A stretch of DNA of 64,000 nucleotides from Enchytraeus crypticus (lineage: Eukaryota > Annelida > Clitellata > Enchytraeida > Enchytraeidae): contig CAJHZI010000533.1 of assembly GCA_905160935.1 (NCBI GenBank), positions 1,826,001 through 1,890,000 of the forward strand. The letters are read 5' to 3'. Positions within the stretch are counted from its first letter, which is position 1. Each line of letters begins with the position of its first letter. This document shows positions 1 to 64,000 of this stretch, in pieces. Position numbers and translations under genes: made by a program. The notes below the pieces were generated by a model. The model made no database searches, was not told where the DNA came from, and saw only the letters and a program-made list of their open reading frames with translations.

Positions 1-109
1 GTTGCAACTCTATAGCATACATCAATTCTCTATCAGTCTATATCGCAATGTCAAATCTGAAATCTCTATAATAAATCGCATGTAACTTAATCTGATGTAA
101 AATATATCT

Positions 110-676
110 CTCTCTAGTGTACTGCCAAGCGGCAGGTCCAAGCTACATTTCGCTACTGACATACTGCCTTACACGATCCATAAAGAGCACTAATCGATTG
201 AAGAGTTAATCCTTTTACAAATGGCTATGTTTTATCCACACCTTGATATAGTCTATAGCTTGGGAATAATATGGCTTCTGAGGTGGTTTCCCGTTGCCTT
301 CCTCAGTTCCATAGTAAAGTAACTGTCATTTAATCCAGGGGAAACATTTTATTATGAGGTGGGTCCCCTCAACCGTAGTGGTATATACGTAACATATTCT
401 GTTGTCATAGATTTTTCGGTAAAAACCGTAGTGTTTCTTTTGTCACCTTCTTTCTTTGTTTACTGCGGTGGTCAGCTCGATAGGGTACTTCAGTGCCCTC
501 TCTGATGGCCGTAGTGAGCAAATTTTATTTTCTGTTTGATTCTATATGTTGATTCACACTTTGATCTGTCTGCTTTCACAATTGTTTGTCGGTGTTTCAA
601 ACACGCGGCAGCTTGTTGGAGGTATCCCTATTCTACAGTGGTCCCAACCACACACGGGCTCAACACGGAGTGGTAA
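110..676 (-). mobile_element. SINE family C, copy 1 (interrupted)
   Basis: Reads as family C on the minus strand. The tail module (CTCTCTAGTGTACTGCC, then GGCAGGTCCAAG) is at 110-150 and the middle module (CTTCTGAGGTGGTTTCCCGT) near 270-300. The head (ACACGCGGCAG, then CTATTCTACAGTGG) is displaced to about 600-670. About 200 bp between 380 and 595 is absent from the uninterrupted copy at 4452-4825, so this copy carries an insertion or a locally rearranged middle. The family is defined only by comparing copies inside this window. Confidence 0.7.
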
Positions 677-2727
677 AATATATGAAATATATAGAATTAA
701 AATAAGTTTTGGTGTTTTACTTCCCCTTCTATTTCGTCACTCCATTCGTCACTTTTTGAACACAGAGTAGCTAGGCTCTTCAAACATCCTTCTCCAATGA
801 TCCCGAGCCATAATACTTCTCAACTGACTAGTAACATAATTTATAGCTTTGTGACTAAATATTGCAATGAGATGAGGATGGTATACCAGTTGGACTAATT
901 TTGATCAATGTTTGTTTTTGCAGTATTTGATTTTGATTTAAACTTTTTCATTGATTTTTTAAGTGTATAAGACACGATTTACCAATTTGAACTCTTATCT
1001 TCCACTAATTTAGTGGCCATATGATTTATTGCAACATAATGAATAGATCATATGATATATCGCAACATAATGGGTAGATCATATGACTTATTACGTTATG
1101 TCATATGATCTATTCATTATGTAATATTGTCAGCGAATTTTGTTATGATATATCGTACAGTACATGTAGGATCTACGCACTATAACATTTTGCGTATATC
1201 ATATGATATATATTACGATAAATCATGTAATCTACGCATTATGTTATAGTGCGTAGATCATGCATGTACTTTATGATATATCGTAACAAAATTTGCCTGC
1301 AATAGGACATGCATCTAATATAATGTGTTCAGTCTGTCCGTCAGAAGTAACTCTGAGCGTCATAATGTCATATTTATAACTCCTTAACCCTTTCAACTCT
1401 GCCATTATATTCTGAATGAGCTCTTAACTTATTAGTTAAGCTTATTACAGCACTGCAATTTGTTCACTATCAATTGAAATTCACGTGCTAAGTATATATT
1501 GATTTTTGTAGCAAATAAATTTTATAGCGCTAAATACAACACTCTCCTTTGTCGACTCAAAGCCTAACTTTTGGCTATTAGGCCCCTATGCATTTACATT
1601 TTTTCGCAACGACATGTTTTTCAGTCCTAAATATTAACGTTAAATGGGCGTTTTTGTTATTTATTAATAGCGTATTACCAATTCTATTAAATTTAAGCAG
1701 TGTAAGCCGGAGTATAGCACTATTGACAACCTTTAGGCCTATATTGACAGAAAACTTGTTGGCTTATGTCAAGTCATAGGGCTTATGCTACGTTAGTAAA
1801 ACGTCGCTTTAGGATCGAGATGTTAGAGTTCAAATCCAGTTTCAATTAAAATTGAACATTTACCCTAGATGTATGCATTTTTGCACACTGGTACATATTA
1901 GTCATAACATTATACGCAACCTATATGGCGAATCAAAACGTAATGTACATATACAGAGTACAATTGAAATTTCGAGTCATTTCGAGTCATTTCAATTTTT
2001 TGGCTGTAAGAATTAGTAATTATAACTTGAATGGAATGGAGATAAACTTTGACATATTCTGAAATACCTCATTAGAAAACAAAGCACACAATTGGATTTC
2101 AAAGTAGCTTTTACATATCCTGTTATAATGTGATCGCAACGCTTTCCATTTTCTTGTTTGCCGGTAGAGTAAATATGAATTATTAAGTATTACCTTCGCC
2201 ATTTTAACTCGCCATTAGAATTTTAAGTCCAGCTATGTGTAATTCTCATTCCACATTTTCTATATTTATTCTTAATGCAATATTTTCCGTTCTTTTACGC
2301 TAAATTTAACTCACTTTATCTCGTTTTAAACATAGCTAATTTTATCGTGATGTTATCCGAGACCGTTCTAGTCAGTGTCGTTTTCTATTTTAAGCATTTA
2401 ATAAGAACCCCTATATAGACCAGTGGATGCGATAATGTAATCGATCTGTTGAGAAGGTTCTTGGTGAAGGATTTTGTATTTGTAGAACTTTCTGGTTTAT
2501 ATGTTAATTTAAAATTTCATTGTTTTGACTTTTGCTTTCGTCAAAATTATTTCAATACAAATGTGATGGCATACCGATTATCGCGGTGCAACTTCAGGAA
2601 GAAAATTTTCCGCTCTTCGCTTTTTATAGGGTCCAAGCTAAAGTAGAATTTATAGAAAAATAATCACAAACTGGAGATGATAGAATATTCATCAAAATCA
2701 TTGTCGGTCTAGTTGAAGCCAGAAGAC
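677..2727. other. AT-rich noncoding stretch
   Basis: No gene seen. Apart from the inverted repeat at 1131-1299 it holds a shorter one (ATGAATAGATCATATGA near 1039-1055 against TCATATGATCTATTCAT near 1106-1122). A weak tRNA-like patch at about 1785-1850 contains a B-box-like AGTTCAAATCC. The 60-65 codon frames here show no protein-like composition. Confidence 0.6.
1131..1299. repeat. Inverted-repeat element, arms about 58 bp
   Basis: The left arm (1131-1188, CAGCGAATTTTGTTATGATA) pairs with the right arm (1241-1299, whose reverse complement begins CAGGCAAATTTTGTTACGAT). I estimate about 85% identity by eye, around a loop of about 52 bp. Both arms contain GATCTACGCACTATAACAT. This looks like a small foldback or TIR element, but I cannot define a target-site duplication. 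Confidence 0.6.
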
Positions 2728-2862
2728 TGGCTGGAGCCATTGGCGAGGTCGGTAATATACTCGACCGCGGATCAGTATGTGCGGGGTTCAATTCCTGGGC
2801 TTGCCCATCACTGACATTGCTTTCGAGTGAGGTAACTGACGTTAACCTTAGCTTTACCATCT
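2728..2862 (+). mobile_element. tRNA-derived SINE family A, copy 1
   Basis: The sense sequence has a tRNA-like core (TGGCGAGGTCGGTAATATAC) followed by a Pol III B-box-like GGGGTTCAATTCCTG. The family-specific body follows: CATCACTGACATTGC, TTTCGAGTGAGGTAACTGAC, GTTAACCTTAGCTTTACCA. At least six further copies in this window share these blocks in order. It is a nonautonomous Pol III retroelement that codes for nothing. Confidence 0.8.
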
Positions 2863-3859
2863 TTGCTTTTAGTTGAGAAGTAGTGAAATTCTTCTATTTG
2901 CTGAGGTAAATTGTGTTGACATTAGTCGTAGATTACTGCTACTTGATGGTTTCTCACACCTTTAATAAGCACGTTGGAGAACAAAACTATAAATCATAGG
3001 ATGGGTCATAATCTGGTCAATGCTTAGACCATATCGATGAACAAAATTCTTTTAAAACCCTGTTAGAAAATATGTTAGCGATTAACTGTATATTAGAGAT
3101 ATATATATAGTATACTGGTCTGGATGCATTTATATGAGGTGTACACATGCACCATTTCATAGCTTAATAGCTTAATATGTGTTACATACCTACATTATAT
3201 GGTGGTTGTCTATTTTATACTCACTGGAGGCATGTATATTTGCATATATGATATACACCTTATAGTACCAGTCTTCAATAAACATGTAAAAAACACTACA
3301 CGGTTTATCGTTTATTACATATACAACACATGCATACTACATGATAAGAAATGGTGAAATAAAGACTTTATAAAGATTATATATCTCGCACATAATATGC
3401 AATATTTATTAAATACACTAAGTAAATATAAGCGGCAGATACGGCAATATAGACAGATTTCAGCTCCAGACCAGTGCAGTTAAAAATATGGCTTGGTAGT
3501 CACCATATCGTTATGAAACCCGAAAAATAGGCAGTCTCTTTTGTTGGATTATTCATATCTAAAGATTACTTGCATTTGTATTTAAAATATAAGATTATGA
3601 TTGTATTGCACATAATTTATATTGATTTTGAATTTAAAAATTACAACACCCATGTGTTAATTAACGTCAAGAAATTTAGAATGGTTGACTGATCCTGTGC
3701 TGCACTAAAGTCCCGTGGGATCGCTTCCGTGAAGAGCTTATCCGACCGACTGTTAAATCTAGACAACTAGCAGGGCCAGTAAATGGGTAACGGACGAAAT
3801 TTTCTACTAAAAACTTTGAGCTTACAGCTTGTAAACTGCCATATTTCATATTGGATAAT
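2863..3859. other. AT-rich noncoding stretch
   Basis: No gene or recognisable element. The 68-codon minus frame near 3676-3882 ends in ordinary unique DNA and shows no domain signature. Confidence 0.55.
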
Positions 3860-4148
3860 AATTTCTCTTCATAATGTGTCATACTGTCTGATAATGTCTG
3901 ATAATGTCTGATAATGTCTGATAATGTCTGTAATATGTCATAATGTCTGATAATGTCTGATAATGTCTGATAATGTCAGATAATGTCTAATAATGTCTGT
4001 AATATGTCATAATGTCTGATAATGTCTGTAATGTAATGTGTCATAATGTCTGATAATGTCTGTAATGTAATGTGTCATAATGTCTGATAATGTCTGATAA
4101 TGTCTGTAATGTGTCATAATGTCTGATAATTTCTCTTCATAATGTGTT
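3860..4148. repeat. 10-bp minisatellite (TGTCTGATAA)n
   Basis: Imperfect tandem array of TGTCTGATAA with TGTAATATGTCATAA variants. The phrase ATAATTTCTCTTCATAATGTG occurs just before the array (about 3858) and again at its end (about 4126), so the block is bracketed by a short direct repeat. Confidence 0.85.
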
Positions 4149-4451
4149 TACAATTTTATATAATTTATTTTTAGTATGTGATATTTAGGACTTAGCACAC
4201 TTTGCTATAGGCCTAATTTTAAAGAAAATCTATGAATTATAGATTTCACAGTTCTGGTGCTTTGATTTGACTTTACTTAAAGTTTTTGTTAAATTTGATG
4301 ATTGCTACCACCAGCAATCATCAAGCGCCTCTTCCAATCGGAGTCAAAAAGTCTTCAAGGTCAATTTAAATCTGTGACCAATTCAAGTTGAAAACAGCAG
4401 GGACTTCGCTCCTTCTAGAAACACTCAAACGTTTTGAAATATCAACAATAG

Positions 4452-4825
4452 TCTTCTTCAGTGCACTGCCGAGTGGCAGGTTCAAGGTAGATATTCATAC
4501 TCAAAGTCTGATTTCTCGCTCCATAAGAGCACTCCTTAGATCTACAAGTTAATCCCTTCACAAAGTCTTTGCCATATCCATACCTTATGTAGCCTATTGC
4601 TTGGGCAAAATATGGCTTCTGAGGTGGTTTCCAGTTGCCTTCCTCAGTTAGGTGGATTAATTACCATTTAATCCTGGAGGAAAATATTTCATGGTGAGGT
4701 GGGTCCCCTCTTACCATCCTCAGCTCCTGCCTTTAGTCGCCTCTTACGTACACGCGGCAGACTGTTTGCGGTTGCCCTATTCTGCAGTGGTCCAACCACA
4801 CCCAAGCACAACACGGCGAAACAAT
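4452..4825 (-). mobile_element. SINE family C, copy 2 (best uninterrupted copy)
   Basis: Read on the minus strand it has three parts. The head is CGCCGTGTTGTGCTTGGG, then GCAGAATAGGGCAACCG, then GTACGTAAGAGGCGACTAAA. The middle is AACTGAGGAAGGCAACTGG, then ATATTTTGCCCAAGCAATAG. The tail is GAACCTGCCACTCGGCAGTG followed by CACTGAAGAAG. The tail matches the 3' end of the RTE-like LINE at 23,650, and the head matches family D. I use this copy as the family reference. Confidence 0.8.
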
Positions 4826-5965
4826 AGTATACCTAATCTACAATAGTATACCTATAAAACTATCGTTCACTCCTGAAGTATGTCAAATGACTGATCTATT
4901 GTGAATTTACACATTCTGTCACAAAATAGATTGCCATGACCAACAAGTGCAATCCGTTCAATAATATTGCAAGAAATGGCTACCGGTGATTTAAATTAAA
5001 TAACTAATTATTTAAACTGATTTTTGCATAAAAAATAACTCTTTTTTGAGCATAGGATTCAGCAGCCTAGCTGTCAAAACAAAATTTGTTAGCCATTCTT
5101 GATGTCTCATATGTTTCGAAATTTGAAATTAGAGATTTATCAGGAAACTACAAAAAAAACTGAATTTGGCTTTAACAATGAATTTGACGTGGGCTTTGAT
5201 TTTGGTTTTGACGTTGGCTTTAACTTTAGCTTTTACTGTGGCTTTAACTTTAGCTGTTATTTTGGGTTTAACTTTGACTTTAACTTTGACTTTAACTTTG
5301 GCTTTTAGCAATCAATTAAATTATAATTCAAGTATACAAAGACTCCCGGTCAGGAGAGCTCTGAACGACGTGTGATGGCTTTACTGCACTAGCACATTGA
5401 GCGAATGATCCATTCAGATATATAATTGGAAATCAAAGAAAGCAGATAGTAATGCTTCTCTTTACCTCCAGATTTTTATTCCATCTGCTTTTCATGAGTC
5501 CAGGAGCCTTTTCGATTTAAGTGGAAGAGTTCAATTTCCAGAGACGCTATGGTGACAACGGAAAGAGAAGAAAATCACGTTCGACTGGGTTGAACAGTTA
5601 AATTGCAGTCTTTTCCAGACTCTTGAATTGAATTAAAAACTCCAATGTTGACCGTTTAGCAAACGTGTTTAGCCATTAGTTCAAGAAAAGCACGATTCTG
5701 TTTTATTGTTTTAAGGACTGTCGTGCCAGCTGAACGAAAAAGGTCCACGAAATCAAAGGTTAGCCAACAGAAAGTAATTAACTCCGTAAGCAATTGCTCT
5801 ACGGTAAATATTTATTTTATTTTCATAGAGTTCTTGAAGATGACGATAGATGCTAAGGTAACTGAAGCTCTTGAAGAATTTTACTTGACAAGTTTTCATT
5901 CAGCTTCTGAGAATTATAACTTGTTTAATGGCAGGATTACCGTAAGTCTTCGTGCTTGCTCCACT
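4826..5965. other. Noncoding stretch around the hexamer repeat
   Basis: Apart from the hexamer array I see no gene. The plus frame from 5723 runs into the family C SINE at 5966 and owes its length to that overlap. Confidence 0.5.
5163..5308. repeat. 6-bp based tandem repeat (TTTGAC/TTTGGC/TTTAAC)
   Basis: Tandem hexamers keep three frames open by periodicity, giving F/N/D/G-rich frames on plus and K/V/A-rich frames on minus. The amino-acid pattern is a product of the repeat and not evidence of a gene. Confidence 0.85.
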
Positions 5966-6250
5966 CCTCTCTCTCTCTCTAGTGTTCTGCCAATTGGCTG
6001 GTCCAAGGTACATCTTTCTACCCACGTGCGGCTTTTAGACACCTTAAAGAGTACTTCATAGATCAAGGAGTTGATACGTTCACAAAAAGATTATGCTGTA
6101 TACAAACCATAGCGTAGCATTTAGGTCGGAAATAAAATGGTTTCTGAAGTGTATTCAGTTGCCTTGCTCAGTTCGTGTTCAGTAGCTTCCTACGAAACTA
6201 CAGTTTACGGTTGCTCTATTCTTCAGCGTCCCGCACACAACACTGAGAAT
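5966..6250 (-). mobile_element. SINE family C, copy 3
   Basis: The window shows CTCTCTCTCTAGTGTTCTGCC, GGCTGGTCCAAGGTACATC, GGTTTCTGAAGTG, GTTGCCTTGCTCAGTTC, then the reversed head (ACAGTTTACGGTTGCTCTAT; TCCCGCACACAACAC). The order matches copy 2, with several small deletions. Confidence 0.75.
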
Positions 6251-7777
6251 AACGATTGCTAATTAGCAATCTATCATATTTGTCTGATAATATAATACAT
6301 GTATGTGTTTGAAGAACAACATAACCTTCGCAGTATTTGTTCTATTTCGCCTTGGCTCTTTATTAAATAGAGTATTATACACGTACATACATGTACATGT
6401 ATATAACATTACTTTCACGTGTACAGTGCACACTTATATGCGAGTGTAATTATAATACGTGTATAATACAACACCGTCCAAATGAAGCATACTAAAAAGG
6501 CGTACATAAAACTATATAATAATGCACCTTTATATATTATAATATAGACGGGTCTTATTTTTTGTATATTCATGTCTTATTTATATTATGCAAATGCATG
6601 TATATTTTGTATATATAATATAAATATATAATAGATATCATATTCACTAATTCACTAATATAATACACACGTAGTATAGTTACAATATTGTATAAATTGC
6701 AAAATCAAAATATGTATGAATAAACATACTAATCGAATCTTAAGACTGGATGACAAAGAATGTTAGATCAGAACTGACGGCAGGTTCCACAGTCATCAAA
6801 TGTTTGACCTCCACACGATGACTGACTCAGCATAATTGATTGATGGATAAATTCTTTATAGCGAAATTAATTTTCTAACAAATCATTTTTGAAATATGTT
6901 TAATTTTTAAACTTTTCTCGTTCTAAAATATGCCCAATACTCATAATTTGATGAGGAGTTTTTGTGCAGGAGAATTGTCAGAGATTTCAATATTTGTTTA
7001 TTGGCTTCTTGTTAATTGGCCGACTTGGTACTTTATATTAATTATATTGACTCTATGGATGATTTAAGCTAATCCATAATTAGATGGCATTCTTAACAGT
7101 AAATTTCCGTTGTGAAGAAAGCTTTAACTTAATATCAATCAAGCTGCTAGGCACGTTATAGACCTATAGGCCTATCGATCTTATAAGCCTACGTTAGAAA
7201 ATATGTGCTTGGTTTTCATTCCTCAAAGTAGTACAATATCGCACTATATGAAGAATGTCGTGAAAACTTCATATTTAATTGTTTTAATTTCCCCCACGTA
7301 GTGACTGATCTTGCTTTATTGCAGTTGTTGTTGTACCTGAATGTGTTTTCTAGATAAATTCGAACAACTCTGGATTAGCAAGACTAATTTCGTAGTAGGC
7401 CTATTTCTTAGATCCAGTTACAAAACAAGTAAAGACAAATACAGTAAAATAATGACAGCGATTTTCAGGATAACCTACCACCTGATATAGGCCTACTAAC
7501 AACCAAGCAATTTTTTAAACATTATCAAACGATTAGCATTCCTCTATTGTTTCTTGATTAAATGATCTTCCGATGGAATTTGACAGAATGAACTATTGGA
7601 AAACCTTGGAGATTTTTAACTATCCCAAGACTTTTCCTGTTAGACGTGAACCTGTCAGTTCCGATGGATTGATCTGCCAATACGAAACTTCACGCTTATC
7701 AACTCATCTCTCTCTACTATGTACTGGGCTTCACCAGGGTGTATTTGCTAAATTTTATAAGAGGGTAGTTGGGGGTT
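6251..7777. other. AT-rich noncoding stretch
   Basis: Nothing coding is recognised. Near 6290-6720 there is alternating purine/pyrimidine DNA rich in ACATGTA and TATATA. A CTCTCTACTATGTACTGGG at about 7709 may be a decayed family C tail. Confidence 0.5.
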
Positions 7778-7785
7778 GTTGAAGG

Positions 7786-8220
7786 CATAGATGAAAAAAG
7801 CGTTCTTACCAAAATAAAAAACGTTAAAAAACACGTTTTTTTCCAAAAAAATTATAAACGTTGACAAAAAACGTTAGTAGCGTACACGTAGGCTTGCATA
7901 TATATTACCATGCCTTAACACTGCATAACACTAAACAATTTTATTACAACTAGACTTGATCTAAAGTTCTAAATTTCTACAGTATGTCCACAGATTCCAT
8001 ATAAATATAAACAAATACTTTTAGGTCACATACAGCCAACTATGTTTTGGCTCACAGTTGAAATAATTAGAGGTGAGATCACAGTGTTTATCTTAATTTT
8101 TACGTTTGACGTTTACGGTTGACGATTTTTTAGGTTTTTTATTTTATAAAAAATAAAAAACGTAAAAAACGCGTTTTTTAACAGATATAAAAACGTAAAA
8201 AAACGTTTTTTTCATCTATG
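7786..8220. mobile_element. hAT-type MITE with 8-bp target-site duplication
   Basis: The 435-bp element starts CATAGATGAAAAAAGCGTT and ends AACGTTTTTTTCATCTATG, the reverse complement with one mismatch. It is flanked on both sides by the identical 8-mer GTTGAAGG (7778-7785 and 8221-8228). Both ends carry clustered AAAAAACGTTAAAAAA-type motifs, the usual layout of subterminal transposase-binding sites. An 8-bp duplication and CA-purine-rich TIRs are hallmarks of the hAT superfamily (established knowledge). With no transposase ORF inside, it must be nonautonomous. The perfect duplication suggests a fairly recent insertion. Confidence 0.85.
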
Positions 8221-8228
8221 GTTGAAGG

Positions 8229-9168
8229 CTTGCCGGGGGACCACCGGAGATTTGTCTGTGCGGAAGATTAACACTGAGGGGATTAAAACGTTAACAGGGG
8301 GTCTCACAGGTGGGTCGAACCCCCAACCCCCCACAATAAATGGAATCATGGACTTCATAGAATACTTTCTCGAATATTTTGAGCTACATTAGCCATTTTA
8401 AAGTAACAATTTAAATTCTACAAAGATAACACCGCAATAACCTCAAGAAATGCGAAGGATTACATAATAAATTGCGTAATAATCTCGAACACTATGAACC
8501 TCGTATGGAAGCTTTTTAAAAAAATCACACCAAATCTCAGGCGTCAACTTCTTTATGAATTTAATTAAATTTTCATTGAATTTAATTAAATAAGCTGTCA
8601 ACTGAATCCTGTTGTAAGCAGAAACTTTGTAATAGCATTTTATATAAATAAAATGCGCGATCATGGTTACTCAATTTGATAGTAAAAATTAATGCCATTT
8701 TGTAACTATGTATTTTTAACATCTCTTTTATTCTCATTTCCGTTTCGGATAAATATGTTGTTTTGCTATTATTTATTTATTTTTCTGCACTATTTTAAAT
8801 TTTTCTTAGTGCTTCTCAATAGTAAGGCCAATAATTAATGGACATCTACTAGAGATTCTGTTGATAATGTTCTATATTATTTAATGCAATGTGCTATTTA
8901 TTATAGTTATTCTTAAAGAGTCACTGAACCGTTTTGGAGTGGCTAATAAAAATTAACTTATAAGACAACCTCGTACTCTGCAGTACTTCTTTAACTAACA
9001 GTCGTATCTTATAACAAATTCCATGGTTGAAGCACAATGAATTTCATAAAAATATCCATCTATAATAAACGTTTTAAAGAATTCTTTTAATAAAATTCTT
9101 GACGATGTAATTGAACAGGATGCTATGACTCCGCACCATTATAGAGTTTTCTAGATTAATAACCTGAT

Positions 9169-9169
<1 letters not shown>
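8229..9169. other. Noncoding stretch
   Basis: Unlike its surroundings, 8229-8335 is G-rich (GCCGGGGGACCACCGG, CAGGGGGTCTCACAGG, AACCCCCAACCCCCCAC). It looks like the continuation of an older, unidentified repeat into which the hAT MITE inserted. The rest is AT-rich with no gene. Confidence 0.5.

Positions 9170-9219
<50 letters not shown>
9170..9219. repeat. (TA)n microsatellite
   Basis: About 25 uninterrupted TA dinucleotides. Confidence 0.95.
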
Positions 9220-9221
<2 letters not shown>

Positions 9222-9351
9222 GACCAGCCAGGATCTTGTAAATTAGTCTCAAAAACCGGCCACCGAGCATAGCTCTACTCTAGAAATTGTTGAAGGTTAT
9301 TATTATTTTTATTGTTGAAGTCCATTACATAACGCAATATTGTGCGACTGA

Positions 9352-9432
9352 GCAGCAAGAACTGAGGAAGGTAACGGAAAACCACCTGAGTCGCCTTATT
9401 ATATTATTCGCAAGTTATAGGCTACATATGCT
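9352..9432 (+). mobile_element. SINE family C fragment (middle module)
   Basis: AACTGAGGAAGGTAACGG, AAACCACCTGAGTCGCC and GCAAGTTATAGGCTACATA match the middle of family C in sense orientation; head and tail are missing. Confidence 0.55.
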
Positions 9433-9450
9433 ATACTCATGTTATATTAC

Positions 9451-9483
9451 GAGTTATACACGAGTATAACTCGTGTATAACTC
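9451..9483. repeat. Perfect 15-bp hairpin, 3-nt loop
   Basis: GAGTTATACACGAGT (9451-9465) and ACTCGTGTATAACTC (9469-9483) are exact reverse complements around ATA. The sequence sits in a longer run of CACGAGT/ACTCGTG motifs up to about 9502. Confidence 0.9.
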
Positions 9484-9584
9484 GTGAATAGCACGAGTAA
9501 AATATACATGTACTATACATGTGCATTATTTATGCCGGCATGTAAAAGCATATCTACTCATTTATGAATCGTTCTGCAAGCATA

Positions 9585-9865
9585 GCTCTGTGTGTATGAT
9601 TATGTATGTATGAGTATATATGTTTGTGTATGCATGTCTCTGTATGCATGCCGCTGTATGTATGCTTATGTATGTATATCTGTATGTATACTTATGTATA
9701 CATACATAAGTCTCTATAGGTATTCTAAGTATTCTGTCTCAATAAGCCTGTCTCTGTATGTATGCTTCTGTGTATTATGTACTGTATGTTATGTATGTTT
9801 ATGTATGTCTCTGTATGTATGATTATATATTGTATGCATGTTTATGTGTTGTATGTTACTGTATA
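9585..9865. repeat. Degenerate (TGTATG/TATGTCTC)n tandem repeat
   Basis: TGTATGTATG and TCTCTGTATGTATG units drift across about 280 bp. They produce Y/V/C-rich frames of no coding meaning. Confidence 0.8.
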
Positions 9866-10071
9866 TCAATCAGAACCGTTAGTTTGGTATGTCTCATTAT
9901 TATTCCAACGGATGGAAGTTTCAGGATATGTTACAGTCTGTGATCTCGCTCTTTGGAGGTCATTCTGTCGATATAAAGATCGATTCAGTCGACAAGGAGG
10001 TTTCGACGATCCTTAAATATCTGCCTGACTTCAGAGCAGAGAAGCTAATGAACTCCTGCTGCTGACATAGA

Positions 10072-10318
10072 CGTGCTATGTAACATCGTGATATTATTGC
10101 CTATATGCTATATAAGGCCCATATGCAACATCGTGATAAATTTACCTATTATATGCTATATAGGGCCCATATCCATCATTGTGATAAATTTACCATATGC
10201 TATATAGGGCCCATATCCATCATTGTGATAAATTTGATGCTATAATTTACCATATGCTATATAGGGCCCATATCCATCATTGTGATAAATTTGCCATATG
10301 CTATATAGGGCCCATGGA
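10072..10318. repeat. About 50-bp minisatellite, five units
   Basis: Unit core: CATATGCTATATAGGGCCC, then ATATCCATCATTGTGATAAA, then TTTACC. There are five units with small insertions; one has an extra GATGCTATAATTTAC. Every unit contains GGGCCC. Confidence 0.85.
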
Positions 10319-10484
10319 GAGCAGATATTTCATTAAATACTACTGATGCGGCAGGTGTGAGCCGTGGGATGTCTGAGTTACCGTTAAGTATGATTGAAAT
10401 ACTAAACGAAAATAATGTGTAGATATTGAGATATCGTCAGTGAGCTGTATAATTATCTACATGTACTTTCCATGCCTGTGCTGC

Positions 10485-10577
10485 AGCTCTGTTTATAATG
10501 TGTAGATAGTGAGATAGCTCTGTTTATAATGTGTAGATAGTGAGATAGCTCTGTTTATAATGTGTAGATAGTGAGAT
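10485..10577. repeat. Three perfect 31-bp tandem copies
   Basis: AGCTCTGTTTATAATGTGTA followed by GATAGTGAGAT occurs three times with no differences (10485, 10516, 10547). The array lies inside a larger duplicated context: the sequence around 10411-10483 (TATCGTCAGTGAGCTGTAT ... GCCTGTGCTGCA) recurs at 10578-10620. Confidence 0.9.
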
Positions 10578-10620
10578 ATCTTCAGTGAGCTATATCTGCT
10601 CTCTATAGCCTGTGCTGCAT

Positions 10621-11087
10621 TTACTTTTATCAGGTGCACATTGCACAAGCAACAAATATCATTCTCGATTGAAAAACTCATTAGAAAGGCATTAAGAGAA
10701 TAATAAAGATAAATATTTTGAAATTTTGTCGTGATAAAACTGGAAAGGATTTGTCTGACTTAAAAAATTATACATGAACAAGCTTTAGAACTTTTAAGAA
10801 TTTTTAAATATTATTATTGTTATAATTTAGTTACTTCAATTTTATCAATACATGTATATTTTATTTATATAATTTTTATTAACGTGTAGGCATGTTTTTC
10901 GAAACTTATGTTTATTTAGAATTCTTATCAACGTGTAACCTATTTACTTAATTGTTTATTTCTTTTATTTACTACTCTTATTTTGTAAATCTTTAATGGC
11001 TTCTTTATTGATCGACAATAGTCAGGTGCATAGACTGTAGATAGAAGTCTTCCCTATCCACTGTATTATTATGCTAAAATATATACT
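10621..11087. other. Noncoding stretch
   Basis: No gene or element identified; a T-rich, AT-only segment lies at 10800-10995. Confidence 0.5.
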
Positions 11088-11345
11088 TTCCCGTGTTGTG
11101 TCCGGGACATTAAAGAATAGACAAAATTCAAACGGGCGTGTCGTAAAAGGCGACCAAACAGAAGCCACCTCTGACGCCTTTTTTCCAAGCTATAGGCTAC
11201 ACAGGTAAGGATAATGTACAGGAATAGAATTTTGTCAATGGATTAACTTGCGATCCTTGAAGTGCTCTTTATGGTGCGTGAGAGCAGACACTGATTGATA
11301 GTATGTACCTTGGACCTGCCGCTTGACAGAACACTAGGAATAGAA
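11088..11345 (+). mobile_element. SINE family C, copy 4 (sense)
   Basis: Sense head: CCCGTGTTGTGTCCGGGACA, TTAAAGAATAGAC, GTGTCGTAAAAGGCGACC. The middle follows (GCTATAGGCTACACAGGTAA), then the tail ACCTTGGACCTGCCGCTTGA, CAGAACACTAGGAATAG. The head is nearly identical to the head of family D copies, the clearest evidence that C and D are modular relatives. Confidence 0.8.
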
Positions 11346-11441
11346 AGAGAGAGGCAGAGAGAGAGAGAGAGGCAGAGAGAGAGGCCTAGAGGGAGAGAGT
11401 GTGAGAGAGAGAGAGAGAGAGAGGCAGAGAGAGAGAGAGAA
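11341..11441. repeat. (GA)n tail of family C copy 4
   Basis: An interrupted GAGAGA array directly follows the SINE tail. The E/R-rich plus frame and L/S-rich minus frame here are repeat translations. Confidence 0.9.
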
Positions 11442-11445
11442 GTAA

Positions 11446-12346
11446 ATGTTATATCGATGACTGTGGACACGATTGCGGTTTAATTATAGTTAAATCAATT
11501 TATTACTTACTTCTTAAGTTAAGTCCGTCCTACTTCCACGCAGCTGTCATTTCGTTGAAAACGAAAATATCCAAATGACTTTACCTTGAAAAGATTCACA
11601 AAGATTCCATGATGATATGTCGATGTCACTTCTATATCATTTCAACCTTTTATCAGATTTTATCTAAAATACTATGAATGAGAACATATTATTTAACTTT
11701 TAATTATTTTAAGTTCATTTTTCACGAGACGCGGATAACCAATGAAATAATTTTAATTATCCTGAGAAGACTCAATAGAAAGAGCGAAATAACGGGAATA
11801 TCATTTTCGAGATTGTGGAAGTAAGTGAATTATTTCTATTGCAATTTATGTTCTGTAAAACTGTAAAAATTGCCTATTAACATGAACTGGACATAATATT
11901 AAATTGCTGCTTTTATCTTTGAATTCCATAACATGTTATTTTTGTATAAAAAATAAAGTAGGCCAAGCTATTTGGTGTCTCTACATGCATAGTATATTTT
12001 TGTATGCATGTGCTATTCAAAAACATGTCTATTATAATTCTATACCGGTACAGTCTACTGTTTCTTATTTAATTGTAGCCATAAAGGTATACCTCTGAGT
12101 CTTCAGGTCTGTATGTCCAATTTTAGTTTCGTTTTTTGCATTTTGTATAATTTTATTGTGATTGTCGTAGAAATAAAATACACTCAATTCAATTTAAACT
12201 GTAGTAACAAATGTGGATGAAGCTAATTTCCTAGTTTTTAGTAAGAAATGAGACGTAGACTCAAGCACATGAGGTTCGATTGGCAATTCTGCGAACTGGC
12301 GATAGCTGTCAGCAATTGGACTTTGAGATGGTCACTCATCTCTTTT
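11446..12346. other. AT-rich noncoding stretch
   Basis: No gene. An AATAAAATACACTC stretch near 12170-12185, preceded by T-rich DNA, resembles a LINE or mRNA 3' end but cannot be assigned. Confidence 0.45.
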
Positions 12347-12474
12347 AAAGCAAAGCTGGTAAAGCTAATATTAACGTCAGTTTCCTCACTCGAAAGGAAT
12401 GTCAGTGACGGGCGAGTCCAGTGTTTGAACCCCGCACATACTGATATATCTTACCGACATTGGCATTGGCTCCG
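12347..12474 (-). mobile_element. tRNA-derived SINE family A, copy 2
   Basis: Antisense copy: TGGTAAAGCTAATATTAACG, TCAGTTTCCTCACTCGAAAG, then TTTGAACCCCGCACATACTG (reverse of the B box) and CTTACCGACATTGGCATTGG (reverse of the tRNA-like start). The D-arm-like region is partly deleted. Confidence 0.75.
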
Positions 12475-12675
12475 GACGTCGCGATATCGTGGTTCTATTA
12501 AAAAGAATCACGATTATATTAAATGAGACTTTGAGATTAAATTAGATAAGATTAAATTAGACTTTGAGATGGTTACACATCTCTTACATACATAGAACCA
12601 CTACTTCACTCTGCTAAAATTCATAGTCCACTGCATTTCTAAATCAATTTATATTAATTACTGTCTACTAAACTA

Positions 12676-12965
12676 TCTCTTTCTCTACTTAGTGCTAAGC
12701 CATATCATATGGCAGGGCCAAGGTACGTATTGCTCAGTGTTTACTTTCTAGAGTTATGAAGAGTACTCCATCGATCAACGAACTAATATTTTCAAATAGG
12801 GCTATGCTTCCTCTAAGGATTTCTATTCTAAGGTGTTGGAAATATACGGCTTCTGCGGTAATTTCCCTTGCTTCCTCAGTTCTTGTGTAAACACCTCATA
12901 CAACTGATGCAGATTACGATTGATCTATTCTTTAGTGTCCCAGATGCAATACGAAAACCAGTAAC
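12676..12965 (-). mobile_element. SINE family C, copy 5
   Basis: CTCTACTTAGTGCTAAGCC, ATGGCAGGGCCAAGGTACG, CGGCTTCTGCGGTAATTTCC, CTTGCTTCCTCAGTTCTTG and the reversed head (ATTACGATTGATCTATTC; GTCCCAGATGCAATACG) appear in family order. Confidence 0.7.
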
Positions 12966-15056
12966 CAATGATCTTGGATTGCTCTTTGTACGAGCGAAAT
13001 TTTAATTTGACTCCACTGAAAATTGAAGTACGGTTCTATTGCGTAATATTTCAAATAAACTCATCGCAAGACTGTTATTGTTAAGTCTCTGATATTTCAA
13101 TTGAGAATTAGAATTCAAAATGTAATTAAATGTTTAATTTTTAACTTTTGATTAAATAAAGTATCTTTTATTAAAAGCCCGTTTTTATACAATAGTTCGA
13201 CTTTTCCACGAAAACACCTTTTCAAAGACTGCCGATATGATTTTAAGTTCGCCTAGATTTTGTCGTTATCAAATTCACAACATGATTAATTCTGCACGTG
13301 AAATCGACACGTATTCAACAGACAATTTACTCTCTATAGTAAGTCTTACAGAGGATCAAATGCTGGATTTTACGTTTTAAAGTTTCGAGTCAATGTTGGT
13401 AGAAGACAGATGTCCAATCATCCAGATCCACTCTGTCGTCACATCTACCGGTCACGTGATACTAGTATTATCATCATCATCTAGTCGTCGATCATTGCTG
13501 TCAGACCACCTCAACGAGCTTTCTTCTTCTTTTCTTTAACTGTTTTTCATGCGCTCTTTAATTTTTATTTTCTACTTAAAATGTTCGAAACCAGGATAGT
13601 TTTGAAATAATTGAATGGAATCTAAATACCACTAAATATCTATTTATATACTGCACATATAAATAAATAGCTAATCCTTTTTATTTAGCGATCATTTCTA
13701 TAGTATACAGTACTAATGTGTTTACTTAGAGTAAGAAATTTAACATTATTTTTAATTGCTAAATACCAATTAATGCATTTTCGGAAGGCATATCTAAGAG
13801 TAAAACTTGCTTGACATACTATAATTATACATGTATTGTGTATATCTAGGCGTTTATTATGTACTATATTATATTTATCATTATTATGTATTATATGGTA
13901 TATATTCCATTATAACATCAATTATGATCACTTTAATCTAATTCGCAAGAGTTTGTCTGTAAATTACGTGCATATAAATTATATATTAAGGTTGAAATTT
14001 TTTAAAGCAAATTGGTTTCTGATCACACGGGTTTTTATCGTGACACCTAAATGTGATAAACTTGACATTAAATTACAATTCTTATTGATTATTGCGCTAT
14101 ACTTGAGGTCATCCAAGTCAGAATTTTGAACACTGTTGTCCATAAGATAAATAGACTCATGGTAGAAAGCCTGGAGCACTTGTATGCAAGTTTACAGAAA
14201 ATAATTAAAGCAGCGATAAACTTAATTTCATAGATTGATTATTTAATGCCGAACAAAGTCATTTTCCGCATCTCTGGCATTCGTTATGTTCCGTTGATAA
14301 TAAATTGATATTGAAAGGGACTTTCATACTGTAAATCCAGATAATTGACCTTGAGCCGAACTGTAGGATTTGTCTGGAACGAGCACTAACCTTGTAACAA
14401 TGATCAATGCGGAAATCAAATTAATGTTCTCATTACATTCTGTGATTTATAAAAATTCTGCACAAATAATTGATTGCTATAAGTTAATCGAACCAGGCAT
14501 ACTCATTCTAAAACTACTTTGTAATCTCTGCTTAACGAATTCGGCGCATTTCGAGAGGGTATGTAATTATTTATTAAGCTTAATTAATCTAATATAACCT
14601 AATAGGCTGCTGTCTGAAGTCTTAATACGGACTATTTTAGCGATAACTGATAGGATTCTGTCACGATATTCAGTTGTTGAGACGAAAATCGATGAAAGCA
14701 ATAGACAGGTAAGGAAGTAGTGACACTCACTTGTTCTTTTATCAAAATACTTTTAATTTTAATAATGTTAAAGGCGAAGATTCGATGCTGACGTATATTA
14801 ACTTAAAATTGAAATAAAGTGAACTAGCAAGAGTAATCAACTAATTGTAATATAAGATGCTAATGCAAATATAAAGATACTATAAAGTACTATTAAAATA
14901 CTATACGATTTATAAATGTGAATCTGAAATAAAAAGCATAAAATGCTACCATCAAGTAGCCTGCTTTGAAAATCGATATAATTTTATTACAATTATAAAT
15001 GTTAAAGTTATTGTTCCAATGCTGCTACTCCATAGATTCAGCTACTTAATAATAAT
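12966..15056. other. AT-rich noncoding stretch, 2.1 kb
   Basis: No gene or recognised element. Opposite-strand frames of 97 and 66 codons near 13,836-14,179 overlap each other in low-complexity AT DNA. Neither has start context, a domain or splice-site support. Confidence 0.5.
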
Positions 15057-15294
15057 AACCCACATTATAGTGAAATGATCAACTATGTTGATATCTATCA
15101 CTTTTAATACCACATGTTAAATCCGTTATACAATGTTGTCCATTTTCCGTATAACCAGTCCAGTGAATGTCCGAGATTTTACTCTCAGATCAACGCGGCT
15201 GGGATTCGAACCCACATTCAATTCACCTCCGGGTCTGTCATTTAAAACTTCATGACGTTATCTACACCTCTAACCACTGCGCTATTGGGACATT
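15057..15294 (-). mobile_element. tRNA-derived SINE family B, copy 1
   Basis: On the minus strand it begins GTCCCAATAGCGCAGTGGTT, a strong A box (TAGCGCAGTGG), and has a perfect B box GGTTCGAATCCCAGC further in. The body follows (CTGATCTGAGAGTAAAATCT, CGGACATTCACTGGACTGGT, GTGATAGATATCAAC), with the 3' end CACTATAATGTG. A and B boxes are about 60 bp apart because of an insertion between the tRNA halves, and both look intact. Confidence 0.85.
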
Positions 15295-15304
15295 TAATTA
15301 AAAA

Positions 15305-15536
15305 GTAAACACGCATTATTGTGAAAAGATCAACTGTGTTGATATCTATCACTTTTTTATACCACATGTTTAAACCTTTGGGCAATTTAGACCATTTTCC
15401 GTGCAGCCCGTCCAGTGAATGTCTGAGATTTTAGTCTCAGATTAGCGCGCCTGGGATTCGAACCTACAAGGGTCCAATTCACCACAGAATCTGTCATTTA
15501 AAACTTCACGACCTACCCCTACACTATTAAGACATT
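15305..15536 (-). mobile_element. tRNA-derived SINE family B, copy 2
   Basis: Lies about 10 bp from copy 1 in the same orientation, forming a near-tandem pair. The B box is GGTTCGAATCCCAGGC. The 5' A-box side has decayed (GTCTTAATAGTGTAGGGGT). Confidence 0.8.
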
Positions 15537-16029
15537 CTAGTAATTAAATAAATTAAATATTTATTTAATAAATGGCGAATGATGAAATCGTTGAAAAAGA
15601 CAGCAACAATTCTCACATTTACGTAGAATCAGAAGCCATGCTATGTTGCCGAACTTCCTCACTAGGTTCGAATAATTCTCTAAACCTTAGATTCCTAAAT
15701 TCATCCCTTACCAAACTATATTATCAGATAATGGGTAAAACTTAGGCTGTATAGATTAAATATTTTACAGTTGATGAATATCAGATATTACTTGAATAAC
15801 TTTTCTTTTGTGCAATGGAACTGAAGAGAGTTTTAATCTCGCAATAATATGGTAGTGTGTACTTTATAGCCGAAGAAATCTGCTAATTGTCAAGGCACAG
15901 AACTTGTTTTGCTTGGACAAACAGAGCTTTGTCAAGAGCAACATACTCTGTTACGCGACTCTTTCTAATCAAATGTACGATTTTATCTTTTTTCAGTTGT
16001 ATTTCGGATGTAAATGTTTTGGATTTATA
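15537..16029. other. Noncoding stretch
   Basis: No gene. The 63-codon frame at 15904-16095 crosses into the inverted-repeat arm, so its last third is that repeat. Confidence 0.5.
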
Positions 16030-16125
16030 AGTACGATTCTTTACAAAAGTGCGTTGAATAGCTGGCTATCAGAGGTTGTTCAGGTTAAAAGATAGCTTGC
16101 TCAGCATACAGTCCTCACCTAGCAC
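16030..16125 (+). repeat. Left arm of a 96-bp inverted repeat
   Basis: Begins AGTACGATTCTTTACAAAAG and ends CAGTCCTCACCTAGCAC. Its reverse complement occurs at 18007-18102 with a single difference (TTGAATAG against TTGAGTAG), so 95 of 96 positions agree. The arms enclose 1,881 bp containing RLE-type LINE sequence. No family is recognised. Confidence 0.95.
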
Positions 16126-16133
16126 AATCAGAA

Positions 16134-16229
16134 TAATAATAATAATAGTAATAATAATAATAATAATAATAATTTAGTGTAGGATAGTTGTTTATCAAAA
16201 TAATAAATGTAATTAAGATTATTTTAATG

Positions 16230-16275
<46 letters not shown>
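16134..16275. repeat. (AAT)n and (ATT)n microsatellites
   Basis: AATAATAAT runs at about 16134-16172 and ATTATTATT at about 16232-16275, separated by about 60 bp of AT-rich DNA. Both give poly-N or poly-Y frames. Confidence 0.9.
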
Positions 16276-16623
16276 ACGTTGCTGGTCGCAGCAGCGGGTG
16301 ACATTGCCCTGAATCCACAACTTTTGGCTCCAGCAGCGCCCGTCTCCACTTCATCTGTTATCGATCCACCACGACGGTGACTCCCCTGAACAGGCGTTGA
16401 TGAGGCAGTTGTGAGAACTCTGCTGGGAGAACCGCTTTTAGAAGTCATCGACCCTGAAATCTGGATAGCTGTTCCTAGAGAATTTTGGGAGCGAGTATCC
16501 GCTTGATTTGAGCTCTGATTTGTAAAACCCGATGAGCTCTGCCTCTCCGCCTCAGCCTGCCCTGAGGCCAACATCTGGTTCAGCCTTTGACCCTGGTGCT
16601 GTGGCCCTGGTGAGAGTGACCCC

Positions 16624-16625
<2 letters not shown>
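16276..16625 (-). pseudogene. GC-rich coding-like fragment, probably inverted LINE piece
   Basis: About 350 bp of clearly higher GC than its flanks, bounded on both sides by AAT/ATT repeats. The minus strand is open for about 117 codons and ends at a TAA at the ATT repeat. The predicted peptide is rich in S, Q, G and T (for example SGFTNQSSNQAD and TASSTPVQGSHRRGG) with no recognised domain. GC content and position, directly 5' of a truncated RLE-type LINE, suggest an inverted internal or 5' part of a related element, such as a 5' inversion. That is inference. Plus-strand frames are broken by stops, so coding strand is uncertain. Confidence 0.4.

Positions 16626-16626
<1 letters not shown>

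Positions 16627-16675
<49 letters not shown>
16627..16675. repeat. (AAT)n microsatellite
   Basis: About 16 AAT units at the junction between the GC-rich fragment and the RLE-type LINE fragment. Confidence 0.9.
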
Positions 16676-16676
<1 letters not shown>

Positions 16677-17880
16677 TGCGGGCCATCCAATGTTGCAGTC
16701 TTTTGATTTAATCCTGCGAAAGTCCCTAAGTGACATCGTTAACGTTAATATTAACGAAGGTCAGTGGATCCAAGCAAGTCTGCCCATTTGCTATGGAGGG
16801 CTAGGTATTCGTTCTCTCTCGTCGCTGGCACCTTCTGCCTTTTTGGCTTCTGCCGCGGAGACAAGCACCTTACAGGACTCGATCCTTTCATGCTCTCCTC
16901 AGTTCATCGATGTAGAGGTAGCCAGGGTTCAAGGCATTTGGTCTGCTCTATCCTTATCGGAGGCGCCTATTGGAATGGTGTCTAAGTCCATGAAGGCCTG
17001 GGACTCCAAAATCTCTGCCATTGCCAACTCGGAACTCCTCGAGAAGGCGTTAATCCCACAAGAAAAGGCCCGGCTGCTTGTTGTTTCTACTCTTCATAGT
17101 GGAGACTGGTTGAAAGCCTTGCCTTTATCTTCCTGTGTCCTCCGCCTGGATGACGAGGCAGTGAGAGTAGCGGTTGGTCTTCGACTGGGCTCTACGCTTT
17201 GTGAGCCACACAACTGTGTCTGCGGAGCATCGGTCAATGCTCTGGGTACTCACGGCCTTTCGTGCATGCGGAGCGCTGGCAGAATCAGCAGATACCAGTA
17301 TCTGAATGATCTGATATGGCGTGCTCTAACTCGCGCAAATATTCCGGCCATAAAAGAGCCCCATGGTTTGAGCCGCTCTGATGGGAAACGACCGGACGGT
17401 GTATCTCAGATTCCTTGGGCAAAAGGCAAGTGTATCAGCTGGGATGTCACTGTGACGGACACATTCTCAGCAAGCAATCTCAGTCTTTCATACGCTGCTG
17501 CTGGCTCAGCTGCTGAAGCCGCTGCCAATAGGAAGACAATTAAATATGCCGCAGTCTCTAGCAGCTACATCTTCCTGCCGATTGCTTTTGAGACATTGGG
17601 CCCCATCAACTCTGCCGAGTCTGACTTTATTAACGAATTAGGCAGGAGAACCAGTGCCATTACAGGCGACCAACGAGAAAAAGCCTTTCTATGGCAGCGT
17701 CTATCTGTTGCGCTCCAGCGTTTTAATGCTGTATGCGTTCGTGGCACATTGGCGAATGCGGCCTCCCAGAGCGTAGAGGAACTATTTTAAATATTTTTCA
17801 TCTTTCTTTTAATTAAATAAAGTCTCTTTTATCTTATATTTTAGCCCAGGGCCTTATACAGCCCAGGGCATTTAAAAAAA
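16676..17880 (+). pseudogene. R2-type (RLE) non-LTR retrotransposon, 3' part with endonuclease domain
   Basis: An open frame from about 16,690 to a TAA at 17,790 gives 366 residues, the C-terminal part of a non-LTR polyprotein. The reverse transcriptase itself is missing. Residues 28-42 (QASLPICYGGLGIRS) are the conserved block following the RT/thumb in this type of element. A CCHC-like knuckle has C176, C178, H188 and C192 (HGLSC). A restriction-like endonuclease signature follows: KRPDG with P235-D236, then D252 (WDVTVTDT) fifteen residues later, then KTIKY at 282-286 and E301. The PD...D...K-x-x-KY layout is that of the R2-group RLE (established). A 3' UTR with AATAAAG and a short inverted repeat (AGCCCAGGGC / GCCCAGGGC) leads into an A-rich, then TAATAA, tail to about 17,938. 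It is dead through 5' truncation, but the remaining frame is intact, suggesting youth. GC content is higher than the surroundings. The exact clade (R2, R4, NeSL, Hero, CRE-like) is not settled. Confidence 0.8.
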
Positions 17881-18006
17881 AATAAAAAAATAAAAAATAA
17901 TAATAATTATTACTATTTATTAGTATTATTATTATTATCGATGATGCTGGCATAGTGTTTCCTTTCGATCCTTTCTTCATTATTCCATAGAAATGAAATT
18001 ATGATG

Positions 18007-18102
18007 GTGCTAGGTGAGGACTGTATGCTGAGCAAGCTATCTTTTAACCTGAACAACCTCTGATAGCCAGCTACTCAACGCACTTTTGTAAAGAATCGTA
18101 CT
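18007..18102 (-). repeat. Right arm of the 96-bp inverted repeat
   Basis: Starts GTGCTAGGTGAGGACTGTAT and ends AAGAATCGTACT, matching the arm at 16030-16125 in reverse with one mismatch. It stops exactly at the first base that can be aligned to the second RLE-type LINE copy. Confidence 0.95.
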
Positions 18103-18790
18103 AGTAGCCGTTACTTTCCGTTTAGGGGAGAAAACTTGCGAGCCTCACGGTCATGTGCCCCTGCGGTCATGAAGTCGACGCTTTAGGTCTCCACGGCCTC
18201 TCCTGCAAACGAAGCTCAGGTAGAATGTCTCGCCATCACAATTTAAATGACTTAATATGGTGAGCACTTTCAAGAGCAGGCATCCCTTCCTCTAAGGAAC
18301 CAAGTGGGTTGTCCAGATCAGACGGTAAGCGCCCGGACGGCATGACTTTAGTGCCCTGGTGCAACGGTAAATGTGCCGTATGGGACGTCACGGTCATGGA
18401 CACTATGACAAACTCCTACCTGAATACGACTTAAGTCACAGCCGGTGGAGCTGCTGTTCATGCCGCCTCTAGGAAGTTGGACTAATACCGTGATCTGTCC
18501 TCAGGATATGAAGTTGTTCCGGTAGCCATTGAAACCATGGGCCCGATGAATCCCGAAGGAGTTGACTTTATTAATGGCATAGGCAGACTTATCACAGAGC
18601 AAACCGGCGATAAGCGAGAGACATCTTTTCTTTGGCAAAGGCTTTGCATGACTTTGCAAAGATTTTATGCAGTCTGCTTCAAAATATTTTTTAAGCCGAT
18701 TGATGACCTCTAGTAGCCGGACGGCGATTCAGCACGTATTGCTTGAATCGTTTTTATCAAACCCCAGGGTCTTTACACCGGGGTAAAAAT
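18103..18790 (+). pseudogene. Second, degenerate RLE-type LINE 3' fragment
   Basis: In its main frame the translation runs parallel to the neighbour at 16,676: [15 protein letters not shown], then [21 protein letters not shown], then EPSGLSRSDGKRPDG, then VPWCNGKCAVWDVTV, and finally FLWQRLCMTLQRF. In-frame stops break it after LNDLIW, within the Y-L-N-T-T segment and after RKLD, so it cannot be expressed. The first-copy equivalent of its start is near residue 160. The 3' UTR repeats the CCCAGGG/CCGGGG style of the first copy and ends in ATAAAA and TAATAA repeats to about 18,853. The two copies are clearly different lineages of one family, not a recent duplication. Confidence 0.8.
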
Positions 18791-18853
18791 TTAAAAAATA
18801 AAAAATAAAATTAAAAAAATTAAAAATAATAATAATAACTATTATTATTATTG

Positions 18854-19096
18854 TAACACACATTGTAGTGAAATGATCAACTACGTTGATATCTATCACT
18901 TAAATACCGCATATGTTTAAACCATTAGGCAATTTTGTCCAGTTTCCGTGTAGCCAGTCCAGCGAATGTCCGAGATTTTACTCTCCGATCAGCGCGGCTG
19001 GGATTTGAACCCACGAGGGTTCAATTCACCTAAGGGTCTGTCATTTAAAACTTCATGACGCTATCTACACCTCTAACCATTGCGCCATTGAGACAT
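18854..19096 (-). mobile_element. tRNA-derived SINE family B, copy 3
   Basis: Abuts the TAA-repeat tail of the second RLE LINE. On the minus strand it has AATGGCGCAATGGTTAGAGG (A box with one change) and the B-box region GGGTTCAAATCCCAGC, with the full body and the 3' end ACAATGTGTGT. Confidence 0.85.
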
Positions 19097-19367
19097 TCAA
19101 GGATGTGCAGGGATCATAGAAGTCGTGGCTGAGACAGATTCCGACAGAGTTCTATCAGAGGTCGTTCCTAATCTGGTGCCGCGCAGGCAGAAAGCATAGT
19201 GCTGAAGGAGACTATGTTGAAAAATAGAGGAAATAATTTCCATCCATAGTTTCTTTTTTGCCAAAAGATAGTGTACATATATTTGCGCATTTTTGACAAT
19301 TTTTATTTCCTTATGACTTCTCGTTATTTTAGAATTAAGTCAGTATAATAATAAAATAATAAATAAA
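19097..19367. other. Noncoding spacer
   Basis: Unassigned; 19110-19215 is richer in GC than its flanks and may be part of an older repeat. Confidence 0.4.
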
Positions 19368-20270
19368 CAACAATTAGAGTGCTACAGTCATCAATGACAA
19401 CATCGAGCACTATTGAGACAAAATCAAGCCGGCGAGCATAAAAAGAAGGTCCAAAAACGGTGAAAATTCAAAATCCAGAAATTCAGTCCAAAGTAAAGGG
19501 AGTTAAAGAAAAGGTGGTTTAGCAGGTCGCTGCTCATGGACGCTGGATGGAAAAGAGAGATGGAAAAGATAGGTCTTCAACTGCTTATGGAATTGCTCAT
19601 AGGAAAGCAAAGGCTGATGTGATTCAAATGAAGATTTCCGAAGATTGTATGGAAGAGAATTCAAGATCTGAGGTGCAGCATGCTGGAAAGAACGATTAGA
19701 TAGCTTAGAGCGTGAAGGTAAGCTAGGTCTCACAAGAGTAATTAACTTAGAAGACCGAGTAATAGCAGGCTGCATCAATTTAATCAAGTGAGACATACAA
19801 GTTTGTCCAGGGATGGTGATGGACTTATAGGTTAACGAAGCTGTTTTGTAAATGATACGCTCTTTAATCTTTAGCCAGTGCAAAGACTTCAAAATAGGCG
19901 TAACATGTGAGTACTTGGAACTACAAAAAAGTGCTCGCGCAAGAGAATTCTGAACAAACTGCACCGATCAATCTCACAGCCAGGGAGATTTAAAAACAGC
20001 GAATTGCAGTAGTCCAACTTCGATTGCACAAGAGCAGCACCAATTGTAGCAGCTGTCTCACGTGACTAGTATGGACGTATTCGACTAAGATCTCGGATAT
20101 GGAAGAAACATGTTTGTGAAGTTTTAGTTATGTGTTCGTGGAAGGTTAGGTGTTTATCAAGGATAACACCGAGATTTCTCACAGAAGAAACAGGTGATAT
20201 TTTATTTTCAGTATCGTTACGTTTGGAACGCCCTTCATGCATACCATACATTTACATCATTGTGCATCCT
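19368..20270 (-). pseudogene. CR1/L2-like LINE, 3' third with broken ORF2 C-terminus
   Basis: On the minus strand, about 20,251 to 20,066 encodes SSVRNLGVILDKHLTFHEHI and CFFHIRDLSRIRPY. A stop follows, then DYCNSLFLNLPG; after a frameshift near 19,960 the frame to 19,503 reads FVQNSLARALF, ILKSLHWLKIKERI, FQHAAPQILNSLPYNLR and LKTYLFHL. These are the ordered C-terminal landmarks of CR1/L2-clade ORF2 after the RT domain (established family knowledge). The RT core and 5' part are absent. The 3' UTR ends at about 19,368 in GTTGT repeats on the sense strand. Other loci (36,150; 35,255; 32,310) carry this 3' end. Confidence 0.8.
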
Positions 20271-20469
20271 AATGGCAGATTTACTGCAAATACAGTAACT
20301 CTTGTATACGATTTACCTATACAGAAATTAAATTCCATTGGTGGAGTATTTTCCTTTTGCAAATTCCCGTGCTCCTATTATAATCGCCTTATATTAACAC
20401 GCCCAGTTTACTTCAGTTCGAAAGATACAATATTTTAACTTTCTGCTAGTTTAGAAAAATTAATCCTGC

Positions 20470-20640
20470 TTGTGTGCATATTGCTGTGGTGCTCAATAAG
20501 GATAATTCCATCGATCAGCAAGCAAATTTAAAAATATATCATGCTATTTGTAACTGTTACATTAGCTTTTAGTTGCTGTCATGGCTTCTGAAGTGATTTC
20601 TCATTTCTTTCTATAGTTTTTGCTCGAAATCACAAAATAG
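20470..20640 (-). mobile_element. SINE family C, divergent copy
   Basis: CTCAATAAGGATAATTCCAT, CGATCAGCAAGCAAATTTA, TGGCTTCTGAAGTGATTTCT and TCTATAGTTTTTGCTCG align in order with the middle module of family C. The tail and head are mostly gone. Confidence 0.5.
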
Positions 20641-21574
20641 AAATTACAAAGTCAGCTGTACTTTAGATGACTTAGGGTATGTTGATATTTAGATTTCTAT
20701 CCGCAATAATAAACTTTGCAAAAACAATTCTAAATAAAAGACCCATCTTTTATATAATTCAAATTTACAAAAAATAGCAAAATTATCTTCACTTTCCTTT
20801 TTTTAAAATTCGTAAGCAATGAAACTTTTCTATCTGTTTTTGTATCATTTCAATGCTCACTCTAGTTTATTTTTATTCCATTTATTTTATTTTACTCAAT
20901 CTATCCTGTCGTGTCTCGTCGATTAACTGACCTCCAAAAGACCTTCAAAATCTCAATTCTGAACTATACATAAATCTAGAAAATCCTCAAACTTCTTTAC
21001 TCTGGCAAGAAAAGAATTCTCAGTTTATTAAGTGTTTTCCTCTTAGAGGTAAAATATTTGTAGGCTAAATGATATTTTTTGCTCATCATTTTTTATTTTC
21101 TACAATTTACATGCCGTCGCGGATAACTGCAATTAGAACTGCAAGTGTTTCTTGGAATCTTACTAAAGCTAATATTAAAGATAGCGGCGCGTACGGATCT
21201 TGAGTAGTAATTTGTGTCTTTATGATGCTATTCACAGTGCTCCTGAGTATTCGAGAAAGTCTTCTCGCCTGGTGCTTTGAACGTCAAGATTGTTTTACCA
21301 TTGTTTGCTACTCTTAATTCTATTATAAAAACTTGTGGATATACATTTGTGTAGAGATTAACTTAAGCAGAAGAGTACATCGCTACAGTCAGACGTGATC
21401 CTAAAGATCATCGGTTGCTGTCTGTGTCTGTAGTTGAACTCCGGATCTCTGCTGCAAAACCGCAGCGTCATCTTTAGTGTAAGAAATTTTCTTGAGCAAT
21501 AAAATAAATAAAAAACGAAATATTACAAATTGGAGATCTACATGTACGTAGTGTGTTTATATTTAGACATGCTT
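20641..21574. other. AT-rich noncoding stretch
   Basis: No gene. At 21,375-21,480 a short tRNA-like patch (CGTGATCCTAAAGATCATCG; GTTGAACTCCGGATC) is too degenerate to call. Confidence 0.45.
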
Positions 21575-21975
21575 CAATGGGTTGTTCTGATGGGTTGTTC
21601 TGATGGGTTGTTTTGATGGGGGTTATTCTGATGGGTTATCTTGAAGATTTGTTTTGATGGATTATTCTGATGGGTTATTCTGATGGGTTATTCTGATGGG
21701 TTATTCTGATGGGTTGTTATGATGGGTTGTTCTGATAGGTTGTTTTGATAGGTTGTTCTGATGAGTTGATCTGATAGGTTGTTCTGATAGGTTGTTCTGA
21801 TGGGTTATTCTGATGGGTTGTTTGATGGGCTATTTGATGGGTTGTTTGATGGGTTGTTTGATGGGTTGTTTGATGGGTTGTTCTGATGGGTTGTTTGATG
21901 GTTTGTTCTAAAGGGTTGTTCTGATGGGTTGTTTGATGGGCTCTTCTGATGGATTGTTACGATTGGTTGTTCTGA
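21575..21975. repeat. 13-bp minisatellite (GGGTTGTTCTGAT)n
   Basis: About 30 tandem units of GGGTTGTTCTGAT with GGGTTATTCTGAT and 12-bp GGGTTGTTTGAT variants. The variants cluster, which suggests local unit duplication. Confidence 0.9.
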
Positions 21976-23438
21976 TTTTCCAGTATCATAATTTTACCGC
22001 AGGTGAGTACAGATTAGATAGTGAGTAGGTAGAGAGACATCTTCTTACGTAAGAGTCTACGGGTTCATATCACATACAGACAGTCTCAGACTCTGTTATT
22101 TGTGTAATCTAATTATCGCCTTGTTTTATCTCCTACTGTGCTATCTACTGTGTTAAATAGCGGTCAAAATGAAAAGCTGTTTGGCTACAAACTTCTCAAG
22201 TTCTTTGGAGTATGGAAATTAATGATTGACTAGCTCTAATGGGGTATGCTTTGAACTGGGGACGAAACTGTTCTTGAATTGGACGCTTGGACTATACATG
22301 ATATATATGTATATGATCTGTATTATTATTAAATATTGTAGTGCATAATTAATTCATAATATATCATTTATGGAAAATATTGTATGATGTAAATGATAAG
22401 CTGTTGGTGACCTGCTCGATAGCCATAGGGCTCCTCAGGAAGCTAAAAACCATTGCGTACTGTCTAAGTTTATTGTATGTTGTTAATTGTTATGTTATTT
22501 TGTAAAGTTTAGTGACTTGAAACAAATAAATACATTTGTTCGGCTAATTTTACAATTAGTCATTATCAGCGATGGCATACTCTGAAACCGATTGATCTAT
22601 TTAAACGTTGATTTGAATCCTACATTTTCTACATTGATCTCAAGATTGTAGGACTATTTCCTACGGCGCAGCTAATAAATCAGAGTCAACTTGACCATAG
22701 CCGTAGGTTAGGACTACCGATTATACAAGTATTATAGTTAATGCTAAACTTGAAGTGGAAGCCGTGAGTTCGACATTCTAAATGAATAATTTCTAGATAT
22801 CTTAGATAAGGAGGAGGGTGTTGTTGCACCCTGTATCTAGATATAGCAGACATTTGTTAATGAACGGGCGATTTTATAATTGAAATCGGAATAAATCAAT
22901 GTATTTTGAAAATTTAAAACTTAAATTTAATATCGGTTGATGCTAATGCATTCAATCGAAACAGAAAATGCAGTGAAAGTATTTCCACAATTAATTTCCA
23001 CTGTCAAATTATGAGTATATCACATTGCTCAAAATAACTTCACCCTACTGATGATAGGAACTGTTACCCTACATGTTCATTAACCAGTATGATGAATTAC
23101 ATTCGTTGAGCAAAGTAGTATAATAAGAAAACGATCTGGAAGATTGGAAAATTGCAATAATAAATCTTTGTGAATCGTGTACAAGCGGTCGTCTATTTCT
23201 GTCACTGCATTGTTTGTTTGATGTTATAATTAAATCGGTACCGTTCCTATGGCGACTTAATGATAAGTGAAACCCGAGGCGTGTTAACATTTTAATTACT
23301 AACCATTGGTGTCAACTAGGGACTTACGCAATAGGTTGATATTATTACCTTATGACGCTCAGAAGAGAAAACTAAAAATTAAAACTAATCTTAGTTGATG
23401 CCAAAGCAATCTATAGAAAATTAATATTTGTAATGTAT
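21976..23438. other. Noncoding stretch with a possible LINE/mRNA 3' end
   Basis: 22,390-22,535 (CTGCTCGATAGCCATAGGGC, CTCCTCAGGAAGC, then T-rich DNA and ACAAATAAATACATTTG) resembles the 3' UTR of a CR1/L2-like element or a processed transcript on the plus strand. No ORF precedes it. The rest is unassigned. Confidence 0.4.
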
Positions 23439-23648
23439 ACTCGTGTTGTGTCCGGGTCTTGTTAAAGAACAGACCAACCGTGGACTGCACGTAAAGCAAA
23501 CAAAGCACTAAGATCTAAACCAACTTCAGAATGGGCATTCGCTTGGTGAGATCCTAGACGACAGAAATTTCTAAACATTTTCCAATTCTGACCCTGGTTA
23601 AACTGTGTTTCAGGGGATGATGATGACGATGATTGATGATGATGATGG
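23439..23648 (+). mobile_element. SINE family D, copy 1
   Basis: Sense order: head CTCGTGTTGTGTCCGGGTCT, TTAAAGAACAGACCAACCG, TGGACTGCACG; middle CTAAACCAACTTCAGAATGG and TTCGCTTGGTGAGATCCTAG; tail GACCCTGGTTAAACTGTG and TTTCAGGGGATGATGATGA. It ends in GATGATGAT, which directly meets the inverted RTE-like LINE 3' end at 23,650. Confidence 0.8.
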
Positions 23649-23649
23649 T

Positions 23650-25350
23650 CTCTCTCTTAGTGCACTGCCTACTGGCAGGTCCATGATAAATAACGCCTCC
23701 TCTCTTCTCTGTCTTCCGACTTCCTCTTCATTTCCACATATGAGTGGGTCTTTAAATCATCTAACATACCTAATCTCGGCCTGCCCCTGTCTCTTTTTCC
23801 TTCCATTCTACCTTCTATGACCTCTTTTAATAGACCTTCCCCCTTAGAATGTGTCCTATCCATCTCTTCTTACTATTTCTTAATACATTTATCAACTGTC
23901 TATCTGTGCCAACTCTCTCCAGAACTTCCTCATATGTAACCTTTTGAGTCCAGCTGATTCTCTCCATTCTTCTCCAAATCTACATTTCCAATGCCTCCAG
24001 TTTCCTAATATCTTCCTTCCTTAAGGTCCATGTTTCACAACCATACAATAGCGTAGTCCAAACCAAAGTTTTCATTATCTTTATCTTTGTGTCTTTCTTT
24101 GGACTTTTTGTTAATAGTTCTTTTCTACTACCAAAGGCCGCTTTTGCTTGTGCAATCCTACTGCATATTTCCGTCTCACATTTCCCATCATCGGTTATAG
24201 TATGACCCAAATATTTGAAACTTCTTACTTGTTCCAATTTCGTATCATTTATTGTAATATTGACTTCACCTTTATTATTGGACACTCTCATAACCTTGGT
24301 CTTTTTTATATTAATCTTCATGCCATATCTTAGGGCCGTATCATTCAGCCTATCCATTATCTTCTGCAATCCAATCTCGCTGCCCGCTACCATTCCTTGG
24401 TCATCTGCAAATCGTACATCTTGTAACAAATTCCCTCCTACTTTTATTCCTTCTTCCAAGTCTTCCATGGCTTCCTCCATCATTGCCTCAGCGTAAATGT
24501 TAAACAGCAGCGGCGAAATGCTACAACCCTGTCTTATTCCACGTCCTATTTCACCTTCTTCTGAGTATAATGTTGGGATTTGATTACTGCGCTTTGATTC
24601 ATGTACAAGTTCAAAATTAGTCTTTTTATCTCTCCAGTCAATTCCTATTCTTTTTAAGATATTCATCATCGTTATCCAATCAATCCTGTCAGAGGCCTTC
24701 TCGAAGTTTACAAAGCATACAAAAACGTCATTTCCATATTCTAAGCTTCTTTCGCAAAGAACCCGCATTACTCCTATTGCTTCTCTTGTGCCGCATCCTT
24801 TCCTAAAACCAAATTGTGTCTTGCTCAGTATCATCTCTGCTTTCGACTGAATGCGATTATTTACTATCTTTAATAAGATCTTCGATGCATGAAGTATTAA
24901 GCTGATTGTTCTGTAATCCGAACACTCCACAGCATTGGCTTTTTGGGAATTGGAATCATCACTGACTTGGTAAAGTCGTCTGGCAAAATACCTGTACTGT
25001 ACACTTCCATACATACCTCCATTAACTCTTTGAGTGTTTCTCCTTCCAACATTTTCAATAATTCTGCTGGGATTTCATCTATTCCGGCTGCCTTCACCTT
25101 CTTCATACTGTTAATTGCAGAATAAATTTCCTCCTTCATTAAATCGGGCCCCTTTTATCGTCTTCTATGATATTTTCTTCTTCTATGTTAAAATCCTCTT
25201 GAACTGGTTTCCCAACCTTATCATACAATTCCTCCCTTATGCCTTATCATACAGCCTTATTCCTACAATTCCAGAAGATGATGGTATAAAGTATTATATC
25301 CTCTTGAGGGCAACTCTCGAAAGACATTTTCTAGAAGTTTCTTAGCCTTG
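23650..25350 (-). pseudogene. RTE-like non-LTR retrotransposon, RT to 3' end, inactive
   Basis: The reading frame runs on the minus strand from about 25,345 to 23,690. From upstream: DKRGPDLMKEEIYSAINSMK; KKVKAAGIDEIPAELLKM; PIPKK; then, after a one-base frameshift near 24,940, CSDYRTISLILHASKILLKI; TQFGFRKGCGTREAI; FVNFEKASDRIDW; RQGCSISPLLFNIYAEAMME (about 24,485-24,540); and the catalytic block FADDQG (about 24,397-24,414, in place of the usual Y/FADD). FKYLGHTITDDG, LLYGCETWTL, a stop near 23,977, WTQKVTYEEVLERVGTD, another frameshift near 23,850 and RGRPRLGMLDDLK finish the ORF. The N-terminal apurinic endonuclease is missing. This organisation matches endonuclease-reverse transcriptase LINEs of the RTE/Jockey group; RTE-like is my best assignment. 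The 3' tail (GGACCTGCCAGTAGGCAGTG, CACTAAGAGAGAGA) is shared with SINE family C. Confidence 0.85.
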
Positions 25351-25357
25351 TTCATTT

Positions 25358-25550
25358 TTTATCTTCCCTTGAATCCCAGTTTAACTAGGGTCGGGACTAG
25401 AAAATTTTATAGCAAGTTCTAAAGCCTAGTCGCTCACCAACCAAATTCCCTTTTTGAAGTTGGTCTGAATCTTAGTTCTTTTTCGCCATTTACAATACGG
25501 GTAGTCCAGGGCTGGGCTATACTGCAGTATTCCGGATGCAACACGGGCAA
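25358..25550 (-). mobile_element. SINE family D, copy 2
   Basis: Antisense copy: ATCTTCCCTTGAATCCCAGT, TTAACTAGGGTCGGGACTAG, then TAGTCGCTCACCAACCAAAT and AATACGGGTAGTCCAGGG, CGGATGCAACACGGG. With copy 1 it brackets the RTE-like LINE in mirror orientation. Confidence 0.75.
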
Positions 25551-25567
25551 ACCATCATTCTATGGAA

Positions 25568-25622
25568 ACATCTCTTCTCTCTTAGTGCACTGCCAACTGA
25601 CAGGCCCATGGTATATAACGCC
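25568..25622 (-). mobile_element. RTE-like LINE 3' end only (heavily 5'-truncated)
   Basis: TCTCTTAGTGCACTGCCAAC, TGACAGGCCCATGGTATATA and ACGCCTCCAC match the terminal 55 bp of the LINE at 23,650 in the same orientation. Shares the MHCQLTGPW-type frame start that inflates a spurious 114-codon ORF at 25,585. Confidence 0.75.
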
Positions 25623-25946
25623 TCCACTTTTATGGAAACATAAAAACAATAAATATAAGAACGTCAGTGAAATCCAAAAATACTTAGATTTCATTTATCT
25701 ATGCTTTATATTGAATCCTTCTGATCCGCACGTCAATCGGCGTCTAGTAGACCACGGCGCTCAGGAAGGCAATCTAATTCCCAGCCCTGGCATTATGTGG
25801 AGACATTTGCGCTACCTACTAAAAATAACTCAATCACACGAAAGTACCGCGCCTTTACATAATGTATTATTGCCGTACAGCCTTTATTTAGGAATGAAGA
25901 TGGTCTACTCGTATCACGATCGTGGCTAAATTGTGATTTAAGGGAA

Positions 25947-26133
25947 GATGATGATGATGATAATGATGATGATGATGATGATAATGATGATGATAATGAT
26001 TATGATGATGATGATGAAAATAATAATAATAATAATGATGATGATAATGATGATGATAATGATGATAATGATGATGATGATGATGATAATGATACTAATG
26101 ATGATGATGATGATGTTGATTATGATAATGAAC
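25947..26133. repeat. (GATGAT/AATGAT)n microsatellite
   Basis: About 185 bp of ATG-rich trinucleotides (GATGATGAT with AATAATAAT islands), giving a Met/Ile-only frame. Confidence 0.95.
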
Positions 26134-26721
26134 CTTTAAGCTAAATATTAGATCTGAGTTTAATGACGTCTTTATCGCTCAGCTGGTACATTGTCGACCA
26201 TCAGTTGTTCATTACAGAGACTAACAGACGAGACGCTTCAACTGATACGACACAGACCTGGCTTGGTTCTTGCATTTAGCTCCGCTCTACACTTTTGTAT
26301 CTTAGACCACTAGAATTATATTGAGATGGTGAAGTGTAGTTGAACTCAATCGACTGAAGCCGGGCTATAGTTCAAATCTATAACCTGATGAATTACCATA
26401 GCTCCAATAAGGGGAGAGGGGAGAAGTGAGACGCAAAATAAGTGATTGTAAGATTTATCGTGTGGTTGCGCTAATTCTGGTACGTTCCGTTCCAATACTC
26501 TAGTTAAAAAATATGAATGATATTAAGTCGCAAACTTATGAAGAGGTGAACTGCAAGGAGAGGATATAATTATACATGTATATGCCATGGACATGCCTGT
26601 CGGCAGTAGAAAGAAAGAAAGATAGATAGATAGAGAGAGAGAGAGTGAGGCGGAGAGACAGAAATTTAAAGAAATAAAATACAATAAAATACAAGAGTAA
26701 ATTAATATAGAAAGGTCAATC
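26134..26721. other. Noncoding stretch with a family C/RTE tail
   Basis: 26,580-26,620 (GCCATGGACATGCCTGTCGG, CAGTAG) followed by GATAGATAGAGAGAGA looks like another copy of the RTE/family C tail in sense orientation. Before it, 26,160-26,400 shows tRNA-like phrases (ATCGCTCAGCTGGTACATTG; AGTTCAAATCTATAACC) that do not fold into a convincing tRNA. Confidence 0.45.
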
Positions 26722-26723
26722 TA

Positions 26724-26889
26724 CACTGTAGCCCAGAATAAATGAGACAAGTTTGAACATTAACATCTCCGGCTTAAAAAAATAAAATTTAACCAAATTT
26801 ACGTTTAATTACAAATTTATATGAAATAGAAAAGAGAAAAAAGCCGGAGATATTAACGTTCAAACTTGTCTCATTTTTGATCCACAGTG
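26724..26889. mobile_element. Tc1/mariner-type MITE with TA target duplication
   Basis: The 166-bp element is flanked by TA on each side (26722-26723 and 26890-26891). TIRs are about 52 bp. The left arm reads CACTGTAGCCCAGAATAAAT, GAGACAAGTTTGAACATTAA, CATCTCCGGCTT. The right arm, reverse-complemented, reads CACTGTGGATCAAAAATGAG and ACAAGTTTGAACGTTAATAT, CTCCGGCTT. A TA duplication with CACTGT/ACAGTG termini is typical of Tc1/mariner elements (established). The loop of about 60 bp is pure AT-rich DNA, so there is no transposase. Confidence 0.85.
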
Positions 26890-26891
26890 TA

Positions 26892-28016
26892 CAAGCATAT
26901 GGTTCTATTAACAATGAAGTTGGAAGAAGAAAAGGTGCGGAGAACTTAAGATCATTTACTGGCACATCCCTGCACCAGATTTATCGGATCTTTCTTCATT
27001 GCGTTGATTTAGGTCCGCTATTTCCGTCACGGAATTCAAAGGATCCACATTTCTCCAGTCATTATTTGTTTAAAGCCTCGACCGATTTCACTCGATCCGT
27101 TTGTTTAGCTGTTTATAGCATTGCAGGGCGCTATCTTCTGCATTCATATTTTTTCAATTTCTTTTTTAATACCTTCTAAATCATCATTCGGCTTTAATTC
27201 TTGGTCCATTTTCCGGGAAATGTGCATCCATTTGATTATGTAAGACGTCGTTTACTGTTTAGCATGAGAATAAAAATTGTATTGAATGTTGAAGAGAGAT
27301 CAATAATATTATTTATATATTAACATTTATCACACCATAAAAAACCATACACATAGTGCCAATCATTGATAGAAGAAATCAAGTTATGCTTAAACGATAA
27401 TAAGGAGCAGAATAACAAACATCTACATATTTCGACTAAATATATAAAATGCAATGAAATTATAGACATAAAATTAGTGACTAGTGACTACGTCAAAAAT
27501 AAACTAATGCAGTACTGCAGTACAGTACTAAAAATGGTAAAATTTCGATGTACCGAAATATATTTACTGTTGCAAAAGTTAAAAATAAGTATAGAAAATT
27601 AATTATAATCCATTTTTAGAAACTTAAACTTCTGAAGATATTTTATTATAATAATCCTTCATAACAATTTCGTTATTTATTGTTGCATAATCAATCAGGT
27701 AAATAGCTTATTAACCAATCAACTAATCAAGCGGTCAATGCATTTTCGTAAATGCATTTTCGAAAGGTAGGCGCTTAACGATCAACTTAAACTCTATGAT
27801 GCAGTGCTATAAATCCGACGGAAAGTTCGCCGCTATTTCGTCAAATACCAGAGTACTAAATACCTACTCGTGCCTTCAGAATCATTAAATGTTATACAAA
27901 GAGTATGAAGACTAAATATGAATTCAATGTCGGTTTCTTGTCTCCCGTTACTCATGGCACATACTAAATTTGAATCCTGAAACTACTAATCAGCAGTGCG
28001 TTACGTAAATAATACT
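26892..28016. other. AT-rich noncoding stretch
   Basis: Frames of 100 codons (26,877, starting inside the MITE) and 78 codons (27,366) lack any recognisable domain. I see no splice-supported gene. Confidence 0.5.
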
Positions 28017-28260
28017 CACATGATGCTCTCAAGCTGCTCTCATGATGCTCTCGTGATGCTCTCATGATACTCTCATGATGCTCTCATGCTGCTCTCAAGC
28101 TGCTCTCAAGCTGCTCTCATGATGCTCTCGTGATGCTCTCATGGTGCTCTCATGCTGCTCTTATGATGCCCTCGTGCTGCTCTCATGATGCTCACATGAT
28201 GCTCTCAAGCTGCTCTCATGCTGCTCCAGTGATGCTCTCGCGCTGCTCTTATGATGCCCG
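28017..28260. repeat. About 10-11-bp minisatellite (TGCTCTCATGA)n
   Basis: About 22 tandem copies of GCTCTCATGAT and GCTCTCAAGCT variants, noticeably more GC-rich than the surroundings. Confidence 0.9.
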
Positions 28261-28639
28261 TAGATATTCTACAGCATCAAACTCGTCTCATTCTACTTGA
28301 GTTACTTCCACAATTTATTGCCAATATTTTCAACCCGAGTTCGTAGCTCAATAAATAAACCAGAAATATCTGAAAGATTAGACAGACGAATTTAAGAACA
28401 GATGGCTCAATATGACTCGAGCTAATCTTTAACTTCAATAAATATTACTTTCTTATGATTGATTGTCCGTATGGAAATTTATTATAGATAGATATTTCTA
28501 AAAGGTGAAGTCTTAATGTAGAATTATTAATAAAATTAATATATATGCATTTGTAAACTAATTCATTATCAAAAAATTAATCAATCGAGTTAATTAATCA
28601 ATCTAAATTAATCTTCTAATCAAATAAAGTTCGAATTTT

Positions 28640-29030
28640 GTGTAATAATAATAATAATAATAATAAAGGTTTAACGTCCATTTCCTCATCCAGGGATGAT
28701 GTCAGGGACGTCCCCAACAGCACATATCACTACAGATCAATTCACCCAGACCAATCTGCGAAAAAAATGTGCTGAGGAGAAGCAAGGTCCTAAACAAAAG
28801 CCAGTCCGGTGAGCAAAAAAATGGTCAGGGTAGATTGATTATGTCTATGGTGGGAAAAGGTAAGTTTTAAGCTTGCTAGATAATGTTGAAAGAGAAAAAC
28901 AAAAGCGAAGATTAGCAGGTAAAGAGTTCCAGATTGTGGGTGCTGCGTAAGAAAGTGAACGTCTGATTTGATGTATAATTATAGCAGTGACTCTTCCTGA
29001 CTCTAGTAACCATATTGGTACATTGGTAAG
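28640..29030 (-). pseudogene. CR1/L2-like LINE 3' end, second family
   Basis: On the minus strand about 28,965-28,860 encodes IRRSLSYAAPTIWNSLPANL followed by SSKLKTYLFP, the C-terminal AAP-x-WNSLP ... LKTYLF signature of CR1/L2 ORF2. A 3' UTR (GACGTCCCTGACATCATCCC, GACGTTAAACC) follows and ends in (ATT)n at 28,646-28,670. Sequence differs from the 19,368 element, so it is another family. Everything upstream of the C-terminus is absent. Confidence 0.75.
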
Positions 29031-29408
29031 TTAATCCGATGCTGGTACCTCGTACAGATTTTGTGTCAAATTATATATTTTATTGGTAGTTGTAGCAAAG
29101 TATAGAGATGCATTTGCCTGATATACTCTTTTAAAAATTAAACAGATACAATGTGCAACTCTATTTCTCAAAAATCTCAGCAAATGTATTCTATTTACAA
29201 CCAGTTAAGACTACAGTACTATAGCAGTTCTTTCCTATTAAAGGCGCTTCTTAGTTCTGCAATGTTTGATGTCCTATGCAGATTTTACTGTGTTATATTT
29301 TTACGATATATAAACTGTACTATTGTTTAACAGATATGTCATTTTGAACTGCATAAATCTTCATAGTCTGTATAACTTTCTGATTGTACTTACACAATAA
29401 CAACAACA

Positions 29409-29483
29409 GCTACACTGGTGTCGTGATCCTCTGTATGCTACACTGGTGTCGTGATTCTCTGTATGCTACACTGGTGTCGTGAG
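29409..29483. repeat. 28-bp tandem repeat, 2.7 copies
   Basis: GCTACACTGGTGTCGTGATC followed by CTCTGTAT repeats at 29,409, 29,437 and 29,465 (last copy partial), with one substitution. Confidence 0.9.
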
Positions 29484-30855
29484 AGTCGTCTACTAATTTG
29501 CGGCTAAATCTGCAACATAACTGTATGCTATTACCCCAAGTCGGGGTTTGTTTTGATCATAGACGATCACGATTTTCTAGTACGATATGTTGACATCGTC
29601 TATTCAACTGATTTCAACCGAAAAGATCCGTAGTTCAGTGGTAATGGTGCTAAGCTTTAGATCATGAGTTGGAGTTCAATTCTGGATCGAGTCACTTTTA
29701 TTTCCTAAAGTTTAACTCAATATTCTTAGTTTCATGGGAATTTGGTTAGGGTTTGGGTTAGGGATAGTTAATTTTTAGGAATAATTAGTTAGGAATAGAA
29801 CTCACACAACTGTGAAAATAGCACAAACCCCGTTGTTGCGCTTTTAACGGCAAGTCGTCTACCATGCGGGAGCCATATAAGTGCAGTTTTAAACAGTATT
29901 TCATCGCCGAGTGGACAGGTTTCGCTCATTCTAATTTCTCTCCACTCCGTATAAATGCAATTTTACGTTGATTCATGGCCTTCAGCAAAAGCAGTCTTCG
30001 AATAGTGCCACTTTATATTAGGCAAGGTCACAAAAGTATTTATACAATAATGAATTATATTTCATAAAGTAAATTATAAAAACGGATCACAGTAGAGAAA
30101 TTGCCTTCCTATGGCCTCATCCATGGAAATATTGTGAATTTAGCTTTTACAAATCGTGTAATCTTAATTCTCATTTGAAACGCCTAAAAATTGCCACTTA
30201 TTCCTAACTTATCAAGTCCCTCTCTTTGAGCTTCTACAGCAATAATGTAAAACGGAAATCCTGTTATCTGGTACCTCTGTACTTAACCTGGTAGAACCGT
30301 GTAACAATAGGGAATGTTATTACAACCTTGGAGTCAAACAGAGCTGTTCGTTATTTCAACAGTGTGGTTATGTGTATTAAACAACGCCCTTATTAGAGCC
30401 TTGAGTGAATAAGCGATTCGTTGTTTAAATTAGATCTTCTTTATCCTGCTAAGAATCAACTGTAGCTTTTTTAAAAGGTAACAACAATCAATCAACCTGA
30501 TTTGAACAGAGTGGAATTAGACTACAAGTTTATGCTGCTTATCTAGTGCATCATCGCTCATTCTGTCCACATCCTGACGAGTCCATTCAGATTGATGACT
30601 GACAATCGACGGGACTGCAAAGTCTCTAATCACTAAAATTTACAACGTTTAAGCTATTTTTAAAGTACTGTACCGCTACATTAACTGAATTAGAATGTGT
30701 TAGTTTTTGAGAGGGCATATTGCATAGGTAAAAGTGTTTGCAGCAGTATTGAGTGCAACTTGATTTAGAGACAAATGACTTGTCTAAATAATACTTAATA
30801 GTGATAATAAAGCGAAATAGTGATCATATGATAACACAGCAACAATTCTAATGGA
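29484..30855. other. Noncoding stretch with tRNA-like relic
   Basis: 29,625-29,695 has a tRNA-like patch: GATCCG, A-box-like TAGTTCAGTGGT, B-box-like AGTTCAATTCTGG and GGATC pairing with the start. The D and T stems do not pair well, so it is a SINE head or tRNA relic. It is followed at 29,741-29,763 by three degenerate TTAGGG units. No gene. Confidence 0.45.
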
Positions 30856-30990
30856 AAAGCTGGTAAAGCTAAGGTTGATGTCAGTTTCCTCACTCGAAAG
30901 CGATGTCAGTGACGGCCGAGACCAGGATTTGAAACCCGCACATACTTATCTGCGGTCGAGTATCTTACCGACTTCGCCACTGGCTCCAGC
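30856..30990 (-). mobile_element. tRNA-derived SINE family A, copy 3
   Basis: GCTGGTAAAGCTAAGGTTGA, GTCAGTTTCCTCACTCGAAA, GCGATGTCAGTGACGGCCGA, then ATTTGAAACCCGCACATACT and TCTTACCGACTTCGCCACTG. Nearly full length and well preserved. Confidence 0.85.
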
Positions 30991-31324
30991 ATGTTTAAAT
31001 ATTACTTAATAAATTTAATCATATTTAAATTAATTATTAAAATATTTAAATTTTGGATAAAACATAGGATTAGAAATGTAAACTTGTAGCTTGTTCGCGA
31101 CAACAGCAATTGATCCAGAATAGCACGCAAAGCATTAAGCCGTAAATACCAAATCCACAAGGCTTGAGATTCAATTTTAACTAAATCTTTAACTCAATTC
31201 CTCTGGGACAAGAATCCTTGCTTAGAGTAAATGTCAATGGCTTAATGAACGAAATCCAAGAGATTGAGCATTAACATTAGCATGCTACATTACGGGCCAC
31301 AATTTAAAGTTCGAGACACTGAAA

Positions 31325-31590
31325 GATACTCTAACATGCCACGATAAGAGACGAACCGCCACGACACGTCAAGCCACAAACACGGCACGATACGTCACGT
31401 TAGGCCACGAACACGCACGTATCGTGATACGTCACAATAGGCCAAGAACGCGCCACGATATGTCACGCTGAGCCACGAACACATCACTACATGCAACAAA
31501 ACACGCCACGAATACGCCACGACATGCCACAAATAGGCCACGAATTCGCCCGTAAAGACGCGACGTACATGCCACGACATGCGACAGATA
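31325..31590. repeat. Degenerate CCACGA-based tandem repeat
   Basis: Units such as GCCACGATACGTCACG, GCCACGAACACGC and GCCACGACATGCC repeat over about 260 bp. The array is CG-dinucleotide rich, unlike most of the window. Confidence 0.85.
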
Positions 31591-33300
31591 TCTCAATTTT
31601 ACCGGATATCCGCCTTTCTAAAGCAATTTTGCCCTTGAAACTCACTGCTGCCGACGATACAAAGTGAACTTCTTCGTACTAATAGATTTGAGTGGCTGCA
31701 TCTAGACCTTGTCGTCCCGGCTATGTTATTTCTGTTGAGAGCTCGAAGGTAGCTTCAATCATAGATAAATAATATTATTTATTTTGTCGGCTATCGTTTT
31801 GAAATAACGAACGGTTTGACGGAGAATGTTATTCAAACTAAAATTACTTCTTGGTTGTTATCGCAGTTGAACATCACATAAGCAAAAAGTGTGAATTATG
31901 AGATGGAATGGGTGCAGGGGGAGGGGGGGGGGGGGTAAGATGACAGAATTCAATTCATGTATCCATTGTGATCTCATCTTTATATTTTCTCAAATAATTT
32001 TTTTAATTTTTACATCAAAATTTACCAAAATATTTTTCAGAAGTCCCTTGTGCTCTTTCACAGAGTAGTCTTAGCTCTTATTTTGCAAAGCAAAAATGTC
32101 AATTTATTTCTAATTTGGAAGTTGTAAATCTGTCACCCTTCGAACTCAGACTAATTTTGTTAAAGAGTAATCGGCGTGATCTTTGAGAACTTACTGGATT
32201 GTTTAGCCGGTGGCTGAGTGTGGCATTGTGTGAGCATTCGTAAAATAAAAGATTGTGCAGTTGTGTGAAATAGAGTGAAATAGCGATCATATGATAGCAC
32301 AACAACAATTCTACTGTCATCCTTAACAGCATCGAGCACTATTGAAAACCAAATCCAAGCCGATCAACAGCCGTCCATTACTTAAGTTATACATCAGCAG
32401 CTGTCTGATGGTTATAATGTTAGTATGCACAGAGTGATACAGTCGTACGGAAATTAAGTATTTTTTTGTAATTAAAAATTATCATAAGCGATTTTTTAAT
32501 GTTGTTTCCTAACCAATACAAATTTAAGCTCATGTACAAGCATAGTAGGTAATCGTAGACGACTACCATAAGATGATCAAGACAATGGAACTTAAGCGCT
32601 ACGTTAAATGAAGCGAAACTAAAGCAAACATTTATGAGATTCAGCGAATGCTAATTTTGTCTTGAAGGAGTGACTATACATACATATAATGCAGGTAAAT
32701 GTGCATTAATTTCTACGACATCTAGTGCGTGAAAAGAAATAAAACTCGATAAAGAATGAATTTCTTTTATTAAATTAATGTAAAAGAAGAAATAAACTAT
32801 TATTAAAATTGTAAAACTTTAAATTCTCATCATTTTGCATATTGAAATAATTTTATTATAAATTTCGGAAATTAGGTTATTGGCTGAATTTTTAATGCCA
32901 ATTTAGGTCAAGAAATGATTAGCAATTAAAGAGGGGAAAATCTAACAGTAACAGAAGCTTGAAAAGCCTTCTCGAAAACCAATTCCCGTCATAACCCTGG
33001 TATAGAAATCACCGTTATCGATAGTGAGCTATTTAAGAAAACATACGCAAACGCACAAACAAAAGCTAAAGTTTTCAAAAAGATAAGTGGAGTATTTGAA
33101 AGGCCTCTCGACACTTCGATAAACTAGGAATGTTAATATAAACAGGTATTCTTGAGTAGCCGCTTCAATACGAGAGATTTATTCTAGAAACACATTCTAG
33201 AGACTACTTTAGGCGGAACGCTAGTAATAGGATTAATTTAATTGTCCACATTGTTTTCATTAGAGCTATATAGCTAATCGTTAATCGTGAATCTTGAACC
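31591..33300. other. Noncoding stretch with a G-run and a LINE 3' relic
   Basis: 31,915-31,936 is a G-run (GCAGGGGGAGGGGGG ...). 32,310-32,385 (CAGCATCGAGCACTATTGA, ATCCAAGCCGAT) matches the extreme 3' end of the CR1/L2-like LINE at 19,368. No gene. Confidence 0.55.
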
Positions 33301-33302
33301 GA

Positions 33303-33470
33303 TATTTTAACTTTACTAGAGATAGAGAGAGACACACACAGAAGGAGAAATAAAGGATAAAAAACAGAGATAGGAAGGCGGCGAGACAGGAGACCAAGAG
33401 ACACATAGACAGACAGAAAGAGAGACGGGGGGGGGGGGGGGGGAGAGGGAATAAAAGAGAAAGAGAAAGC
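33303..33470. repeat. GA-rich tract with 17-nt G-run
   Basis: AGAGA-rich DNA encloses an uninterrupted G-run at about 33,426-33,442. A separate (GA)n lies at 33,672-33,692. The purine asymmetry makes frames that look like proline/serine-rich proteins on the minus strand. Confidence 0.85.
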
Positions 33471-33954
33471 TAGAGAACGAGTTAATGCTTTCATTATTCT
33501 ATTACAGCATTTTTTCGGTTTAGAGTGAATGATATTTTCAATTACATAAAGATTATCATTTCAAAAATTGTTAGCTGTAATTTGAAGAATGATCATATTA
33601 TAGTGCAAAATGCAAACCTTTATTTTAAAATCTAAATATATAAATCTGTTGAGTAATATTGCGCTCATTTTAGAGAGAGAGAGAGAGAGAGAAAGTGATA
33701 TGAAAGAAATTGTGAGTCTAGTTTCTTACTCTTTACTGTGATCTAGGGAGGGGGTCTATCTAGGCCTTAACTATGTAAATATCTGATTTTCAGCGAGAGG
33801 TCTAGAAATTTAACCAGGAAAAGCTAAATGAATTTTAATGTTATAATTATACTATAAACTACTTAGCTAGTCCTGGTTAAATTTACCAAGATAATACAGG
33901 CTGAAATAAACAAAAGTTACAAAAAATACACTAGTTTAGGTTTAATTCCTTTTT

Positions 33955-34090
33955 CCTTATCACCGGGGATATTATCAGAAATAATATCCCCGATAATTTG
34001 GATAATTTGGATTCGAACCTTTGATGTCCTTATTATCTGGTGAATGCACTTTCACCAGGCTCAGGTTAAAGAATATGAACCTTAACTATT
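33955..34090 (-). repeat. Possible tRNA-derived SINE relic ending in a hairpin
   Basis: On the minus strand GGTTCGAATCC (B box) at about 34,010-34,020 is preceded by a tRNA-like CCTGGTGAAAGTGCATTCAC. It is followed by a perfect 12-bp hairpin, CGGGGATATTAT at 33,964-33,975 against ATAATATCCCCG at 33,981-33,992. Only one copy was seen, so family status is unproven. Confidence 0.4.
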
Positions 34091-34734
34091 TAAACACTTG
34101 GCAGGCAAAATCAACACATAAGAAAATAAATCATGAGCAAGGTATTTAAAGATAGAAGGTGTAACATAGTAACTCTAATAAAATAACTACAATCTAATAA
34201 CTAGATCTCTCTATTTACTCTATAATCTAACTACTCTAATATACTCTACTTCTCCATTCAATGCCGAAGATGCCCAAAAGGGCATCAGCGACGCAACCAC
34301 GATATCAGGCGCCCACTTTTGTAAACTGCTTGTACTTGCAATTTGTGATTATCATATAGAACGAGATCGTGCCAGGAGCTGACTTTCTTACGGAGAGCAT
34401 GGACTCAGCACTGGAATGATGGTACATTAAGTGGAGTACTGTGTGAATCCTGAATCATTCGCTAAGCAAGCGCCGCGCAGTGACGTCCTAACAACGAGTG
34501 AGTGGAAAGAGAATTCCATGCCGCGATTTATTGCGTCTAACGAATCATTTATTAGATTTGAAATGTTTATTAGTGATGTAATTTATAAGTGATATAATTT
34601 ATAAGTGATGTAATTTTTGATTGATGTAGCCTAATTTATGTTCTGTATAATAATAGACTAATTGGCAAAAACGTAAACCACATATTAGTTTTAACGATAT
34701 TTAAATTTCTTATTGAATTACAGGGTACATAGGT
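34091..34734. other. Noncoding stretch
   Basis: Nothing identified; a short direct repeat of TTTATAAGTGATGTAATTT/TATAAGTGATATAATTT occurs at 34,570-34,620. Confidence 0.45.
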
Positions 34735-34870
34735 ATGGATAAGACATAGAATTAGTGAAGAGATTAACTTGTTGATCTAAGGAGTGCTCTTACGGAGCGA
34801 GAAAACAGATTTTGAGTTTGAATATGTACCTTGCACCTACCACCTGGTAGTGAACTGAAGAAGAAAAATG
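34735..34870 (+). mobile_element. SINE family C, 3' half (sense)
   Basis: AAGAGATTAACTTGTTGATC, TAAGGAGTGCTCTTACGGAG, ATATGTACCTTGCACCTACC and ACCTGGTAGTGAACTGAAGA reproduce the 3' half of copy 2. The head is missing (5' truncation). Confidence 0.75.
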
Positions 34871-35254
34871 AATTACAGCATGGGAAAATCGGATATTCGG
34901 TAGTAGGCCTATAAATAAGTTTCGTTATCATCTCGTCATAGTATAGGATGTAAACTAAACTTTAAGTTGTCCATGAGATTGAGAAAAGCTCAAAATTATT
35001 TTAAATTGCTTTAATTTCTCAGCCACATACTTCAATAATAGTAAAATATTTACTTCACAATGATCTGCGTTGAAATTTCTGAAAATGTACAGAATTATTT
35101 ATGCATGTAAGTTGGTAGTTAAAAAAAGTGTACTAAATTAGTTTATGAAAAAAATTCATGTAAATGTAATAATAGAAAATAAGCATAATTGAAGAAAAAT
35201 TGTAACAATTGCATTAACCTTCAAATAATTTTTTTCTCATATAAGAACAATAAT
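34871..35254. other. AT-rich noncoding spacer
   Basis: No element recognised. Confidence 0.45.
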
Positions 35255-35360
35255 AAAAATTAGAGTGCTAAAGTGGTCTATGACAACGTAGAGCACTGTT
35301 GAACCCAATTCAAGCTGTAGAGCAAATTGAAACAAAATTGTCCATTAACGATGCAAAATC
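35255..35360 (-). mobile_element. CR1/L2-like LINE 3' end, divergent
   Basis: AATTAGAGTGCTAAAGTGGT, CAACGTAGAGCACTGTTGAA and CAATTCAAGCTG align with the 3' terminus of the 19,368 element (ATTAGAGTGCTACAGTCATC; ACATCGAGCACTATTGA). Confidence 0.6.
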
Positions 35361-35724
35361 TATAATCCCCCAAACTAATCAAAAGGGTAGAGCATTAGCA
35401 GCCTATGGAACGGTTCACATGCAATTAAGACCACACTTTAGGCCTAACTAAAGAAACTATGGAGAAAAAAGAAAAATCCTGTTCTCTCCTATTTCTTTTA
35501 TCAAAGATCAACTCTATAACCGATGTAAATAGGCAATTTCTTCATAATATTAAGTGAATATTTATGCCTATTTCCAAAGAAATATTCTGCTTTCAAATAC
35601 TTTCTTAAAACTTACGACTTACATCAAAGGAATTTTGGAAAAATGCTAATAAAATCTATCCACAACTGCACTCTTTGCAATGAGGTACCGGACGCAGTTT
35701 TTAGTCTTCAGTGTCCATTCTACC

Positions 35725-36015
35725 ATAAGCATCATCATCATCATCATCTTCCCTTGAATCCCAGTTTAACTAGGGTCGGGATACGAATAGATTGTCTCAA
35801 ATCCTCTCTGTCCTACATCATATCATCTGTCAATCCCCTATTTGAGACTTTTCCATTCGTTTAAATTTTTTTAGCAATTTATGGAACCTAGGCGTTCACC
35901 AACCTAATGCCCGTTCTTACGTTGGTATGAATATTAGTGCTGTAGTCGCCTTCTAAGACACGTGCATTCACTGGTTGGTGAATTCTTCAAACAACCCGGA
36001 CACAACATGGGGAGA
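35725..36015 (-). mobile_element. SINE family D, copy 3
   Basis: Starts in (CAT)n, then CTTCCCTTGAATCCCAGTTT, AACTAGGGTCGGGATACG, CCTAGGCGTTCACCAACC, TAGTCGCCTTCTAAGACACG, TGCATTCACTGGTTGG and ends AACAACCCGGACACAACATG. Full length from head to GAT-repeat tail. Confidence 0.85.
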
Positions 36016-36149
36016 AAGTGTCCGTTCAGTGTCCGTTCTATCTACTTCATTAATCTAAGTAATTTAACTTTTTATTTGGTTGAATTTTTATTGCTTTATT
36101 GATTGAATGTGTCATATATTTCATAACAGAACATAACATAACATAACAA

Positions 36150-36372
36150 CAATTAGAGTGCTACAGTCATCAATGACAACATCGAGCACTATTGATACAA
36201 AATCCAGTTCGGCGAGCATAAAGAAGGTCCAAAAACGGTACAAATTCCAAAATCCAGATAATCAGTCCAAAGTAAGGAGAATTAAAGAAAAGGTGGTTTA
36301 GGCGCAGGTCGCTGCTCATGGACACTGGATGGAAAAGAGAGATGGAAAAGATAGGGCTTCAACTGCCTATTT
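36150..36372 (-). mobile_element. CR1/L2-like LINE 3' end, same family as 19,368
   Basis: More than 200 bp matches 19,368-19,585 closely, for example CAACAATTAGAGTGCTACAG, TCATCAATGACAACATCGAG, CACTATTGATACAAAATCC and GGTCGCTGCTCATGGACACT. This is a strongly 5'-truncated copy of the same LINE. Upstream in the window lies ACATAACATAACATAACA. Confidence 0.85.
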
Positions 36373-36949
36373 TATCTATTTTTATTTTCCACTTTCTTAC
36401 GTGAACTAAGCTAAACGTGTTTTTATTTAGCAAATTACAGAAACTAATATTTACAGGGTCAATATTATAACTAGTCATTAACATTTGCCATAATTTTAAT
36501 AGTGTATTCAGCAATATACAAGTGTACCAATGCATTTCAATTCACTTCCGGTAAGTTATAATCTTTTAACGATAATGGAGTTCTCAGTTTATTTAGCAAC
36601 AGAATGATTGTGCGACGATTTTTCTAGCGTCATATACATACAATATTTAGAAGTTAAAACAGAGTTGGTCTCGAGTTGGTGCTAGTAACCATGGTCATTC
36701 AGCGCAATATCTAACATTCAAAAAACCAAAGATTATGCAAATGTTTCAGTGAAATATTGGATAAGCAATCAAAATTCCTTTTTTGACAAATTATTGGCTA
36801 TCCAATGAAGAAAGTAAGTCTCTAGAATAGGAGATCAGTAGGTTTCTATATTTAAAATTATGGCAAAATAAAACAGTTTTAATTCTGCGTGTTAGCTTAG
36901 AATTTGCTTAATATATAGTTAAGTCAATCCGGATTGATTAAAATGCGGT
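36373..36949. other. AT-rich noncoding stretch
   Basis: No gene or repeat recognised. Confidence 0.45.
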
Positions 36950-37235
36950 TCTCTCACTAGTTTTCTGCATATTTGCAGGTCTAAGGCACATATTCCTATT
37001 CACATTCTGCTTTCACGCTACACAAAGAACACCTCATCGATTAAGGAGTTAGTTTTTCTACAAAGGGCAAAGCCTTACTCATAATTTAACGTAGCCTATA
37101 GCTGGGAAAAATATTATTTCTCAAGTGATTCCCTTTGCTTTCCTCAGTTCTTGCTCAGTCGCCACTTGCGACACGTGTAGTTTACGGTTGGTGTATGCTT
37201 TAGTATCCCGGTCACATCATGGAGAAAAATGCGGT
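36950..37235 (-). mobile_element. SINE family C, copy 7
   Basis: TCTCACTAGTTTTCTGC, TTGCAGGTCTAAGGCACAT, ATTTCTCAAGTGATTCCCTT, TGCTTTCCTCAGTTCTTGCT, GTCGCCACTTGCGACACGTG, TAGTATCCCGGTCACATCAT follow the family C order from tail to head. Confidence 0.75.
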
Positions 37236-37709
37236 TATCCTTGAATCATCAAAGTTTAATCTCAGTATTCATCTTGTGCACATTTTTTAAAGTGTATATT
37301 AGAAACGCCTTTCACGATTATTTCTATAAAAATGAGGCCATATCGCTCTTCTTAACATTACAGCAATGATTATTGTTTACACGTATAGTTAAGCGACCCA
37401 GTTATAAGGCGTGATGGATGATGGTGAAAGGTAAAACGGATTAAAATTTCCAACGAGTTTGCATGACGCTAAATGATGTATTGAACCTTTAGTATAGATG
37501 AGACTCAAACCCTCTTGACTAAGTAAAGCTTATAGCCACACAATATTGGAAGACATAATCGAACGAGAAATAAAGGCTACTAATAAGTTTATATGAAAGA
37601 CTAAAGAAAAAATTCTCATTTGTTGAGTTTCTATAAAAATTCAAACGGTAATGCTCGTTTAAAGTTGATTCTCTTCGCTTATTATATACAGTGCGGGATC
37701 TATACCACT
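37236..37709. other. AT-rich noncoding stretch
   Basis: No gene recognised; the 65-codon minus frame at 37,519 has no features. Confidence 0.45.
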
Positions 37710-37838
37710 CGGACATTCACTTGACTGGTTATACGGAAAATGGTCTAAATTTCCTAACATTTTAAACATGTGGTATTAAATAGTGATAGATATCAACGTA
37801 ATTGATCATTTCTCTATAATGCGTGTTTACTTTTTTTA
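37710..37838 (+). mobile_element. tRNA-derived SINE family B, 3' half
   Basis: CGGACATTCACTTGACTGGT, TATACGGAAAATGGTCTAAA, TAGTGATAGATATCAACG, TAATGCGTGTTTAC and a T-run. The tRNA-derived promoter half is absent. Confidence 0.8.
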
Positions 37839-38732
37839 TTCCTAATGGGTGATTGGTTATGAAAATAAAAATAACTTTGAATATTGCGGAAGTACGCCTA
37901 GTTACCTGCTATTTCTACTTTTGTGATAGCATGGCCATTGGTTACCCATCGACACAGACTCGCACTTTTGCACATTTTTGAGAAATTTAAGTGAATCCGA
38001 GGTGGCATGTAGATGAATTTTCACTTTTCAAAAACGCGCTGTTTGCAAATTAAATATTTAACTTTTAGTCTAGAATATTGTTTTTGAAACCTTACTGTAA
38101 ACCGTTCATTTGAGAAAGAGACAAGAGTTTTACAAGAAAATGAGCAGATTTCATATTTTGTGCGTAAATTAGAGGCATTGTCTTCATGTAATTCAATTTT
38201 CACGCACACTATATTTTTCAATAAATTGAAGACCCAATGGCAGGGATCAGGTTTGCAAGTGGTTGTCAACTTGTCACCCACCATTATGCAAGTGTGAATT
38301 TGTTTCACAATGTCTCTTGTGCTCTGTATGAGAAATATAAATTTAAAACAAATCTTCTTTTGCAAGGAGTGATTTTGCAGTATGTACGTATTGATTGATT
38401 ATTCATTCAGTTTTTCGGATAGTTTAAAACCATATGTCTCTTACTCTGCACTGTTTAGAGTTTAAAGAAAATATTTTGTAAGCGCAGCTGCATCTTATGA
38501 GTGAGAACGAAGTTTTCAATAAGAATTCTATTTAAAGTTGATGACCTTAGTGCTATTATTCATGCATACTAAATTGACATTTTCGATATTTTTCTAACAT
38601 TTGAACAAAAGAAACTTGACAAGAGATACAAGAAAAAAGAATAGTTTTTAATAATAATCTGAACTTGAAATAGCAAGTTTCCTGACAAACTGTACCCTAA
38701 GACGATATATAGGCTCATATATATATATATCA
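37839..38732. other. AT-rich noncoding stretch
   Basis: The 114-codon minus frame at 38,021-38,365 is one of the longer non-repeat frames. It has several Cys and Lys but no domain I recognise, and there is no second exon or homology cue. I treat it as chance. Confidence 0.45.
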
Positions 38733-38872
38733 CTGGCTGGAGCCTGTGGCGATGTCGATAAGATACTCCACCGCGGATCAGTTCGTGCGGGGTTCAAATC
38801 CTGGGCTTGTCCATCACTGATATCGTTTTCGAGTGAGGAAACTGACGTTAACATTAGTTTTTGCCAGCTTTA
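38733..38872 (+). mobile_element. tRNA-derived SINE family A, copy 4
   Basis: CTGGCTGGAGCCTGTGGCGA, TGTCGATAAGATACTCCACC, GCGGGGTTCAAATCCTGGGC (B box), ATCACTGATATCGTTTTCGA, GAGGAAACTGACGTTAACAT. Full length, with a TA-repeat tail. Confidence 0.85.
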
Positions 38873-38905
38873 TATATATATATATATATGATATATATAT
38901 ATACA

Positions 38906-38942
<37 letters not shown>

Positions 38943-38968
38943 GTGTATATATATATATATACAGTATA

Positions 38969-39036
<68 letters not shown>
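38873..39036. repeat. (TA)n microsatellite tail of SINE A
   Basis: TATATA with embedded ACATGTA and ACAGTATA palindromes for about 165 bp. Confidence 0.95.
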
Positions 39037-40805
39037 GATTAAATAATTTTTATGAAGCATAAATGCACTATATGTACTTGCATTGTCTTCGTATTATCTT
39101 CTCAATTGTTTATTCTGCCCTACATCATCCGGTAACAAAAATAACAAACAAAGAAATTTTAGATGGACGGCAATAACTGGGAACGAAATAATGCTATGCA
39201 AATAGGCATAATGATAGTCGCGTAGTATGGAAAAATGGTAATAGCAACATAAATACAGAATGGTATAGAACAAATAAGAGGATAGCTTTGTAAAGAAAGA
39301 ACGTTGAAGACACAGGATGAATAATATTTTATGAGGTTCTTGGCTTACGATTAAAATAAAAATAATGAGAACTAATTGAAACAGTAATAAATTGTGTTCA
39401 ATGAAGACAACTTCTATAGTAGTCTCAACGTTATTGAACTTAAGGAAACGCAGGTTCTTGATAATACTTTCAAATGTTTAAAACAGGTAAATATAACTCT
39501 TTGTAGAGCATAAGCGCATCACTTAGATCTTTGCTATTTTTAAATGGAACTTTAACCAATTTTAAGTCACCGGATAGAATTATGGACGCAAATTAGTAGC
39601 GTACAATACAGATTAGTTTGAAAACAGAGCAATTTTGTTCAAACCGGAAACACGTGATATTGATCTGGAATTTTCAGAGAATAAAGTTTGAAAAACAGAG
39701 GATAGTTTAACCCACTCCATTTAAACTGCTTGTTGAAGTCTATCAGTGCCTTAACTTTTTGTGTAGTTCGTAATTAACGTGGCACTAAACTTCGATACAC
39801 TCTCAAGAGAGATGGAGAGAGAGAGAGAGAGAGAGAGATGGTGTCATAGTGAGAGAGAGTTAGAGAGATAGAAAAAAAGAGATAGAGAGAGTGACATAGT
39901 GAGAGAGACTGAGTTACAGAGAAAGAGAGAGAAAGAGAGTGAGAGATAGACATTGCAACTTTCGCATTAAAGAAATTAATCCGCAATCCAAAAATGCAAT
40001 TATGCATGAATTTGGCTTTTGAAAAAAATAAGTTTTAACTTTTTAATCAACAGACCTAGTGATAATGTTTCAATTCAAAATTCATAACTACTATTAATTA
40101 ATAATTCAGAAAGAGTTTTAAAATTTGCCTAGGGTGTGCAATCTCCGTCGATTACTTCAAACATATCCAAATCTCAGTAACTGTTTCACCTTGAAACCTG
40201 AGAATTTTTACTCTGAATTGCTGACGTTTCAACTTCACATCACACAGATTCATATCATAGCTTTGTATATACAGCTGCAGAGTGTGTCAATTCAACGTTA
40301 CAGACTCTATAGTCTTTTTCTTTATCAGTTCACGGAGGTCAAGGTGTCAGAACCAGAAATATATTCTATCCATTAAAGTCATAACAAGCATTTGTCTTAC
40401 ATCTAGATATGATAAACTTTATAATCTAACATACATGGATATTAATAACATAATGTCCATTTAAGGATGGCGCATTGATAATATGTCGGCTTCATTTTTC
40501 GTTTATTATTTATTTATTTATTTTTCCGCTTTTATTTATTTATTTCTAGTAAATTAGATAATTTAGAATAACCCGATCACTCTGAGAGTTTATTAGCAGC
40601 TTAGATATGATATATGGTAGATAAACTAATATTAGCTGTACATCCATAATTATAATAGTAATATTTTACTGGTGATTGAAAGAGTATTCTCGAAGTGTAT
40701 TTCTTGTTTGAAAAAGGTTGAGTGAGTGGCTCAGCAATAAATATTATAACTATGAATGTATCTTTTCTAGCACACAGTCGGGCAAAAATAGAAAATTGAT
40801 AAATT
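39037..40805. other. Noncoding stretch with a GA-rich tract
   Basis: 39,805-39,950 is interrupted GAGAGA repeat; 40,503-40,545 is TTTATTTATTTA. Short overlapping frames at 40,125-40,464 show no domain. Confidence 0.5.
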
Positions 40806-41150
40806 TCAAAAGAAATAGAATAAGACCTGGAGGAGTCATTTCATGAGAGAGAATGGTTTACTAAAAGGTAATTGAAGGAAGAATTATTATTATTAACAAA
40901 GAAAACTTATATGGCAGTGTCATGGCCGAACTCGGTCTTCGAGACAACTTTACAGGAAGAGTTCAATTGTAATCATGAGCTGAATAACAATTACATTTAA
41001 ATTTTAGAAAGAAGTAAGGTTAGAGGAAGACGGAGTCTTGGGATGCTGGATGATTAAATAACTAATTTGTATGTTGATATCAAGAGAAAAACCGAGGATA
41101 GAAAAATGTGGACACGGATCTGCCAATAGGCAGTGCTCTAGAAGAGATGA
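40806..41150 (+). pseudogene. RTE-like LINE 3' fragment (sense, decayed)
   Basis: Read with stops and frameshifts it gives NKTW ... SHFMRENGLLKGN near 40,810-40,870. Then RGRRSLGMLDD, LYVDIKRKTEDRK and a terminal GATCTGCCAATAGGCAGTGC at about 41,117. These align with ILRGEGLLKEV, RGRPRLGMLDDLK, YVEMKRKSEDRE and the 3' tail of the element at 23,650. More diverged than the other copies. Confidence 0.7.
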
Positions 41151-42555
41151 TTGCCAAGCAATATTAAAGGTAAACTGATTTATCATAACTTATGAGTTAT
41201 GACTACAAACTACAATGATAAGTGGCAAACACACAGGCACATCTAAACACAGATACATTTACAGTTTGCTGATGTAAACTGTAAATGTAATTAACTTTCT
41301 TTCTATGCGTATGTTATTTGTGACTCGCTTTTCTTCCACGTCTTCAAGAACCACTGTCAAGAACCATTATCAGTGTCTACGATGAACTCTAATTTTGGTT
41401 CTTTAATTTAAAAAAGAGTCGTCTTGCCATTACTTCCATGAAAGTCACAGTTCATAAAGAAGTTCTGGATAAACTTTTTCAATTAAGCTGGTAAGTCATT
41501 GCGTATCGCTCGATGACTAATTTTAAAGATTGTAATTGAAATTTTTCAGGGACTTTCTGTCCACTTTTCTTTTTTAAAATTCCGAAATCTTTTGTAAGCT
41601 GCTGCCTATTATTAGCACTGAATTGTTATATTCTGTGTGCCCATGTGGTTCATTGTGTGAGCCCATAGAGGGCTATTCACTACTATTTTCTTCTCTTTAT
41701 ATTATTTTTATTATTACGATTATCAAACATCTTAAATCCAAAGTAGTGCAGTAACTTGCAGATCAGCAGACGCACGCTGATATGTTAAGAGAAGCTTAAT
41801 TTACTTAGAAAGCTAAAATTTTCATTGTCCAATGTTCAGTTCTTTTCTTTCGTAAAATTGTCGTTGAAGTTAAAAATGTCGTATATTATTAAATATTAAT
41901 TGTATACGTACTAGTTACATTTTTTAGATTAATGCCGTGCAAATGTATGTAGGTCCTACTATCACCTCTGCTTATTCATGAACTAAGCATTTTCACTGAT
42001 TGGATAGTGAAGATTGGAAATAAAATTGAACACGATTAATGCATAATACAAATTGAGCAGAATTTTTGTGGCCTGGACTTCTTAGCTTAGATTTATGCTC
42101 TAATAAATTTAAAACAGTGTTTGTGCAGACGAGGAACTTACTGACTTCTATTTATTATCTAAACCCTGTCCACCATAGACCCAGAATAGATTGCCTGTGA
42201 AATTTAGATCTTTTCATGAAGTGCTCTTATTTAGAAAAAACGAATGAATTTCCATTCATTCGATTTTCACCTAAACGGCGTTATTTAGCTTATTATATGG
42301 ATGAAGATAGATAGAGTGGACCAGAGTAGACAATATTATTAAAAATATTTACAGACGATTCTTATTCGTCTATATTTAGAACGTTAAAGTTTTCGTTGTC
42401 TAAAGTTCAACAAATTTCTTTAGTACAATTGTTACAGAGATAGAAATATCGTGTTATTCCAGTGATCACTATTAAGTGAAGATCATAAATATCACAGCAC
42501 CACAGAGATTAAAAGATATGTGTTTACTCCGGATTGTTCACAACTTAGAAAGTGT
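41151..42555. other. AT-rich noncoding stretch
   Basis: No gene or element recognised over 1.4 kb. Confidence 0.5.
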
Positions 42556-42792
42556 ATTGTCTGAACAGCGTAGTGGTGACGTTATTAAGTTTTAAATGAC
42601 ATATCCTGAGGTGAATTGCACCCTCAAGGGTGCGAATCCCAGCCGCGCTGATCTGAGAGTAAAATCTCGGATATTCACTGGACTGGTTGTGCGCAAAATG
42701 GTCTAAATTGCCTAACGATTTAAACACATTGTATATTAAAAGTGATAGATATCATCACAGTTAATCATTTCACTATAATGCGTGTTTACTTT
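42556..42792 (+). mobile_element. tRNA-derived SINE family B, copy 5
   Basis: TGTCTGAACAGCGTAGTGGT (degraded A box), GTGCGAATCCCAGCCGCGCT (B box with changes), GATCTGAGAGTAAAATCTCG and the 3' end AATGCGTGTTTAC. Confidence 0.8.
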
Positions 42793-44604
42793 ACTTTAGA
42801 AGACTGGATAGCTAGAGATCCGTTGAGATCCACGAATTCCCGTGGTCACAGATTTTTGCAGAGAGATTGACCGAGTATCATTTGACGGCGACTCTTATTG
42901 GATGATATGACTGATGATTTTCTTTCGTTTTGAAGTCATCAGCATAACTACACTTCTTCGGTTCATAGTAACGAACCGAAGAAAAGTAGTAAACTAAGTA
43001 TACCCTTTCGAAAAAATTGAAATTGATTCTGCGCAATTTCACTTCAACCAAAACAGGTCTGAAAGAGATAATCAGTAGTAAGTTATTTTCCTGCATAGAC
43101 TGTAGTCTTATTTCATAAATAGGTAAGCATAAATTAGCAAAGCTCACTAAATTAAGGACTGACTTGAAACGTTACTGCTCAATTGCGGTGTCAGTCGGTG
43201 AAACTACAGAAAAAAATGGTAGTAAAACCGAAAGCGTTAATTTTGAAACGGAAAGAGAAAGACTCTTAAAAACATAAAAACAGTAAGAACTGTAAAAAGT
43301 TAAACTGCGGAAAAGTCTGGTTGGTCATCTATATTTAGTTTTTCATTGAGTCAATGAATGATTCAACCACATAAAATTTTTCATCTCAAATTTACAAGAC
43401 TTTGATAAGACCCAGTGTAGGAATTCATGTAAACGAAATACTACTCTTTTTATCTTGCTAAAGCCGGCTCAATGGTGAAGCATCAGTTACAACTTCCAAG
43501 CCCAAAAACTTCACTAATAATCCTGTATTTTTGTAGATAATATGAATTTTGTTAATGAAGAGTTTTTAATATATTTTGTGTTTCATATTGTCATGGATGT
43601 CATTGAACGACGAGTGTTATTGATACCGCTAAGCCACTGCAGGACGTGTACGTGACACGTATTACACGTAGTTTATTTGAGAAATTACCCCAGTGACGTC
43701 AACAGCCGTTTTACGTCTAACGGCAAAGTGTGACCGAGAAAAATCTCTGGGTAATATGGACAGATGTCTAAATGAGGAGCGAGCGGAATTAAAGGGACAC
43801 TGATAGCCTAGTTTTCACGTCATTTTCTTTCTGTTACTTTCTCCTTACACTGATAACCTAGTTTTCACGTCATTTTCTTATAGTTACTTTCTAAATTTAA
43901 AAGGTATCAATTTTCTCACGCGCGCTACTTGAAGAAAATATAAAAATTCTTCTACTAAATTGGATAGAAATGCATTCAGTGAAAGTGATAAAATGCTATG
44001 AAGATTTATCATCTAAGTGCACCACATGGAGAGAAGATGGCTGCATTTGGCTGTTTGAACATGCTGTTAAAGCAAAATTACTTATTGTATTGAATATCTG
44101 CGCGGTTGAAACCTGGGCAAACCGCTATGCCCAGTAAATGTTTCGTTGTTTCTATTCTTTGTTGGTTTTAACTTTTTGTCAGCTGAAATGCAGGGAAACT
44201 TCATAATAATGTCATTATTACGGAAATTGGTGTAATTCGGATCAAAAGCAAAATTATATGTACACAAGTAAATATTCGCTCTATAAAGTAAACAATTAAT
44301 AAAAATTATGCACTAAAAGTATCGGTATAATACTAAATGGACAATACTTGACAAACGACAAAAAGCAGAAAGATCAAAATTGAAATTGAAATTGCATTTT
44401 ATCTCATTGTAAAGTAGGTAAATAATAAAGTTTAGTAAATAATACCGTAGAATTGGTTTATGCAACTTTAGATCAACATAACTCTGTGTAATTGGTGGTG
44501 GTTTATTTTTTGATACTACTTTTTTGTTTATGCTGTTTGATTTGTTTACTGTTGCTTTTATTCCTGTCAAATGCTGACGAATAAAGAAGTGGATATATAA
44601 CTAG
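42793..44604. other. Noncoding stretch with a 50-bp tandem duplication
   Basis: 43,797-43,892 holds two copies, 50 bp apart, of CACTGATAGCCTAGTTTTCA, CGTCATTTTCTT ... GTTACTTTCT. A perfect 11-bp hairpin (TTCTTCGGTTC/GAACCGAAGAA) lies near 42,953-42,983. No gene. Confidence 0.55.
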
Positions 44605-44818
44605 TGATTCCTCTTCATGTCCACATATGAGTGGATCTTTAGATCATCCAAGATTCCTAATCTCGGTCTGCCTCTTTCCTCTTACCTTCCACGCTACCTT
44701 CTATGACATACTTCGGTAAACTATCTCCCCTTAGAATAAAGAGGAAAGCGTAAGACAGAGAAGAGTGGAGGCGTTATATACCATGGACCTGCCTGTAGGC
44801 AGTGCATTAAAAGAGAGA
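44605..44818. mobile_element. RTE-like LINE 3' end with internal 5' inversion
   Basis: 44,737-44,815 is the element 3' end in sense orientation (AAGACAGAGAAGAGTGGAGG, ATGGACCTGCCTGTAGGCAG, TGCATTAAAAGAGAGAG). The adjoining 44,605-44,735 is the next upstream part of the same element in antisense (TCCACATATGAGTGGATCTT, AGATCATCCAAGATTCC, CTTCTATGACATAC). Together they cover one continuous stretch of the element, meeting around AAGAGGAA, the pattern expected from twin priming. Confidence 0.8.
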
Positions 44819-46112
44819 GCGATTGAGAGATATATACATGTATATAGTGATTAAACTTAGAATTTAATTACAGTTTTATTTAAAAATTGTCATTCCTAAG
44901 CAGAATAAAATATCAGTATATGTCCTTTATTACGTGTATACTCTCTGTGACTTCTTGGCTACTGAATTGGGTTATTTCTTTGACAGGTGAAAGACACACT
45001 GTGTAGTTAACAATTTCATTAGCGACACAACTTCTTCTACTTTCAATATACAAAATATTTGAATTTTTGTAATATTTCGATCTGTAAAACTCAGTAGTAA
45101 ATCGATTTTTATATTAATCGTGTTCTTTAAAGCATAGCATTGATCCCAACTATTCCTGCTACCTCTAGCTTCTAATTACTTTTCTTCCGCGATATCCATC
45201 ACCGCCAGTCTTCATTATTTTCAGAGAAACGTTGACAACGCTTCCTAATAGTTACGAGACATGCAACTACTTTCAATTTAAAGTTATATATCCAGTAGAA
45301 GCTAGCGACCAGATAATGAACCATTAGCTAATCCATGCATGGGCGTTATGACATAGTCAGGGAGCGATGGTATGAAGGGGTCTAAGCCCAAAGACCTGGT
45401 ACAGAACCTCCAGATCAGTCGGCACAGATTCAAAGAAGATGCCAAGAAACTTCTGATGAAATTTACATATTTGCTATAATCTATTTCATAACTAAATTAT
45501 TTCAAGAATACGCGTTAATTTGTAACATACATATGACTTTTTCTGAATTTAAATTTTAAGCTCTTTGAGGGTATATTTCTTTTCTAGTTTCAAGGTATAC
45601 CAATTCCCAAGACCCTGTGATGAAAGCTACTGCGTAGCCTCCGTAATAGCCTGACTGAAAATGTCGCCGTTGTTTCCTATTATTCAGCGAGGGGAGAGTT
45701 TACGAACGTGTAATGTGTTTGTAACGTTTCTCTGAAGACAAACTAAATCTCTGCCTCGAGAACTAGGTCAGAGTTCTAGTTTGTTGACAGGTCAATGACC
45801 ACTTCCAGTGGATCTAACGTACACTGCAAGTGTCGAAAGAAGAGATTATCTGGCACTAATAGTGACGAAAGGAAATCAAGATCACATTAGTAATTTTTAC
45901 AAACGTTAAGTGCAACATTACGAGTTTCTATGGAATTAATACTAGAGTTTTAACGCTTGTTTCCCATCCAGGGATATCTGCTCAGGACGTATTTAATTTG
46001 GTATGAATATTTTTTAAACAAATCTTTCTTTATTCGATTAATGCTGCTGAATGAACAAGAAGCAGGACTGTTAGCATGAGTTTGAAATCTACTTTATACA
46101 CACAGAACACAT
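44819..46112. other. AT-rich noncoding stretch
   Basis: No gene. 45,340-45,450 and 45,590-45,740 are slightly richer in GC than the flanks but give no domain in any frame. Confidence 0.45.
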
Positions 46113-46138
46113 GAGAGAGAGAGAGAGAGAGTGAGCGG

Positions 46139-46187
<49 letters not shown>

Positions 46188-46250
46188 CGGACACAGTAAG
46201 TATATATATATATATATATATACATGTATATATATAATATATATCGCTCA

Positions 46251-46312
<62 letters not shown>
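46113..46312. repeat. (GA)n and (TA)n microsatellites
   Basis: (GA)n at 46,113-46,132, then TATATA at 46,141-46,186, 46,200-46,225 and 46,253-46,312. Short non-repeat islands separate them (CCCGGACACAGTAAG and its near reverse TCGCTCACTC side). Confidence 0.9.
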
Positions 46313-46314
<2 letters not shown>

Positions 46315-46553
46315 CGTACTGTGTCCGGGTTGTTTGAAGAAATGACCAACCGGTGACTGCACGTTTCGTAGAAGGCGACTAAAGCACTTAAAATCGTACC
46401 AACTTCAGAAAAGGTTGGTGAGCGTCTAGGTCTCCAGAAAGTGCTACAAAAATTGAAACGAATAGAAAATTGTCAAATAGGAGATTGGCTGGCGGTTTGG
46501 TGTAAGACAGAGATGATTTGAGACAGTCTATTTGTATCCTGACCTAAATTGAT
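46312..46553 (+). mobile_element. SINE family D, copy 4
   Basis: TACTGTGTCCGGGTTGTTTG, AATGACCAACCGGTGACTGC, ACGTTTCGTAGAAGGCGACT, AAGGTTGGTGAGCGTCTAGG, TTGTATCCTGACC. Its 3' end goes into TATATA rather than the usual GATGAT. Confidence 0.8.
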
Positions 46554-47102
46554 ATATATATATATATATATATAGTATAGTATAGTATAAAGATAGAGAT
46601 AAAAAAGAGAGCGCGAGAGAGACATAGTGAGATAAAGGGAATCATAACAAACCTAATAATGAACACACTCATTTGAAGGTTTTTTATATCTCTGATTTTT
46701 TCTATTTATAAAAAATGAAAAGATCGGGAGACAATTAAACGGCTTTCTTGTGTAATTATTTGTGTTTTCTGTTGCAGAATTATTGTCAACTTCGTGACTT
46801 ACAATTAAAATATCAGCCGGCGGTTCACAAGGACTTGAGTGTCTTATAATAGCCTTAGTTCCGCTCAACAGCATTGCTCGTTAAAACAAGTACTCATAGG
46901 CAAATAATTCTAATTCATCCCATAGCCGTTTTGGCCTCCTTATAGTAGGAAAAGTTATAGAAAAATATTTCTACGCAAAAATTATTTGCAGAGACTATCT
47001 ACTTAATAAAGTAAAATTCACTGCACTCAGCACTATCTAACAAAAGAACACTGTGACAGCAATAGACAATTATCAGAGTTGATTAAAATCTGAGAGCTGA
47101 AT
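46554..47102. other. Upstream region of the GPCR exon
   Basis: 46,560-46,640 is TA and GA repeat; the rest is AT-rich. I find no TATA box or initiator that I would defend, and cannot tell whether the 5' UTR is contiguous or spliced in (pyrimidine-rich tracts ending in AG, such as CTTATAGTAG near 46,945, are weak). Confidence 0.45.
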
Positions 47103-47409
47103 ATGGAACCGGACTTTTTATATTCCGATACTGACTTCACAGAGCGAAGCGTCCAGGCGGAAGTGAACGTCACTCCAGAATACTACCCCACCTGGAAACA
47201 GCCGACCCACTTCATCGTCATCTACTCAGTCGTCTACTCCCTCATCTTCATTCTCGGAGTCATTGGCAACAGCCTCGTCATCCTCGTCGTCTATGGAAAT
47301 AAACAGATGCACAACGTCACCAATTACTTCATCGTCAACCTGGCTGTGGCAGACATGCTAGTGGGGTTGTTCGTGCTGCCTATTACCCTCATGTCCAATC
47401 TACTGACGG
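47103..47409 (+). CDS. NPFF/SIFamide-receptor-like GPCR, first coding exon
   Basis: Encodes the first 102 residues and one base of codon 103 of a rhodopsin-family receptor in the plasma membrane. The ATG has a favourable context (A at -3, G at +4). Residues 1-36 are a hydrophilic extracellular N-terminus with a glycosylation sequon N22-V-T24 and no signal peptide. TM1 is about 37-65 (IYSVVYSLIFILGVIGNSLV, with the class A G55-N56). Intracellular loop 1 is NKQMHNVTN, and TM2 is about 75-99 (FIVNLAVADMLVGLFVLPIT, with D84 at the conserved sodium-site position). The phrase MHNVTNYFIVNLAVADMLVG is close to vertebrate NPFF and arthropod SIFamide receptors as I know them; related peptide receptors (orexin/allatotropin, NPY types) are less similar but possible. 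Such receptors couple to G proteins on binding an amidated neuropeptide. Later exons (TM3-TM7) were not found, so completeness is unknown. Confidence 0.85.
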
Positions 47410-47415
47410 GTAAGT
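47410..47415 (+). other. 5' splice donor of the GPCR exon
   Basis: ACGG|GTAAGT is a strong U2-type donor. It splits codon 103 after its first base (phase 1, glycine expected if the next base pair completes GGN). It falls just after TM2, where a Trp of the first extracellular loop would follow. Read-through gives only ten more codons before a stop, which supports splicing. Confidence 0.8.
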
Positions 47416-47466
47416 TACAAGAGAGGCTAGTCTTTAGTTAAGTCTGGGACTTTATCGGTTCACCCG

Positions 47467-47722
47467 TGCTATGTTCGGGTTGTTAAAGAATAGACCATCC
47501 GTGGGCTGCGCGTGTCGTAAAAGGCGACAAAGCACTAAGATCAAACCAACGTCAGAAGAGGCATTCGGTTGGTGAGCGCCTAGGCTCAACAAATTGCTAC
47601 AGAAATTGTTTTAAACGAATGGAGAAGGTCTATTCTTGTCTCGATCCTAGTTAAACTGGGTTTCAAGAGAAGATGATGATTATGATGATGAAGATGATGA
47701 TGATGATGATGATGAAGATGAT
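47467..47722 (+). mobile_element. SINE family D, copy 5 (intronic)
   Basis: CCCGTGCTATGTTCGGGTTG, TTAAAGAATAGACCATCCG, GTGTCGTAAAAGGCGACAAA, CGGTTGGTGAGCGCCTAGGC, TCGATCCTAGTTAAACTGGG, TTTCAAGAGAAGATGATGAT. Full length; begins about 57 bp after the splice donor, in sense with the gene, and ends in about 50 bp of GATGAT repeat. Confidence 0.85.
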
Positions 47723-47768
47723 GTGACATTATCGGTATAACATATGACTCTGAAATATTATTTTCAAA

Positions 47769-47900
47769 AAGCTGTAAAAACAGATATTAACGTCAATTTC
47801 ATTTCTCTTTAGCGATATCAGTGACGGGCGATCCAAGGATTTGAACCCTGCATTCTGATCCGCGGTCGAATATCTTACCGACATCGCCATTGATTCCAGC
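47769..47900 (-). mobile_element. tRNA-derived SINE family A, copy 5 (intronic)
   Basis: AGCTGTAAAAACAGATATTA, ACGTCAATTTCATTTCTCTT, GATATCAGTGACGGGCGATC, GATTTGAACCCTGCATTCTG, TCTTACCGACATCGCCATTG. Somewhat diverged. Confidence 0.8.
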
Positions 47901-47948
47901 CATGTAGTCAGAATCCAGTCTAATGACACAATTAAATTGAAGATCCAA

Positions 47949-48060
47949 TATATATATATATAATATATATAATAGATATATCTATACATATATATTTACA
48001 CACATATATATAATATATATATATATACTGTATATATATACAGTATATATATAAATTATA
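47949..48060. repeat. (TA)n with ACTGTATA/TATACAGT palindromes
   Basis: Alternating TA DNA containing the perfect inverted pair TATATACTG ... CAGTATATA. Confidence 0.9.
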
Positions 48061-48609
48061 TATGCATTTTATTATTTATATGCATATAAATAATCAAATG
48101 AATTATTGACTTCAATTTATATGCATATAAATTGAAGGGTTTATACTGTAAGGCTCGCATCAGACAATGCGTATACTAATCAACAGAGCCTTCAAGGTCG
48201 CTTACAAGTTTTCCAGGGCTCCAGTTCTTGGCCGAGACCTATAGCTGTTATATTAACCTGAGTAATCTTAGAGTCGAATCGATCAGCCTCATTAAAATAA
48301 TAACCACTGTGGCACTCCTGTTTGACAACTTAGGCTGTCGAGATATCCCCAGGCGCGAAATTAAAACAGCACTTCAGTTACAAAACTGACTTAGTTCAGC
48401 ATTTAATAAATAGAGACACCAAGAAAATGAAGGTTTTTAAATAGAACTATAAATAACTAAAATGAAAATGTGTTAGATGTCATTTAATGATAATAAAAAT
48501 AACGATACTTACAATGGTAATGATGATGATGATGATAATGATGATGAGTATGATGATGACGACAACTATTATTATTGTTATTATTATTATTGTTATTATA
48601 ACATAAACA
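48061..48609. other. Intronic/noncoding stretch with trinucleotide repeats
   Basis: 48,505-48,600 is a GATGAT tract followed by TTATTATTG; no exon recognised. Confidence 0.5.
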
Positions 48610-48896
48610 TAACGGCACACTGGGTCAGGAAGCACATATGCTTGTTTAAGACCCATTTCCTCCTTCCTCTCCATGGTTATTAGTAATCGTTGCCTTTTGA
48701 TGGCGCATCAAATGCAGCCGGCGCGGATTTAAGAATAGCCTTCCATCACCCTGGAATTTTTTCTTTCCTAAGCTTTTACCAACACTCGGTCTTCCAAGGT
48801 GGTCACCCACAAAGTACTAACCGAGGTCGATGCAGCTTAACTTCGATAATTGACGCGCAACTAAACCAAATGCGCTAATCCCTCCCGCCTTTTATT
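48610..48896 (-). mobile_element. 5S rRNA-derived SINE (SINE3-like)
   Basis: On the minus strand about 48,856-48,780 aligns with the 3' two-thirds of 5S rRNA. ATCGAAGTTAAGCTGCATCG corresponds to the A box, CTCGGTTAGTACTTTGTGGG and TGACCACCTTGGAAGACCGA to the C box, and GTGTTGG to the 3' part. Eukaryotic 5S has GAAGCTAAGC ... GGTTAGTACTTGGATGGG ... GACCGCCTGGGAA (established). A 5' extension (GGCGGGAGGGATTAGCGC) and a non-5S body (GAATTTAAGAATAGCC side; ATTTGATGCGCCATCAAAAG; ATGGGTCTTAAACAAGC) follow. The 3' end runs into an ATAATAATA tract. The long extra body argues for a SINE rather than a plain 5S pseudogene. Only one copy is seen here. Confidence 0.7.
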
Positions 48897-48999
48897 ATTT
48901 ATATGCATATTATAGTATTATTATTATAACAATAACATTACTACTTTTACTAACATAATAATAATGATAATAACAAAAATACTAAAATTTATATCAATA

Positions 49000-49080
49000 A
49001 CAGCTAAGTTTAACGACAGTTTCCTCACTCGAAAGCGATGTCAGTGACGTGCGAGCCCAGAATTTGAACCCTGCACAAGC
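49000..49080 (-). mobile_element. SINE family A, truncated copy
   Basis: ACAGCTAAGTTTAACGACAG, TTTCCTCACTCGAAAGCGAT, GTCAGTGACGTGCGAGCCCA, AATTTGAACCCTGCACAAGC. The tRNA-like 5' start is missing, as in a 5'-truncated insertion. Confidence 0.75.
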
Positions 49081-49770
49081 GGTAACAATATACTAATATC
49101 CTAATATACTAATATCTATATCTCCTGGCATTAATATAATTTTCATTATTATATAGTCCTAATTTACTATTATTATTATTTATTATTATTATTTCTTAAG
49201 ATACTAATTATCAAGAATAATAATAATAAATTTCTTTAACTATATAAAACTATGCACAAGGAATATTTAAATATACTCATTGGTCTAAATGCTTTTGTCA
49301 GTCATCTCCCTAGACACTGTCATTACTCTCTGTTACTATTTGCAAATCTATATGCGTCACAAGCCTAAATAAAATCTTTTCTAGTCCGTCACATCATTAA
49401 ATGCTAAACTTTCGTATCATCTTAATCTTAAACGGAATTCCTGTTTAGTTCTACGGAAATCAAATAAGATAACGCAAAATAAGTAGATTAAACGTTTATA
49501 TCGGAAGCATTATAGTAACCGTTGATTTCATAAGTCATAATGCAAATGTAAATCATTTGGAAGATTACGGAAACTTTAGGAAATAGAACAAGAAAGATAT
49601 GCATCATTCACGTCATACATTTAGCTACGAAGATCTTTGGTAAATTAAAACTTCAGAACATCAGGACTTTCTAAAATTATAAAAAATGTCATTATCAATA
49701 TCACATAATATCCAGTTTGAGGCACTCTCATCCTATAAACAGAAGGCATTAGTTTTCAATCCCAACCTGA
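49081..49770. other. AT-rich noncoding stretch
   Basis: ATTATTATT patches at 49,160-49,190; no exon or element recognised. Confidence 0.5.
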
Positions 49771-49774
49771 CGGT

Positions 49775-49885
49775 TACATTATGACGGTTATGTTATGACG
49801 TTATCTTATGACGGTTATGTTATGACGTTATCTTATGACGTTATCTTATGACGTTATCTTATGACGGTTATCCTACAACGGTTAT
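49775..49885. repeat. 13-bp tandem repeat (TTATGACGTTATC)n
   Basis: About nine units alternating ATGACGGTTATGTT and ATGACGTTATCTT. Confidence 0.9.
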
Positions 49886-50250
49886 CTCTGACTGCAGCAG
49901 ATAATAACACTCTAGGTTGAGCATCTTCGATTAAGTTTTACTATTTCACTTCCAATTCAAAAAGATCCTGTACAGCAAAGGAGCCTAAAATAAGAAGGAC
50001 GTAAATAGTTCAGTTTGACAACGACGAACAATGCGAGAAAATTACAAGTAAAAATGTGTAATCTAAACTAGATAACGAGCTGTACGCTCCGAGACTCCAT
50101 GTATACCAATGCTTTACTGGATCATACAGATATACACATACATATTATGTATCTCCTCCGTATCATACTGTCTCATCTTTTAAAGATGTTATATTACGTG
50201 CAATTGTGTTAAGGAAATTCATAAATTCTCCCTGAATCATTTATCTCTGC
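49886..50250. other. Noncoding spacer
   Basis: Nothing recognised. Confidence 0.45.
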
Positions 50251-50732
50251 AATATTTCACCCTACATAATTTCTCCAGACATCATTTCTCCATACATCAT
50301 TTCTCCATGCATCATTTCTATTTTCATCATTTTTCCTTGCATCATTTCTCCGTGCATCATTTCTTATTGGAATATTTCTCCATGCATCCTTTCTGATTGG
50401 ATCATTTCTCCATGCATCATCTCTCCTTGCATTATTTCTCCTTGCATCATTTCTCCTTGCATTATTTCTTCTTGCATCATTTCTTCCTGCATCAGTTCTC
50501 GTTGCATCACTCTCGTTGGATCATTTCTCCTTGCATCATTCCTCCTTGCATTATTTCTACTTGCATCATTTCTCCTTGCATCATTTATCCTTGGATCATT
50601 TCTCCTTGGATCATTTCTCCTTGCATCATTTCTCCTTGCATCACTTCTCCTTGCATCATTTCTCCTTGCATCATTTCTCCTTGCATCATTTCTCCTTGCA
50701 TCATTTCTCCTTGCATCATTTCTCCTTGGATC
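50251..50732. repeat. 15-bp minisatellite (CATCATTTCTCCTTG)n
   Basis: About 32 units over 480 bp. The right half (from about 50,580) is nearly homogeneous, while the left half has many variants (TCCATG, TCTTCC, TATCC). Two frames stay open and yield H/F/S/L-rich repeats with no coding meaning. Confidence 0.95.
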
Positions 50733-50934
50733 TTATACGAATAAGTCTGAGACATGTTGAGCGTAGTGCTGATGAGGTTCCTGCTGGAATTTCTACTTGA
50801 TATTATTTCAATAAACTTAAATGTTGAGATTACTTAGATTAAGTGCCAATTTCTTACAAAATCTTACGAAATGAGCAATTATTAAATTAATAAATTATTT
50901 AATATCCATAATTAATAAAAAGAGATATATATAA

Positions 50935-50937
<3 letters not shown>

Positions 50938-50988
<51 letters not shown>
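50938..50988. repeat. (TA)n tail of the CR1/Jockey-type LINE
   Basis: Uninterrupted TA repeat directly after the LINE 3' end (sense strand ...GCTGAAATAAACATATATA). Confidence 0.9.
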
Positions 50989-50989
<1 letters not shown>

Positions 50990-53165
50990 TATTTCAGCAT
51001 CAACACCAAAACATTGACAAATGCAAACAGAAATAAACATTTAAATGAAATAAAATTTTAAAAATTCCCAGCAACACAGTGTGTCAAACAGTTTATAAAC
51101 ACCAGAACAACGGCCGTCAGGGAAGATGATACACATCATATCTAGCTGACCACCGTCTATAACTCATTAAGGACATATACATGTATAATGCAAAATCAAC
51201 CGAAATAAAAATTTATCTCAGAATTAATGAACGAAAAGCAAAGAAAATACATTACAAATTAATCTGATTATAAAGCAGTTATCTAAGTCACAATTCTATC
51301 TGAACATTTACACAAAAAACGAAAATATAGACATTTACAAGCCATCAAACAATATACATTTGTAAAGTTTGGTGAATTCAGCTAGAGACCTCGAACTGCG
51401 GAAATCAGGAGGTATTTGGTTCCAAGAATTGACATACTTATAGGCATAAGATTAAAAAAAATTCTGAGGTTGTACTAGCACATAAATAATTGGTCTCGGA
51501 GATTTTGGTATTATATACAAACGAAATCTGATTGTCAATCAAAATACATCTCATGGATTCTGACATAGTCAGATCGGAAAAATTAATACATTTAAAAACA
51601 AGTTTACCAGTATTATGTAATTGGAATAACTCAAAAATTGGTAATACAATATAATTCAAATAAAGTTGTTTAACATTATGAAATTTTTGTTTATTCTGTA
51701 AAGTTCTTGGAATACGGTTACAGGCAACATGTAAGGGTTGAAGCAACTGTTTGATTGTATTTGCATAAACTTCAATTCCATATCGAGTCCTTGATTTGCA
51801 CCAATGAAAGGTATAAATTTCTACGACAATTCATAGGAATAAAGTCTCTACGATTGTATAACATACTATTAAAATTATTAATTTTAAAGATTAATGATTT
51901 AATATGATCACCAATAGTCAAATTATCATCTAATGTTAAGCCTAAGAATGTAGTAACATACGTTCTATTAATGCAGTTATTATCAAGGGAAACACTTAAA
52001 TTGTAAGATCGAATAGTAGCTTCATCGTCTTTAGTGACGTAGAATAAAACATATGAAGACTTCAAGCAATTTACAGTTAGCTTGTTACTTATAAACCATT
52101 TACTTATTTCAGAGCAAGCTAGATTCGCAGAAAAACAATTCATCAATAGACTTATGTTTAACAAACAAATTAGAATCATCAGCATACAGTATAATGGACC
52201 CAAATGTACAGGCATTATGAATATCATTCATATAGATTATAAACAGTAAAGGTCCTAAAATAGAACCTTGAGGGACACCGATACTAAGAGGTAACACACT
52301 AGATATGCTGTCACCAATTAAGGTGTATTGTTTTCTTCGAGATAAATAAGAGCTAAACCAATCATAGGCAGTACCACGTATTCCATAAAAATGCAATTTG
52401 TGAAGCAGAATATTATGATCAACAGTATCAAATGCTTTTGAGAGATCTAAAAATATACCAAGTGTCGTGTTTTTATGATTATGTTCAGTAGATATTAAAT
52501 TAACACTAGAGAAAAGAGCATCAGTGGTAGAAAACCAAATTGATTTTCATTAAAGATTTCAAATTTATTTAGAAATGTAGTAATGCGTTTATGCATGATT
52601 TTCTCAAATATTTTACTTAAATTATTAAGGAGGGAAATTGGTCTATAATTTTCCACTAAATCATGTTTACCTTTTTATAAACAGGGATGACCTTGGCTAA
52701 TTTGAAATTCTCAGGAAAGTAGCCTAATTCTAACGATTTATCAATGATAAAGGTAAGTGGGTTAACAATGTAGTTTGCAGATAATTGTGAAATTTTACTG
52801 TCATTGCCAGTAGAATAACTTTTATTCATGGAATGAATGAAATTTAAGACTTCATTGTTGGAAGTTGGAGTTAGGAAAATAGAGTGTGGTAGAGCCCTGC
52901 TAAGAAAACTCTGATATGATACATCATTTCTTGGGATCGCATCTGCTAGCCGTACACTATTTTGTATAAAATATTTATTAAATTCTTCCTCAATGTCCTT
53001 GTTATTTCTAATAGCACCACCATTTGTAGTTAATTGATCAATAGTCTGATTTTTAGTTATACCACGATAACTGGTAATATTATTCAACGTTCTCCAAAAG
53101 AAGGTAAGGATTTATCCTTAATAAAAATTATGAATTCATTAATTAGTGCTTGATCATTAGTTCAA
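50989..53165 (-). pseudogene. CR1/Jockey-type LINE with RT domain, inactive
   Basis: On the minus strand the order is: NNITSYRGITKNQ and EEEFNKYF (about 53,090-52,970); ELGYFPENFKLAKVIPVYKK (RT block 1, near 52,670); ENYRPISLLNNLSKIFEKI; ENQFGF; a frameshift near 52,530; LGIFLDLSKAFDTVDHNILL (catalytic Asp, about 52,410-52,455); GVPQGSILGPLLFIIYMNDI (about 52,225-52,285); and the catalytic YADDSNLF (52,172-52,186). A frameshift near 52,140 precedes KWFISNKLTVNCLKSSYVLF and FLGLTLDDNLTIGDHI. A break near 51,770 precedes IEVYANTIKQLLQPLHVACN, giving at least three frame lesions. The endonuclease is missing (5' truncation near 53,165). The 3' UTR is 50,989-51,437. The motif set fits Jockey-superfamily LINEs of the CR1/Rex type; finer assignment needs a tree. 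Confidence 0.85.
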
Positions 53166-53214
53166 TGATCGGGCTAGAGATTGTGTCATACGCTGGATTA
53201 ATGGTGTATTGGGA

Positions 53215-53345
53215 CACAATAAGAAGAAGAAGTGCTTGCTCCTCAAACTGATTGATTCACTATATAATTTAGAGAAGGCCCAAGCCCTTAATTTAAATCC
53301 TGCATCTACGGATCCACAGTGGGAAACCTACAGGTTTTCTATCAG
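53215..53345 (-). mobile_element. Very divergent SINE family A remnant
   Basis: AAGGCCCAAGCCCTTAATTT, AAATCCTGCATCTACGGATC and CACAGTGGGAAAC parallel the family A stretch GGCGAGCCCAGGATTTGAAC, CCCGCACATACTGATCCGCG. Frame shadows agree (LNPASTDPQW here, LNPARTDPRW at 38.7 kb). Old copy, weak call. Confidence 0.4.
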
Positions 53346-54239
53346 CGCTGATCAACTGAATAACGTTAAAGTTTGCAATCTAATTCAAGCGAATTTAGAC
53401 ATATTTTTATTTTTGACGATGAAGAAGTTTTACGCTTCACTGAGACAAGACGAACTATTTTAACGAAGATTACAACAAAAGTTGAAGAGATAAAATAATT
53501 GAAGACAACTGGACTTATTCTATTACACGGGATTAAAGAAAGACTCCTTGTTGAGATATTACATTTTCTGTAATGATAGAAAGCCAATCATGAATTCCAC
53601 ATAAAACAGCAATAACGTTGCGTCATGCCGGTCGCTTAATTCCATTCCCTATTATTAACTAATGCTTCCATTAAAACTATTTGCTTTTTTATTCAATTTT
53701 ATTAAAATTTTGTAATTAACTTTAATGTACTTCGTAAATTTCAAGATATAGCGATTATAATATGTCATATGACAACTGAAACTTAAAAATTAGACTTCGT
53801 TGTATAATATGTAGAACGTTATAGGAGTCCATTGATGATCGAAGTTGTTATCTGACCTCATGGAAGGCAAGTACTCAGAAATTGAGCTTTTATTTTTGTG
53901 TGTTTGAACTACTTGTTCACTGATGTTAAGCCGTTTCAATCCGTGTCAGAAATTAAACTGAAAATCAGATAATTAAATAAGCTTCGTAGCAAAATATTAG
54001 CAATAAATTAGATACTAATTTAATGAGTTAATAAGAAATAAATTAGTGTTGCTAAAATCAAATAAAAAATATAAAATAAATTAAAATTTGAAAGGTAGAA
54101 TATGTTCTAATTGGTGAAATGAACGAGCAGGAATGGTTAGAAAAAATTGTAAACACTTTTTATATACTTCAAAACCCAACACATTACATACATTTAACAA
54201 GCACCGTCCTACTTAGAATGCCACTGTAGCATACAGAAA
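53346..54239. other. AT-rich noncoding stretch
   Basis: No element recognised. Confidence 0.5.
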
Positions 54240-54471
54240 ATACGCATAATAATGAAACGATCAACTGCGTACGTTGATATCTATCACTTCATACCACATG
54301 ATAAATCCGTTAGGCAATTTATTCCATTTTCTGTGTAATCAGTCCAGTGAATGTCCGAGATTTTACTCTCAGTTCAGCGCGCCTGGGATTCGAACCCACG
54401 AGGATTCAATTCACCTCAGGATCTGTCATTTAAAACTTCATGACCTTACCCCTACGCTTTTAAGACATTCA
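54240..54471 (-). mobile_element. tRNA-derived SINE family B, copy 6
   Basis: CGTTGATATCTATCACTTCA, CCAGTCCAGTGAATGTCCGA, GATTTTACTCTCAG, GGGATTCGAACCCACGAGGA and TTTAAAACTTCATGACCTTA. The A-box end has decayed to TACCCCTACGCTTTTAAGAC, as in copy 2. Confidence 0.85.
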
Positions 54472-54816
54472 ATAAAGCAAATTTCATAAAGAAAATGACG
54501 TACTTTTAAAAAGAGGAATTTATGCTACTGTACGAATAAAGCATTATATACAAGCCTATGAAAAAAATTGAACTTGTAACGAAGAAAGCATCTAACAATA
54601 AAATAGAATAGAATATAAAATAGAATAGAATATAAAATAGAAGCGTTTAAATATACAGGAACGATATCGAAAGTAATCTTGCTGTATTTAGTGTCAGCTT
54701 GCTTCCTGGTGAAAAAACAAAATTGGATTTGCGAAATTTATCTCTCACAAATTGAACGAGTTCAGTCTCAATGTGATGTTTGCTTTTATCTAAAAATTCT
54801 TGCAGTAATTAACTTT
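54472..54816. other. Noncoding spacer
   Basis: 54,598-54,640 is a short AATAGAATATAAAATAG tandem repeat; nothing else. Confidence 0.5.
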
Positions 54817-54829
54817 AAATCTATCAGAT

Positions 54830-54967
54830 AGAGTCATCATCATCATCATCATCATCTTCACTTTAATCCCAGTTTAACTAGGGTCGGGATGCGAATGAAC
54901 CTTCTTCACTCCTGTTTGTCCCATACCATATCAAAATCTCTTCCATTCGTTTTATAAAAATCAGAAA
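54830..54967 (-). mobile_element. SINE family D, 5'-truncated copy with 13-bp target duplication
   Basis: Starts (CAT)n then CTTCACTTTAATCCCAGTTT, AACTAGGGTCGGGATGCGAA and ATTCGTTTTATAAAAATC. It is flanked by AAATCTATCAGAT on both sides (54,817-54,829 and 54,968-54,980), fixing the insert at about 138 bp. Only the 3' part of the family was inserted, as LINE machinery does when copying stops early. Confidence 0.85.
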
Positions 54968-54980
54968 AAATCTATCAGAT

Positions 54981-56558
54981 GGAATAAAGTTTGCAAAATC
55001 TCTGCTAATGGAATTTATTTTAGAAATTCATATCTTAATTTAGGATTGATTTATTAATCCATGAATTATAAAAAATCAATTTATAAAACTATAATAATAT
55101 AAAATAAACTTATAAATAAATATTATAAAACAGTGCTAATTATAAGACTATAAATTTGTTTTATTAACACTTATTTGTTACATTGCTATCAATGCACTCT
55201 TAAAAGATTTAGATTTTTACAAGTGAAATAAATCAAGAAAAGAATTAAGCCTTAAAGAAAAATATAATTAACTACATAATTAGTTTATTGGATGCAGTTT
55301 TTAGAACTCTATGGCATCCGAATTGATTACTAGAAATTCATAACATCCTATGCATATTTTTATGATTCTGATAATTTCTTTGACTTACTAGCACTTATTC
55401 ATTTCAATGCTCTCACTGCACTTTTAATTATTCGAAATTTTATTAACTGATTAAACAAATAAAGTTATAACATTTCACAATCTATATAACGTTTCACAAT
55501 CTGTCTAGCATTGCAGAATTCGAGATTAGTAGAATAATTAAAACATAATTTCCTCGTAATCCGACCCCATAATCCACGAGTAACTGTCACGCTGGCTTAA
55601 TCTTAATTAGGAAGTTTCTAACATGTAGGTTATTATCATGCTGGTTTTTGGATAATTTTTATTCCGATCCTTTCCTTTTACCGTATTAATTTCTTCTCCA
55701 GTCCACATAGACACGGACTACATCAATGGGTGGGATAGTATCAGATTTTATTTGCTTTGGTAATGAAATCTCAACCTAAGTTAAGGACAGGGAGTGAGGA
55801 GCTTCGCCGTTTTTCCGGGAACTGAAAGGAATCCGTCGAACTTAAAAACTGACGCGAACAACTTTAATGTTCTTTAGAACAAATTATAATATTATTTTAG
55901 TTATTATTTTATAATTTAATTATAAGATTATAATACAATTATAATCAATCTGAAAATTTAGACAAGACATTATGACAGAGAATTTGAGCACATTCTTTTA
56001 TGCTTCTTTTAGAGTTTAGATTTCTGTAGTTCTTAAGTAATAAAAGACGTCATATGGGTGTATCATTACGAAACCGGAAAAAGAGTTCAGTTTCAGTTAT
56101 TAATTGTGTGTTAACCTTTCTCTAATTTTGTTGTAACTTTAAGATTCCATTAACTGATCTTAATTGTAGAACAGGTGTAGATCAAACGGAGATCGCTATT
56201 TATAGACGGCAACCAAATATTAATTGCCAAAAATTCTATTTCCATTTCAGTAAGAGTTACAGGCCTAAGATCATATCAGTTTAATATGCTGCTCGCTCAA
56301 TGTCCCATGTCTATTTGATATAATCTTTACACATTCTAGAGTATGCCAAAGACTGCTTGAGTGAATCAATAAGATATTTAAGAGAAAAGAATTTAACAGA
56401 TTTTGCGAGATCCACGCATACATTGCTTTCTGAAGATATATCGTGCATGTCTGAAAATGCTATTGATTATTTATTTGTTACTATCGTAATCTACATAATG
56501 TTTGCTTCCACACTCTTCTCATTGAAGAGTAAGGAAGCTCTGGCATCTTCTAATCTCA
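54981..56558. other. AT-rich noncoding stretch
   Basis: No gene or element recognised over 1.6 kb; 55,860-55,970 is almost pure A/T. Confidence 0.5.
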
Positions 56559-57030
<472 letters not shown>

Positions 57031-57031
<1 letters not shown>

Positions 57032-57789
57032 AGCTGTCTCTATTAATCTGCATGTAGCCTATTTATGTTTCTTTCATTCATCATACATATCTAAGTAACG
57101 TTCTTATCTGCTATTTATTTTACCGTCATGTCGTTGTACTGTGATTGAGACATTGATATGTGTAATTGGAGGCTACTTTGAAGTCACAGTTTTCCATGTG
57201 ATACCGTCATTAGGGTGCATCCATGGCATAGCATGCTTGATTGGATCAATCAATCTATTGATACTTGAGGAAAACTATTTTTATAAATTTTATTAGATTC
57301 GTAAAACCAAAGCCCAACACTGATCCAGATTTCAGGTCATTCAGATCTTAAATTATTTATTTAAGCTTTAAAAATTGCCGGCAATTTTAATTTAGTCAGT
57401 CATTTGAAAGTATACATCAGTGGGATTATACGGATTATAATTATTTCATGGAAAACGTATTCTATATGAAGCTATCTTTATTAATAATAATTCACGTTAT
57501 GAAGGTTTTTGTACTCGAAAATGTAAGACCAATGTCTACAAAGTATGTGGTTTATTTCCCGCTGTTAAAAAATGTAACAAACCCATAACTTACTTAGTAT
57601 TTAAATATTGTTTTAAATTTGTCTTAAATTCATCCCGCAAACACTTGAGGAAATAGTCTGTAGGAAATCGTAGAAATCAACTCAGACATCGTAATTGGCT
57701 GAGGAAAATGGCATTAAAGCATCCCTGTAATATGAATTTTTTGTCTATTATGGCGAAAACATCTTTTGTGTTGACCAATTTACAAACGT
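57031..57789. other. Noncoding spacer
   Basis: Nothing recognised. Confidence 0.45.
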
Positions 57790-57965
57790 TTTCCCTCGTG
57801 GGTTCGAATCCCGGCCTCGCTGATCTGAGAGTAAAATCTCGGACATTCACTGGACTGGTTATACGGAAAATGGTCTAATTTGCCTAACGGATTAAACAGT
57901 GGTATTAAAAAGTGATAGATATCAACATAGTTGATTATTCACTGTAATGCGTGTTTACTTTTTTT
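57790..57965 (+). mobile_element. tRNA-derived SINE family B, copy 7
   Basis: Begins inside the tRNA-like part (CTCGTGGGTTCGAATCCCGG, B box), then CTGATCTGAGAGTAAAATCT, CGGACATTCACTGGACTGGT, GTGATAGATATCAACATAG, and ends GCGTGTTTACTTTTTTT. The A box is lost by 5' truncation. Confidence 0.85.
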
Positions 57966-58487
57966 ATCTACAAGAGATCTATAATGTATTAATAACTGTT
58001 TCACGGAACATAGGACGTTACACTGAATCAGTTAACAGACTAAATGATAGTTGAGGTTATGTGAATGACCGTTTATTATATAATATTTTCAGAGCAGAGA
58101 GGAATTTTCCCTCAACACTACAATTCTTCGGTTAATTCTCAGTTGCTATGCCGTGTTTGTGTTGTAATCTAAGATCGTATTTATAAGCTCAGGAGGCGTA
58201 GCATGTGGACCAAATCATTTCACAACAACAGGCAACGCATCTTCTCTTCTCTTGGAAGCTAAAGAATCGTTCTCCTGGAAAGTTTCTTCAATCAGATTTA
58301 ATAGAGATGGTTTCTTGAGAATGATTCAGTGCCTGCCTTATAAGAGTTAAGCACTGTAAGCGGTGAGGCATAATATCTAGACATTAGCATTTTTATTACC
58401 TTTTCCAATATCTAATCAGTCGCTTGCATTTCATTCGCTAATTCGTAGAGTTGAAGAATAGATAAATGAAATATATCTATATTCATT
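57966..58487. other. Noncoding spacer
   Basis: Nothing recognised. Confidence 0.45.
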
Positions 58488-59020
58488 TGATATACGAATG
58501 GATATATGAAATAGTTTTAATCAAAAACAAGCTTAACTAACTTTACACTTTACTAGCTAAAATTAATCATTACTTTTATTAACTAACATTTAGCTAATTA
58601 ACTTACTAATATTGCTAACTATTAGCTAGTCAATTAACTACTATGTACGTAATAGAACTCAGCTCTTTGTGGTCACCACTGCCATATTGCATATTTATTT
58701 GCTTTATATGTTATTTGTTTATTATTATTTGTGCTGATTTAGCTTGTTATTGATTAAAATTATTTAGTATATATTTTGCAGCATAAATAAGAATAAGCAA
58801 CGAAAACATACTTGTATAATAAGCAAATAAATAAGCTATAGTGGTGACCACAAAGAGCTGAGCTCAATTAGGTAGATAGTAGCTAATAGAATAATAGTTA
58901 GAAAATATTAGTTAAGCTAGTTATAATTTATTAGCTAATTAGTAGTTAGTAAAAAGTAATAATTTGAGTTAGTAAAGTGACTAGAAAAGAAGTTAATAAA
59001 TTAATTCTGAATTTCATATA
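58488..59020. mobile_element. Foldback (long inverted-repeat) element
   Basis: Two arms of about 150-190 bp face each other. The innermost 23 bp is exact: CTCAGCTCTTTGTGGTCACC ACT at 58,658-58,680 pairs with 58,840-58,862. Outward the pairing is imperfect but continues (TTAACTAACTTTACACTTTA near 58,530 against the reverse of GTTAGTAAAGTGACTAG near 58,970; TATATGAAAT against ATTTCATATA). Inward it extends into the loop (TATTTATTTGCTTTATA against its partner near 58,815-58,835). No ORF. A foldback or MITE-type DNA element is likely; I could not find a target duplication. Confidence 0.75.
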
Positions 59021-59660
59021 CATGTATTCAACAGGACACTGTATAACCGTGTAGTCAGGCAGTTAAATATATTCCATGACCAAAAGGTAAATAAGCTAAG
59101 CTAATAAACAAATTTAAAACTGCTTAGAAAACAACACTGTCCACTTAAAGTTCCGAAGAGGAACTGAGTTAGCCCACTTACAATATGTAATAAATTTAAC
59201 AGTAATTCTGTACCACCTTCATTAAAATACTTAATAATCATGTCTGTAATTTGAAGGATCTAAGATATGAGACCTTACAGATATGTGCCATAAAATATAA
59301 GCTAAAGGTAAAATCTAACTTTTTGAAAATTAAAAACTGAAGAAATCGTTCGAAAATATTTTGCATTTAAAATACTTTACATTTAAAATGGGATTACTAG
59401 AAATTAGTAAGGACATAAAATTATACATTAGGCTATTTAAGACTACCGATGAAGTTAAATGTGTTTAAACCAAAGGAATTCAATGATGTTTGATATAATA
59501 TAAACTTTAGATTTACTATTCAGCAGAAAACATGTGAGAGAAAAAGATATATGATCCTTATATCTATGCTTTTCTTGTTTTACATGCACCCGGTCCACTC
59601 TCTATTTCTCTCTTTCATATTTTAATTTATAAAAGACTAAGTCTCAGACTTTTATTTTAA
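59021..59660. other. Noncoding spacer
   Basis: Nothing recognised. Confidence 0.45.
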
Positions 59661-59798
59661 AAGCAAAAGCTAAAGCTAATGTTAACGTCAGTTTCCTCAC
59701 TCGAAAGCGATGTCAGTAACAGGCGAGCCTAGGATTTGAACCCGCATCAACTGATACGCGGTCGAATATCCTACCGAAATCGCCACTGGCTCCAGCCA
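59661..59798 (-). mobile_element. tRNA-derived SINE family A, copy 7
   Basis: AGCAAAAGCTAAAGCTAATG, TTAACGTCAGTTTCCTCACT, CGAAAGCGATGTCAGTAACA, GATTTGAACCCGCATCAACT, ATCCTACCGAAATCGCCACT. Full length. Confidence 0.85.
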
Positions 59799-60360
59799 AA
59801 ACTTATAATTTTGTGACTTTATTTCTTCCCTGATTCCTAAATGCCTCATTCTGCTCTTAATCCTGTATCTATCTCTCTATCTTCTTCGGTTTTCCCCATT
59901 CTCCGTCTCTATCTGTCACTCTGATAAAGTCTTGTTTTAAGGATTTAGCAGACCATCTGCATAATCAGATTCATTGAAGAAGAGAGCTTGGCAAATTGGA
60001 TTGTGGACACTCGTTATGACATCCCAGTCTATCATAGAATACTGAAGCAGTCTGAATCACTCATATACCATAGTTTCAATTTATTGCAGTTTAGTTGGAA
60101 ACACATCATACTTTGCAATGAATGCATTTGTACTGTAGAAAGTTGATTTCATCCACGGCATAATGAGATAATTACCATTAGGCACTCAAACGATGAGAGT
60201 TCCTGGTTCGGTGCTGGAGATTTGTTCGGAATCCCTGAGTTATGCTATCAGACGATCACGTGCCTCTGATAACTACTGAAATACTGCAATGAAATATTTT
60301 AATTCTGTCACAATAGGCCTAGTTTAAGTAATAACAATATTATTTATATTTTTAACAGTC
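59799..60360. other. Noncoding spacer
   Basis: Nothing recognised. Confidence 0.45.
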
Positions 60361-61134
60361 TTGTCGCCAATTTAATTCAAAAACTTATTTCAGCTTATGT
60401 AATTGATATGGTATTTAACAATTGTCAATGTTAATTAGTTGGCGATTGGATTTTAGCTTTTGGGCCTTTATAAATGCCTTGTGCTCTGGTTTACCCTACT
60501 CCTTCACTATGGCATAATTGTCTATTATAAGTTGATATTTTGTGTTGTAAAGGTTGGAATATTCAAATAGAGTTATTTTTTTTATAAATGAAATAAATCT
60601 TGATACCATTTTCGTTGCGATTGCTACTGGCTATAGTTAACCAGTCATTCATAGCTAATAATGTCAAACTATTTCAGTTAACAACTTGCATTCAGTTGCC
60701 TGCTTTTGTCTCAATTTTTCTAGAATTATATCAAACTATCCAGGGTCTTGTCACCAATTTAATTCAAAAACTTATTTCAGCTTATGTAATTGATATGGCA
60801 TTTAACATTTGTCAATGTTAATTAGTTGGCGATTGCATTTTAGCTTTTGGGCCTTTATAAATGCCTTGTGCTCTGGTTTACCCTACTCCTTCACTATGGC
60901 ATAATTGTCTATTATAAGTTGATATTTTGTGTTGTAAAGGTTGGAATATTCAAATAGAGTTATTTTTTTTATAAATGAAATAAATCTTGATACCATTTTC
61001 GTTGCGATTGCTACTGGCTATAGTTAACCAGTCATTCATAGCTAATAATGTCAAACTATTTCAGTTAACAACTTGCATTCAGTTGCCTGCTTTTGTCTCA
61101 ATTTTTCTAGAATTATATCAAACGATCCAGGAAC
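60361..61134. repeat. 387-bp tandem duplication
   Basis: Copies at 60,361-60,747 and 60,748-61,134 differ at only about five positions (TTGTCGCC/TTGTCACC, ATGGTATTT/ATGGCATTT, AACAATTG/AACATTTG, GATTGGATT/GATTGCATT, AACTATCC/AACGATCC). The unit has no ORF of substance; it contains ATAAATGAAATAAATC, which could be a polyadenylation region. Confidence 0.95.
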
Positions 61135-62224
61135 GTTTTAGCATGGCAAACACATCATAATTTTCAATAAGACAATGATTCTAATAAGACTTCAATTAGA
61201 TAACTTGGCAAACATTCAGAAATCCAGTTTAAAATAAGCAATAAATATAAGAGAGGTTTCAGAGATAGATTCAGGTGTCAAAAAAAATTAAAGAGCTCAA
61301 ACAGACGGGAAAAGTAAAACACAGAAAAGAGAATAGAATAGTGAAACAGCATGCCAGTAAATCTTCTTTAAAACTAAGACCAGGCAAAAAGAACTTCACA
61401 GCGTACTAACTTTAATTGACGCATTTAATTTCCGTTGCTTAGTTTCAAGTCAAATACGAATTTACTTTCTCATGCGCATTTGTCTTCCAGTTCATCCGCA
61501 GGTTGTTTAGTTACTGCCAATGCTTTCTGGTAGAGTGCGTCAACCTTAGGACAGCCTCAGAGCATGGCCTATTCTCAGATCAATAGAACGAGAGTTAATC
61601 CTCACTACAAAAACTACGTCTTATGTTTCTCGTTCAGTTTTGCATAGAAGCAAGTCCTTGATTACATATTACAACATGCGATTATTACTTAGAATTACAA
61701 ATTATTACACCTAATTGAATACAGAGTATTCTTGCCTACGTGTTTGTTTTGGAAATTTTCGATACTGCCAAATATCTTCGGGATTACCATTATTTTTTTC
61801 CTTACTGAGCTCAGATTGCAAATATCGTGGATTTAAGAATAATTTTCCAGCACATTGGAGGTAACTAAGCGGTGCACCAAGCGTTGGCAGCTTTGAATGC
61901 TGCAAATGCTTGATCTTCCTAATTTTTGCCCCAAGTTCTTACCGTGCCCGACGATGTTTCCTACGCGCACACCCTACCAATGAGCAACACCTCTCATCTT
62001 GTACTTCTTAGGGCTCGTAAAATTCAAATTTTCTTTGTTGTCTTGATTCATTATACAATAGCGCTTAACAAGGAGATATGATGAATCAAACGCGTTTTGT
62101 TAACTATCTTAGTTTAATTATATTAATTACCCTTATTTTCGAGGTCTGGGAAACTATTCTCGTTTTAAAAATTAGGCTAACCACTCTTTCAATAAATACA
62201 ACCATTTTAGAATCGATGCGAAGT
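61135..62224. other. Noncoding stretch
   Basis: No gene or element recognised. Confidence 0.45.
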
Positions 62225-62340
62225 TGAATACGACGTTTTACGTTGGAGCAAGCTTTTTGATAACATGGAATCGTGAAAGTAGCATGTGAGTATGAATAGA
62301 GACCTGGGACATACCGCTTGGCATAACATTAGAGAGAACA
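62225..62340 (+). mobile_element. SINE family C tail, divergent
   Basis: GTGAGTATGAATAGAGACCT, GGGACATACCGCTTGGCATA and ACATTAGAGAGAAC resemble the family C 3' tail. The middle is barely alignable. Confidence 0.5.
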
Positions 62341-62510
62341 ACATTTTTTCTTTTTCGACTCTTTCGTTAACAATTTCTTCTTTACATCTTACGTTAACGC
62401 AGTCGATTCTACAGCCATCCATATCTTTTATGTGTACGAGAAAAAGCAAAGTAAAATCTAAAACAAAATAATGACACACGACGGTACATATATAATAATA
62501 CATAATAATA

Positions 62511-62628
62511 CGGCATCGTCATCATCTTCATTTTCCCTTGAATCCCAGTTTACGTAGGGTTGTGATAAGAATACACTCCTCCACTCCTCTCTGTCTCATA
62601 CCATATCATCAGTCAATCCTCCCATATT
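62511..62628 (-). mobile_element. SINE family D, 5'-truncated copy
   Basis: CATCGTCATCATCTTCATTT, TCCCTTGAATCCCAGTTTAC, GTAGGGTTGTGATAAGAATA, CTGTCTCATACCATATCATC. Flanked by TACATAATAATA at 62,499-62,510 and 62,629-62,640, a likely target duplication, though the motif is AT-simple. Confidence 0.75.
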
Positions 62629-62818
62629 TACATAATAATAGATAATATGCATTATTATACATAATAATATATAAGATGGATCTTTACAGCAGAAATAGAA
62701 AACTTTCTGTTGTGTCCATTCATCGTCTATCGCTTAAAGAAATCACATGTTCATAGACCGGCCTTTCTCAGAGCGGCGTTACAGTTAACTTGTGGCATTA
62801 CAGCATGGGAATATTTGC

Positions 62819-63197
62819 CATCTGATGTGTGCTATCTAATTAAATTGGTCCATCTGATGTGTGCTAATTGAATTGGTCCATTGATGTGTGCTATCTAATT
62901 GAATTGGTCCATTGATGTGTGCTATCTAATTAAATTGGTCCATCTGATGTGTGCTATCTAATTAAATTGGTCCATCTGATGTGTGCTATCAAATTGAATT
63001 GGTCCATTGATGTGTGCTATCGAATTGAATTGGTCCATCTGATGTGTGCTATCTAATTAAATTGGTCCATATCATGTGTGCTATCTAATTGAATTGATCC
63101 ATTGATGTGTGCTATCTAATTGAATTGGTCCATCTGATGTCTGCTATCTAATTATATTTGTCCATCTGATGTGTGCTATCTAATTGAATTGGTCCGT
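62819..63197. repeat. About 32-bp minisatellite, about 12 units
   Basis: Unit: TGATGTGTGCTATCTAATTG, AATTGGTCCATC. Length variants come from presence or absence of a TC before TGATG, and AATTAAATT/AATTGAATT variants are interspersed. It directly abuts a family D tail at 63,192. Confidence 0.92.
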
Positions 63198-63252
63198 CTT
63201 TTCCCGACCCTAGTTGAACTTGGATTCAAGGTAAGAAGAAAAGATGATGATG
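63192..63252 (+). mobile_element. SINE family D tail only
   Basis: CCGTCTTTTCCCGACCCTAG, TTGAACTTGGATTCAAGGTA, AGATGATGATGACTG reproduce the last 60 bp of family D with its GAT-repeat end. Insertion next to, or generation of, the 32-bp array at this boundary is notable. Confidence 0.7.
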
Positions 63253-63884
63253 ACTGCCTTCATTTTGAAACCACTGATTTGTATCCTACTTCTGGATTTC
63301 CTAGTTATAAATTGACCGGCATTTTCATTTATTGCTAAACAATCGTAAGACTTACCAAACCGTGATCCGGTCATACGAGCAAGCGTTGATGCTGAATTAT
63401 CGTTCGAATCAGGGAAAATGTTCGAATCCTGACGGCAGGCTAATTTAGATTTCAAGGGATAAACTGCTTTAAGGGGTCCGGGCTTTTAAGAGAACATTCA
63501 TCGACCCCATCCACTCCCCTTCCAAAGCTCAACCACCTTCCACGTCCTAATCCCGATGGTTCGGATTCAATCAGGCAGACGTCAGCGGGCATTATCATCT
63601 TCATTTCTTTACGGATTCTCACGGAATTGCAGCTCATATTCATTGAATGCTATGGCAAACGAAGATTGTTCAGGGGCGATGTCAAACGCTAATAAAAAAT
63701 TTACGAAATCGATTCATTGTATTTATCGGTATTTGCGGTCTTGTAAATATCGGTAAATGATCTTTAATATTAATATTAATCTTTAATTAGTAATTGTCAC
63801 ATTTGTTAGTTGATTCGCTGTGTGAAACTTTATTCCAAATCGAAATGTCGTGAAATATATTAGCGCAAACCTTCTGTAAGAAGA
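63253..63884. other. Noncoding stretch
   Basis: B-box-like phrases ATCGTTCGAATCAGGG and TGTTCGAATCCTGACGG near 63,400-63,435 hint at another tRNA-derived relic. No gene. Confidence 0.4.
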
Positions 63885-64000
63885 AGACTCTCTCTCTCTC
63901 TCTCTCTTTTTCTAGTGATCTGTCTGCTGCCAGGCGGTAGGTCCACGGTACATATTCCCATTGACTGTCGGCTTTCACATTGCATAGAAATCTCTAAATG
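63885..64000 (-). mobile_element. SINE family C, cut by the window edge
   Basis: (CT)n then TTTTTCTAGTGATCTGTC, TGCTGCCAGGCGGTAGGTCC, ACGGTACATATTCCC. The tail end of family C in antisense; the rest lies beyond the window. Confidence 0.75.

Follow-up and report, generated by a model that had tools for sequence, protein, structure and literature searches.

Two families of short repeats, C and D, lie among pieces of an RTE-like LINE in a 64,000-nucleotide stretch of Enchytraeus crypticus DNA (contig CAJHZI010000533.1, positions 1,826,001 to 1,890,000) – here called the window – and raise the question of how one 5′ head came to stand before two different tails. In short retroelements, the promoter is usually held to come from small RNA genes and only the tail from a LINE. 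The label of chimeric, SIDE-like short elements suits C and D better than that of classical SINEs, and the two families look like mosaics of parts from other mobile elements, because a LINE-like head is combined in them with RTE-type LINE tails.

A head common to two families

The head, about 75 bases long and common to both families, carries the signature GTGTCCGGG, AGAATAG and GTGTCGTAARAGGCGACTAA in constant order. In the C copy at 11,090 the strings CCCGTGTTGTGTCCGGG, TTAAAGAATAGAC and GTGTCGTAAAAGGCGAC are all exact; the D copy at 47,467 has the latter two exactly and the first at 14 of 17 positions (CCCGTGCTATGTTCGGG). A profile built from three C heads only (11,090, 5,966 and 36,949) matched all five D heads in the 64-kb window, with E values from 3.8e-12 to 3.1e-7, and a profile of the five D heads in turn matched C heads at 37,229, 11,087, 6,250, 4,824 and 12,956 (E 1.1e-12 to 3.1e-4). 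The lowest E value that the head profiles gave in five 64-kb sequences simulated by a first-order Markov model was 5.0. The majority heads, from four C and five D copies, are identical at 61 of 71 bases (86%), and beyond this sharp edge the similarity of the majority sequences ends abruptly, with just short chance words past it. The possibility that the two heads are unrelated was rejected on the reciprocal matches and this identity; the common 5′ module that the first-pass annotation had proposed from the strings at 11,090 and 47,467 is thus borne out, also when head-only consensus sequences of the window copies are compared.

Family C is present as full copies at 11,086–11,441 (+), where head, C body, CCTGCC..CACTA tail and (GA)n follow one another, and at 5,960–6,260 (−), both found by head and LINE-tail profiles; at 12,670–12,973 (−), found by head profiles and with a tail at E 0.018; and at 36,945–37,238 (−), with an 11-bp target site duplication (AACCGCATTTT). 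To these come a 5′-truncated copy at 34,719–34,870 (+; tail E 0.034) and one leaving the window at 63,880–64,000 (−; tail E 0.0018). A long subfamily comprises a full copy at 4,452–4,825 (−), again found by both kinds of profile, and one at 105–684 (−), in which an unmatched stretch separates the head (671–584, matched by the joint C+D profile only, E 2.2e-4) from body and tail (~345–105).

Family D has a full copy of short form with a (GAT)n tail at 47,457–47,723 (+), a full copy with a remnant of LINE coding sequence at 35,728–36,021 (−), flanked by a 16-bp target site duplication with one mismatch, and, inside an AT repeat at 46,307–46,553 (+), a copy with a degenerate tail and a coding remnant, recognised by head profile and coding motif. 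Two further short forms, found by head profile, lie tail to tail with a LINE (23,432–23,648, +) and flanked by two LINE pieces (25,361–25,560, −). Without a head, D-type tails stand at 54,832–54,986 (−) and 62,505–62,630 (−), each with a coding remnant recognised by its motif, and, as a tail alone, at 63,197–63,253 (+). The C copy at ~12,973–12,670, the long C subfamily (4,825–4,452 and 684–105, both −) and the headless D tails at 54.8, 62.5 and 63.2 kb are additions to the first-pass annotation.

Among 12 copies examined, target site duplications are clear in three (36,949, 35,730 and 47,467); a script found none in six, and one copy lies inside an AT repeat. The elements share with SINEs that they are short, non-coding and dispersed (within the 64-kb window), with duplications and a LINE-like tail.

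Two tails and a resident LINE

The resident LINE, which we take to belong to the RTE clade by its motifs, is 5′-truncated and frameshifted; it lies at 23,648–25,300 (−; start approximate), has an RT ORF at 23,980–25,074 that matches RVT_1 (E 3.2e-26) and ends in a C-type tail. Further 3′ ends of the same family lie at 25,560–25,631 (−, by tail profile) and at 44,608–44,830, the latter on the + strand at ~44,735–44,830 and with an inverted upstream part (44,608–44,737). None of the resident LINEs found in the 64-kb window has its 5′ end intact, and none was seen to start with the C/D head.

A profile of three LINE 3′ ends matched seven of the eight C tails (E 2.4e-7 to 0.034), missing that near 36,949; in the five simulated sequences it gave a single match, at E 0.44. 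The C tail – CCTGCC..CACTA with a small inverted repeat, then (GA)n – is thus the tail of the resident LINE, as had been claimed, and the stretch common to the two amounts to ~28 bases plus (GA)n only. The D elements end in a small inverted repeat and (GAT)n, and their tail string, found exactly near 35.76 kb and 25.38 kb and at 19 of 20 positions at 47,467, differs from that of C, again as first described. Ahead of it, the motif D-[RK]-x-[EDQ]-x-R occurs in all four D-type copies holding this segment and also in the resident LINE; across the six frames of the window it occurs seven times. Since this coding remnant precedes the D tail as it does the tail of the resident LINE, it suggests that the D tail is the end of an RTE-type ORF, from a second RTE-type partner besides the resident LINE. 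Both families would then have the LINE-derived 3′ end of SIDEs, C by the LINE-tail profile and D, as we infer, by its coding remnant.

A relative of the head at a LINE 5′ end

In the assembly of the Solemya velum gill symbiont, in a stretch that is probably host DNA, an intact LINE with endonuclease, RT and RNase H carries a collinear relative of the head at its 5′ end. This single copy directly precedes the 5′ UTR and ORFs of the LINE, and because of this position the head looks LINE-derived. The relative was located by a 20-mer, and three follow-up tests used the part of the head outside it. A profile of that part did not match the Solemya relative; local alignment was only suggestive, its scores being reached by 107 and 170 of 20,000 shuffles and by 15 and 48 of 2,936 real stretches; and in an anchored gapped alignment, whose scheme was picked after the other two tests, no shuffle among 20,000 reached the score of either head, and of 19,527 real stretches two did so for C and none for D.

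ORF2 of the Solemya LINE carries PF14529, PF03372, PF00078 and PF00075, and ORF1 a zf-CCHC match of 16.8 bits, under the Pfam cut-off of 20.8; CCHC knuckles in ORF1 together with AP endonuclease, RT and RNase H in ORF2 make it a LINE of the I superfamily. RNase H and a different tail rule it out as the LINE partner behind the C or D tail. Among 210 genomes of the symbiont's order, the head motif occurred in one, the Solemya assembly itself. The head had no match in plasmid sequences, nor had head patterns, D-tail pattern or RT protein in viral contigs, and literature text contained head and tail strings only in papers that, by title, are on other subjects.

How head and tails may have come together

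Building on the observed sharp-edged head, the LINE tail of C, the coding remnant of D, the duplications in some copies and the relative at a LINE 5′ end, we think it on balance probable that C and D are short non-autonomous retrotransposons with both ends from LINEs, in which the head was joined to RTE-type tails, and that they are moved in trans. The head (~75 nt) would descend from the 5′-terminal module of a LINE 5′ UTR and be followed by a body specific to each family. The 3′ end of C would be the RTE-type LINE end in common with the resident LINE, with its small inverted repeat and (GA)n, and that of D a C-terminal coding remnant, small inverted repeat and (GAT)n from the putative second partner. 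Needing no Pol III promoter, the head may start transcription or set the 5′ end; the RTE reverse transcriptase that matches the tail would recognise it and copy the RNA in trans by target-primed reverse transcription. Head and tails could have been joined by a template jump or recombination, rather than the head being owned by an RTE LINE. Counting against this explanation are the single Solemya copy, which the profile and the local alignment did not establish and whose LINE has a different tail, the six of 12 copies without a target site duplication and the lack of a resident LINE with the head in the window.

It is possible, if rather unlikely, that no exchange took place: two related resident RTE LINEs would both start with the head, and C and D would each be the 5′ UTR plus the 3′ end of one of them, as ordinary SIDEs. 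The bodies of C and D are wholly different past the head although the heads are 86% alike, C and the LINE have just those ~28 bases and (GA)n in common, and the sole LINE seen with a head relative has I-type rather than RTE architecture; yet a head relative does occur at a LINE 5′ end, in Solemya, LINE coding sequence is retained ahead of the D tail as expected from a deletion, and there is a precedent in Persaeus from CR1 Zenon, as described in PMC6740152.

That C and D are classical SINEs – with a head from a small RNA gene and an unrecognised Pol III promoter, the Solemya LINE having captured the head or resembling it by chance – is improbable. Length, tail type and copy structure are compatible with it, and the best-conserved portion of the head contains a stretch that resembles box A save for one mismatch (TGTCGTAARAGG), but the score of this stretch is no better than chance (equalled by 405 of 2,000 shuffles for C and 352 for D), and box B is absent, the best candidate in the head having four mismatches. 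Rfam at gathering thresholds and ARAGORN found no tRNA or other Rfam family in the whole window, and permissive Rfam searches of three elements no tRNA, 7SL or 5S family. A tRNA, 5S or 7SL origin of the head is unsupported by these searches and the box scan, which found neither such a head nor the internal Pol III promoter of classical SINEs. The earlier statement that no such promoter is recognisable in the head stands, and the name 'SINE', in its Pol III sense, finds no support.

The second hairpin of the head, with CTAA/CTGA/CCAA after it, resembles the end of HDV-like ribozymes. That the head is such a self-cleaving ribozyme, freeing the element from host co-transcripts as Pr77 and R2 5′ ends do, is nevertheless very unlikely: its position and size agree with Pr77, which PMC4035085 describes as a 77-nt 5′-terminal element of LINEs and their short relatives, but the nested double pseudoknot (P1 to P4) was not found, a strict descriptor matching none of 12 head sequences (0 to 5 of 30 of their shuffles) and Rfam no ribozyme family up to E 10 in four stretches, and the simple two-hairpin fold predicted for the C and D consensus heads has no covariation above shuffles among nine copies (277 of 500 shuffles pair equally well or better).

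If the head of the chimeric elements that we favour is a LINE 5′ end combined with more than one LINE tail, both ends are tradable as units, and its three signature strings would offer a sequence handle on LINE 5′ end function in animals; were it a Pol II promoter, capped starts would be expected near TTCTCCCGTG. We regard as doubtful the wider idea that the head is a portable ~75-nt 5′ cassette. It would have been retained in animal hosts far removed from one another, would serve I and RTE non-LTR retrotransposons as well as short elements by starting transcription or setting the 5′ end, and would change hands irrespective of the 3′ recognition tail, as the animal equivalent of Pr77 with another fold.

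Comparison with known systems

The mollusc 'jigsaw' short retrotransposons of Matetovici et al. 2016 reportedly have LINE-derived 5′ ends and mix-and-match heads, bodies and common tails; by this description, C and D resemble them in their mixed heads, bodies and tails and in their probably LINE-derived 5′ ends, and may even be among those families.

The Drosophila R2/R1 hybrid SIDEs, as described in PMC3414825, combine a 5′ module and a 3′ end taken from two different LINEs, the owner of the tail providing the machinery that mobilises them; if exchange holds for C and D, these too have 5′ module and 3′ end from different LINEs. For the hybrids, partners and 5′ ribozyme are known and the target is 28S rDNA, whereas C and D are dispersed and their head contains no HDV-like ribozyme by descriptor. 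In position and size the head can also be likened to Pr77, the ~77-nt 5′ hallmark module of L1Tc/ingi LINEs and of NARTc, RIME and SIDERs, being one 5′ module that, it seems, LINEs and short non-autonomous elements have in common; Pr77, however, is a demonstrated promoter and ribozyme of trypanosomatids in the account of PMC4035085, whereas the C/D head is known from its sequence alone.

Persaeus of Lepidoptera, a SIDE made from the ends of a CR1 LINE (PMC6740152), is short like C and D and, as these probably are, derived from LINE ends, but both its ends, as described there, come from one partner, of another clade than RTE. The truncated RTE elements taken for SINEs in PMC2887409 have an RTE 3′ end, a coding remnant and adjoining simple repeats, as D-type copies apparently do; unlike C and D, they are in that account truncations without a common 5′ head. 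Mosaics of LINE parts are a kind already known, of which C and D are a variant; what is new here, in sequence terms, is a LINE 5′ end with a collinear relative of their head.

A common head with a sharp edge

Families C and D – short retroelements of the window whose tails are, respectively, a small inverted repeat plus (GA)n and a (GAT)n type – were located by BLAST of the window against itself and subsequent reading of the regions. The sequence pieces named in the first-pass annotation are present, and its claim of a common 5' head is borne out by reciprocal searches, in which circularity was avoided by building separate profiles from three C heads and five D heads (the C profile and consensus leave out the long copy at 4,452 as divergent). 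Within the window, the C-head profile recovered 5/5 D heads (E 3.8e-12 to 3.1e-7) and the D-head profile five heads of family C (E 1.1e-12 to 3.1e-4); the best E of either in five simulated 64-kb sequences was 5.0. A joint profile of the nine heads found to that point yielded extra heads at 12,956 (E 4.5e-7) and 671 (E 2.2e-4). Compared as majority sequences, built from four copies of C and five of D, the two families share 61/71 head bases; past the head, BLAST (word size 4) finds only short chance matches between them, and this stop in similarity is a sharp module edge.

Target site duplications, for which 12 copies were screened by script, place the 5' end of the element near T(T)CNCCCGTG. 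They are clear for the copies at 36,949 (11 bp, p 0.0015), 35,730 (16 bp with one mismatch, 0/2,000 shuffles) and 47,467 (12 bp with one mismatch, p 0.0055), weaker at 4,452 (p 0.03) and, at 62,514, set within a TTATTATG-rich stretch (p 0.0075); the copy at 46,314 has only an AT repeat at its flanks. The script found none for 6/12 copies, including that at 54,834, where ATCTGATAGATTT can be seen by eye on both sides. Upstream of copy 47,467, a putative seven-helix receptor exon was noted by eye at 47200-47410.

Promoter and RNA fold

The head had been described as lacking a recognisable tRNA, 7SL or 5S promoter, and the searches agree: no Rfam family reached its gathering score in the whole window, ARAGORN found no tRNA there, and permissive Rfam scans of three elements found no tRNA, 5S or SRP. 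A Pol III box scan of the head, suggested at the same time, gave a best box A match (TGTCGTAARAGG, one mismatch) no better than many shuffles (reached by 405 of 2,000 for C and 352 of 2,000 for D) and no box B. Folding predicts two hairpins for C and D, whose pairs show no covariation beyond shuffles among nine copies; this is expected of decayed copies and leaves a role as RNA neither supported nor refuted. A strict descriptor of the HDV-like fold matched 0/12 heads.

Tails and probable partner LINEs

The resident LINE (minus strand, ~25.3-23.65 kb), presumably of the RTE clade judging from its motifs, carries a reverse transcriptase (RT) domain (PF00078, E 3.2e-26), and its family has two further 3' ends at 25.6 and 44.7 kb. 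The upstream part of the latter is inverted (44608-44830), the pattern left by twin priming. A profile of the three 3' ends matches 7/8 C tails (E 2.4e-7 to 0.034), missing that near 36,949, which upholds the earlier view that C shares its tail with this LINE; it additionally matches 26,579 and 41,113, and gave E 0.44 in one simulated sequence.

For the D tail, a second RTE-type LINE is the probable owner, its clade likewise assumed from motifs. All four D-type copies holding the relevant segment (35.8, 46.5, 54.9 and 62.6 kb) retain D-[RK]-x-[EDQ]-x-R in one frame before the tail, as the resident LINE does ahead of its own; the motif occurs seven times across the six frames of the window, and these four copies and the LINE make up 5/7. 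Stops in that frame show that the copies are no longer coding.

Family D has at least two forms, with (35728-36021, 46307-46553) or without (23432-23648, 25361-25560, 47457-47723) a ~60-base segment ahead of the tail. The stretch 23432-25631 is a nest of elements, in which one D copy and the resident LINE meet at their tails and a second D copy sits between the LINE's upstream end and another LINE 3' end. A tandem repeat of a ~30-base, GATAGCACACATCAGATGGACCAATT-like unit, seen by eye at 62830-63190, adjoins a D tail. A second LINE RT fragment at 52109-52546 (RVT_1, E 2.4e-20) lies outside the resident family, and a 371-aa open frame at 16675-17790, with G+C above the rest of the window, matches no Pfam family with an E of 0.1 or below.

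A relative of the head in a symbiont assembly

A single scan of 84,980 bacterial and archaeal species genomes for the 20-mer GTGTCGTAARAGGCGACTAA gave one match, on scaffold 3 of a Solemya velum gill symbiont assembly, which alone proves nothing because we estimate ~0.9 chance matches in such a scan. Upstream of it, GTGTCCGGG and AGAATAG are present in the same order as in the head. The relative was tested three ways with the 20-mer left out. The head profile found no match in this stretch; local alignment was only suggestive, its score being reached by 107/20,000 shuffles and 15/2,936 real stretches for D, and by 170/20,000 and 48/2,936 for C; gapped alignment anchored at the 20-mer, the third test tried, was reached by 0/20,000 shuffles for either head and, among 19,527 real stretches, by 0 (D) and 2 (C). 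With the 20-mer included, the full D profile matches this stretch at E 3.4e-5; among the heads of the window, the long C copy has the closest one (27/29).

The match lies in the 5' UTR of an element with the architecture of an I-superfamily LINE: ORF1 (449 aa) starts ~550 bases downstream of the motif, ORF2 (1,219 aa) encodes endonuclease, RT and RNase H domains, and the element ends in a tail of ATTCC repeats. Beyond the head, its UTRs give only short, mostly AT-rich matches to the window (E 0.01 or worse); the similarity of ORF2 to the two RTs of the window (E 9e-12 and 5e-13) is what RTs generally show. We know of no such LINEs from bacteria, and the motif is absent from 209 other genomes of the symbiont's order, so the stretch is probably bivalve host DNA joined to the symbiont scaffold. 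The interval 518500-537000 of that scaffold holds the intact LINE and, by eye, other eukaryotic-looking ORFs, and part of the scaffold is thus probably host DNA.

Reading of the elements

The head of these elements in the window (from a genome of 524,188,772 bases in 802 contigs) is most simply read as a LINE 5'-terminal module. A bolder reading makes it a portable 5' cassette, passed across the LINE superfamilies I and RTE and short elements; a similar motif that may stand in lepidopteran repeats with RTE ends keeps this conceivable. On the simplest reading, C and D are short chimeras that combine a LINE head with a body of their own and an RTE-type tail – either hybrids, with ends from two LINEs, or plain short internally deleted elements (SIDEs) – and the LINE owning each tail would move them in trans. 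Parallels are offered by the R2/R1 hybrid SIDEs (PMC3414825) and by the Pr77 elements of trypanosomatids (PMC4035085).
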